Shown one piece after another: positions 1 to 41,233 of a stretch of DNA of 41,233 bases. Below the pieces are notes generated by a model. That model ran no database searches, was not told the DNA's origin, and worked only from the letters and a program-made list of their open reading frames with translations. The position numbers and the translations under genes were made by a program. Positions within the stretch are counted from its first letter, which is position 1. Each line of letters opens with the position of its first letter. This DNA comes from an uncultured Alphaproteobacteria bacterium (GTDB taxonomy: Bacteria; Pseudomonadota; Alphaproteobacteria; Rhodobacterales; Rhodobacteraceae), in NCBI GenBank assembly GCA_902611475.1, contig CACLZW010000013.1, positions 1-41,233 of the forward strand, written 5' to 3'.

Positions 1-71
1 CAAACGAATTACCAACAAAAACAGTTACTATCTACAAATGATATAACAATGTATCTTTTAAAGAGTGTTCT

Positions 72-3000
72 ATGACTATTATAAATTCAGTTTTAATTGC
101 TAATAGAGGCGAAATAGCAATTAGGATTTCTAAGACCTTGAACGAGATGGGGATAAAGGCTTATGGGATTTATAGTAAAGATGATAGTTCAAGTGCACAT
201 CTTTCGTATTGCTCTGAAGTATTTGAATTAAAAGGTACAGGACCTTCTGCGTACCTAAATATTGATGAGATCATAGCTCTAACAAAAAGTAAAAAAATTA
301 AGGCTGTGCATCCGGGATATGGGTTCTTGAGTGAAAACCATGCATTTGCCGCTAGTTGTGCGAAGAATGACATCATTTTTATAGGCCCAAATGAAAAAAA
401 CATTAAAAAATTTTGGTAATAAAGAAAAAGCAAAAAAATTAGCTCAAAAATTAGGGATACCTGTATGCTCTTCATCGGGGCCAATACAAAAAAAATCAGA
501 TATCCTGAGTTTTTTTAATGAGATAAAAAAAAATAAAATAATCTTAAAAGCAAATTTTGGTGGTGGAGGAAGAGGATCAAGAATAATTCATAAAAAAGAT
601 GATTTTTCTGAAGTATTATCTTTAGTAAAAGAAGAAGCAAAGTCATTTTCTGGCTCTAATTTGATTTTTGCAGAGGAGGTAATTGAAGAGGCTAGACATA
701 TTGAGGTTCAAATTTTGGGTGATGGACAATCGTGTATTCATCTTTTCGAAAGAGATTGTTCCTTTCAAAGAAGTTTTCAAAAATTTATCGAATTTTGTCC
801 TGCACCAAATCTTTCAAGCCAAGCTAAAGATAAGCTATATAATTATGCAATTAGTTTGTGCGAAAGTGTTGCTTACAAAGGTTTGGGCACAGTTGAATTT
901 TTGGTCGATAAAAATGAAAAAATCTATTTCATGGAAGTTAATCCAAGGGTGCAGGTAGAGCATACTATTACAGAAGAACTTACTGGAATTGATCTCATAC
1001 GATCCCAGATCAGCGTTTTCAATGGAAAATCTCTTAAGGATCAGAGTATTAAAGCGGGAATTGTATTAGGAAAGCGTGCTTCAATACAGGCTAGGCTTAA
1101 TATGGAAAGCTATGATAACAAAAACCAACTTGTTCCAACAACCGGAACTATAAAAGAGTATGATATTGTTTCCGGTCCTGGAATACGGATTGATGGTGCA
1201 GGAAAAGTTGGCTATTTAAATAATGGTCTTTACGACTCATTGCTTGCTAAAGTTATTGCTACTAGCGAATTTGGTTTGGGTGAAGCTGTAAGAAAGCTAG
1301 ATTTTACTTTAAGAATGTCTAATGTTTCAGGGGTAGAGACAAATAAAAATTTAATTATCGAGATATTGCGACAAGAAGTCCCTCAAAACGGGTCGGTAAA
1401 TATTTCTACAATTGATAATAATATCGAAGTTTATCTTCAAAAACTGAATAGAGATACCCAAATAGGCGTTAAAGAGAATAATAAAAATGAAATTCCTAAC
1501 AGGCCTCTAATAGATAGCGCTTTAACAGAGAACACAATTCAATCTGAGCTTGTTGGTACAGTAATAGACATAAAGGTATTGCCAAATAAAAAGATTAAGC
1601 AAGGAGATACTGTCCTAGTTCAGGAATCTATGAAAATGCATCATCCTATTAAAGCCAACGCAAATGGATTCGTATCAAACTTTTTTGTTGATATTGGAGA
1701 TACTGTTTCAACAGGATCACCTCTTTTTGAATTCATTCCTGAAAAAGAAAGTAGCCAAAAAAAGTTGAAGAAAGGCAAGTCAAAAAAGTCAAAAAAAATG
1801 AGAGGAGATCTCGAAAATCTTTTGGAAAGAAGGAAGCTTACATTAGATAAAAGTAGGCTCATAGCGGTTAAAAAAAGGAAAAAAATTGGGAAAAGAACTG
1901 CTAGAGAGAATATAAAGTCTTTAATTGGCAATAATGACTTTTTTGAGTATGGGGATCTGGTTTATGCGGCACAACGATCGAGAAGATCGCTTGATGATCT
2001 GATAAAAAATACTCCTGCAGATGGATTAATAACAGGTTTGAGCTTTGTAAACTCGGATTTGTTTGCCAAAGAACAAACTAAGACTGCAATTATGCACTAC
2101 GATTATATGGTTCTAGCAGGAACGCAGGGTATAAATAATCATAAGAAGCTAGATAGAATGATTGATGTTATTAGAGGTTTAAAAGTTCCTTTGATATTTT
2201 TCTGTGAAGGGGGAGGAGGGAGACCAGGAGATGTTGATGCAGGAGATCAAAATATCGCTGGTTTGAACATTCCTTCTTTTCATGATTTTGCGCGTCTTTC
2301 TGGAGAAGTGCCATTAGTTGGAATTGGTTCAGGTAGGCTTTTTGCGGGTAATGCTGCTTTATTGGGTTGCTGTGATGTAATAATCGGCACAAGAGATCTT
2401 AATCTGGGTATGGGTGGCCCAGCAATGATTGAGGGAGGAGGGTTAGGAGTGTACAAACCCGAAGAGGTTGGTCCAACAAGCGTTCAATATCCCAATGGTG
2501 TTATTGATATTTTAGTTGATAACGAGGATGATGCTATTGTAATAGCAAAAAAATATTTATCATATTTTCAGGGAAACCTAGACTCTTGGGAAGCTCCTGA
2601 AGTAGAAAATTTAAGGTACGTTATTCCTGAAAATAGGTTGGAGGTTTATGATATTCGGGAGGTTATTGATAATATTGCTGACATAGGCTCCGTATTGGAA
2701 ATAAAGGCTGGTTTTGCAAAGGGTATGTTCACAGGCTTTATAAGAGTTAAAGGTAAGCCGTTGGGATTAATTGCCAATAATCCACTATTTTTGGCTGGGG
2801 CGATAGACAGTGATGGAGCGGATAAGGCTTCCAGATTTATTAAATTATGTGAAAATTATAATATTCCGATATTAAGTCTTTGTGATACTCCCGGCATGAT
2901 GGTGGGCCCAGAAATTGAAGAGACTGGCCTCGTACGCCACTGTTGTCGCTTATTTCTTGCGGGAGCTAATGTAACAGTACCAATGATGACCATTGTGTTA

Positions 3001-3357
3001 AGAAAAGCTTATGGCCTTGGAGCACAAGCAATGGCTGGTGGCAGTTTCATGGCACCACAATTTGTTGTGGGTTGGCCAACCGCTGAGATTGGAGCTATGG
3101 GCTTGGAAGGTGCTGTTAAGTTAGGGTACAGAAAAGAGCTAGAAGCAGAAAGTGACGTGGAGAAGAAAGAAAAGCTTTTTAAAAAATTAGTTGATGACCT
3201 TTATGAAAAAGGAAAGGCAATTAATGCCGCAAGCTTGTTAGAATTTGATACAGTTCTAGATCCTATAGAATCTCGTGATTGGATATCTATGGTAGTAGAA
3301 AGTCCTATTAATAGTTCTGAAAAAGTCCCAAAAAACAGGTATATAGATTCCTGGTAA
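72..3357 (+). CDS. Single-chain acyl-CoA carboxylase (biotin carboxylase-BCCP-carboxyltransferase), frameshifted near codon 114
   Basis: Restored by skipping one base, this reads as about 1,094 residues. The parts in order are biotin carboxylase, biotin carrier, a Lys-rich linker (about nt 1750-1800) and an acyl-CoA carboxyltransferase. Visible motifs are the ATP-grasp loop GGGGRG (nt 556-573), VNPRVQVEHTITEE (about nt 938-975), the biotinylation motif ESMKM with its lysine at nt 1633-1635, and carboxyltransferase glycine-rich segments from about nt 2200 to 3100. All three activities on one chain match the family of long-chain/broad acyl-CoA carboxylases known from mycobacteria and alphaproteobacteria; the substrate acyl-CoA is unknown. 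As sequenced, the first 115 codons end at a TAA at 417-419 and the rest continues one frame over; an ATG at 391 could start the downstream part but would lose the first BC strands. The next gene, a kinase-like protein, has a similar lesion. Identity is certain, intactness is not. Confidence 0.85.
405..414 (+). other. Frameshift site in the carboxylase (A6T4 tract, one extra base)
   Basis: The tract is six A followed by four T. Removing one base restores the conserved run FIGP..KNIKKFGNKEKAKKLA found in biotin carboxylases. With the base present, the frame stops at 417-419. It could be a sequencing error, a real mutation, or a site corrected by slippage; the sequence alone cannot decide. Confidence 0.85.
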
Positions 3358-3386
3358 ATTAGGTTTTACATATCGGAAAGAGAAAA

Positions 3387-4437
3387 ATGAGCAGAAATGA
3401 TCAAGAATTAATAGCTCCTTTGGAAAAACATAAATTCAACACCGATAATCTAGTGACATGGATGGAGTCCAATGAGATAGAGAGCACAGGATTAAAGGTA
3501 AAGCAGTTTCAAGGAGGAATGTCTAACCCAACTTTTTTTCTTGAGAGTGAAAACAATAAATATGTCTTAAGGAAAAAACCTCCAGGAAAGCTGTTGCCAA
3601 AGGCACATGCGGTTGACAGAGAATTTAAAGTAATGAACGCTCTTGGACAAATAGATTTCCCTGTGCCTAAGATGCTTGGTTTTTGTGATAACCCGAGTGT
3701 GATAGGTACTGAATTTTTTATAATGGACTACATAGACGGCAGAATAATTACAACTCCGGAAATAAACGGATTCTCAAAAAAATGAAAGAAACACCATCTG
3801 CGTATCTTTAGCAGAGACGCTAGCCAAACTGCACAATGTAGATTACAAATCAATCGGCCTTGAGTCTTTTGGAAGACCAGAAGGCTACATCCAGCGGCAA
3901 ATAAAATTATGGTCTGATCAATTCCAAAGATCAAAAGAAGATATTACTGTAAAGGCCAACTTTAAAGAAATGGATTTACTTAGTATATGGCTTAAAGAAA
4001 ATTCTATCATTGAGGATGAATTTGCTATTGCCCACGGTGACTACCGATTAGGTAATACGATAATTGATAAAAATAGCTCGACAGTGATTGGTGTACTTGA
4101 TTGGGAATTATCAACATTGGGCCACCCCTTAGCTGATCTGGGTTATTATTGTATCCCCTACCGATATGGGTTTGAAGACTTAAATCTAAAACAACTGGGT
4201 ATACCCTCTGAAGAAAAATTTCTTGAACTATATATGAAGTTTTCAGGTAGAAGCTCAATTCCGAATTGGCCTCTATTTTTATCATTCGCTCTTTTTCGTA
4301 GTGCGGCGATTATTTTTGGAGTAGCTGCTAGAACCCTGCTTGGAAATGTTAGCTCAGAAAGCTCTAATGTCTTTGAGCAAATAAAAAGAGCAGAAGATAT
4401 GGCTCGAATTGGCTATAGTATTTGCTCCAACTCTTAA
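3387..4437 (+). CDS. APH-family phosphotransferase (acyl-CoA-metabolism associated), frameshifted in an A7 tract
   Basis: Skipping one base in the seven-A run gives a 349-residue protein of the aminoglycoside phosphotransferase/ACAD10-11-like kinase fold. The N lobe has the Gly-containing GGMSNPTF loop and a YVLRKKP lysine strand. The C lobe has the Brenner-type catalytic motif HGDYRLGN (about nt 4036-4059) and the metal-binding DWELSTLGHPLADLGY. Proteins of this type usually sit with acyl-CoA dehydrogenases and acyl-CoA carboxylases; the natural substrate is generally not known. It begins 29 bases after the carboxylase with a GGAAAGAGA-like ribosome site, so the two are probably one operon. 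As sequenced it is split into a 132-codon N part (stop at 3783-3785) and a C part containing the catalytic residues, which would be inactive if real. Confidence 0.78.
3776..3782 (+). other. Frameshift site in the phosphotransferase (A7 tract, one extra A)
   Basis: Seven consecutive A residues are followed by TGA. Dropping one A continues the reading as SKNERNTICVSLAETLAKLH, which fits the family's linker helix. This is the second one-base homopolymer gain within 3.4 kb, in the adjacent gene of the same operon. Confidence 0.8.
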
Positions 4438-4451
4438 AATATTTTTATAAC

Positions 4452-5642
4452 TCAAAGTGGTGGCCAACAAGTTTGTTTTAGGTTATTGTCTCTTTGGTAC
4501 AGGCCTATTGCACGCCTTGTTTTGTGCCCGATTAGACCGTCTATGCCACCCGTGTAATATTTTCTAGATAGCTTTTCCTGTATACTTATTATTTTATTTC
4601 TTGTTAAATTTTCGGTTGCTTCCCAATTTTTAAAAAAGTTGTGGCTGTTATATTTAATTTTGTCTGCAATGAACCCAACAGATAAAGCATATAAATCGGA
4701 GTTATTGTATTCTTTAAGTGTATAAAAGTTCTTGCTTACTAAATAAATAGGTCCGTGTATTCCAGCCGGAAACATCAAACTGTATGACTCATTAAGATCA
4801 TCTTGAGGAAATTCTTCTCCTTTAAATCTTGATGCTCCTAGCTTTTTCCACTGGCTCAAGCTTCTTGAATGATCTGGTCCCTCTAGGTAGCAACTAATGC
4901 TGTTTGACAGTTGAACTTCATATCCCCATTCTAAGTTATTATCCCATCCAAACTGATGTAAATAGTTTGCAATGGAAGCCAATATATCTGGCTGACTGTT
5001 CCATATGTCTTTATTTCCGTCATTATCATAATCTACAGCGAATTTAACAAGAGTGGAAGGTAGGAACTGAGGTTGTCCAAGAGCACCCGCTTTCGAAGCT
5101 TTTAAATATTTAATATTTATTTCATTTTCTATTGCAAAATCAATTAGATAAATAAGCTCATTCAAGTAAACTAGTCTATTTGATGATGAAAAGCTGAGTA
5201 GAGATAGTACTTGAAGACTGTCTAGCCTCGGCCTTACTCTTCCAAAGAATGTCTCGTTAGCCCATATAGCAAGCAAAAAATGTCTATCTACTTCATATAA
5301 ATTTTCGATATTTTCTAATATTTTTTTAAGGCTTTTTTTATAATTTTTGCCTACTTTGGTTTTTTGTAAAATTAGTTTTTTATTGAAATACTTTGCAGGA
5401 TCAGAAAACTCAGCCTGCTCGTTTTTATTGAGTAACCTTTTTAATTTTATCACAGAGCCTATGTTATCTTTGAGATGCGTTTCAATTTCACCAATAATTT
5501 TATGGCTATTAAATTTTTGCTGTAGTTTTGGTAGCAAAAACTTATCCAGCCAGTATTCATACACTTTTGTACTCTGCGGAAAAATAGGTGCCGGTAAGGA
5601 TATGAAAATTATACACAAAACAATTTTGAAAGTGTTCTTCAA
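4452..5642 (-). CDS. Lytic murein transglycosylase (MltB/SLT_2 family) with peptidoglycan-binding tail
   Basis: A periplasmic enzyme that cleaves the MurNAc-GlcNAc bond of peptidoglycan with formation of 1,6-anhydro-MurNAc. The 396-residue product starts with a signal peptide (basic start, hydrophobic residues 7-20). The catalytic glutamate is E130 in AIWANETFFG, and the family segment GALGQPQFLPST followed by DYDNDGNKDIWNS is present. A C-terminal peptidoglycan-binding repeat occupies roughly the last 50 residues (IQEKLSRKYYTGGIDGLIG). The last ten residues look atypical for that repeat, but the domain is otherwise complete. The start overlaps the stop of the upstream SDR gene by four bases (ATGA), so the two are translated from one message. 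Confidence 0.9.
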   Translation of the reverse strand: MKNTFKIVLCIIFISLPAPIFPQSTKVYEYWLDKFLLPKLQQKFNSHKIIGEIETHLKDNIGSVIKLKRLLNKNEQAEFSDPAKYFNKKLILQKTKVGKNYKKSLKKILENIENLYEVDRHFLLAIWANETFFGRVRPRLDSLQVLSLLSFSSSNRLVYLNELIYLIDFAIENEINIKYLKASKAGALGQPQFLPSTLVKFAVDYDNDGNKDIWNSQPDILASIANYLHQFGWDNNLEWGYEVQLSNSISCYLEGPDHSRSLSQWKKLGASRFKGEEFPQDDLNESYSLMFPAGIHGPIYLVSKNFYTLKEYNNSDLYALSVGFIADKIKYNSHNFFKNWEATENLTRNKIISIQEKLSRKYYTGGIDGLIGHKTRRAIGLYQRDNNLKQTCWPPL

Positions 5643-6481
5643 GACAAAAATCTATTTATTAATTTAGTGCTTTCTTGCCATAAACGATCTGCAATATCCG
5701 ATTTTAAAGCCTCTTTTGAGGGGTTTGATTCACTTCTCTTTATGAAATACTTACCAGAAACGTTTTGCACCGTCTCGTTCGTTGCTAGATAGACAAGAGT
5801 GTCTGCGCCTTCCTCAGGTGATATGCCTCTGTATTTTAAAACTAACCTAATAATAAACTGTAAAAGTCCTTTATGATCTTGACCTATGTTCGTATTTACA
5901 ATTCCTGGATGTACACAATTTACAGATATATTTTTTTCGGTAAGATTTTCCGATAACTTTAGTGTAAATAACAAATTACATAACTTAGACCTTGAATAAC
6001 GTTCGTACCAACTTTTCGAATTGCTACTGTCTAAATTATTAAAATCTAGAACTGCGGTTTTATGAGCGCTACTCCCTACGTTAATTATTCTGCCGCCTCC
6101 ATGTATCAAATTTTTTTCAAGAAGCCTATTTGTAAGATAAAAGGGACCTAGATGGTTTGTTGCAAAGACTTTTTCAATTCCCACACTATTATACGATTTC
6201 TTAAACAAAATAGTTCCTGCGTTATTGATCAGACAATTTAGTTTTATCTTAGATTTGCTAAATTCATTCACAATTTCATTAATATCATCAGGCTCAGACA
6301 AATCACATCTTAAGAAACTTACCTGTTTGTCGTTGCAAAATGACTTAAGTTCATATTTTACAGCATCTAATTTATTTTTATTTCGATATGTAATAAAAAG
6401 CCGATGGTTCATCGCTAATAAGGACCTCGCAGCGGAAAGTCCAATCCCGTCAGTTCCTCCAGTAAGAAATATATTTTGCAT
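5639..6481 (-). CDS. Short-chain dehydrogenase/reductase (retinol-dehydrogenase-like)
   Basis: A 280-residue NAD(P)-dependent SDR. Residues 7-14 are the cofactor loop TGGTDGIG, NNAG is near residue 87, serines 137-138 precede the active site, and Y162/K166 (YSRSK) are the catalytic pair. A later HPGIVNTNIG segment is typical of the RDH/WW-oxidoreductase-like subgroup. I chose the ATG at 6481 over an upstream in-frame TTG at 6511 because AGGGAAGG sits just before it and the Rossmann fold begins immediately. The substrate is unknown. It is the first gene of a two-gene leftward unit with the lytic transglycosylase and has no obvious functional link to it. Confidence 0.85.
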   Translation of the reverse strand: MQNIFLTGGTDGIGLSAARSLLAMNHRLFITYRNKNKLDAVKYELKSFCNDKQVSFLRCDLSEPDDINEIVNEFSKSKIKLNCLINNAGTILFKKSYNSVGIEKVFATNHLGPFYLTNRLLEKNLIHGGGRIINVGSSAHKTAVLDFNNLDSSNSKSWYERYSRSKLCNLLFTLKLSENLTEKNISVNCVHPGIVNTNIGQDHKGLLQFIIRLVLKYRGISPEEGADTLVYLATNETVQNVSGKYFIKRSESNPSKEALKSDIADRLWQESTKLINRFLS

Positions 6482-6582
6482 AAACCTTCCCTGTAGAAAT
6501 CTTCCATCCAAGCAATGGCATTCTTTTATACAATAATCATCATTTTAGCCCCTTTTCTAATAATACTAAATAGATAATCAAT

Positions 6583-6595
6583 TTACGCAACGTAA
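6583..6595. promoter_or_regulatory. 13-bp palindrome, possible operator
   Basis: A perfect inverted repeat TTACG-CAA-CGTAA lies in the 169-base divergent gap between the leftward SDR gene and the rightward MMPL gene. Its position and symmetry fit a dimeric repressor of the TetR or MerR type, but no such regulator is encoded nearby and a 5-bp arm can occur by chance. Confidence 0.3.
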
Positions 6596-6650
6596 GCCTT
6601 GTATTAAATAACTCAATGCATTATTTCACATTCATCGGAGGAGAGGTTTT

Positions 6651-8969
6651 ATGATAGAGGCTTGGTCAAATCAAGTAATTAAGAATAGAATTTTCATACT
6701 TATAATAACAGTTTTACTGATTTTAGTGTCAGTTTTTTCTATCTCTAAAAACCCTATAGGGGTTAATAATTCAAATGAAATGTGGTTCCTTGAAGGCGAT
6801 CCAACGCTTCTAGCTCATGATAAAATGAGAGATCTATTTGGAAGCACTGAGTCTCTAGTTGTCGGTATAGAAGCGAGACCAAAAGATAAAGACCTTTTCA
6901 ATCTTGAAACTGTAAAGATGATTGAAGAAATTCATGCAATGTTAGAAGAGCATGAGGTGGTTGAGAAGGTTGATAGTCTAGCCAGATATCAGAGGACATA
7001 TAATCGAGGTGGGGTTGTTGCTACAGACTATATTTTCGAGGACATAGAGAATTTAGATGATAATTTAGATCAATTAGACACGGCTAGGATTGCCATGCAG
7101 GATGAAAACCTAGCGCTCGACACCCTTATAAGCAAAGATTTTAGGCATACCAGAATAATTGCAAGAACGGAGTATATTGTTAACGGACTTGATCACAAGC
7201 TTAAAGTTGTAACGGATTTACGTAACTTTATAAGTGAGATGGGATATTTGGAAAAGGGATATGATATAAAGTTTGGAGGACAACCGGTTTTAAATGAACG
7301 TTTCACCGTAATCAGTAACTCAGATGCCGCTTGGCTAAATCCTACTGTTGCTGCTATAATGATGATTGTCTTAGGCATTGTTTTTAGATCTTTGACCGGT
7401 ATTTTGGCTCCCTGGGTCGTTATTGGTACAGCAGTCACAATGATGACCGGTTTACAGGCGTATCTTGGCTATAATATAACGCCAGTAAACCAAGCTTTAA
7501 TTCCTATCACAATGTTGTTAGGTATGGCGTGCACGGTTCACGTTATGTCTGAGTTTTATAGCTTAAGAACTCTTTCCAAGCACACAGCTTTAGCCGCATC
7601 TAAAGAATTAATAAAAAACCTTTTTAAGCCTATATTCTTTACGCAATTCACCACTTCAATTGGATTTGCTGCGCTATATATAACAAAATTATCCCCTGTG
7701 CGTGAGTTTTCGTTGCTAGCAACGATACTACCAATGATTATTTTTATTCTATCAATGACTTCGTTGCCCGCTGCTTTATCGTTTTTAAACAGACTCTCAC
7801 CAGCTACGAAGAAAGCTTATGACAATGATTGGCTTACACGTGTGACCTCCAGTCTTCCAAATTTTTCCTACAAAAATAGATTTAGTATTTTAATGGTGGG
7901 ACTGCTATTCATCTCTGTAAGCTTTTTTAGCGCAACCTACATAAAAGTTGATACGAATATTTTTAAATTTTTTAAAGGTGATCTCAAAATATCAGAAGAC
8001 TTGAGGTATTTTGATAGAGAGTTTAAAGGATCATCAAATATTGATATGATGCTAGACTCTGAATTAGAAGAGGGGATTAAAGAGCCCAGCTTTCTCACAA
8101 AACTTGACGCTCTCGAGGCTTTTCTTGAAAAACAAGAAAAGTCAGGGAAAATAGTCGGTTATCTGGATCAACTCAAGCAAATTAGGAAGGCGTTTTCAGA
8201 TAACAAAAAAGAGTTTTACAAAATACCAGATAGTAAACCCATGACTAGCCAGCTTTTGTTATTGTTCGAAAACTCAGGTCCTGATGATGACCTTTCAGAT
8301 ATTAAAGATTTTGATGAGCGATTTACGAGAATAACTTTACCGACAATTAATATGGATGCTAGTGAATATAATCAGTTTCTGGATGATATGATGCAAACAA
8401 TAAACAAAGATTTTCCAGACTTGAATGTTACTCCTACCGGTCCAATGGTAATGTTTCAAGCTCAAAATGAGTATACCGATAAAGGGATTAGCCAATCATT
8501 CATGCTTTCATTAACCTTTATAAGTGTTGTTCTTTTTATTATCTTTTGGTCTATTAAACATGGCGCGATTGCCGTGTTCCCAGCAGTCGTTCCAATAGTT
8601 TTTGCTGGTGGGTGTTTTGCAATGTTGGGTAAGGATTTGAATTTGGGATCGTTAATAGTGGGAGCTATGACAATGGGTATTGCAATTGACGACTGTATTC
8701 ATGTCGTCAGTAGATATAAGTTAGCGAGGTCTCTAGGAAGTTCCGTAGAACACTCAATAAAGAGAGCTATGACAGAGTCAGGAAGAGCCATTATCACTAC
8801 GTCATTGGCGCTTGTTATTGGGTTTAGCACTTTTTTGTTTGCACGTTTAGTACCTATGATTGATATTGGATGGCTCACCACTGTGATTTTTACTTTGGCT
8901 TTGTTAGGGTGCCTATTGTTTATACCCGCGCTACTCTTTATATTCGAAAAAGAAGAAAAACTCACCTAA
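6651..8969 (+). CDS. MMPL/RND-family inner-membrane transporter
   Basis: A 772-residue protein of the MMPL/HpnN-like RND branch, which moves lipids or other hydrophobic compounds across the envelope using the proton gradient. It has the duplicated layout: one N-terminal membrane helix (about residues 13-30), a large periplasmic domain, a helix bundle (about 220-390), then a second helix (about 405-425), second periplasmic domain and final bundle (about 620-768). The conserved signature GIAIDDCIHVVSRY lies in the second bundle and a degenerate equivalent, GMACTVHVMSEFY, in the first. A strong GGAGGAGAGG ribosome site precedes the ATG. It heads a three-gene unit with a LolA-like protein and an outer-membrane barrel, which suggests a trans-envelope route. 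It is shorter than the about 1,000-residue drug-efflux RND pumps, and no membrane-fusion protein is present. Confidence 0.9.
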   Translation: MIEAWSNQVIKNRIFILIITVLLILVSVFSISKNPIGVNNSNEMWFLEGDPTLLAHDKMRDLFGSTESLVVGIEARPKDKDLFNLETVKMIEEIHAMLEEHEVVEKVDSLARYQRTYNRGGVVATDYIFEDIENLDDNLDQLDTARIAMQDENLALDTLISKDFRHTRIIARTEYIVNGLDHKLKVVTDLRNFISEMGYLEKGYDIKFGGQPVLNERFTVISNSDAAWLNPTVAAIMMIVLGIVFRSLTGILAPWVVIGTAVTMMTGLQAYLGYNITPVNQALIPITMLLGMACTVHVMSEFYSLRTLSKHTALAASKELIKNLFKPIFFTQFTTSIGFAALYITKLSPVREFSLLATILPMIIFILSMTSLPAALSFLNRLSPATKKAYDNDWLTRVTSSLPNFSYKNRFSILMVGLLFISVSFFSATYIKVDTNIFKFFKGDLKISEDLRYFDREFKGSSNIDMMLDSELEEGIKEPSFLTKLDALEAFLEKQEKSGKIVGYLDQLKQIRKAFSDNKKEFYKIPDSKPMTSQLLLLFENSGPDDDLSDIKDFDERFTRITLPTINMDASEYNQFLDDMMQTINKDFPDLNVTPTGPMVMFQAQNEYTDKGISQSFMLSLTFISVVLFIIFWSIKHGAIAVFPAVVPIVFAGGCFAMLGKDLNLGSLIVGAMTMGIAIDDCIHVVSRYKLARSLGSSVEHSIKRAMTESGRAIITTSLALVIGFSTFLFARLVPMIDIGWLTTVIFTLALLGCLLFIPALLFIFEKEEKLT

Positions 8970-8989
8970 GCTTTGAGATTGTTAATTAT

Positions 8990-9796
8990 ATGAACTTTAA
9001 TATGATATTTCCAAAATACTTTTTGTTTTTTCTTGTGTTGCTTTTCCCAAATGTATCTGTGTCCATGACCGCTTACGAGATCATGAAAAAAGTTGATAAG
9101 AGGTATACAGGAGAAACTATAGAGCAGACATCTACTCTTGTTTTGATCGACAAGAAAAATAGAAAAAGAGAGAGAAAACTAAAGGGTTTTACAAAAGAAG
9201 TTTCAACCGGAACAAAAAGCATCTCTTTTTTCTTGAGCCCTTCCGATGTGAAGAACACCTCCTATTTGTCTTACAACTGGGACGATCCGTCAAAAGATAA
9301 TGACTCCTGGTTGTATCTCCCAAGTCTTCAAAAAACTAATAGGATTTCTGGTGGAGATCGGTCCAATTCTTTTATGGGTAGTGATTTTACATATGCTGAT
9401 TTAGATGGAGTAGAAATTGAAGACTATACTTACAAAATTGTAAAGGATAGTGATGTAGTTGATGGTGCAGATTGTTGGGTAATTGAGGCTACACCAAAAT
9501 CAAAAGATGTAATAAAGGAAACAGGTTACTTAAAAACACTTACTTGGATTAGAAAAGATATATTCTTTGGTGTCAAAGGCAGAATACTTGTAAAAAAGGG
9601 AAAAAAAGTTAAGCTCTGGTCAGCAAAGGATATTAAAAAAATTGATGGTGTCTGGGTTGCAAAGACACAACAGATGACTACTACAAAAAAGAAAAAGCGT
9701 GAGCATTCAAGTATTTTTATTATTGACACAATAGCGTTCAATAAAAAATTAAATGATAGCTTGTTTGAATCCGAGGCCATGCAGCGAGGCTATTAA
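8990..9796 (+). CDS. LolA-like periplasmic protein (outer membrane lipoprotein-sorting protein family)
   Basis: A 268-residue secreted protein. Hydrophobic residues about 8-25 form a signal peptide, followed by a LolA-fold domain. The segment WLYLPSLQKTNRISGGDR and then MGSDFTYADL is characteristic of the LolA-like family that accompanies MMPL transporters, distinct from true LolA. The role is most likely to bind a lipid or hydrophobic ligand in the periplasm. The reading frame is open upstream into the transporter gene, but the signal peptide places the start at the ATG at 8990 (or 9002), 20 bases after the transporter stop. The middle is very Lys-rich (ratios like KKKKREHSS near residue 230). 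Confidence 0.85.
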   Translation: MNFNMIFPKYFLFFLVLLFPNVSVSMTAYEIMKKVDKRYTGETIEQTSTLVLIDKKNRKRERKLKGFTKEVSTGTKSISFFLSPSDVKNTSYLSYNWDDPSKDNDSWLYLPSLQKTNRISGGDRSNSFMGSDFTYADLDGVEIEDYTYKIVKDSDVVDGADCWVIEATPKSKDVIKETGYLKTLTWIRKDIFFGVKGRILVKKGKKVKLWSAKDIKKIDGVWVAKTQQMTTTKKKKREHSSIFIIDTIAFNKKLNDSLFESEAMQRGY

Positions 9797-9801
9797 TAAA
9801 C

Positions 9802-11211
9802 GTGTTCAGGCTCGTAAATTTACTTGTTTTTATTACATTTCTTTACTCGACAGTATATGCACAATCAGATGACGATTTTCTATCTGATTTTGGTGGAGAT
9901 GATTTCGAGGAAATAGAAAGTGAACTTGATTTTGTTACAACGAATGTTGTTAAAGAAAAATTTTCTGACATTTCAATCGAAAAAAAACAAACTAGTGAGA
10001 GTTTTGATTGGGATGCTATTTTCTCTCAAAAGTTATACTATGGCCTTGAATCTCCAGCTGTCCCTTTTTTCAGGAGAGCTCCAGGGATTGAGGCAATACA
10101 TAGCAATATTAATTTAGGGTTAAATACAAAATTTGCGGAAGTTATTAACTTCAAGTTCTCTGGTGACGTCAATTGGGACTGGGGGTATTTTGAAAGCTCT
10201 AAGTACTCTTATGGTCCTACAGCTGCTGATTTTAAGTTAAGAGATTTATACATTGACTTTTATCCAATCGATGGACTTTGGTTAAGAGTTGGGAATCAAA
10301 TAATTGCGAGAGGAGAGTCAAACTTACTAATTTCAAGTGATATTACAAATCCAAGAGATCTATCTACTATTGGGCTGCAGGATCTGGATGAAATAAGATT
10401 AAATATTCCCTCTATATTAGCTGGGTACAATATTGGTTCGTTAAAGCAAGAGATTATTGTTTTTTTGGATGAAAAAAGAAATAAAGTTGCAAGATCTGGA
10501 ACGGCATTTGATCCTGAAGCTGCTTTTTTAGGTGCGTCAATAATTACCGATGTTTCTCCTGTGCAATATAATATAAGTTTCGCCTTAAGAAATAAAATCC
10601 TTTTATCGGGCTTTGAATTGGATTTGTCCTTAGGAGAATATAATAATAAGCAGTTATCAACATTGAGTTCCTCTGTGTCAGGAAATGTGACTACGCTTAG
10701 CACTCAGCAGGATAGAATAGCTTTCTTGGGTTTAAACGGTAATATTGCGATTTCAGACTTCGTTCTAAAATTCGATACCTCTCATAAAAAGGGAAAAAGA
10801 TTTCCTTATTCCAACCCTTTGATAGGCCCTTGGTCTAAAAATGAGGTGTCTGAATTTTCCTTAGGCGCTGATTATTCTGGTCTTAAGGATTTGAACATAA
10901 ACATTGAATTAGCTAGCACATATATTCATGATCACGGTACGCAAATGGTAAATAAGCAGAATGAATATGGATATAGTTTAAGGTTTGATTGGAAATTGTA
11001 TAACGATCTTTTAGATATTTCTTTGCAGCATGCAAATATTTTGGGAGATAATGGGAGTTTTTCATCAGTATCAGCGGTTTATGAATTAAGTGACAGCATC
11101 AATATTGGTAGCAAATTTATTTCCTTTGATAGCTATAGCAATAGTCAGCAATTATATCCCTACAGGCATCAAGATTTGATAGAGCTTACTCTAGATTACT
11201 ATTTTAATTGA
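9802..11211 (+). CDS. Outer-membrane beta-barrel protein (DUF1302-like)
   Basis: A 469-residue secreted protein starting at GTG. Residues 1-21 form a signal peptide ending in VYAQ. It is followed by a strongly acidic stretch (SDDDFLSDFGGDDFEE) and then alternating hydrophobic/polar strands to the end. The C-terminus YYFN is close to the aromatic-ending signal of outer-membrane barrels. The stretch LRVGNQIIARGESN...DITNPRDLS resembles the conserved core of the DUF1302 barrel family, which is often found with MMPL transporters and LolA-like proteins. It follows the LolA-like gene by five bases, so the three genes form one unit. Its last eight bases overlap the convergent SLC13 gene. The transported compound is unknown. 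Confidence 0.75.
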   Translation: MFRLVNLLVFITFLYSTVYAQSDDDFLSDFGGDDFEEIESELDFVTTNVVKEKFSDISIEKKQTSESFDWDAIFSQKLYYGLESPAVPFFRRAPGIEAIHSNINLGLNTKFAEVINFKFSGDVNWDWGYFESSKYSYGPTAADFKLRDLYIDFYPIDGLWLRVGNQIIARGESNLLISSDITNPRDLSTIGLQDLDEIRLNIPSILAGYNIGSLKQEIIVFLDEKRNKVARSGTAFDPEAAFLGASIITDVSPVQYNISFALRNKILLSGFELDLSLGEYNNKQLSTLSSSVSGNVTTLSTQQDRIAFLGLNGNIAISDFVLKFDTSHKKGKRFPYSNPLIGPWSKNEVSEFSLGADYSGLKDLNINIELASTYIHDHGTQMVNKQNEYGYSLRFDWKLYNDLLDISLQHANILGDNGSFSSVSAVYELSDSINIGSKFISFDSYSNSQQLYPYRHQDLIELTLDYYFN

Positions 11212-12982
11212 TAGGCCAAAATATCAATAGTAGTGGAATACTTGTTATTATAATTAAGACTTCGAGAACTAAACCCATTCTCCAGTAGTCCCCAAATCTG
11301 TAGCCGCCAGGCCCCAAGATTATGGTGTTATTTTTATGTCCAATCGGAGTTAGAAAAGCACAAGATGCTGATACTGCGACTGCCATAAGAAATGTATCTG
11401 TATTTAAATTTAGTGTTTGCGCTAATTGTATGCTTATAGGTGCAATAACTAAAGTCGTAGCAGTATTATTTAAGATATCTGATAGTGTCATGGTAATAAT
11501 CATAATTATCGCTATTATCAACCATGGTTCCATTGATGACGCATATTTTGTTAAAATCTGGACTATTATTTCTGTTGTGCCATTGCTCTCAAGAGCGGCT
11601 CCTAAAGGTATAACAGAGGCTAAAAGGATAATAACTGGCCATTCCACACTAGAATAAACCTCTCTAGGAGGTACTATTTTAGTAAGGCAGTATAATATTA
11701 TCACTAAGCCCAAAACGATGGGTAACTTAAGTAGGCCTGCGCTTGCGACTATCAGGCCAACAAAGAAAATACTTAGAGCTGCGGTCATTTTGCTTGTATC
11801 CGTAATGTTTAAGCCTCGTGCTGCGAGAGGGAGGCACCCAATCCAATTAATTACCTCATTAAAGCTTTCTTTGGGCACAAGTATCAAAAGCATATCACCT
11901 TCTCTTATTATTGTTCTCCGAATTTGTTTTCTTATGGGGCGTCCTTTTCTTGATATTCCAAGTAACACTGTAGCTTTTCGCCAAGCCAATCCAACTTTTA
12001 TTGCAGACGTATTTAATAGACGAGACGTGTCTGTAACAACAACTTCAATAGGAATATAATTATCTGATTCAGCTAAGATCCGATCTTTTTTAAACGGGAA
12101 TTCAAGTTTTTGTATCGATCGAAATTCATCTAAAGACTCTGGGGTTGCATCTATAATAAGTTGATCATTTTCCCTAATCTTTAAATTTCGACTACCTTTA
12201 TCTATTCTTATCGAGTTTCTTATTATACCCAGTACTGCAGCATCACATTTTTCTGCTGCTTCATAGATCTCGTGAAGATTTTTTCCTAATACAAGTGAAT
12301 TTTGTGATACTGTTAAATTTGATACATATGAAGCTATCTCCATTAATTCTTTCCCTGCGTCATCATTTTGTGAGGTCTTTGGTATTAAACGCCAGCCAAT
12401 TAAGGCGACAAATGCAAGCCCAACTATTGCGGTTATTCCTCCTACTGGAAAAAAGTCAAACATCTTAAATGGTTCACCGGTGTGCTCATAGCGAATGCCT
12501 GATATTATTATGTTTGGAGGCGTACCTATAAGGGTAGCCATGCCTCCAAGAATTGTTGCGAAAGATAAGGGCATTAGTGTCTTTCTTGGTGGCCAATTTG
12601 ATGCTCTAGCTTTATTTATATCTATGGGCATTAAGAGCGCAAGCGCTGCAACATTATTCATGAAACCCGAGAGAATAGCACCTATAAAACCTATAATTGA
12701 TATATGTCCCCACAGATTTTTCCCAAATGCAGATATTTTTTGGCCAATAAAAAAAATTGCTCCGGAGTTAATCAAGCCTTTTGATACTACTAATACTAAT
12801 GCAACGATAATAGTTGCCGGGTGAGCAAAGCCATCAAACGCATTATTATACGGAACAACACCAATAGCTACAGATATTATGAGAATGGAAAAAGCAACTA
12901 AATCATAACGAAATTTTCCCCAAAGCAACAAAGAGAAAAGTAAACAAAAAATTGCCACTAATAAAATCTGTTCGGAGTTCAT
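11204..12982 (-). CDS. SLC13/DASS-family anion permease with two RCK-C (TrkA-C) domains
   Basis: A 592-residue inner-membrane protein. An N-terminal membrane half (about 1-195) contains NNVAALALLMP and GTPPNIIISG. Two soluble RCK-C domains follow (about 205-290 and 300-385), then a C-terminal membrane half (about 395-590) with NNTATTLVIAP and TPIGHKNNTIILGP. The repeated NN-T/V and GTPPN/TPIGH motifs are the substrate and sodium sites of the divalent-anion symporter family (sulfate, dicarboxylate and related anions). RCK-C-bearing members are commonly annotated as sodium/sulfate symporters, but specificity cannot be read here. It is the last gene of a leftward run starting at the aldehyde dehydrogenase and ends eight bases inside the convergent barrel gene. 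Confidence 0.88.
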   Translation of the reverse strand: MNSEQILLVAIFCLLFSLLLWGKFRYDLVAFSILIISVAIGVVPYNNAFDGFAHPATIIVALVLVVSKGLINSGAIFFIGQKISAFGKNLWGHISIIGFIGAILSGFMNNVAALALLMPIDINKARASNWPPRKTLMPLSFATILGGMATLIGTPPNIIISGIRYEHTGEPFKMFDFFPVGGITAIVGLAFVALIGWRLIPKTSQNDDAGKELMEIASYVSNLTVSQNSLVLGKNLHEIYEAAEKCDAAVLGIIRNSIRIDKGSRNLKIRENDQLIIDATPESLDEFRSIQKLEFPFKKDRILAESDNYIPIEVVVTDTSRLLNTSAIKVGLAWRKATVLLGISRKGRPIRKQIRRTIIREGDMLLILVPKESFNEVINWIGCLPLAARGLNITDTSKMTAALSIFFVGLIVASAGLLKLPIVLGLVIILYCLTKIVPPREVYSSVEWPVIILLASVIPLGAALESNGTTEIIVQILTKYASSMEPWLIIAIIMIITMTLSDILNNTATTLVIAPISIQLAQTLNLNTDTFLMAVAVSASCAFLTPIGHKNNTIILGPGGYRFGDYWRMGLVLEVLIIITSIPLLLIFWPIN

Positions 12983-12991
12983 CTAGAGAAC

Positions 12992-13753
12992 CTATTTTAA
13001 CTTTCTAGAAAATAGATCAAGTATTCTAAACCAGTGGGTTTCGGCATGCTTCCTGTTATATAGTTGACCTCTGTTTGGAAATGCAAACCCATGATGAGTT
13101 TTTGGAAATATCTCAATTTTATAGTCAACTGAAGTTACAGAAAGATGTTTTTCCAGAGCATTTATCATTTCTAATGGAGCATAGCTATCTGTTTCTGCAC
13201 AGCCAAAATAAAGCTCACCTTTTACACTATTAATAAATAGATGAGGGGAGTCTTCGCTCTCTGTTACCAACTTCACACCATGTATTGAGGCCGCTGCTGC
13301 GACTTTTTCTGGTAATTTTCCAGCTGCATAGAAAGCAAAGGGCCCACTCATACAATATCCAACTAATCCAATAGAACTATTTTTGGCGCTATTTTGATTT
13401 TCACAAAATTCAATCATGTTATCTATGTCCTCTAAAACTAGGGCATTAGATAGGTTATCCATATTTTTAAACATCAATTCTCTTGAGGCTTCTGGAGAGT
13501 AACCTTCGATAAAATTAAGGTTTGGTTTATTCCATTCAAAAGGCTTAGCTGTTCGATAATAGAGGTTAGGACATAGTACGTAGTAACCGCAAGCAGCTAT
13601 TCTGGATGCCATGTCGTGAAGTTCCTGCCTGATACCAGGAGCATCCATTAACAGGATAACAACGGGATATATATTATCGTCGCTTGGGTACACAATAAAT
13701 GTAGGCATTTTTTTATTTTCAGAAACTTTAATTTCTACTATTTTTTCTATCAT
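12992..13753 (-). CDS. Dienelactone hydrolase family protein
   Basis: A 253-residue cytoplasmic alpha/beta hydrolase. The nucleophile is a cysteine, C134 in VGYCMSGP, as in carboxymethylenebutenolidase, with D189 (AETDS) and H221 (HHGFAF) completing the triad. The family hydrolyses dienelactones or related esters; many members outside aromatic-degradation clusters have unknown substrates, and no chlorocatechol-pathway genes are nearby. It ends nine bases before the SLC13 permease start, so co-expression with that transporter is likely. Confidence 0.88.
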   Translation of the reverse strand: MIEKIVEIKVSENKKMPTFIVYPSDDNIYPVVILLMDAPGIRQELHDMASRIAACGYYVLCPNLYYRTAKPFEWNKPNLNFIEGYSPEASRELMFKNMDNLSNALVLEDIDNMIEFCENQNSAKNSSIGLVGYCMSGPFAFYAAGKLPEKVAAAASIHGVKLVTESEDSPHLFINSVKGELYFGCAETDSYAPLEMINALEKHLSVTSVDYKIEIFPKTHHGFAFPNRGQLYNRKHAETHWFRILDLFSRKLK

Positions 13754-13774
13754 TAAGTCACCCCCATAATTGAT

Positions 13775-14647
13775 TTAAAATATACAGTAAATTTTGCGAA
13801 TAACCCCCTGTTTTCGCAATGTTTTTCCATTTGATGAAAAATTTTTATTTGTAGTTATCAACCTAACACTATTGTTACTTTCAATCGAAGTTGACAGCAT
13901 ATTTGTTTTCTCTAAAAGCTCGAATAATGACTTATTTTCTACTAATATAGCAAGGGCTCTTCTAGCATTTTCAGCGACCAGTATTCCGCTTAATCTATTG
14001 TCTTTAGAAAAAGCCGGCCCTCCACTGAGGCCACCAATTGAGTTAAGACTGAATGGTGATCTGTCTGTGATGCTATAAACAAGGCCTCTTTCAAAAACTC
14101 CATATGACTTGTTTTCTAATCCTACGTGTCCGAGATAATTTAATGCTAAATCACCAGGATTTCCTGCTGGGTATCCTGAAGAAAAGGCTTCTTCTTTATA
14201 TCTAGTGATTTCAAAATAGGGGAGATCTATATCTTCTTTATTCTTGAAAATTGCCAAATCTGAATTGGGATGGATATATATATCTTTTATTATCATTTGT
14301 TTTTTTCCAAATGACATCATAACTTTTGGGCATTGATTTATAACATGCCTTGCGGTAACCCAAGTATCTTGACCAACATAAAATGCTGTTCCAGACCCAC
14401 CTTGACGGCGAATTTTACTTTCTGATTGAATTGTAAATTTTGGAAGAGATCGAAGATTTTTTTTGTTACTTGTAGGTGTATTCATATTGTTGGAATACTC
14501 AATTGTCTTTATTGACGTAATATTTTTGTTTGAAAAGCTATCGGATTTAGGCCTTGATGAGCCGTCTTTCTCGAATGAGGATGCGAACGACCATAGTATC
14601 GCTATAATAGCAATTAAAAAATAAAATCCATTACTAATGAATCTCAT
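13775..14647 (-). CDS. Membrane-anchored trypsin-like serine protease
   Basis: A 290-residue protein with an uncleaved-looking N-terminal membrane helix or signal anchor (about residues 7-24), a Ser/Asn/Lys-rich linker to about residue 80, then a chymotrypsin-fold domain. H101 (TARHV), D130 (NSDLAIF) and S208 (GGLSGGPAF) form the expected triad. It has no PDZ domain, unlike DegP-type proteases. It lies two bases after the DUF350 membrane-protein gene, so the two proteins may work at the same membrane. The substrate is unknown. Confidence 0.82.
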   Translation of the reverse strand: MRFISNGFYFLIAIIAILWSFASSFEKDGSSRPKSDSFSNKNITSIKTIEYSNNMNTPTSNKKNLRSLPKFTIQSESKIRRQGGSGTAFYVGQDTWVTARHVINQCPKVMMSFGKKQMIIKDIYIHPNSDLAIFKNKEDIDLPYFEITRYKEEAFSSGYPAGNPGDLALNYLGHVGLENKSYGVFERGLVYSITDRSPFSLNSIGGLSGGPAFSKDNRLSGILVAENARRALAILVENKSLFELLEKTNMLSTSIESNNSVRLITTNKNFSSNGKTLRKQGVIRKIYCIF

Positions 14648-14649
14648 GT

Positions 14650-15072
14650 TTATCCAGAGATTGCCGCACTATTTAATAGCGCAACTGATATTTTTATAGA
14701 AAATAAAAGAATAGACGAAGAAATCTCACCATTTTCAATTCTCTTTGGAAGATCATTTATTAAGACGTCAACGGCTTTGAAGCAAAAAAGCTGAATAATT
14801 ATTGCTACAAACCCCCAAACGATGATCTCATAGATGGATCCACTAGCGGATAGAGAACTTGCAAGTGGTAAAGCTAAACCAATTAAAGCACCAGAAAAAC
14901 TTATAGCGGCGGCAGTATTTTTTTGCCTTATTAAAGCTATTTCTTTCATTGGTGTAATAAATAGATAGATGATTACACCAATTAAAAGCACGATAACTGA
15001 CGTTACAAAATGACTAATAAGAAAGGGAAGCCCGTTTAATAACCCTCCAAAAATAAGACCGAAATCACCCAT
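14650..15072 (-). CDS. DUF350 family inner-membrane protein
   Basis: A 140-residue membrane protein with four predicted hydrophobic segments (about 15-37, 50-72, 80-100, 118-138). The conserved small-residue helix SFSGALIGLALPLASS matches the DUF350 family (YjfL-like). Family function is unknown; members usually occur singly or in pairs near stress or protease genes. It is followed directly by the trypsin-like protease gene. AGGA precedes the ATG by a suitable distance. Confidence 0.82.
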   Translation of the reverse strand: MGDFGLIFGGLLNGLPFLISHFVTSVIVLLIGVIIYLFITPMKEIALIRQKNTAAAISFSGALIGLALPLASSLSASGSIYEIIVWGFVAIIIQLFCFKAVDVLINDLPKRIENGEISSSILLFSIKISVALLNSAAISG

Positions 15073-15122
15073 ATTTTTTCCTATGCATTTAATTTATTAA
15101 TTATATTAAAAAACAACAATTT

Positions 15123-15626
15123 TTATACTAGATCAAGAGATGATATCAGTTTTTCTTGTTCTCTTGTCTCTATGGCGCCAGGACGATATTGCCGAATAAA
15201 GGAAATAGGCTCCTCTACTATACCAAGCTTTTTGCATAATAAAGCGGCAATAAGACCAGATCTTCCAAGTCCAGCATTACAATGTATAAGAATGTTTTTA
15301 TCTTTTTGAATTTCATCGCACAAATTATTAAGAAAGTGATGTAATTGTACTTTATTTTTTGGTACAGACTTGTCTTTGATAGGAAAATAGTAGTGACTAA
15401 AGTTATGTTTCTTTATAAGTTCGAAAAGGTTTGCAATCTGTAATGACGCTAACTCTTTTTTCTCTAAAAGTGATGCAACAATATCTATTTTTCTTTTTTT
15501 AAGTTCTAATAAATCCATCTCTGCTTGAATAGCCTTATTCCCGATGTCTCTCTTGCCGGGATAATGAGATATCCATAGTTGACCTTTTGTTAAAGGGTTT
15601 AAGGGAATATTATCAGGGAAAATCAC
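15123..15626 (-). CDS. Dual-specificity-type protein tyrosine phosphatase (CDKN3-like)
   Basis: A 167-residue cytoplasmic phosphatase. The P-loop HCNAGLGRSG gives nucleophile C116 and R122; D85 in FPIKDKSVP is the likely general acid, matching the PIxDxSVP pattern of the cyclin-dependent-kinase-inhibitor-3-like family. Targets in bacteria are unknown and no kinase is encoded beside it. It lies in the leftward run between the aldehyde dehydrogenase (20 bases upstream) and DUF350. Confidence 0.85.
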   Translation of the reverse strand: MIFPDNIPLNPLTKGQLWISHYPGKRDIGNKAIQAEMDLLELKKRKIDIVASLLEKKELASLQIANLFELIKKHNFSHYYFPIKDKSVPKNKVQLHHFLNNLCDEIQKDKNILIHCNAGLGRSGLIAALLCKKLGIVEEPISFIRQYRPGAIETREQEKLISSLDLV

Positions 15627-15646
15627 TTTATATATTAAAGCAGTGT

Positions 15647-17095
15647 TTAACTAGCTCCTAATTTTATTGCAATATTTTTTGTTTGAACATAATTTAGGAG
15701 CGCTTCCCGTCCTTTTTCTCTTCCATATCCAGACTTTCCATATCCCCCAAACGGTGTTTCAACACCACCAGCAAACCACTCATTTATAAAGAATTGGCCT
15801 GCTCTGACTTTTTGTGCACAATGCATAGCTCTGTCAAGGTCTTTAGTAAATACACCGCCTACGAGACCGTATTCGGTTCCGTTCGAGATACTTATGGCTT
15901 CGTCATCATCTTTAAATTTAAGTATTGATAGCACTGGTCCAAATATTTCAGTTTGAGCTATTTCCATATTCTGATCAACATCGGCAAAAACTGTAGGTTC
16001 TAAGAAAAATCCCTTATTATTTAGTTTTCTTGCACCTGTTACAGCCTTTGCTCCTTGCTTTTGGGCTTCATCACAGATTAAAACCGCTCTATCTCGTTGT
16101 TTTAAGGAGATCATAGCGCCCATGTTATTTGCAAACTCGTCTCTTTCAATACCTATTCCTACAGACATATTCTTTGCAACGTCTTCTGCCAAACCAACAA
16201 CCTCGTCATAGATCTTCTCATGAACTACTAATCGTGACATTGCTGAGCAAACTTGTCCTGCATTGAAGAAAATGCCTTTTCTGATGTTTTCTCTCAAGTT
16301 AGTCATTGAAGCGTCTTGATAAACAATCCCCGCTGATTTTCCACCGAGTTCTAATACAGTGGGTACTATATTTTTTGCAGCCGCCGTTGCAATAGCAGAT
16401 CCCGTTTTAACTGAGCCTGTAAAAGCTATTTGGTTGATATTTTTATGAGAGCATAAATATTCACCAGCCGTTCCGCCTATTCCGCAAATAATATTTACAG
16501 TTCCAGCTGGAAAATCTGCCGCTTCTGCAGCTTTGGCAAAGAAATATTGGGTTATCGGTGTAAGTTCTGGAGATTTAATTACACACGCATTCCCCGTCGT
16601 TAAACCAGTAGACAAAGATCTCGCTGTCATCTCCATCGGGAAATTCCAAGGAATGACTTGAGCAGACACACCGTAAGGTTCATAGGAAGTAAAATCGTAG
16701 TATGCTGATCCAAGAGGTATTGAACGACCTTCTAGCGTTTCGGCCTGGTTCCCATAATATTCAAAGTATCTAGCAGCATTTGTTACTTCAAATTTGGCTT
16801 CAAAGAGTGTTTTACCGGCTTCCATAGACAATAATGGAGCAATTTCTTCTAAATTCTCTACTAAATACACTCCGATTTTTTTTACCATTCTTGCCCGTTC
16901 TACCGGGCGCATATTTGTTAGAAAACCACTTTCATGAACCTTTTTTGCAGCAGAAACAGCCTTATCAACGTCAGCATTATCCGCAATGGCTTGGTCAGCT
17001 AATTTCTCCCCTGTACCTGGGTTATCTACTTGAATTACACCCGCACCACCATCAACAAATTTTCCATCTATATAATTCTGCCAGTAATCCTTCAT
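15647..17095 (-). CDS. NAD(P)-dependent aldehyde dehydrogenase
   Basis: A 482-residue aldehyde dehydrogenase that oxidises an aldehyde to its acid. N151 (PWNFP), E249 (LELGGKS), the cofactor loop FTGSVKTG and nucleophile C283 (NAGQVCSAMSR) are all present. The overall pattern, including EWFAGGVETPFGGYGKSGYGREKG near the end, is of the betaine-aldehyde/gamma-aminobutyraldehyde group, without enough context to name a substrate. It is the first gene of a leftward six-gene run and shares a 93-base divergent region with the GST gene. Confidence 0.92.
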   Translation of the reverse strand: MKDYWQNYIDGKFVDGGAGVIQVDNPGTGEKLADQAIADNADVDKAVSAAKKVHESGFLTNMRPVERARMVKKIGVYLVENLEEIAPLLSMEAGKTLFEAKFEVTNAARYFEYYGNQAETLEGRSIPLGSAYYDFTSYEPYGVSAQVIPWNFPMEMTARSLSTGLTTGNACVIKSPELTPITQYFFAKAAEAADFPAGTVNIICGIGGTAGEYLCSHKNINQIAFTGSVKTGSAIATAAAKNIVPTVLELGGKSAGIVYQDASMTNLRENIRKGIFFNAGQVCSAMSRLVVHEKIYDEVVGLAEDVAKNMSVGIGIERDEFANNMGAMISLKQRDRAVLICDEAQKQGAKAVTGARKLNNKGFFLEPTVFADVDQNMEIAQTEIFGPVLSILKFKDDDEAISISNGTEYGLVGGVFTKDLDRAMHCAQKVRAGQFFINEWFAGGVETPFGGYGKSGYGREKGREALLNYVQTKNIAIKLGAS

Positions 17096-17119
17096 TGCAA
17101 GACCTCTTATTAACTATTC

Positions 17120-17148
17120 AAGACAAATTTAAAATTTAATTATATAAT
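17120..17148 (+). promoter_or_regulatory. Candidate sigma-70-type promoter for the GST-rnd-sufE-corrinoid run
   Basis: A perfect TATAAT (17143-17148) lies 17 bases after AAGACA (17120-17125, four of six to TTGACA). The predicted start would be about 35 bases before the GST ATG. AT-rich DNA makes chance -10 boxes common, so support is moderate. Confidence 0.4.
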
Positions 17149-17188
17149 AAAAGAATAAATTTCAAATTATCAATTTTATAGGAAAAAG

Positions 17189-17824
17189 ATGATATTTTAT
17201 GATTGTAATACTGCGCCAAGCCCTCGCAGGGTTCGTATGTTTATCCAAGAAAAAAAAATCAATATCGAGACTAAGAACGTTGATTTAAGAAATTCAGAAC
17301 AAATGGAGGATTGGTTTTCAAAAATAAATCCACGAAATACAGTTCCTGTCTTAGTTTCTAAAGAAAACAACATCTTTTATCATAGTCTTTCTATATGTGT
17401 TTATCTTGAGCAAGAGTTCCCTGAAATAAATTTACTTGGAAGCACAAACGAAGAAAAGGGACAAATAATTAACATAATTAATGACGTTGAAAGTAATTTA
17501 TTTTTAGCAATTGCAGATTGTTTAAGAAACACTTCTAAAGCTATGAAAAATAGAGCAATTACTGGTCCAAAAAATTTTGAACAAATTCCAGAATTAGCAA
17601 TTAGGGGAAGAGAAAGGGTTAAATCATACTTTGAAATATTAAACCACCAATTAAGTGGTAAATCCTTTTTGTGCTCAGATAGGTTTACGGCAGCCGATAT
17701 ATGGGCGTTTGTTGCTGTTGATTTTACGAGAGCAATCAAGGAGCCAATACCCGATTTAATGACCGGTTTGAGGGATTGGTATGAAAGAGTTTCTAAGAGG
17801 GATAGTGCACAATTAAAACTATAA
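17189..17824 (+). CDS. Glutathione S-transferase family protein
   Basis: A 211-residue cytoplasmic protein. The N-terminal thioredoxin-like domain carries the SPRRVRMFIQEKKI helix, the cis-proline segment NTVPVL and an IFYHSLSICVYLEQEFP strand-helix. The C-terminal all-helical domain includes FLCSDRFTAADIWAF, the N-capping motif of GSTs. The usual Glu-Ser pair that binds glutathione appears as His-Ser, so glutathione binding is plausible but altered. AGGAAAAAG precedes the ATG. It opens a rightward set with rnd, sufE and the corrinoid protein; no shared pathway is evident. Confidence 0.87.
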   Translation: MIFYDCNTAPSPRRVRMFIQEKKINIETKNVDLRNSEQMEDWFSKINPRNTVPVLVSKENNIFYHSLSICVYLEQEFPEINLLGSTNEEKGQIINIINDVESNLFLAIADCLRNTSKAMKNRAITGPKNFEQIPELAIRGRERVKSYFEILNHQLSGKSFLCSDRFTAADIWAFVAVDFTRAIKEPIPDLMTGLRDWYERVSKRDSAQLKL

Positions 17825-17834
17825 AGGGAATTAC

Positions 17835-18992
17835 GTGTCAATAATTGATACTACTCAGGATCTTGAGGCTTTTTGTTTGGCGGCCGCAAATTATCCCTAT
17901 GTAACCATTGATACGGAGTTTATGCGTGATAAGACTTATTACGCTAAACTATGTTTAATTCAAATTGCTTATCCTGAAAAAGGTAAAGACAGTTTTGCGT
18001 TAATAGATCCACTATCAGAAAAACTATCCCTAAAACCATTTTTTGACCTTTTAGCAAATGAAGGTGTTTTAAAAGTTCTGCATTCAGGAAGGCAGGATCT
18101 AGAAATCTTTTTCAATAAAACAGGCGTACTTCCAAAACCTATATTCGATACTCAAATCGCTGCTATGGTTTGCGGCTTTGGTGATCAAGTTGCTTATGAG
18201 ACTTTAGTAAATCAAATTGCAGAGAAAAAAATAGATAAATCTAGCAGGTTTACAGATTGGTCAAAGAGACCACTTTCAGAAAAGCAGATCGATTATGCCT
18301 TAACTGATGTAACTTATTTAAGAACTATTTATGAAAAGCTTAAAGATGAAATAAATAACTCTAATAGGCTTTCTTGGGTAAAAGAAGAATTTGATATTCT
18401 TAAAAATCCTAAAACGTATTCCACTGATCCAGACGAGTCTTGGAAAAAGATAAGGCTTCGAAGGAAAGATCAAGATTTTGTTAAAATTATAAAGAGCATT
18501 TCTTCGTTTAGGGAAAATGAAGCGCAGAAAAGGGATTTGCCAAGAGGACATATTTTAAAAGATGAAGAAATAATTCAAATAGCTTCTCAGAGACCAAAAA
18601 AACTTCAAGATCTTTATAGCTCTAGATTACCATCTAAGGCGTTAAAAACTGAATGGATTGCAAAAGGTATCTTAGAGTGTATAAAAAGCTCTAAGTCTTT
18701 ACCTGACGAGCCTATCGAGGACTATCAATATATTCCCTTATCTTCGAGCCAGTTAGCCCTCGTTGAGCTTTTGAAGGTTCTTCTTAAATTTAATGCCTCT
18801 TGTCATAATGTGGCAACAAAATTAATTGCCAGTTCAAAGGATATTGAAATGATTGCACGACATGAAAATCCAAATGTGAGAGCTTTAGAGGGATGGAGGT
18901 TCAAAATTTTTGGTGAAGATGCATTGAAACTAAAAAATGGTGAAATATCTCTTACATTCAATGACAATGGGCTACATCTTATAACAGTATAA
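17835..18992 (+). CDS. rnd: Ribonuclease D
   Basis: A 385-residue 3'-5' exoribonuclease acting in tRNA and stable-RNA 3' maturation. The DEDD-Y catalytic set is visible: D26 and E28 (TIDTEF), D88 (GRQDLEIF), Y154 and D158 (DYALTDVTYL). An HRDC domain follows at about residues 205-285 and a second C-terminal helical region after it. The start is GTG with AAAGGGA upstream, 10 bases after the GST stop. Length and arrangement match alphaproteobacterial Rnd. Confidence 0.94.
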   Translation: MSIIDTTQDLEAFCLAAANYPYVTIDTEFMRDKTYYAKLCLIQIAYPEKGKDSFALIDPLSEKLSLKPFFDLLANEGVLKVLHSGRQDLEIFFNKTGVLPKPIFDTQIAAMVCGFGDQVAYETLVNQIAEKKIDKSSRFTDWSKRPLSEKQIDYALTDVTYLRTIYEKLKDEINNSNRLSWVKEEFDILKNPKTYSTDPDESWKKIRLRRKDQDFVKIIKSISSFRENEAQKRDLPRGHILKDEEIIQIASQRPKKLQDLYSSRLPSKALKTEWIAKGILECIKSSKSLPDEPIEDYQYIPLSSSQLALVELLKVLLKFNASCHNVATKLIASSKDIEMIARHENPNVRALEGWRFKIFGEDALKLKNGEISLTFNDNGLHLITV

Positions 18993-19012
18993 AGTTATTG
19001 AGGAATATACAC

Positions 19013-19426
19013 ATGAATTTTGATCAAATTAAGGAAGACCTCGATTTATTTAGTGAGTGGGAAGATAGATATGGATATATAATTGATTTAGGAAAGCAGG
19101 TCTCCCTCCCGGATGAAATGAAAACAGACAAAAATAAGGTAAATGGTTGCGCAAGTCAGGTATGGCTAGATATGAATTGGAACATATCTAACAGTTCTAA
19201 AGTATTTAATATAGAAGGAGACTCTGATGCTCTCATAGTTAAGGGCTTAATCGCTATTCTTTTAAGCCTATATAAAGGCAAAACACTTGTCGAAGCACAA
19301 GCCGTTGATCCAAGGGCAGAGTTTGAGAAATTAGGCTTAAATGCTCACCTTTCTTCACAAAGATCAAACGGGTTAAAATCTATGATTGACCAAATTAAAA
19401 TTTTCGTGGACACTGAAGAAAATTGA
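19013..19426 (+). CDS. sufE: Cysteine desulfuration protein SufE
   Basis: A 137-residue sulfur-transfer protein that accepts persulfide sulfur from the cysteine desulfurase SufS for Fe-S cluster assembly. The sulfur-carrying cysteine is C46 in KVNGCASQVW, the invariant family motif. I placed the start at the ATG at 19013 with GAGGA just upstream, not at the in-frame TTG at 18998. No other suf genes are in the window. Confidence 0.92.
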   Translation: MNFDQIKEDLDLFSEWEDRYGYIIDLGKQVSLPDEMKTDKNKVNGCASQVWLDMNWNISNSSKVFNIEGDSDALIVKGLIAILLSLYKGKTLVEAQAVDPRAEFEKLGLNAHLSSQRSNGLKSMIDQIKIFVDTEEN

Positions 19427-19447
19427 GTCTCTTAGTGGAGGTTTGGT

Positions 19448-20158
19448 ATGTCTGACGAAGAAGAAGTTGACGAAGAAATTATTCTTAGTGAGCTTAGTGA
19501 CGATGAGCTCGTTCTCCAAATGCACGATGATTTATATGACGGTCTTAATGATGAGATCGTTGAAGGTGTAAACATCCTTTTGGAGAGAAAATGGCAACCT
19601 TATGATGTTTTAACAAAAGCATTAGTAGAAGGCATGCGGATAGTAGGAGAGGACTTTCGTGATGGCATATTATTCGTACCGGAAGTTTTATTAGCAGCCA
19701 ATGCCATGAAGGCAGGAATGGCAATTCTTAAGCCACTGTTAGCAGAAACAGGTGCGCCGCGCTTAGGAAAGCTTGTGATTGGCACAGTAAAGGGTGATAT
19801 ACACGATATTGGAAAAAACCTTGTAATCATGATGATGGAAGGTGCAGGCTTTGAGGTTAGAGACTTAGGAATAAATAATCCTGTTGAAAACTACTTAACA
19901 GCGCTAGAGGAAGAGGAACCAGATTTTTTGGGTATGTCTGCGTTATTGACAACAACTATGCCCTATATGAAGGTGGTAATTGATACCTTAGTTGAAAAAG
20001 GATTAAGAGATAAGTACATGGTGTTAGTTGGTGGGGCGCCTTTGAATGAAGAATTTAGCAAATCAATTGGCGCTGACGCATATTGTAGAGATGCTGCTGT
20101 TGCCGTTGAAACAGCTAAAGACATGATGAAAAGAAAGCATAATCAATTAAATGATTAG
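19448..20158 (+). CDS. Cobalamin-binding corrinoid protein (MtbC/MetH-B12-module type)
   Basis: A 236-residue methyl-carrier protein. After an acidic N-terminus comes the helical cap domain (about 18-100) and then the Rossmann-like B12 domain. D117, H119 and G122 in GDIHDIGKN are the base-off cobalamin-binding motif with the cobalt-ligating histidine; SALLTTTM and VGGAPL complete the family set. Such proteins shuttle methyl groups between a substrate-specific methyltransferase and a tetrahydrofolate-linked one. Neither partner is adjacent, so it is an orphan here; the only methyltransferase in the window is the MetE-type protein 18 kb away. A perfect GGAGG precedes the ATG. Confidence 0.9.
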   Translation: MSDEEEVDEEIILSELSDDELVLQMHDDLYDGLNDEIVEGVNILLERKWQPYDVLTKALVEGMRIVGEDFRDGILFVPEVLLAANAMKAGMAILKPLLAETGAPRLGKLVIGTVKGDIHDIGKNLVIMMMEGAGFEVRDLGINNPVENYLTALEEEEPDFLGMSALLTTTMPYMKVVIDTLVEKGLRDKYMVLVGGAPLNEEFSKSIGADAYCRDAAVAVETAKDMMKRKHNQLND

Positions 20159-20169
20159 GCCATTTAATT
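20145..20169. terminator. AT-rich hairpin between convergent genes
   Basis: AATTAAATG pairs with CATTTAATT across a seven-base loop, over the stop codon of the corrinoid gene and facing the end of purQ. It could act as a bidirectional stop, but the stem is almost all A-T and no clean T-run follows, so it is weak. Confidence 0.3.
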
Positions 20170-20192
20170 AAAAGAAAGAGTAATTACTTCAA

Positions 20193-20855
20193 TTAGAAAT
20201 TTGATATTACTGACTCAAACATCCTTAATCCCGAAATGCTACCTAACTCCTTATCAACTGCTCGTTCTGGATGTGGCATCATTCCGATAACGCGCTTGTT
20301 TTTTGAGCAAACTCCTGCGATATCTTTGATTGAACCATTTGGATTGTCTCTATACTTTAAAACAATTCCTTCATTTTGTTCTAATTCCTCAATTTCTGGG
20401 CCATTTAAGAAATACTGACCGTCATGATGCGCTATAGGAATTGAAATAGTTTTATTGTGCTCAAAATTAGAGGTAAAAAATGTTTTATTGTTTGCCACAA
20501 TCAAATCTTGGTCCTTACAAATAAATTTTTGATTAGTATTTGGTATTAATGCTCCCGGTAATATCTTTGTCTCTGTTAAAATTTGAAACCCATTGCAAAT
20601 TCCGATAATAAATCCCCCAATCTCATAAAAGTTTTTAACAGCTTTCATAATAGGAGATTTTGCCGCTATCGCTCCGCATCTGAGATAGTCACCATAGGAG
20701 AACCCTCCTGGAAGTACAACGAGGTCAACTTTTGGAAGGGTTGTCTCTTTATGCCAGATCATTTTGACATCAAATTCAGGAAATATTTCAAAAGCTCTTT
20801 GACAATCTTTATCACAATTAGAACCAGGAAAAACTATGACTCCGCACTTTATTAT
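20193..20855 (-). CDS. purQ: Phosphoribosylformylglycinamidine synthase subunit PurQ (apparent ATA start)
   Basis: The glutaminase subunit of FGAM synthase in purine synthesis; it works with PurL and PurS. The 220-residue product has nucleophile C87 (GICNGFQIL) and the His-Glu pair H195/E197 (MPHPERAVD). The conserved N-terminal strand KCGVIVFPGSNCDKD lies upstream of the first in-frame ATG (20762), so that ATG is too late. In frame, the only codons between an arginine codon and this strand are two ATA triplets; the first (20855-20853) overlaps the purS stop as ATAA. GAGG lies seven bases before it. I infer ATA initiation, possibly by coupling to purS; an ATG-to-ATA sequence error is the alternative. 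Confidence 0.9.
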   Translation of the reverse strand: MIKCGVIVFPGSNCDKDCQRAFEIFPEFDVKMIWHKETTLPKVDLVVLPGGFSYGDYLRCGAIAAKSPIMKAVKNFYEIGGFIIGICNGFQILTETKILPGALIPNTNQKFICKDQDLIVANNKTFFTSNFEHNKTISIPIAHHDGQYFLNGPEIEELEQNEGIVLKYRDNPNGSIKDIAGVCSKNKRVIGMMPHPERAVDKELGSISGLRMFESVISNF

Positions 20856-21118
20856 TCTGAAACCTCATAATATTTAAATTCTTCAATTACGGAATTAGTA
20901 AGCAAATCTGCACAGATTCTTTCTACTTCCTTAATAGCTTGCTCCCTATTTTTTGATGATGCCGTTAATTCAAAGAGCTTTCCTTGTTTTACATCCAAAA
21001 TATTTCCTAGATTATTTATGTTGATAGATTGCTTGATAGCCTCTCCTTGTGGGTCAAGAACACCTTTTTTAAGAATAACCTCAACTTTGAATTTGAAAAC
21101 TTCTTCATTAAGGGTCAT
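20852..21118 (-). CDS. purS: Phosphoribosylformylglycinamidine synthase subunit PurS
   Basis: An 88-residue small subunit that bridges PurL and PurQ and helps pass ammonia between them. The order of elements (FKVEVILKKGVLDPQGEAI, then a NNLGNILDVKQGK turn, then a C-terminal helix before YYEVSE) is typical. Its start overlaps the purC stop by four bases (ATGA). A separate purS marks an alphaproteobacterial or Gram-positive style enzyme, not the fused gammaproteobacterial PurL. purL itself is outside the window. Confidence 0.93.
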   Translation of the reverse strand: MTLNEEVFKFKVEVILKKGVLDPQGEAIKQSININNLGNILDVKQGKLFELTASSKNREQAIKEVERICADLLTNSVIEEFKYYEVSE

Positions 21119-21867
21119 TGTACAGCACTTCTCACATTTTTTGGTAATAAATCAAATCTATCCGCTACTTCAGTGTATGCAATTGAAATACTACCTTCAT
21201 TCAATCTAAAAACATCTTTATCGAGGCGTTTTTTTGTTTTTGAGTCCCATAGACGACAGGTATCAGGACTTATTTCATCAGCAATAATAAGTTTTTCGCC
21301 CTCTGATCTGAAGCTTCTACCGATTTCAATCTTGAAGTCTACAAGTGTCAGATTAACTGCAGAAAGCAGGCCACATAGAAAATCATTTGTTCTTAAGGCT
21401 ATCTCAAATATCTCTCCTAGCTCTGTTTCTGTAGCCCACTCAAAAGTACTTATTTGACTTTCAGTAACCAATGGATCATTTAGACTGTCATCCTTGTAGT
21501 AAAACTCCACTAATGGTCTGGGTAAGCGTTTACCTTCCTCTATGCCCAATCTTTTTGATAAGGAGCCAGCTGCAATATTTCGGACGACTACTTCTAAAGG
21601 TATGATGTCACACTTTTCTACTAATTGCTCGCGCATATTTAATCTACTAATAAAGTGGGTTGGAACATTAACAGAATTAAGTTTTTGCATAAAAAATTCT
21701 GACAAAAAATTATTTAGAACTCCCTTACCTTCTATTACCTCCTTTTTTTTTGCATTAAAGGCAGTTGCTTCATCCTTGAAATGCTGGATTAGGCTATAGG
21801 AATCTCCCGTAGAGTACAAAATCTTCGCCTTGCCTTCATAAAGTTTTTTCTTTTTTTTTATAGTCAT
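21115..21867 (-). CDS. purC: Phosphoribosylaminoimidazole-succinocarboxamide synthase (SAICAR synthetase)
   Basis: A 250-residue enzyme that joins CAIR and aspartate with ATP. The start KKKKLYEGKAKILY, VPLEVVVRNIAAGS and DFKIEIGR...ADEISPDTCRLWD are the family blocks. Codons 3-8 contain a nine-A run followed by a six-A run that stay in frame. The ATG shares one base with the purB stop (TAATG). Confidence 0.95.
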   Translation of the reverse strand: MTIKKKKKLYEGKAKILYSTGDSYSLIQHFKDEATAFNAKKKEVIEGKGVLNNFLSEFFMQKLNSVNVPTHFISRLNMREQLVEKCDIIPLEVVVRNIAAGSLSKRLGIEEGKRLPRPLVEFYYKDDSLNDPLVTESQISTFEWATETELGEIFEIALRTNDFLCGLLSAVNLTLVDFKIEIGRSFRSEGEKLIIADEISPDTCRLWDSKTKKRLDKDVFRLNEGSISIAYTEVADRFDLLPKNVRSAVQ

Positions 21868-23174
21868 TATTTGGTGCCAAAAACTCTCTTAAATAAAGTG
21901 TCAACAAATTTTGTATGATACTCCAGTTTAGAAATCTCCAATAGCTCATTTTCATTTATATGTGACTTTATAAAACTATCTCTTTGAGCTTCTTCTATGA
22001 AGTCCAAATTTTCTGAGTTCCAAACCTTCATTGCAACTTTCTGTACGTTAGCATAAGCATCCTCACGGCTAACTCCTTTCTGGGTCAACATAAGTAATAA
22101 CTGCTGTGAATTGTAAAGACCTTTAGATTTTTCCATATTCCTTTTCATATTTTCTGGATAAACACGCAGATCCTTTATAACTTTTGTAAGACGTGTGATA
22201 GCAAAATCTAACGTAATAGTTGTATCTGGACCAATATTTCTTTCTACTGAGCTATGAGAAATATCTCTTTCATGCCAAAGCGTAATATTTTCTAGTGCGG
22301 GGATTACGGCCATCCTAACTAATCTTGCTAAACCAGTGAGGTTTTCTGTAAGGACTGGATTTCTCTTATGTGGCATAGCGCTTGAACCTTTTTGGCCTTC
22401 TGAGAAGTTCTCTTCTGCTTCAAGCACTTCAGATCTACTCAAATGTCTAATTTCTGTTGCGATCCTTTCGATAGAGGAGGCTATAATTGCCAACACAGAA
22501 AAAAACATTGCGTGTCTATCTCTAGGAATAATTTGGGTTGATATTGTTTCCGGAAAGAGATTAAGTTTTTTACATACCATTGCCTCCACCTTAGGATCAA
22601 TGTTTGCAAAAGTTCCAACAGCACCTGATAGAGCTCCAGTTGAAATTTCTTTCTTAGCATTATGTAATCTTATAAAATTTCTTTCCATCTCTGCGTACGC
22701 CTGCGCTAGTTTTAAGCCAAAAGTTGTTGGTTCTGCGAATATCCCATGACTGCGCCCTATACAAATGGTATCTTTATGTTCGAAAGCTCTTACCTTTATA
22801 ACATCTAACAGGTCTTTTAAGCCTTTTTCAAGATAGTTAGATGCGTTAACCAATTGTATGTTGAAACATGTGTCAAGTACATCAGAAGACGTTAAACCTT
22901 GGTGAACAAATCTTGAGCTCTCTCCAATAAACTTTGAAAGATATGTAAGAAAAGCAATTACGTCATGCTTTGTTATTTTTTCAATGGAATCAATTTCATC
23001 AATGTCATAATCTATACCACTAGCCTTCAACACATTTTTCGTTGTTCCCTTAGGAATAAGGCTTATACTTTCCATAGCTTCGCAAGCATATGCTTCGATT
23101 TCAAACCAAATTTTATACTTTTCTTGCAGTGACCATACTTTTATCATTTCTGGCCTAGAGTAACGCTTTATCAT
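21867..23174 (-). CDS. purB: Adenylosuccinate lyase
   Basis: A 435-residue enzyme that splits SAICAR and adenylosuccinate to release fumarate, acting twice in purine synthesis. The fumarase/aspartase signature SSAMPHKRNP (about residue 265), the HQGLTSSDVLDT block and GRSHGIFAEPTTFG with the catalytic histidine region are intact. It leads the purB-purC-purS-purQ unit. The 62 bases upstream separate it from miaA, and I could not identify a convincing promoter there. Confidence 0.95.
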   Translation of the reverse strand: MIKRYSRPEMIKVWSLQEKYKIWFEIEAYACEAMESISLIPKGTTKNVLKASGIDYDIDEIDSIEKITKHDVIAFLTYLSKFIGESSRFVHQGLTSSDVLDTCFNIQLVNASNYLEKGLKDLLDVIKVRAFEHKDTICIGRSHGIFAEPTTFGLKLAQAYAEMERNFIRLHNAKKEISTGALSGAVGTFANIDPKVEAMVCKKLNLFPETISTQIIPRDRHAMFFSVLAIIASSIERIATEIRHLSRSEVLEAEENFSEGQKGSSAMPHKRNPVLTENLTGLARLVRMAVIPALENITLWHERDISHSSVERNIGPDTTITLDFAITRLTKVIKDLRVYPENMKRNMEKSKGLYNSQQLLLMLTQKGVSREDAYANVQKVAMKVWNSENLDFIEEAQRDSFIKSHINENELLEISKLEYHTKFVDTLFKRVFGTK

Positions 23175-23236
23175 CTCTTAAATTTCATTGGGGCACTACG
23201 TTATAGTTATTATTTATTAATGTAGAGTGCAACGAA

Positions 23237-24148
23237 TTAATTGTTTGCTTTTAATTTTTTAACTATTTTTTTGATATCTAACCTATTCAATTCAAGAGTA
23301 TTAATGGGGCTCCAGTTTTTCATATAATTTCTTTGCCAAGTTCTTTGTCTTTTTGCAAATTGGCGTGTCTTTAGGGCAATATTTTGGAATAGTTTTTCAA
23401 AACTTATTTCCCCTTTTAAGTAACTAACTATCTCTTCTGCGCCTATTGCTTTTGCAAAAGGTAATTTTTTATCCCAACAAGTGTTATAGACTTGCTCTAC
23501 TTCTTTTATAACACCACACTCTAACATATGATTGACCCTATTACCTATCCTATTAGCCAAACACTCTTTTTCTAATTCAACCAATAATAAAGTTGCGTTT
23601 GATGCAGAAATTAATGGGGACGTATTTTTGCTTTGCCAATATAACATACTCTTGCCGGTTGCTTCTAGCACTTCCCATGCTCTTTGAACTCTTCGTCTGT
23701 TATTGGTATCTATTTTCTCTAAAATATCTGGATCATTTATATTTAAACCCTTTAAGAAAAAAGAAAGATCACATGAATTTGCAAAATCTCTGATCTCTTC
23801 TGGGATTTGAGGAATTTGTGACAAACCGTTTAATAATGCGTTAAAATATAATCCTGTACCACCAACAAAAATAAACGTTTTTGAGTTTTTTGAATATAGA
23901 TCAAAAATATTTTTAACATCTTTGATCCAATCTCCAACGCTATAATTAACAGTACATGAAACATGACCATAAAGATCATGCATTGTCTTCTTTTCTGTTG
24001 GGCGATCTGTAAGTATTTTCCAACAATCATACACTTGTAGAGCATCGGCATTGATTATCACAGGGCTTTCAAAATAATCAGCAAGCTCAATGGCAAAAGA
24101 AGATTTCCCTGAGGCTGTACAACCACTTATACAAATAAATTTGTGCAT
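23237..24148 (-). CDS. miaA: tRNA dimethylallyltransferase
   Basis: A 303-residue enzyme that prenylates A37 of tRNAs reading U-initial codons. The P-loop GCTASGKSSFA, the NADALQVYD segment and DRPTEKK are the N-terminal landmarks. GGTGLYFNALLNGL and RRVQRAWEV follow. KTRQFAKRQRTWQRN near the C-terminus is the tRNA-binding block. Same strand as the pur genes, 62 bases upstream of purB. Confidence 0.94.
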   Translation of the reverse strand: MHKFICISGCTASGKSSFAIELADYFESPVIINADALQVYDCWKILTDRPTEKKTMHDLYGHVSCTVNYSVGDWIKDVKNIFDLYSKNSKTFIFVGGTGLYFNALLNGLSQIPQIPEEIRDFANSCDLSFFLKGLNINDPDILEKIDTNNRRRVQRAWEVLEATGKSMLYWQSKNTSPLISASNATLLLVELEKECLANRIGNRVNHMLECGVIKEVEQVYNTCWDKKLPFAKAIGAEEIVSYLKGEISFEKLFQNIALKTRQFAKRQRTWQRNYMKNWSPINTLELNRLDIKKIVKKLKANN

Positions 24149-24192
24149 AGATCCAAAGTACTATTATTTGATAAGTTTAATACAGATATAAT

Positions 24193-25587
24193 TTATCTTA
24201 TAGTTTCTTCTTTAGGTATTGTTTTTCTATTCCAAGCGCCAAGATATATCGCTCCAGATGTTATTAGTGCTTGAACAAGAAATGCAATAGATATGAGCGA
24301 AAAGTAATGATTAACGGAACCAGCAGTGTATCTTGAAACAATGATACTGCCTATTATAACGATTAATAAACGAATAATTGCCGCTATAGCAGGCCAGAGA
24401 ACTCTTCCTGCACCTTGAGATGCAAAATATAAACATAACCCACTAGCAAAAAAGATATAGAAAGGACCAACAATTTCTAAGTAAGTTTTGCATACTTCCT
24501 GAGCAATCTGGTCAGATGTAAATGCATTAGACCAAAAACTAGGGTAGAAATAGGCACCGAACCCTATTAAGCCAGCCGCCAAAGCACTATAAAGAGTAGC
24601 AACCCATCCAATGTTTAAAGCCCTCTTTAATTTATTAGCACCAATATTTATCCCTATTAAAGCAGTTGATGCTGCTCCAAAGCCAAAAACAATTGGAATA
24701 ATAAGAAATTCCAAACGTGCCCCAACGCCATAGCCTGCGAGTGTCTGAACGCCAAAATTTGTCATGTACGCGGTTATGACAACAACTGACCCCCAAGTGC
24801 AAAATGCATTTATCGACGCTAAAGATCCTAATTTAATAATAGAAATTATGCTATTAGGATTAAAAAACCGGATTGATATCCTTAGCTTTAATGCGTTACT
24901 TTTGTGCATAAGCCAAAATAGTAAACAAAAGGCAGCTATCCCATTTCCTATAACAATGGAAAGTGATGATCCTGCAATACCCATGCTCTGTATAGGGCCT
25001 ATGCCAAATATGAATATTGCTCCCAATATTATTTGAACCAATGACCCAATACCTAAGAAAAGTGAGGCAATGAACATGTTTCCTGTTGCTCTCACTACGC
25101 CAGCCATACCATTTGCAACCCAGATGGTAAATGACCCAGCGAAGAGAACGTTAGAGTATTTCAAAACTTCTTCTAAAACTTCCTTGCTAGCCCCAAGGCT
25201 TATATAAATTACCTCACCGAATACTAAAAAAATAACGGCAAATAGTATACCTAGACCAAATGTAAATATTAGACCACTTAATGCAATCTCTTCTGCTGCC
25301 TGAACATTATTAGCGCCAAGCTTTTGAGCCACTAAACCGGTAATGGCACCACCTATTGTTCCAGCTGATAGCATTAAGAGCAAAAAGAGCATTGGAAAGC
25401 CCAAGGCCAAGCCGCCTAGGGGTATCACCCCGAGTTGTCCAATGTAAAAGCCTTCTATAATGAAAGTAATAATCCACATACACATTGTGAGCATATTAGG
25501 AATAGCTAGTTTAAGAACTATTGATCCAATATGCGCACTGAGTAATTCCGATTTGTTTATCAATCTATATTCCTTGAAGTTATACAA
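24193..25587 (-). CDS. MATE-family efflux transporter
   Basis: A 464-residue inner-membrane protein with about twelve hydrophobic helices in two similar halves. The first begins at about residue 18 (IVLKLAIPNMLTM) and the second at about 240 (SIIKLGSLASINAF). The family exports organic cations or toxins in exchange for sodium or protons. PMLFLLLMLSAGTIGGAI and GFGAASTALIGINIGANK are typical MATE blocks. The product is not predictable. It shares a 97-base divergent region with the class II aldolase-like gene. Confidence 0.9.
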   Translation of the reverse strand: MYNFKEYRLINKSELLSAHIGSIVLKLAIPNMLTMCMWIITFIIEGFYIGQLGVIPLGGLALGFPMLFLLLMLSAGTIGGAITGLVAQKLGANNVQAAEEIALSGLIFTFGLGILFAVIFLVFGEVIYISLGASKEVLEEVLKYSNVLFAGSFTIWVANGMAGVVRATGNMFIASLFLGIGSLVQIILGAIFIFGIGPIQSMGIAGSSLSIVIGNGIAAFCLLFWLMHKSNALKLRISIRFFNPNSIISIIKLGSLASINAFCTWGSVVVITAYMTNFGVQTLAGYGVGARLEFLIIPIVFGFGAASTALIGINIGANKLKRALNIGWVATLYSALAAGLIGFGAYFYPSFWSNAFTSDQIAQEVCKTYLEIVGPFYIFFASGLCLYFASQGAGRVLWPAIAAIIRLLIVIIGSIIVSRYTAGSVNHYFSLISIAFLVQALITSGAIYLGAWNRKTIPKEETIR

Positions 25588-25684
25588 ATAAACGCAGAAT
25601 GTGTTACAATTGATTTAATGATACTATAAATATAAACTCGAAAGATGTTACCTTTAATTAACTAATTTTTGGCTTGAATATAAA

Positions 25685-26473
25685 GTGAAAATTGCATTTA
25701 AAAATTCATACCCAAAATGTCCAAAGGGAATGTCAGTGAATGAGTGGAAAGCTAGAGTTGACTTAGCTGCCATCTATAGATTAACCGACTACTATGGTTG
25801 GACAAGCGTTGTGTATAACCATATAACCTTAAGAATTCCAGACACTGATACTTTTCTTATAAACCCCTTTGGCCTTAGATACGACGAAATTAATGCATCG
25901 AATTTAATTAAGATTGATTTAGATGGGAATAAGTTAGACCCTAATGATTGGCCCATAAATCAGGCTGGGTATAATATTCATTCTGCTATACATAAAGCAA
26001 GAAATAAAGACCTTCATTGTGTTATGCATACCCATGAACCAATGAGTCAAACAATTGCAGCGCTAAAAGAAAAGGTTATACCTATGTTTCAAGAGGCTTG
26101 CCAATTATATGAAAGGGTAGGCTATCATGATTTTGAGGGTATAGTTCTGGACGCCTCTGAGAAAAAAAGACTTATTAAATCTCTTGGTAAGTCTAATCAT
26201 ACATTAGTTTTAAGAAATCATGGCTTAATTACTGCTGGACCAAGCGCTATTTGGGCGTTTATTAGGCACCAAGTGTTTATTAGGAATGCCGAGATACAAC
26301 TAAGAGCAATGAGTTCGGGTGGTAAGATTATAAAAATTCCAAAAAAAATTATGGTTCATACTAGAAAACAGTTCGAAGGTGGAGCTGCTCAAGGTGGAGC
26401 CGAAGTGAGGCATCCTGAGTGGCCAGCTTATTGGAGATTGCTGGATAAGCTTGATCCAAATTGGAAAAAATAA
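25685..26473 (+). CDS. Class II aldolase/adducin family protein
   Basis: A 262-residue protein starting at GTG. Metal-binding histidines are visible at H115 and H117 (VMHTHEP) and H179 (LRNHGLITAG). The glutamate normally found in the SEWxxH segment of fuculose- and ribulose-phosphate aldolases is missing; the equivalent stretch reads NQAGYNIHSAIH. It is therefore closer to the adducin-like branch, for which aldol chemistry is not assured. It faces the HAD/RraA/SnoaL genes with only three bases between stop codons. By position it may belong to the same catabolic locus, but it lies on the far side and has its own upstream region. Confidence 0.85.
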   Translation: MKIAFKNSYPKCPKGMSVNEWKARVDLAAIYRLTDYYGWTSVVYNHITLRIPDTDTFLINPFGLRYDEINASNLIKIDLDGNKLDPNDWPINQAGYNIHSAIHKARNKDLHCVMHTHEPMSQTIAALKEKVIPMFQEACQLYERVGYHDFEGIVLDASEKKRLIKSLGKSNHTLVLRNHGLITAGPSAIWAFIRHQVFIRNAEIQLRAMSSGGKIIKIPKKIMVHTRKQFEGGAAQGGAEVRHPEWPAYWRLLDKLDPNWKK

Positions 26474-26476
26474 ATT

Positions 26477-27130
26477 CTAAATTTTAAATATTTCTTCCAT
26501 TAGATTGAAGCTCGGCTTTACTTCCTTCGTGTAGTTTGAATATTCTCCAGGATATAGAATACTGTTAATGTCTGCCGCTATTGATGCCCCGAGATTTACT
26601 TGAGTATCTTCTATCGCGATGGCCTCGCATGGACTAACCCCAATTTTTTTGAGCGCGTTTTGATAAATTTCGGGATTTGGTTTTGGATGTAAGCAGTCTT
26701 TAGACGTAGTAATTATATCAAAGTCATTAAAGTTTACTTTATCTTCAAGTGCTTTAGATAACGACTTTATATTTGTCTCTGAAGTAGTTGTTATTAAACC
26801 AACTTTTAAATCACTTGCTTTGCTATGGTGAAATACTTCAACAAACTCAATCCGTGATATATCTTCTTGCTCTATAAGTTCTGCGTAAATCTCTTCTTTA
26901 AGATTATGAATTTTATCAACCAAGTCTTCTGCTATGTTTGGTATTGTGAAATTTCTTATTCTATCTTTGCCGCCGGGGACTTTAAGCATTTCGCAATAGT
27001 TTGCTACGTTCCAGTAACAATCAATATTTAATCTTTTAAAAGCTAAATTGTAACTCCGTCTTTGTATCTCAGAGGTTTCAGCAATTGTTCCGATAGACCC
27101 AAATAAGACTGCTTTTAAGTTTTTATTCAC
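26477..27130 (-). CDS. HAD-superfamily protein lacking the nucleophile aspartate
   Basis: A 217-residue CbbY/beta-phosphoglucomutase-like fold. Motif I, normally FDxDGT, reads FGSIGT (residues 10-15): the nucleophile Asp is Gly11 and the second Asp is Ile13. Later motifs remain: LITTTSE (motif II), the lysine in LHPKPNPEIY (motif III) and the acidic IEDTQVN (motif IV). The fold is clear but ordinary phosphatase or mutase chemistry should be impossible. It may be a non-catalytic binder or use different chemistry. It is the last gene of the leftward SnoaL-RraA-HAD unit; GGAGGT precedes the ATG. Confidence 0.85.
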   Translation of the reverse strand: MNKNLKAVLFGSIGTIAETSEIQRRSYNLAFKRLNIDCYWNVANYCEMLKVPGGKDRIRNFTIPNIAEDLVDKIHNLKEEIYAELIEQEDISRIEFVEVFHHSKASDLKVGLITTTSETNIKSLSKALEDKVNFNDFDIITTSKDCLHPKPNPEIYQNALKKIGVSPCEAIAIEDTQVNLGASIAADINSILYPGEYSNYTKEVKPSFNLMEEIFKI

Positions 27131-27167
27131 TCCATACCTCCACTAAATTTTGTACCCCTTAACATTT

Positions 27168-27863
27168 TCATTTGATATCCCATGATGCCTGGAAAGCTTT
27201 TTTTAATTTCTCAATATTAAAATCTTTTTGTCTAGCCGCCTCCAAAATCGGAATCTCTTTCTTTACAACAAGGTCCAACGCATAAGGCAATGCATCCAAA
27301 TGCTTTTTTGGCACTGTCATAGCTCCATGCTGGTCAGCATGTATAAAGTCTCCAGGCTTTATTTCTAATCCTAATATATTTACAGGTGTGTCTAACTCAG
27401 TGATATGTACAAAGGCGTGACTAGGCCCTATGCTTCCCGCAATAACTTGATACCCAGAATCCAGCATCCCTAAATCTCTTAGCAGTCCATTAGTAACAGT
27501 GCCTTTAATTTTCAATCCCTTATGTACAGCAACATTAAGCTCACCCCAAAAAGCTCCAATACAGTTAGGAAAGTCTGTGTCTTCTATAACGACTACAGGG
27601 TTTTTTTCGTTTTTGACGATATACTCGTAATATTCCATACGGATATTGTTAATATCTTTTTGAGATTTGAGTGGGGGTGAAGAGGCCCGTATTTTAGCCG
27701 TTTTTGCAAAACCAACAATGGGCTGGGTAGAATTTTGCGCTGTAACCATCGAGCTTTTAGTAAACCCTATAGCGGATCTCGTGCCTAATATAACATCCAT
27801 AGCATTACACATTGTTGGCGTATCGTATTTAGAAGTTGTTTTAATAAGTTGATCAATATTCAT
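27168..27863 (-). CDS. RraA-family protein (HMG/oxaloacetate aldolase-like)
   Basis: A 231-residue cytoplasmic protein of the RraA/4-hydroxy-4-methyl-2-oxoglutarate aldolase family. The active-site Arg-Asp pair is in TNGLLRDLG, and GSIGPSHAFVHI and DFIHADQHGAMTVP match the family's conserved turns (usual form HADxDGVxxVP). Members either cleave 2-oxo-4-hydroxy diacids to pyruvate, or act as RNase E inhibitors. The catabolic setting beside ABC-transporter and dehydrogenase genes favours an aldolase or hydratase role. It lies between the HAD-like and double-SnoaL genes on the left arm of the LacI-type divergon. Confidence 0.87.
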   Translation of the reverse strand: MNIDQLIKTTSKYDTPTMCNAMDVILGTRSAIGFTKSSMVTAQNSTQPIVGFAKTAKIRASSPPLKSQKDINNIRMEYYEYIVKNEKNPVVVIEDTDFPNCIGAFWGELNVAVHKGLKIKGTVTNGLLRDLGMLDSGYQVIAGSIGPSHAFVHITELDTPVNILGLEIKPGDFIHADQHGAMTVPKKHLDALPYALDLVVKKEIPILEAARQKDFNIEKLKKAFQASWDIK

Positions 27864-27894
27864 TGTCTATTCTTTACCCAATTTTATGCTGCCA

Positions 27895-28893
27895 TCAAGG
27901 TGATATTTTCGTCGTCCTTTCCAATATGTCGATATCCTGCATCTTCCAAAAATGAAGAAGATCTATGAATATCCAGTTTTCCTTAAGCTTCTTTCCTTCT
28001 CTCCTGTAAATATCAATTACCCGCATATCACCTCTTTTCCCAGTGGATGGCATTCCCATAAATCCTCCTGAATGGACCAACGAAAGATTTGGCCAACCAA
28101 AGAACCCTCCAAAAAATCCTTCTGTTATCCTACAAATATGCCCATTAAACTGGCGTTCTTCAAAACTTTCTCTGAATGGTCCGGAGTGTTGTTCGGCATA
28201 TCTTTCGATTGTATACGTGGCTCCTATGCCTGATGGACCCCACCATAACATATCTTGGTGCCAGCTTTTTTTAAGCTCCTTTATTAATGAAACTCTATCA
28301 GTTGATTTCCAAACCTTTAGATCATCAATCATATCTTCAATAGCTTTTTTAGTTTTAATAGTTTCTGCCGCATCTTGATCGTCAAATAATAAACCATCAT
28401 GTGATGACGGACCGGGTTGAACAATATTAGCCCCTGTTTGATAATGGAAAGGGTATACCCCTGCTTGAGACATAAAGTGTGGAATGTCAAAAAACATTGC
28501 CGTTTCGACGATTTTATTTGAAACTATTTTGTTGAATTCTGCATATCGCAGAAAAGTCAGTTTTTTGTTTGGCGATATTTTTAGCCATGGTTTATCAAAT
28601 AGACCCATCAAGTGGCCCATTGAAACAACCCAAACGCCCTCGTGGCCAGGAATAGTATTAGCACCTGCAAAAAAAATATCCATTCTGCGTGTTAAGGAGG
28701 AAAGACTTTTTTTTAATGGTTCCCAAAAGAGTTTGTATACAGTTTCTGAGTTATAAATTTCATTGAAGGGATGAAATCCACGCCATATGAGATCGTCAGA
28801 AACATATTTCTTGAACACAGATTTTGTTTCTGGCTCTTTGTCTAAAGCGTCATAAAAATCGAGTAGCACCTGTTTCTCAGACTGGAAATTCAT
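27895..28893 (-). CDS. Double SnoaL-like (NTF2-fold) protein, paralogue A
   Basis: A 332-residue protein made of two SnoaL/polyketide-cyclase-like domains (about 1-150 and 185-332). The second half contains WWGPSGIGATYTIERY, FGWPNLSLVHSGGFMGMP and LKENWIFIDLLHFW. The same pattern occurs in the proteins at 33922-34977 (WYGPAGIGT..., [20 protein letters not shown]) and, more loosely, 36756-37721. NTF2-fold enzymes include aldol cyclases, isomerases and dehydratases; none of this tandem type is assigned by me. It is the first gene left of the operator. The 5' leader has no clear Shine-Dalgarno, only a T-rich run. Confidence 0.8.
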   Translation of the reverse strand: MNFQSEKQVLLDFYDALDKEPETKSVFKKYVSDDLIWRGFHPFNEIYNSETVYKLFWEPLKKSLSSLTRRMDIFFAGANTIPGHEGVWVVSMGHLMGLFDKPWLKISPNKKLTFLRYAEFNKIVSNKIVETAMFFDIPHFMSQAGVYPFHYQTGANIVQPGPSSHDGLLFDDQDAAETIKTKKAIEDMIDDLKVWKSTDRVSLIKELKKSWHQDMLWWGPSGIGATYTIERYAEQHSGPFRESFEERQFNGHICRITEGFFGGFFGWPNLSLVHSGGFMGMPSTGKRGDMRVIDIYRREGKKLKENWIFIDLLHFWKMQDIDILERTTKISP

Positions 28894-29178
28894 ATAGGAA
28901 AAAAAAGTTTTAAAAAATCTCTATTTAGATTATCATCAAAAAATACATTTGCAAGCGTATGCAATATTTATTCTATGGACAAAAATGATAATGTTTAAAT
29001 ATACAGAAAGCTCTATTAATGTATACCAGACTGAAGCTAATAAATTTCACCTAGATAATTTATTAAAATATACTAAATCTCAATATATTAAAATCCTTCA
29101 TACAGTTCACGGTTTTTATTACGTTTCCAATTCCATGAGCTCTCAAATATAGTGGGATTAAAATTTTAAGGAGAAAAA
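28894..29178. promoter_or_regulatory. Divergent control region of the catabolic locus
   Basis: At 285 bases this is the longest gene-free stretch in the window. It holds the LacI-type palindrome and AT-rich DNA on both sides. A 67-codon open frame across it (28949-29152) has no ribosome site, no family resemblance and overlaps the operator, so I do not call it a gene. AAGGAG just before 29179 is the ribosome site of the binding-protein gene. Confidence 0.6.
28949..28964. promoter_or_regulatory. LacI-family operator palindrome
   Basis: TTGCAAGCGTATGCAA is a 16-base imperfect palindrome with the central CG and TTGCA/TGCAA arms typical of LacI/GalR-family sites (12 of 16 positions symmetric). 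It lies in the divergent region between the leftward SnoaL-RraA-HAD unit and the rightward ABC-transporter operon. The only LacI-family gene in the window (35740-36753) is inside that rightward operon, so autoregulation and control of both arms are the natural inference. I saw no second copy near the other gene starts. Confidence 0.65.
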
Positions 29179-30393
29179 ATGAAACTTAAATCAATTATAG
29201 CAATACTAACTGCTACATTTATTTCAACAAGTGTGTGGGGTGGCCACCACGCTTGTGATTATAAAAACAAAGAAGAATTGACAATGCTTTCTAACAGTTA
29301 CGATGCGTGGAAGGCAGTCACCAATGCTATGGCTTCGTGTGGGAACTTTACAGCAACACTTGATAAAGATTTTCAGCAAAAGCATAGCGATGCTTTGGCG
29401 GCTAACCCATCACTTTATGATATTGTAGGCATCTCAAATGGTTCCATCACGCCACTTATAAACGCTGGGACGGTAAGACCCTTAGACGATTTAGTAAAAA
29501 AGTATGGTTCTCAGTTACTGCCAAACCAACTAATAAAGATTGATGGTAAAATTATGGCTATAGCAATGTCAGTAAATAACCAACATATGATGTATAGAGA
29601 AGATATTTTCAGCAAGCTTGGAATATCAGAGCCAAAAACTTGGAGTGATGTACTTTCTGCGGCAGAAAAAATCAAAGCATCCGGAATGGTTGAATACCCC
29701 TATGGAGGAGCATTCAAATCAGGATGGAATATTGCTGAGGAGTTTGTAAATATGTATTTAGGAAATGGTGGATCGTTTTTTGGAAGTGGAAATGCTCCAG
29801 CTATAAATAATGCAATGGGTGTAAAATCACTGGAAACTTTAAAAAAGCTCACAGCATATATGGATCCAGAATATCTAGCATCCGACTCAACTTATGCTCA
29901 AAAGCAAATGCAACAAGAAAAAATAGCAATGGGTGTTTTATGGGCAACTAGAGCTGCAGCTATGGATAATGCGGAAGAAAGCAAAGTTGTCGGAAAGATC
30001 AAAATGGTGAGTGCTCCCATGGGGGACGCACGACCAGCCTCAAGTTTATGGTGGGATGGAATAGCAATAGCTAAAAATATTTCAGATGCAGAAGCTGAAG
30101 CTGCTTTTCAGGTAATCATGGAAGGTATTGATAAAGAAATGGTGCAAGCTAACAATGATAAGGCGGTTTGGCTTATCGATGGCTATAAAGCCGGAAAATC
30201 TGCAATGGGCGCTAAAATGACCGCTGATAACGGTGCTGTACCCTATCCATCAGGAACAAGAATGGGTGCTATGCATGGGGCTCTTGGCACTGTAGTACCG
30301 GACTTTTTGACTGGAAAAAAGTCTGCCAAAGAAACTTTAGCGGCTATCGAAGATGCATATATTGCAAAGGCTAAAGAACAAGGCTTGATGTAA
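29179..30393 (+). CDS. Carbohydrate-type ABC transporter substrate-binding protein (family 1)
   Basis: A 404-residue periplasmic binding protein. Residues 1-21 form a signal peptide ending SVWG, and the mature part has the two-lobe layout of maltose-type (CUT1) binding proteins. MMYREDIFSKLGISEPKTWSDVLSAAEKI is the standard hinge-region block; later MGVLWATRAAAMDN and LWWDGIAIAKN line the second lobe. The fold points to a sugar, polyol or sugar-like ligand, with no clue to which. It is the first gene of the rightward operon, with AAGGAG upstream and a GC-rich hairpin immediately after its stop. Confidence 0.93.
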   Translation: MKLKSIIAILTATFISTSVWGGHHACDYKNKEELTMLSNSYDAWKAVTNAMASCGNFTATLDKDFQQKHSDALAANPSLYDIVGISNGSITPLINAGTVRPLDDLVKKYGSQLLPNQLIKIDGKIMAIAMSVNNQHMMYREDIFSKLGISEPKTWSDVLSAAEKIKASGMVEYPYGGAFKSGWNIAEEFVNMYLGNGGSFFGSGNAPAINNAMGVKSLETLKKLTAYMDPEYLASDSTYAQKQMQQEKIAMGVLWATRAAAMDNAEESKVVGKIKMVSAPMGDARPASSLWWDGIAIAKNISDAEAEAAFQVIMEGIDKEMVQANNDKAVWLIDGYKAGKSAMGAKMTADNGAVPYPSGTRMGAMHGALGTVVPDFLTGKKSAKETLAAIEDAYIAKAKEQGLM

Positions 30394-30399
30394 TATATC

Positions 30400-30430
30400 T
30401 TGGGGGCTCACAAGAGCCCCCAACTTTTCT
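30400..30430 (+). terminator. GC-rich hairpin between binding-protein and permease genes
   Basis: TTGGGGGCTC (30400-30409) pairs perfectly with GAGCCCCCAA (30414-30423) across an ACAA loop, followed by CTTTTCT up to the next ATG. It is strikingly GC-rich in this AT-rich window. Such hairpins between a binding protein and its permeases usually stop part of transcription or protect the upstream message, giving more binding protein than permease. Confidence 0.75.
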
Positions 30431-31456
30431 ATGAAAAATAGAGATTTTATATTTTTTGTTGGCCCATCATTAGTGGCAATGTTTGTTTGCATTGCGATCC
30501 CTTTGATATTTGTTCTAGAACAAAGCTTTTTTGTCAACAAAAAGGTATATAAAGAAGTAGAGGTTGAGTCTTGTGTTGCTGGTTTCACAGGCCAGATATG
30601 TAGCGTTGAGATGCAAACCAAACCACAACTAAATGAAAAGGGAGAAATTATCACTCAAAAAGAATTTGTAGGTCTAGAGAACTACGTGAGGCTCATTAAT
30701 TTCGATGCAGTGAAGAAAGCTTTTTGGCAACAAAATTTTTTAGAGTTAGAAAATGTAAAGTTTTTTAGCGCTTTGCGTTTCACGGTAACTTTTTGTTTAA
30801 TAACACTACCATTTGTAATTATTCTTGGGTTAGTTATTGCTTTAACGGTTAATAATTTATTATCATCTCTAAAAGGCCCAATCATTTTCGTTTCTCTTTT
30901 GCCTTTTATAATTACACCAATAATCGGTGCATTATCCATTAGGTGGTTATTCGTTGGTGATGGAATCATAACCGCATTCCTCGAATGGTTAACAAATTCG
31001 AATATTTCAATGTTTTCAAATTCTTGGACGCTTGAATTGATGATGATTTTATATCGTATTTGGCATGTGTGTCCCTTTGCCTTCATTGTATTTTACGCAG
31101 GCTTGCAGACAATTAATAAAGAGATGCTTGAAAGTGCGATAGTAGATGGAGCAAATAGGTATCAACGATTAAGATTTATAATAATCCCTCATTTAATGCC
31201 TCTCATAGTGTTTGTATCACTTATCCATTTGATGGATAGTTATCGAGTTTTTGAGGAGATTATTGCCTTTTCTTCCGATGCATATGTTATTTCGCTTCAA
31301 TGGCTTACTTATGATTTTCTTAGGCTTGATGATACAGGTAATAGGTATATAAGTAGTGCTTCGGCAAGTTCAATTTTAACAATGATTGGAATATCTATTT
31401 TACTTTATCCTCTAATTAAAAAAACTTGGAATGACTACAGGGAGGGTAAATTATGA
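30431..31456 (+). CDS. ABC transporter permease, MalF-like
   Basis: A 341-residue inner-membrane permease of the CUT1 sugar type. The first helix is at about 8-28. A periplasmic insert (about 30-90) before the second helix holds a close cysteine pair, SCVAGFTGQICS, which could form a disulfide. A helix bundle follows, and the EAA loop ESAIVDGANRYQRLRFIIIPHLMP contacts the ATPase. It starts seven bases after the hairpin stem, and its stop overlaps the second permease start (ATGA). The ATPase that should dock to the EAA loop is not encoded in the window. Confidence 0.9.
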   Translation: MKNRDFIFFVGPSLVAMFVCIAIPLIFVLEQSFFVNKKVYKEVEVESCVAGFTGQICSVEMQTKPQLNEKGEIITQKEFVGLENYVRLINFDAVKKAFWQQNFLELENVKFFSALRFTVTFCLITLPFVIILGLVIALTVNNLLSSLKGPIIFVSLLPFIITPIIGALSIRWLFVGDGIITAFLEWLTNSNISMFSNSWTLELMMILYRIWHVCPFAFIVFYAGLQTINKEMLESAIVDGANRYQRLRFIIIPHLMPLIVFVSLIHLMDSYRVFEEIIAFSSDAYVISLQWLTYDFLRLDDTGNRYISSASASSILTMIGISILLYPLIKKTWNDYREGKL

Positions 31457-32595
31457 GTTTTTTAGATGCGTCAAATCAGCCATTTGCCCTAAAGGCATTC
31501 TCAACACTTTTTATACTCGTATGGTGTGTGATTGCCTGCTTCCCTCTTCTCTGGATAACAATAATGAGTTTAAAATTGCCTTTAGATGCATTTGACTCGA
31601 ATTTTTTCAATGTTTTAGTAGGACCGGTTACTTTACAACTCAAAAATGGAGTTTCTGTAGCTAGCATTCTAGCTATCTCTCTGTTTTCTATGTATTTTTA
31701 TTCAAGACGTCAAAGGCTTCGGAATTATTTAAGAGCCTCAATCGGATATTCTGAAGATGTGACATTGTTTTTGTTCATATTTTTATTATACATATTTTGT
31801 TGTATTTCCATTTCAATAATATTCAGTAAATTTTTTGATGCTTATTTAGGATTGTTTGGAGCAAAAATTTTTGGTTTTACGTTGGATCACTATCATGCAG
31901 TCTGGACAGAAAGAGGTTTTTCACTATTTTTTAAAAACTCTTTAATTGTGACCTCTGGAGTAGTTATTATTTCTTTATCATTGGGCACTCTTGCTGGGTA
32001 TGGTCTTGCCAGAAAAGAAAGCTCAATTGCTTTTTGGATTCTGATTATTGCTCTAATATTTAGGGCTTTACCCCATTCGGTTCTAGTAGCGGGCTACTTA
32101 CCATTTTTTATGAAATCAAATGCAATTTTATCACCAATTTTTGGAGAGTTCGCACCTATATTATACGGACAACCCTTGGCAGTAATCTTGGTCTTAGTTG
32201 CTATTAATCAACCATTTACAATCTGGCTTATGCGCTCATTTTTTCAAAATATTCCAAAAGAGCTTGATGAAGCAGCAAGAATTGATGGATGTTCGCACTT
32301 TCAGGCCTTTCGAAAAATAATTATACCCGTCATGTGGCCCGGTGTTATAACAACCGGTTTATTTAGCTTCATGCTGGGTTATAACGACTATTTAGTATGT
32401 TCGCTATTATTAGATGGTCAAAACCAAACAATGGTGCCATCTATCACGGGGCTATTTAACAGAGATACTAGTACGACTGATGAAATAGTTGCAATTGCAG
32501 CGGCGGTTTCTATAACCGCGCCTTTGTTTTTTATTGTTTTGATTTTCCAAAAACAAATAGTTAGTGGGTTAACAGCTGGTGCTGTTAAGGGATAA
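31453..32595 (+). CDS. ABC transporter permease, MalG-like, with an extra membrane hairpin
   Basis: A 380-residue permease, about 100 residues longer than usual MalG-type proteins (near 280). After the first helix (about 12-35) there is an insertion (about 45-145) with two further hydrophobic segments, SVASILAISLFSMYFY and TLFLFIFLLYIFCCISISII, joined by a basic loop (SRRQRLRNYLR). The normal core then starts at DHYHAVWTERGFSLFFKNS. The EAA loop ELDEAARIDGCSHFQAFRKIIIPVMWPG is intact. It partners the MalF-like permease and binding protein. Confidence 0.9.
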   Translation: MSFLDASNQPFALKAFSTLFILVWCVIACFPLLWITIMSLKLPLDAFDSNFFNVLVGPVTLQLKNGVSVASILAISLFSMYFYSRRQRLRNYLRASIGYSEDVTLFLFIFLLYIFCCISISIIFSKFFDAYLGLFGAKIFGFTLDHYHAVWTERGFSLFFKNSLIVTSGVVIISLSLGTLAGYGLARKESSIAFWILIIALIFRALPHSVLVAGYLPFFMKSNAILSPIFGEFAPILYGQPLAVILVLVAINQPFTIWLMRSFFQNIPKELDEAARIDGCSHFQAFRKIIIPVMWPGVITTGLFSFMLGYNDYLVCSLLLDGQNQTMVPSITGLFNRDTSTTDEIVAIAAAVSITAPLFFIVLIFQKQIVSGLTAGAVKG

Positions 32596-32617
32596 TAATT
32601 TTTTTAAGGAGTAAATA

Positions 32618-33925
32618 ATGGTTGATTTTTTAAAGAGAAGTAAACCCGAGGGTGAAAAATGGGAGGAGGATGAAAAAGTAAGAAAGTCTGTTGAAGAAAT
32701 TTTAAATAATATCGAGAAAAGAGGTGACTCAGCAATTAGGGAATTATCAAGGAAATTTGACAACTTTTCTCCTGATTCTTTTCGTTTAAGTGAAGATGAA
32801 GTAAGAAAGTGCATGGAAAAAGTGGACCAAAGGGATCTTGATGACATTATCTTTGCGCAAAAGCAAATACGGCGATTTGCAGAGGCTCAATTAGGTAGTA
32901 TAAAAGATATAGAATTAGAGACTATGCCGGGAGTAATCCTAGGACATAGAAATATTCCAGTTCAGTCAGTGGGTTGTTATGTTCCGGGTGGTAAATTCCC
33001 AATGGTTGCATCTGCACATATGTCTGTTTTGACGGCATCGGTTGCTGGCGTGCCCAGAATAATTGCGTCGGCTCCACCCGTTAACGGAGAGCCTCATCCA
33101 GCTATTGTTGCCGCTATGAAATTAGGAGGCGCTCATGAAATATATGTATTGGGTGGTATTCAGGCTGTTGCAGCTATGGCAATAGGAACGGAAAGCATAA
33201 AGCCCGTTGATATGTTGGTTGGACCCGGAAATGCTTTTGTTGCTGAGGCGAAAAGACAACTATTTGGAAGAGTCGGAATAGACTTATTTGCTGGTCCAAC
33301 AGAAACAATGGTAATTGCTGATAATAGTGTTGACGCTGAAATGTGTGCAACGGATTTACTTGGTCAAGCGGAACATGGATATAATTCCCCCGCGTGTCTT
33401 ATAACAAACTCCAAAAAACTAGCAGAGGATACTATTAGCGAAATTGAAAGACTTTTAAAAATATTACCAACTTCCGAAACCGCGCGCGCTAGTTGGGATA
33501 ATTATGGAGATATAATCTTATGCTCAACACATGAAGAAATGTTGAAGGTTGCTAATGATATGGCTTATGAGCACGTGCAAATTATGACTGATCGAGATGA
33601 TTGGTATCTGAAAAACATGCATTCATATGGTGCTCTCTTTTTAGGACCAAGAACGAATGTAGCAAATGGAGATAAAGTAATCGGGACTAATCATACTTTG
33701 CCTACAAAAAAAGCAGGGAAGTATACAGGTGGACTTTGGGTAGGAAAATTCATCAAAACGCATAGCTATCAAAGAATCATCACAGATGAAGCTGCATCTT
33801 TTATAGGAGAGTATGGCTCCAGGCTTTGTATGTTAGAAGGCTTCGTTGGTCATGCAGAACAATGTAATGTGAGAGTAAGGCGGTATGGTGGAAAAAATGT
33901 GCCATATGGAGAAGCTGCTAAATGA
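32618..33925 (+). CDS. Histidinol-dehydrogenase-family dehydrogenase, HpsN-like (sulfopropanediol 3-dehydrogenase type)
   Basis: A 435-residue NAD-dependent enzyme of the HisD superfamily. Zinc-ligand equivalents Q250, H253 (GQAEHG), D352 (NGDKVIG) and H412 (GHAEQ) and catalytic equivalents E318/H319 (YEHVQ) and H359 (TNHTLPT) are kept. That supports a two-step alcohol-to-acid oxidation. Blocks such as [20 protein letters not shown] and [16 protein letters not shown] distinguish it from biosynthetic HisD and match the catabolic branch that includes HpsN, which oxidises 2,3-dihydroxypropanesulfonate to sulfolactate. No sulfolactate sulfite-lyase genes are here, so the substrate may be another primary alcohol. 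AAGGAG precedes the ATG; the next gene overlaps its stop by four bases. Confidence 0.87.
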
Positions 33926-34977
33926 TGTCTAATCAAAGATCGGCATTCTTAAAATCATTACTAGCACCATTATTTGAGGCGATGGGAGATTTTTCGCTTT
34001 CTCAAGTAAAACCTGAGTTGGAAAAAATATTTTCGCAAGATTGCCTCGTTCATATGTGTTTTCCATTTAATGACATGCAGGGTTCTGATGCATTTTATAC
34101 TAATTGCTTAGAAAAATTAAGCACAGCAGTTCCCGACCTCGAAAGAAGGAATTTAATTGTGCTAGCAGCAACAACAGAGCATGGTAATGAATGGGTTTCA
34201 ACGATGGGTAATTATGTCGGTACATTTCAAGAGCAGTTTTTAGATATTTTTCCTACCGGACACTTTATGCATATGCGATTTCATGAATTCTTCAAATTTG
34301 AAGATCGGAATATTACTGAAGTGCAAGCTATTTGGGATATACCGGAGCTTATGATGATATCTAATTCGTGGCCACTAGCCCCCCAATTAGGAAAATTTAT
34401 TTTAACGCCATCCCCAGAAACAAACGATGGTATTTTCGTGTCTGGAGATGGAGCAAAAAATGAACAGAAAATTAAAAACATGTTAACTGACTTATGCAGG
34501 CATCCAGAGAACCCTGATCCAAAGGTGATGAATTTAGATCTTCACTGGCACCCAAATTTTAATTGGTATGGTCCAGCAGGGATAGGAACATGTCGAGGCA
34601 TAGATGGCTTTAGAAACTGGCACCAAATCCCATTTTTAAGAGGTATGCCAAACAGAAAAGTTGACAAATCGTCCGATAAATTTTCGGATTGGGAAGCGCA
34701 TACACACTGGATTAGTGAGGGTGATTATGTTTCAGAAACTGGTTGGCCGAACATGATTATGAAATTAACCAATGATGGCTGGATGGGGATTCCGCCAGTA
34801 AACGAAGAAATTTTGTTAAGAAGTTTAGACTTTTGGCGTATTGGGAAAGATGGTCGTATAAAGGAAAATTGGGTTCTTGTAGACCTATTAGATATGTATA
34901 ACCAAATAGGAGTTAACGTATTCGATAGAATGAGAGAGTTCAATAAGGCAAAAATATCTAGATCGGGGGCAACCTAA
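33922..34977 (+). CDS. Double SnoaL-like (NTF2-fold) protein, paralogue B
   Basis: A 351-residue protein with two SnoaL-like domains (about 20-160 and 185-340). The second contains [47 protein letters not shown] and [18 protein letters not shown], closely parallel to paralogue A on the other arm. Many conserved His, Trp and Asp residues suggest an enzyme and not a simple binder. The ATG overlaps the dehydrogenase stop (ATGA), so translation is coupled and action on that enzyme's product or substrate is likely. Confidence 0.82.
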
Positions 34978-34978
34978 G

Positions 34979-35743
34979 ATGAACCTTCCTCAGACACCTA
35001 GCTTTTCGCTTGCTAATAAAAACGCATTAGTGGTAGGAGCTTCTTCTGGGATAGGTCTTGCTTGTGCCGTGGCACTTGCAGACTATGGTGCTAAGGTAAC
35101 TCTTGCTGCACGAAGAACAAAAAATATTAAAGAACTCGCAGAAAAATTGAATAAAAAAGGCTGTGATGCATCTATTTTGGATTTGGATATAAGTGATTTG
35201 GAAAATATTGAGGAAAATTTACTATCAAAAGGTCCTTATGATGTTTTGGTAAATTCAGCTGGAATAGCGAAACATTCTTTATCAAAAAATACAAACGTTA
35301 GCGATTTTGATGAAGTACTAAATGTTAATTTAAAGGGGGCTTTTTTCTTAACACGGACTGTAGCTAACCAATTACTTAAAGATAAGAAATCCGGCTCGCT
35401 TATAAATATTTCATCCCAGATGGGTATTGTAGGTGGTTTAGAGAGATCTGTTTATTGTGCATCAAAGCATGCGGTAGAAGGATTTACCAAAGCAATGGCA
35501 ATAGAATATGGACCATATGGAATTAGAATTAACACTATTTGCCCTACTTTTATTTTAACTGAGTTAACTCGTTCCACTTTTGAGGATGCAAAAAAAAGAA
35601 AATGGATAGAGGAAAAAATTAAACTAGGAAGAGTTGGGAAAGTTGAAGATATAATGGGTGCAGTTATTTACCTTGCGTCAGATGCCTCTTCATTAGTCAC
35701 TGGTTCTGCTTTGATGGTAGATGGAGGATGGACCGCTGAATGA
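34979..35743 (+). CDS. Short-chain dehydrogenase/reductase
   Basis: A 254-residue classical SDR. GASSGIG (residues 20-26) is the cofactor loop, NSAG near residue 92, S145/S146 and Y159/K163 (YCASK) the active site, and DGGWTAE the common C-terminal end. The dehydrogenase acts on a secondary alcohol or ketone, probably of the locus substrate. In dihydroxypropanesulfonate pathways, companion dehydrogenases (HpsO, HpsP) act beside HpsN, and this could be an analogue, but assignment is not possible. It starts one base after paralogue B and its TGA overlaps the LacI start. Confidence 0.9.
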   Translation: MNLPQTPSFSLANKNALVVGASSGIGLACAVALADYGAKVTLAARRTKNIKELAEKLNKKGCDASILDLDISDLENIEENLLSKGPYDVLVNSAGIAKHSLSKNTNVSDFDEVLNVNLKGAFFLTRTVANQLLKDKKSGSLINISSQMGIVGGLERSVYCASKHAVEGFTKAMAIEYGPYGIRINTICPTFILTELTRSTFEDAKKRKWIEEKIKLGRVGKVEDIMGAVIYLASDASSLVTGSALMVDGGWTAE

Positions 35744-36753
35744 AAATTAATAAGATAACTTCTGCACAAGTTGCAAAATTAGCTGGAGTTTCCCAATCGG
35801 CTGTAAGTAGAGTATTTACCCCCGGAGCATCTGTTTCTTTAAAAACCACCACAAAAGTAAAAGAAGCCGCTTTAAGCCTGGGATATAGACCCAACTCAAT
35901 TGCTAGAGCTATGGTATCCGGCAAAAGTCGTATGATCGGTGTAGTCGTAGCATACTTAGAAAACCAGTTCTATCCTGAGGCGCTAGAACGCCTCTCGAAT
36001 TGTCTCCAGGAAAAAGGATATCATGTGTTGATTTTTATGGCGGGTAAAGACATGCAAAGTATAGATAACGTAATCGAAGAAATTTTAGACTATCAAGTAG
36101 ATGGAATAATCGCTGCGTCAGTGTCAATGTCCTCTGGTTTATCCGAAAGATGCCGTAATGCTGGAGTCCCTATGGTTCTATTTAATAGAGCTCAAGACGA
36201 ACCAAATATGTCAGCCATCACCTCTGATAACATTGAAGGTGGCAAAAAAATTGCAAAATTCTTAATTAGTTCTGGTCATAAGAAGATTAGTTACATAGCA
36301 GGATGGGAAGGTGCCTCTACTCAAAGAGACCGTGAGGCTGGTTTTATCTCTATACTCAATGATGCTGGACTATCTTTACATAGTAGGAAAGTAGGTAATT
36401 TTGTACTTGAAGAGTCTAGAGAAGCTACAAGATCAATGTTCTTAAACAATCCTCCTGAGGCGGTATTTGTAGCTAACGATCATATGGCCTTCGCGGTTAT
36501 GGATACCCTCAGATATGAACTTGGACTAAAAATCCCTGACGATGTATCAGTTGTGGGTTACGACGACGTTCCGGCTGCATCTTGGCCCTCATATTTACTA
36601 ACAACTGTCCAACAGCCAGTAAATATCATGGTTAGAGAGACTGTAGAGATACTGATTGAAAAAATAGAAAATCCCGAGGCGAGACCTCAAAAAATTAAGG
36701 TTGATGGACCGCTTATTTTAAGAAAATCAGCCAAAATTCATAAAGGAAATTAA
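35740..36753 (+). CDS. LacI-family transcriptional regulator
   Basis: A 337-residue repressor. The helix-turn-helix is at about residues 8-28 (SAQVAKLAGVSQSAVSRVF), followed by the hinge helix region YRPNSIARAMVSGKS. The ligand domain is of the periplasmic-binding-protein type with IGVVVAYLENQFYPE, FNRAQDEPNMSAITSDN and VVGYDDVPAASWPSYLLTTVQQP. The ligand would be a sugar or a pathway intermediate. It is encoded inside the operon it probably controls, overlapping the SDR stop (ATGA). The 16-base palindrome at 28949-28964 is its best candidate site. Confidence 0.93.
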   Translation: MKINKITSAQVAKLAGVSQSAVSRVFTPGASVSLKTTTKVKEAALSLGYRPNSIARAMVSGKSRMIGVVVAYLENQFYPEALERLSNCLQEKGYHVLIFMAGKDMQSIDNVIEEILDYQVDGIIAASVSMSSGLSERCRNAGVPMVLFNRAQDEPNMSAITSDNIEGGKKIAKFLISSGHKKISYIAGWEGASTQRDREAGFISILNDAGLSLHSRKVGNFVLEESREATRSMFLNNPPEAVFVANDHMAFAVMDTLRYELGLKIPDDVSVVGYDDVPAASWPSYLLTTVQQPVNIMVRETVEILIEKIENPEARPQKIKVDGPLILRKSAKIHKGN

Positions 36754-36755
36754 TA

Positions 36756-37721
36756 ATGAAGGGCTTTGCAGAGAAATGGAAAGACTTACCAGAATATATA
36801 TTGGGAATTACTAAAGAAATTTGGGAAGATAGGGGTATTGATACATTAAATCATTATTACACTAAAGATATTCCCATGCGGTTTCCTGAAGGTATTTCTA
36901 TCGGCAATCAAAATACGATTAATGGAACCTTAGCAACTTTATCTGAATTTCCAGATAGACAATTAACCGGAGAAGATGTGATTTGGAGTGGAGATGATGA
37001 AACTGGTTTTTTATCTTCACACCGCTTATTAACGATGGGAACTCACCTGGGTAATGGCTATTTTGGTAAAGCAACTGGTAAGCGTTTTGTAATAAGAGCG
37101 ATTGCAGATTGTTCCGCTATAAATAATCAGATAAATGATGAATGGTTAATAAGAGACACTGCTGGGATTGTTAAACAATTAGGAATGGACCCCAAAAAAT
37201 TTGCAATAGACTTAATTGAAAGAGAGGGGGGTCCAGAAAATTGTATCAAGCCCTTTTCTCCATCGATAGATGTAGAGGGTCCTTACAGAGGCACTGGTAA
37301 TGATAATGAGTGGGGCCAGAAGTTAAGTGATATCCTTTCTGGAATTATGCAAAAAAACTACTCTATTATCCACAAAGAATACGATCGAGCTGTTCAAACC
37401 GAACACCCTGGAAGCACTACAGTGCATTCCTGGGCTGATACTGAATTTTTATGGATGGGGCTGAGATCGTCTTTTCCAAATGCAACATTTAAACTAGAGC
37501 ATGTTATTGGCAGGGAAGACCCTATGCTTTCGCCAAGAGCGGCTGTCCGTTGGAGTTTAAGTGGTAAACACGAAGGTTGGGGTATGTTCGACGAACCCAG
37601 TGGTGCGGAGGTATACATTATGGGTTTTACCCACGCCGAATTTGGTCCCTATGGATTAAGAAAGGAATTTACTCTTTTTGATCCAGTCTCAATTTGGAAA
37701 CAAATATATATGCAAAAATAA
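36756..37721 (+). CDS. Double SnoaL-like (NTF2-fold) protein, paralogue C
   Basis: A 321-residue protein with two NTF2-fold halves (about 10-150 and 195-315). It is the most divergent of the three. The first half has NHYYTKDIPMRFPEGISIGN and WSGDDETGFLSSHR, and the second has HKEYDRAVQTEHPG, WADTEFLWMGLRSSFPNATF and an ending REFTLFDPVSIWKQI. It lacks the WxGPxGIG block shared by A and B. The order of parts and length still fit the same family. It starts two bases after the LacI stop with AAAGGA upstream. Confidence 0.75.
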   Translation: MKGFAEKWKDLPEYILGITKEIWEDRGIDTLNHYYTKDIPMRFPEGISIGNQNTINGTLATLSEFPDRQLTGEDVIWSGDDETGFLSSHRLLTMGTHLGNGYFGKATGKRFVIRAIADCSAINNQINDEWLIRDTAGIVKQLGMDPKKFAIDLIEREGGPENCIKPFSPSIDVEGPYRGTGNDNEWGQKLSDILSGIMQKNYSIIHKEYDRAVQTEHPGSTTVHSWADTEFLWMGLRSSFPNATFKLEHVIGREDPMLSPRAAVRWSLSGKHEGWGMFDEPSGAEVYIMGFTHAEFGPYGLRKEFTLFDPVSIWKQIYMQK

Positions 37722-37751
37722 ATTTTATATTGGTAAAAAAAAGGAGAACTT

Positions 37752-38717
37752 ATGTCTCAGTTAGATATCGAAAGCAGAATTATACGTTATGGTGAACTTA
37801 TTCCTTGTAAAACAGCCTTTATTGACGCCCATACACCAGGATCTGACCAAAAGGAAAACTTTACTATTATAGGTGCGGGTGTTTCTGAGAGCCCAGATCA
37901 ACACGTCCATCTTGCTCTTCCTCATGGATTTAATATTGGGGCTGCCGGGCAACCACCAAAATGTAGGAATTCGCTCCATAGTCACAGAACTGCTGAGGTA
38001 TTTTTTGTATTGAAGGGAAGATGGCGCTTTTTTTGGGGTCGTTGGGGTACTGCGGGTGAGGTTGTTCTTCAAGAAGGAGACATTATTAATATTCCCACAG
38101 GGATTTTTAGGGGTTTTGAAAATATAGGGAATGACTATGGGATGATTATGGCAATTTTAGGGGGTGATGATGCCGGAGGAGGTGTCATTTGGGCTCCACA
38201 AGTTTTAGAGGACGCAAAAAATCATGGGCTCGTGTTGTCCGAAAAAGGTAAACTCTATGACACAAAAAAAGGTGAAAGCTTACCGGATAATATGAACCCA
38301 ATGCCTTCACTAACAGAGAAAGAGTTATCTGAATTTCCAGAGCTAAAAGGGGATGATATTATTGCCAATCATGTTGCAAGATATTTAGACCTTTTATCTT
38401 TATCTAAAGATAATCCTGCTAAAGTTATTGGTGAAAAAGCTAAACTGGTAGACAAGCCAGGATTTGAAGTTGAATTTATTTCTAGAAATTCACTTTCAAA
38501 CACCTCTCAAAAATCAAATAAAATAAATGTTTTGATGCCCGTTAAGGGTCATTGGAAGTTCTTTTCCAATACTTTTAAAACAGTTTTAAATCCTGGCGAC
38601 ACTTTTTCTGTGCCAGAAGATCTAGATTATACATTAGAACCATCAATGACCGGTGAAAGTGGTTTGTACAGGGTAATCCCTACAGACGATCCAGCTGGTG
38701 CAACATGGAGACCATAA
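37752..38717 (+). CDS. Bicupin protein
   Basis: A 321-residue cytoplasmic protein with two cupin barrels. The first (about 60-145) has RNSLHSHRTAEVFFVLKGRW and GDIINIPTGIFRGFEN, giving H77 and H79 as likely metal ligands with the downstream Glu. The second (about 235-320) has LMPVKGHWKFFSN and PGDTFSVPEDLDYTLEP and lacks the HxH metal set. Cupins in catabolic loci are often isomerases, dioxygenases or lyases; this one resembles gentisate-like or sugar-acid cupins only in general form. A strong AAGGAG ribosome site is seven bases from the ATG. Confidence 0.82.
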   Translation: MSQLDIESRIIRYGELIPCKTAFIDAHTPGSDQKENFTIIGAGVSESPDQHVHLALPHGFNIGAAGQPPKCRNSLHSHRTAEVFFVLKGRWRFFWGRWGTAGEVVLQEGDIINIPTGIFRGFENIGNDYGMIMAILGGDDAGGGVIWAPQVLEDAKNHGLVLSEKGKLYDTKKGESLPDNMNPMPSLTEKELSEFPELKGDDIIANHVARYLDLLSLSKDNPAKVIGEKAKLVDKPGFEVEFISRNSLSNTSQKSNKINVLMPVKGHWKFFSNTFKTVLNPGDTFSVPEDLDYTLEPSMTGESGLYRVIPTDDPAGATWRP

Positions 38718-38718
38718 A

Positions 38719-39840
38719 GTGAAAATACTAACAACACACGTAGGATCTCTTCCTAGATCTCAAAAAGTCGTAGATTTTATTTTTGCTAGAGAAAAAAATG
38801 AACCTTTTTCAATAGATGAATTCGATGACGTTATGAAGAAAGCAGTTGAAGCGACTGTAAAGAAACAGAAAGATTCCGGTATTGATATAGTCTCTGATGG
38901 AGAAACAAGTAAAATTTCCTATGCTACATATGTCAAAGATAGGTATACAGGGTTTGATGGCGATAGTCCAAGGAATGCACCTCAAGACTTGAAATTATTT
39001 CCACAATATTTAAAAAAGTTAGCCGATGACGGTGGAACCCCCCAGTACGCTCGTCCGATGTGTGTGGGTGAGGTAAAATCAAAAGAAAATAATGAACTCC
39101 AAAAAGACATAAAAAACCTAAAGTCGGCCATGAAAGTTAATAATGTTGAAAGAGGCTTTATGAACGCTGCTTCACCTGGAGTTATTTCTCTTTTTCTTCA
39201 AAATGATTACTATCCTAGTAGAGAAAAATACCTTGAGGCCTTAGCTGAGGCAATGAAACAAGAATATGATGCAATAGTTGCTGAAGGTCTCACGCTACAA
39301 CTTGATTGTCCTGATTTAGCATTGTCTCGACATATGCTATTTAATGATCTATCCGATGAAAATTTTATTAAAATTGCGAACCTCCATGTGGAAGCACTGA
39401 ATCATGCTTTAAGAGACATTCCTTCAGAAAAAATTAGAGTTCACATCTGTTGGGGAAACTATGAGGGTCCGCATGTTTGCGATATTTCAATGAAAAAAAT
39501 GTTTGATACACTTATGTCGTCAAAAGCACAGTACTTACTTTTTGAAACCTCCAATCCAAGGCATGCCCACGAATGGCAAATTTTTCAAGAGCGAAAGAAT
39601 GATATTCCGGACAACAAAATACTTGTACCTGGATGCTTAGATTCTACTACGAACTTTGTTGAGCATCCAATGCTTGTTGCGGAAAGGATAAATAAGTTCG
39701 TGAATATTGTAGGACACGACCGTGTAATTGGTGGCACGGATTGCGGTTTTGGTACATTTGCTGGATTTGGAGCTGTAGATCCAGACATCGCCTATGCAAA
39801 GCTGAAATCATTAGCAGAGGGTGCGTCACTAGTAAAATGA
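38719..39840 (+). CDS. Stand-alone MetE-type (cobalamin-independent methionine synthase II family) methyltransferase
   Basis: A 373-residue protein equal to the C-terminal catalytic half of MetE. Zinc ligands match: H242 and C244 (VHICWGN), E276 (LFETSN) and C342 (GTDCGFG). THVGSLPRS opens the barrel. It lacks MetE's N-terminal half, which helps bind polyglutamyl folate. Relatives transfer methyl groups from small methylated donors or corrinoid carriers, or have unknown thiol/methyl chemistry. I chose the GTG at 38719, two bases after the cupin stop, over an in-frame upstream GTG at 38698 because the barrel begins there. Inside this operon it suggests a methylated substrate. Confidence 0.87.
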   Translation: MKILTTHVGSLPRSQKVVDFIFAREKNEPFSIDEFDDVMKKAVEATVKKQKDSGIDIVSDGETSKISYATYVKDRYTGFDGDSPRNAPQDLKLFPQYLKKLADDGGTPQYARPMCVGEVKSKENNELQKDIKNLKSAMKVNNVERGFMNAASPGVISLFLQNDYYPSREKYLEALAEAMKQEYDAIVAEGLTLQLDCPDLALSRHMLFNDLSDENFIKIANLHVEALNHALRDIPSEKIRVHICWGNYEGPHVCDISMKKMFDTLMSSKAQYLLFETSNPRHAHEWQIFQERKNDIPDNKILVPGCLDSTTNFVEHPMLVAERINKFVNIVGHDRVIGGTDCGFGTFAGFGAVDPDIAYAKLKSLAEGASLVK

Positions 39841-40544
39841 AGCCATTTATCGTTCTTATACCAGGAATGATGTGCAATCATGATGTTTTTTCACACCAAA
39901 TTAATGCGTTAGAACCATTTTTTAATGTTAAAGTTAAAGAGTTCAATGAACATTGTGATATTGAGTCGGGTGTTAAAAATTTAGCTTCAAATTTACCGAG
40001 TAAATTTCATCTTCTTGGGCATTCCATGGGAGGCATTGTTGCTATGGAATTTGTCAAGCAACATAGGGAAAGAGTGCTCTCTTTAGTACTTCTAAACACT
40101 AACCCCTATGAAGAAAAACAGGAGATAAAGGACAGAAGAAATATAATACTTAACGAGTTGGATGCATTAGATTTAATTACGTTAATGAGGTCTGATTATA
40201 TATCTCGATACTTTCCTGATGACTGCAGAGATAAAAATATACTAATTCAAAAATGTGTTGATATGGCATCTACACTGGATAAAAAAGTTTTTTATAATCA
40301 GTCTGTTGCACTAAGAGACCGAAAGGATCAAACGGCTATTTTAGAAAACCTAAATTGCAAAACGCTACTTGTATGTGGTGAACGTGATAAAATGTGCCCA
40401 ATATCCTATCATTCTGATATGAATAAAATGATAAAAAGTTCTGATCTTATAGTTTTGGAGGGTATAGGTCACATGCCAACGCTCGAGTGCCCTCAAAAAT
40501 TAAATAATTATTTAAAAAACTTTTTCTTCAATAAAAATAAGTAA
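39837..40544 (+). CDS. Alpha/beta-fold hydrolase
   Basis: A 235-residue hydrolase. The nucleophile elbow GHSMGG gives S63; CGERDKMCP holds the acidic residue, and H in GIGHMPTLE completes the triad. There is no signal peptide. The ATG overlaps the methyltransferase TGA (ATGA), and the frame's upstream extension lies inside that gene, so it is not used. It probably opens an ester or lactone in the pathway. Confidence 0.88.
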   Translation: MKPFIVLIPGMMCNHDVFSHQINALEPFFNVKVKEFNEHCDIESGVKNLASNLPSKFHLLGHSMGGIVAMEFVKQHRERVLSLVLLNTNPYEEKQEIKDRRNIILNELDALDLITLMRSDYISRYFPDDCRDKNILIQKCVDMASTLDKKVFYNQSVALRDRKDQTAILENLNCKTLLVCGERDKMCPISYHSDMNKMIKSSDLIVLEGIGHMPTLECPQKLNNYLKNFFFNKNK

Positions 40545-40576
40545 TGTATAGTTCAAAATAGTATTAGGGGGCTGAT

Positions 40577-41233
40577 TTGAAGCTATTAGTTGCTGACATT
40601 GGCGGAACGAATGCACGTTTTGGATATCAGGAAAATAACAAATCCGAAATAAAGCATATTGAGTTCCTAAATTGTGTTGATTTTTCAAATATCGGCAACG
40701 CAATAGCTCATTATGTTTCTAAATATAGCCTAAATATTGAGAATTTATCTTTATCTATAGCAGGGCCCTGTGGCGATAATTTTGTGAAATTTACAAACAA
40801 TCACTGGTCTTTTGATAAAAGAAATCTTTTAAACGAGACTAATTGCAATAGTTTGTTGGCCATAAATGATTTTGCTGCGCAGGGATTAGGTTTTACACAC
40901 TTCTTCAGTGCTTATTCAAACTTTTTAGATAAAAAGATACTTGATCAGCACGAACTTACTTTATTAAACCACGGAAAATCTCTAGATGGGACAAATGTCC
41001 TTATAACTGGTCCTGGAACCGGGTTAGGCGTTGGAACACTAGTTTTTATAGATAATATTCCTTTGCCAATTCAAGGAGAGGGGGGTAACGTCCATTTTTC
41101 ACCCGCGACTAACGAAGAAATAAACCTATTAGAGTGGTTATCTAAAAAGGTTGAATATGTTTCAACAGAAGAAGTTCTGAGTGGTAGAGGTCTTGTGAAT
41201 ATTTATAATTATCTTTGCTATAAAGATAATCAT
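40577..41233 (+). CDS. glk: Glucokinase (partial, TTG start, runs off the window)
   Basis: The first 219 residues of an ATP-dependent glucokinase of the bacterial Glk (COG0837) type. The phosphate-binding start LVADIGGTNARFG, NDFAAQGLG with the catalytic aspartate, and GPGTGLGVG and EGGNVHFSP (the sugar-binding Glu region) are in order. The start is TTG, with AGGGGG five bases before it; no ATG fits. It follows the hydrolase by 32 bases and may be the next gene of the catabolic operon, which would point to a hexose-releasing route. The C-terminal third is missing. Confidence 0.9.
   Translation, partial: MKLLVADIGGTNARFGYQENNKSEIKHIEFLNCVDFSNIGNAIAHYVSKYSLNIENLSLSIAGPCGDNFVKFTNNHWSFDKRNLLNETNCNSLLAINDFAAQGLGFTHFFSAYSNFLDKKILDQHELTLLNHGKSLDGTNVLITGPGTGLGVGTLVFIDNIPLPIQGEGGNVHFSPATNEEINLLEWLSKKVEYVSTEEVLSGRGLVNIYNYLCYKDNH

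What the first reader, a model, noticed from the sequence alone, without database searches (positions are those of the whole stretch)
25685..40544. Undescribed LacI-controlled catabolic locus with HpsN-like, SnoaL, RraA, cupin and MetE-type enzymes
Fifteen genes form two arms plus a facing aldolase-like gene, around one LacI-type operator. The mix is unusual: CUT1 ABC uptake, an HpsN-like alcohol-to-acid dehydrogenase, an SDR, three double-SnoaL proteins, a bicupin, an RraA-type aldolase, a nucleophile-less HAD protein, a MetE-type methyltransferase and an alpha/beta hydrolase. The set looks like complete degradation of one sugar- or polyol-like compound, perhaps O- or S-methylated. Family roles are established; the pathway and substrate are inference.
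Basis: partly seen in the sequence, partly recalled or inferred. Interest (0 to 1): 0.85.

Follow-up and report, generated by a model that had tools for sequence, protein, structure and literature searches.

The report
Conserved marine operon, possibly sunscreen-eating
Many ocean bacteria carry the same undescribed set of uptake and breakdown genes, and the parts fit, though do not prove, a pathway for eating the natural sunscreens (mycosporines) made by algae, corals and fungi.

Summary
Fifteen ORFs sit at 25685-40544: a minus arm (SnoaL, RraA, HAD), an eleven-gene plus arm and a facing aldolase-II gene, around one LacI operator (28949-28964). Of the 80 best, 64 stretches are at least 20 kb long; 62 of these keep the dehydrogenase, 62 LacI, 60 the cupin, and 59 are collinear. 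The operator pattern recurs in 41 of 52 testable loci. The dehydrogenase is neither HisD nor HpsN: 83 of 83 carry [GA]GKFPM where HpsN has GRY(A/S)H, so DHPS is unlikely. A sister genome, about 98% identical on the left and 94% on the right, carries a different 7-kb front end.

My best reading: uptake and catabolism of mycosporine/gadusol-type compounds. SnoaL proteins strip amino groups, MetE removes the methyl, HDH oxidises CH2OH, cupin/hydrolase open the ring, RraA splits off pyruvate. A few variant loci add amidases, M19 dipeptidases, EutBC, a corrinoid methyltransferase, a CHA aldolase and an IolN-like hydrolase, which fit. Substrate and every chemical step are inference (about 0.4). My searches found no printed pathway.

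The parts
25685..26473 (+). aldII, class II aldolase/adducin family (PRK07044 subfamily), faces the minus arm
   Evidence: NCBIfam 285.6 bits over cutoff 207; 98-100% identical at the same place in 3 of 3 sister genomes; not the best hit of any ORF in the 20 stretches, nor shown in the 80 loci
26477..27130 (-). HAD-fold protein lacking the catalytic DxD (GSIG)
   Evidence: Pfam HAD_2; GSIG in the window, L036 and L044/L113
27168..27863 (-). RraA-type class II pyruvate aldolase (proposed last step)
   Evidence: Pfam RraA-like; R129-D130 in at least 97% of 64 aligned sequences
27895..28893 (-). SnoaL_A, probable double SnoaL protein
   Evidence: Pfam SnoaL on the C-terminal half; homologue seen in 35 of 64 stretches, an undercount where the stretch ends
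28949..28964 (.). LacI-type operator TTGCAAGCGTATGCAA
   Evidence: 41 of 52 loci have the looser pattern there; only strict site in the held window genome
29179..30393 (+). CUT1-type solute-binding protein
   Evidence: Pfam SBP_bac_1
30431..31456 (+). ABC permease 1
   Evidence: Pfam BPD_transp_1, 27.4 against cutoff 26.4
31453..32595 (+). ABC permease 2
   Evidence: Pfam BPD_transp_1
32618..33925 (+). HDH, histidinol-dehydrogenase-fold alcohol-to-acid dehydrogenase, third subgroup
   Evidence: Nearest solved chain is HpsN, 372 bits; catalytic Glu/His/Asp and metal ligands kept, [GA]GKFPM in 83 of 83
33922..34977 (+). SnoaL_B, double SnoaL protein
   Evidence: Pfam SnoaL and SnoaL_2; 30 of 385 class genomes have a match, own genome included
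34979..35743 (+). SDR dehydrogenase
   Evidence: Pfam adh_short; Y159 and K163 in at least 97% of 76
35740..36753 (+). LacI-family regulator
   Evidence: Pfam LacI + Peripla_BP; in 62 of 64 stretches
36756..37721 (+). SnoaL_C, double SnoaL protein
   Evidence: Pfam; AlphaFold pLDDT 93.8, two NTF2-like domains
37752..38717 (+). Bicupin, possible ring-cleavage enzyme
38698..39840 (+). Core MetE-type zinc methyltransferase
   Evidence: HICWGN and DCGF in 72 of 72, Glu in at least 70 of 72
39837..40544 (+). Alpha/beta hydrolase
   Evidence: Pfam Abhydrolase; S64, D185 and H213 in at least 90% of 58; start corrected from 39741 by reading

Best explanation
A LacI-controlled operon, with an exchangeable uptake half, for taking up and degrading mycosporine- or gadusol-type compounds: small cyclohexenones or cyclohexenimines with a 2-methoxy group, a tertiary C5-OH, a C5-CH2OH and one or two amino-acid or amino-alcohol substituents. 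Proposed order; each chemical step is inferred. (1) The CUT1 permease imports the compound. (2) The double-SnoaL proteins hydrolyse the enaminone or imine bonds, freeing amino acids and leaving 4-deoxygadusol. (3) The MetE-type enzyme moves the enol methyl to a thiol. (4) HDH oxidises CH2OH to COOH; the SDR handles a secondary alcohol or ketone. (5) The bicupin and/or the alpha/beta hydrolase opens the ring between adjacent oxygenated carbons. (6) RraA, a class II pyruvate aldolase, splits the 4-hydroxy-2-oxo acid. By carbon count, 4-deoxygadusol oxidised at C7 and cleaved at C1-C2 is 4-carboxy-4-hydroxy-2-oxoadipate (CHA), which CHA aldolases split into pyruvate and oxaloacetate (recalled). 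Shown here: families, conserved catalytic residues, gene order, operator, cassette exchange.
For: Conserved set, order and operator. HDH keeps its catalytic residues but not the HpsN or HisD specificity motif. The aldolase is RraA in 49 of 64 stretches and HpcH/HpaI in Deinococcus and Ensifer (Pfam) and, by annotation, Priestia and Novosphingobium. Both families include class II pyruvate aldolases (recalled). The Desulfosarcinaceae locus (L078, G390:C91) has, among SnoaL and CUT1 genes: an RraA over the CHA-aldolase cutoff (PRK09262, 212.7 vs 179; but 195.5 vs 304.5 for TIGR02798), a creatininase-family protein nearest to the diketo-inositol hydrolase IolN (154 vs 245, below cutoff), a URO-D/corrinoid fusion methyltransferase, EutB and EutC, and two M19 dipeptidases; no HDH, cupin or MetE match in the 50 kb examined. 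Ensifer NER9, whose listed genes include no HDH (the plasmid gene table is incomplete), has OtnK (456 vs 350) and an OtnC-like protein (240.8 vs 250); gadusol cleaved the same way would give pyruvate plus 3-oxotetronate, OtnK's substrate. Amidase and two HDH genes are listed in Novosphingobium and Labrenzia (the second Labrenzia HDH sits in an adjacent TRAP set and may be separate), and a CN-hydrolase and two HDH genes in two Deinococcus records; fungal mycosporines carry glutaminol, glutamicol or glutamine (PMC4665425, passages). Marine MAAs carry glycine plus a second amino acid or an amino alcohol (PMC3083659, passages). Vibrio pelagius has CUT1 plus four SnoaL genes only; Dunlap and Shick, as cited in PMC3083659, suggested that Vibrio harveyi hydrolyses amino acids off shinorine and porphyra-334. 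PhzA/B, an NTF2-fold family that joins aminocyclohexenones (function recalled), is among many fold matches, from rank 32.
Against: No gene here is tied to a mycosporine by experiment or by adjacency to a biosynthetic gene. CUT1 plus LacI is the classic set-up for sugars. The cupin's fourth metal ligand is Arg in at least 97% of 84, so dioxygenase activity is doubtful, and its structural matches include seed storage proteins. MetE-type enzymes are not known (to my recall) to use enol ethers. MetE is not seen in 12 of 64 stretches and RraA not in 15, though in L054 and L055 RraA is only cut by the stretch's edge; all mycosporines are methoxylated (recalled). The accessory-gene argument is post hoc and rests on few hand-picked loci: one operon with M19 (L095) and one with GH1 (L056) seen among the 80, one MAG for the anaerobe. 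That MAG's locus also has fucose-isomerase-like, epimerase and gluconolactonase-like genes, which fit a sugar or cyclitol better, and a PfkB sugar-kinase-family gene follows MetE in G346. The number of SnoaL genes does not track marine versus land cleanly (Deinococcus 3 or 4; the marine Labrenzia plasmid 1). The top fold match of SnoaL_C is a polyether epoxide hydrolase complex, not an imine enzyme. The window's aldII and HAD have no place in the scheme.
Confidence: 0.4

Rival explanations
1. One reading: a sugar, polyol or O-methyl sugar is imported and degraded oxidatively; SnoaL proteins act as dehydratases or isomerases on keto-sugars, and the hydrolase or Amidohydro_2 as lactonase.
For: CUT1 and LacI are sugar-type; SDR scores best against gluconate/KduD-type dehydrogenases, though below cutoffs; an Amidohydro_2 gene beside SnoaL_A in several loci; GH1 inside the L056 operon; PfkB after MetE in G346; glucokinase next door.
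Against: I saw no sugar kinase, isomerase or glycosidase recurring inside the operons (one search's output was cut); amidase, CN-hydrolase, M19 and EutBC in variant loci suggest an amine or amide; glucokinase goes with a neighbouring glucoside cluster in sister genomes.
Confidence: 0.25
2. An O-methyl cyclitol or aminocyclitol other than a mycosporine (pinitol-like or valienamine-like) is degraded by ring dehydrogenation, IolN-like hydrolysis and aldol cleavage.
For: IolN-like creatininase, CHA aldolase and URO-D/corrinoid methyltransferase in the Desulfosarcinaceae locus.
Against: Inositol ethers have no CH2OH for HDH and no amine for the accessory genes; aminocyclitols are not known to me as abundant marine compounds.
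Confidence: 0.12
3. An unknown amino-acid-conjugated marine metabolite of another class is degraded; the general logic (C-N removal, demethylation, CH2OH oxidation, ring or chain opening, pyruvate aldolase) is right but the compound is not a mycosporine.
For: The same enzyme set; nothing pins the compound.
Against: Two carbon counts (CHA; 3-oxotetronate with OtnK) come out exactly for the mycosporine/gadusol ring (families; the carbon counts are inference).
Confidence: 0.2
4. A DHPS or other sulfonate pathway, because the dehydrogenase resembles HpsN.
For: HpsN chains are the best solved relatives, 372 bits against 265 or less for HisD chains; on the Labrenzia plasmid a TRAP-HDH-SDR-LacI set lies beside a SnoaL/CUT1 set.
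Against: His126, which binds the sulfonate in HpsN, is Met, and the motif GRY(A/S)H is [GA]GKFPM in 83 of 83; transport in the set is CUT1. Sulfite-releasing enzymes were not searched for.
Confidence: 0.02

Closest known systems
HpsN, R-DHPS 3-dehydrogenase (PDB 8v35-8v37, 9cp7-9cp9)
   Same: Fold, catalytic Glu/His/Asp, Gln and His metal ligands, expected four-electron alcohol-to-acid oxidation
   Different: No sulfonate-recognising His126; [GA]GKFPM instead of GRY(A/S)H; linked to SnoaL, cupin and CUT1 genes
CUT1/LacI carbohydrate utilisation operons
   Same: Solute-binding protein, two permeases, MalK-type ATPase in 46 of 64 stretches, LacI with a palindromic operator
   Different: No sugar enzymes seen to recur in the set; 3-5 SnoaL proteins; the transporter type is exchanged between relatives while regulator and core enzymes stay
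CHA/HMG aldolase (LigK-type) and HpcH/HpaI aldolases
   Same: RraA fold with the Arg-Asp pair; HpcH takes its place in other lineages
   Different: The window's RraA scores only weakly against named RraA families; activity untested
Core MetE methyltransferases and epoxyalkane:CoM transferase (latter recalled)
   Same: H-x-C ... E ... C zinc site kept
   Different: Single-domain, clustered with SnoaL/cupin genes; scores far below the methionine-synthase cutoffs
SnoaL/NTF2-fold enzymes (MonBI-MonBII, IdmH, AclR, ketosteroid isomerase, limonene epoxide hydrolase, PhzA/B)
   Same: Fold of each half
   Different: Two domains in one chain; several paralogues in one catabolic operon

Membership tests
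HpsN (DHPS 3-dehydrogenase) | G-R-Y-A/S-H motif with sulfonate-binding His126 | tested here: not met
   Motif from PMC11382572 (passages); alignment; [GA]GKFPM in 83 of 83 aligned HDHs
HpsN (DHPS 3-dehydrogenase) | Catalytic Glu318, His319, Asp352 and metal ligands Gln248, His251, His411 | tested here: met
   EHVQ, GDK and GQAEHG in 83 of 83, the C-terminal His too, with single odd neighbours
Histidinol dehydrogenase (HisD) | G-S-A-P-L motif | tested here: not met
   but it passes the TIGR00069 cutoff, 435.8 vs 243.8
CUT1 ABC importer | Solute-binding protein plus two permeases | tested here: met
CUT1 ABC importer | MalK-type ATPase in the locus | tested here: not met
   None among the locus's ORFs; present at this place in L054/L055; in sister genome G385 a 47%-identical ATPase lies downstream on the same contig; the window contig ends before that point
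LacI-family local regulator | HTH plus ligand domain with a palindromic operator at its own operon | tested here: met
   binding not testable here
HAD phosphatase | DxD nucleophile motif | tested here: not met
   GSIG in three lineages, the window included
RraA-type class II pyruvate aldolase | Conserved Arg-Asp pair (recalled motif) | tested here: met
   R129-D130 in at least 97% of 64 sequences; activity not tested
Cupin dioxygenase | Three His and one Glu metal site in the N-terminal cupin (recalled) | tested here: not met
   H76, H78, E82 kept; Arg120 at the fourth ligand in at least 97% of 84
MetE-type methyltransferase | Zinc ligands H-x-C, E, C (recalled) | tested here: met
   HICWGN and DCGF in 72 of 72; Glu in at least 70 of 72
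Mycosporine catabolic operon (hypothetical) | Turnover of a mycosporine by its SnoaL proteins | not testable with these tools
   Needs enzyme assays

The most novel reading that the evidence does not exclude
This is the first gene set for bacterial breakdown of mycosporines, the UV sunscreens of algae, corals and fungi. Double SnoaL (NTF2-fold) proteins are a new class of enaminone/imine hydrolases; a MetE-type enzyme is a demethylase for an enol methyl ether; and the pathway converges on 4-carboxy-4-hydroxy-2-oxoadipate. The front end (transporter, HDH, SnoaL_B, SDR) is exchanged as a cassette so that strains follow different side chains.
Probability: 0.35. Interest if true: 0.92.

Novelty: new variant of a known kind. 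Interest (0 to 1): 0.76.

Why it matters
Hundreds of loci, in uncultured marine Alphaproteobacteria, Roseobacter-group isolates and Oceanospirillaceae, with looser versions in some soil bacteria, carry one conserved catabolic gene set that I could not find described. Finding its substrate would explain a flux that many marine bacteria invest in. If it is mycosporines, the fate of a widespread class of sunscreens becomes a gene-level question that can be followed in metagenomes and tested in culturable carriers (Ruegeria, Leisingera, Roseibium). It would also name new enzyme activities. Even if the substrate is something else, the locus shows a third subgroup of the HisD/HpsN family with its own motif, which annotation labels hisD.

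Tried and rejected
DHPS/sulfonate: rejected on the HpsN motif.

Glucokinase and GH1 as parts: rejected, because in sister genomes they go with a neighbouring glucoside CUT1 cluster.

A wider LacI regulon: only one strict operator site in the held window genome, so no further substrate clue. Of 13 genomes searched, 8 have the strict site at the locus, 5 do not (G310, G109, G213, G161, G193; the first two have one elsewhere). Of the 11 sites away from the loci, 5 read TTGCAACCGGTTGCAA; I did not follow them.

Solved-structure search with SnoaL_C gave only generic SnoaL-type proteins; fold comparison of the bicupin does not single out a reaction.

Paper searches for a printed pathway gave none: SnoaL/HisD/LacI terms and mycosporine-degradation terms, seen as listings only. 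The library holds open-licence PMC papers, so absence there is weak evidence.

I could not test Vibrio harveyi itself: the genus search needs a genome handle.

Not followed: a class I SAM methyltransferase inside four Ruegeria operons; kynureninase- and arginase-family genes after MetE in G310; a PfkB gene after MetE in G346; sulfatases near G022 and G161.

Transporter-type labels were first set by SBP score, then corrected with permease scores, because L104's SBP is a fragment. Tree and counts used 60 of 80 loci (those with LacI, SnoaL_C, cupin and SBP above thresholds). The HDH motif was not checked in the Deinococcus, Priestia, Sinorhizobium, Novosphingobium or Labrenzia copies. The 83 HDH sequences were not deduplicated (L111 and L114 look alike; L053 is a near-copy of the window).


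Full report
WHAT IS THERE. The window is a whole contig (G000:C13, 41233 bp) of a 1.59-Mb, 62%-complete assembly. The plus arm is tightly packed: permease 2, SnoaL_B, LacI, MetE and (with its corrected start) the hydrolase each begin inside the preceding ORF. Between SnoaL_A and the solute-binding gene sits TTGCAAGCGTATGCAA (28949-28964). The contig ends inside a glucokinase ORF just downstream.

CONSERVATION. With SnoaL_B as query, 30 of 385 genomes of the class have a match, the window's own included and two of them weak and short. Of these 80 stretches, 64 are at least 20 kb long, and I counted genes in all 64: HDH 62, LacI 62, perm1 60, cupin 60, SBP 59, perm2 59, SnoaL_B 56, SDR 55, MetE 52, small SnoaL 50, RraA 49, ATPase 46, ABH 43, SnoaL_A 35. 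The outer genes are undercounted where a stretch ends; for example RraA is cut at the edge in L054 and L055. 59 of 64 are collinear in HDH-SnoaL_B-SDR-LacI-SnoaL_C-cupin-MetE-ABH-RraA order with at least five of these genes. The set was chosen by SnoaL_C similarity, so these are its nearer relatives. Record titles include Ruegeria, Leisingera, Roseibium, Sulfitobacter, Planktomarina, HTCC2150, HTCC2255, Oceanospirillaceae and marine Alphaproteobacteria isolates AG-899-B02, AG-904-M20 and AG-426-E23. Plasmid records add Ruegeria conchae, Phaeobacter inhibens, Vibrio pelagius and others; the Phaeobacter inhibens copy looks like a remnant, with only an ATPase and one SnoaL listed in an incomplete gene table.

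REGULATION. TGCANNCGNNTGCA lies at -400 to +120 of the first transporter gene in 41 of 52 loci that have that region, against 78 matches in 1.54 Mb of all these loci. The stricter TTGCANNCGNNTGCAA occurs once in the held window genome, with 0 for the reversed control; over 13 genomes it is at the locus in 8 and not in 5. This suggests a local repressor with one target, as far as the incomplete genome shows.

CASSETTE EXCHANGE. In sister genomes (L053/L149; L054/L150; L055/L151) the flanks are close, but the middle differs. L053 carries the window's version (95.8-100% protein identity from SBP to SDR). L054 and L055 carry an ATPase plus SBP 42%, permeases 38-39 and 53%, HDH 80-81%, SnoaL_B 60-61% and SDR 66%. 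Around it, MiaA to RraA are 88-100% (aldII, HAD and RraA 98-100%), SnoaL_A 87%, and LacI to MetE 96-98%. Against L055/L151 the drop starts at about 28.6 kb and ends at about 35.75 kb; 250-base bins are mostly 96-99% to the left and about 92-98% to the right; L150 is 94.1% on the left. Over 60 of the 80 loci plus the window, the two transporter types need 12 changes on a LacI+SnoaL_C+cupin tree, at least 9 forced by well-supported branches; label shuffles average about 18, so the label is also partly clustered. The window's version has no ATPase of its own; in sister G385 a 47%-identical ATPase lies downstream on the same contig. An exchangeable uptake and first-enzyme half with a constant regulator and core half is what one expects if relatives share a core compound with different decorations (inference).

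ENZYMES. HDH: nearest solved relative HpsN (372 bits; HisD chains 265 or less). HpsN's diagnostic motif is GRY(A/S)H, HisD's GSAPL (PMC11382572, passages). Here 74 of 83 read GGKFPM and 9 AGKFPM, with catalytic Glu-His-Asp and metal ligands kept. It is a third subgroup. MetE: HICWGN and DCGF in 72 of 72. RraA: Arg-Asp pair in at least 97% of 64. ABH: GxSMGG in 58 of 58, Asp and His in at least 90%. SnoaL_C: two NTF2-like domains; top Foldseek match the polyether epoxide hydrolase MonBI-MonBII, PhzA/B from rank 32. Cupin: HxH and Glu kept but Arg120 at the fourth ligand; quercetin, gentisate and salicylate dioxygenases tie with oxalate decarboxylase and seed proteins. HAD: GSIG for DxD in three lineages.

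VARIANTS THAT SPEAK TO THE SUBSTRATE (plasmid gene tables are incomplete). Vibrio pelagius: CUT1 plus four ester cyclases only, next to sarcosine oxidase genes. Deinococcus (2 records): 3 or 4 SnoaL, two HDH, SDR, LacI, HpcH-type aldolase, hydrolase, cupin, CN-hydrolase. Priestia: one SnoaL, HDH, SDR, LacI, cupin, hydrolase, HpcH-type, amidase. Sinorhizobium: one SnoaL, CUT1, SDR, LacI, cupin, RraA, amidase, hydrolase. Novosphingobium: one SnoaL, two HDH, SDR, HpcH-type, amidase, cupin, hydrolase. Labrenzia plasmid: one SnoaL, CUT1, amidase, HDH, and beside it a TRAP-HDH-SDR-LacI set. Ensifer NER9: SnoaL_C, HpcH, hydrolase, OtnK, OtnC-like, cupin, CUT1. Desulfosarcinaceae MAG (L078, G390:C91): SnoaL proteins, two CUT1 sets, EutB and EutC, URO-D/corrinoid fusion, AOR, RraA over one CHA-aldolase cutoff (PRK09262) and under another (TIGR02798), IolN-like creatininase below cutoff, two M19 dipeptidases, and also fucose-isomerase-like, epimerase, Ldh_2 and gluconolactonase-like genes; no cupin, HDH or MetE match in 50 kb. 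In Sulfitobacter M05 an M19 gene stands where MetE usually is, and in Primorskyibacter a GH1 gene lies before MetE. These were picked by looking at odd loci, not by a blind count.

WHY MYCOSPORINES. A mycosporine needs these steps: removal of one or two amino-acid or amino-alcohol groups, removal of a methoxy methyl, oxidation of a CH2OH beside a tertiary OH, opening of a 1,3-dioxygenated six-ring, and cleavage of a 4-hydroxy-2-oxo acid. By carbon count the ring cleaved at C1-C2 after C7 oxidation is CHA; for gadusol without C7 oxidation, aldol cleavage gives pyruvate plus 3-oxotetronate, which fits OtnK in Ensifer. Marine forms carry glycine plus a second amino acid or amino alcohol, and sulfate esters exist (PMC3083659, passages); fungal forms carry one serinol, glutamicol, glutamine or glutaminol and may be glucosylated (PMC4665425, passages). 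That parallels one SnoaL plus amidase in three land-type loci and several SnoaL genes in marine loci, but Deinococcus (3 or 4) and the marine Labrenzia plasmid (one) do not fit. Vibrio harveyi was suggested to hydrolyse shinorine and porphyra-334 (PMC3083659 citing Dunlap and Shick 1998); I could not check that species for the genes. The chemistry of each step is inference; the ring structure and numbering are partly recalled.

WHAT SPEAKS AGAINST. No direct link to any mycosporine; sugar-type transporter and regulator; an atypical cupin metal site; MetE not seen in 12 and RraA in 15 of 64 stretches; accessory evidence from few, hand-picked loci, one of them a MAG; sugar-like genes in that MAG's locus and a PfkB gene in G346; aldII and HAD unexplained.

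NOVELTY. Nine of my ten paper searches looked for a description of such a locus or for mycosporine catabolic genes; their listings showed none. The library is limited to open-licence papers. The locus is built from known families, so I call it a new variant of a known kind, with a new HDH subgroup.

Noticed in passing
G000:C1:11035-11927 (L033 9973-10952): A second SnoaL_A-like copy in the window's genome is split over two overlapping frames, so it looks broken or mis-sequenced.
   Followed up: no
window 28.6-35.75 kb versus L054/L055: Sharp cassette exchange of transporter, HDH, SnoaL_B and SDR between closely related genomes.
   Followed up: yes
window 26477-27130; L036 16901-17557; L044 6363-7040: A HAD protein whose missing nucleophile (GSIG for DxD) is shared by three lineages beside this kind of locus, suggesting a non-phosphatase role.
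   Followed up: partly
window 40577-41233 and L053/L055 downstream: Glucokinase, then a GH1-like ORF and another CUT1 set: a neighbouring glucoside locus whose ATPase may also serve this transporter.
   Followed up: partly
L116, L119, L120, L131: A class I SAM methyltransferase sits between cupin and MetE in four Ruegeria operons (Pfam checked on L116 only).
   Followed up: partly
L035 3959-6153 (G310): A kynureninase-like and an arginase-family gene follow MetE directly.
   Followed up: partly
L052 4607-5536 (G346): A PfkB sugar-kinase-family gene follows MetE.
   Followed up: partly
L036 8100-9632; L038 7967-9502: Sulfatase genes lie near two of the loci; mycosporine sulfate esters exist, but the link is untested.
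   Followed up: partly
L134 (Phaeobacter inhibens plasmid pDOK1-1-2): An apparent remnant of the operon near transposases, beside another gene set (inositol oxygenase family, PanB family).
   Followed up: no
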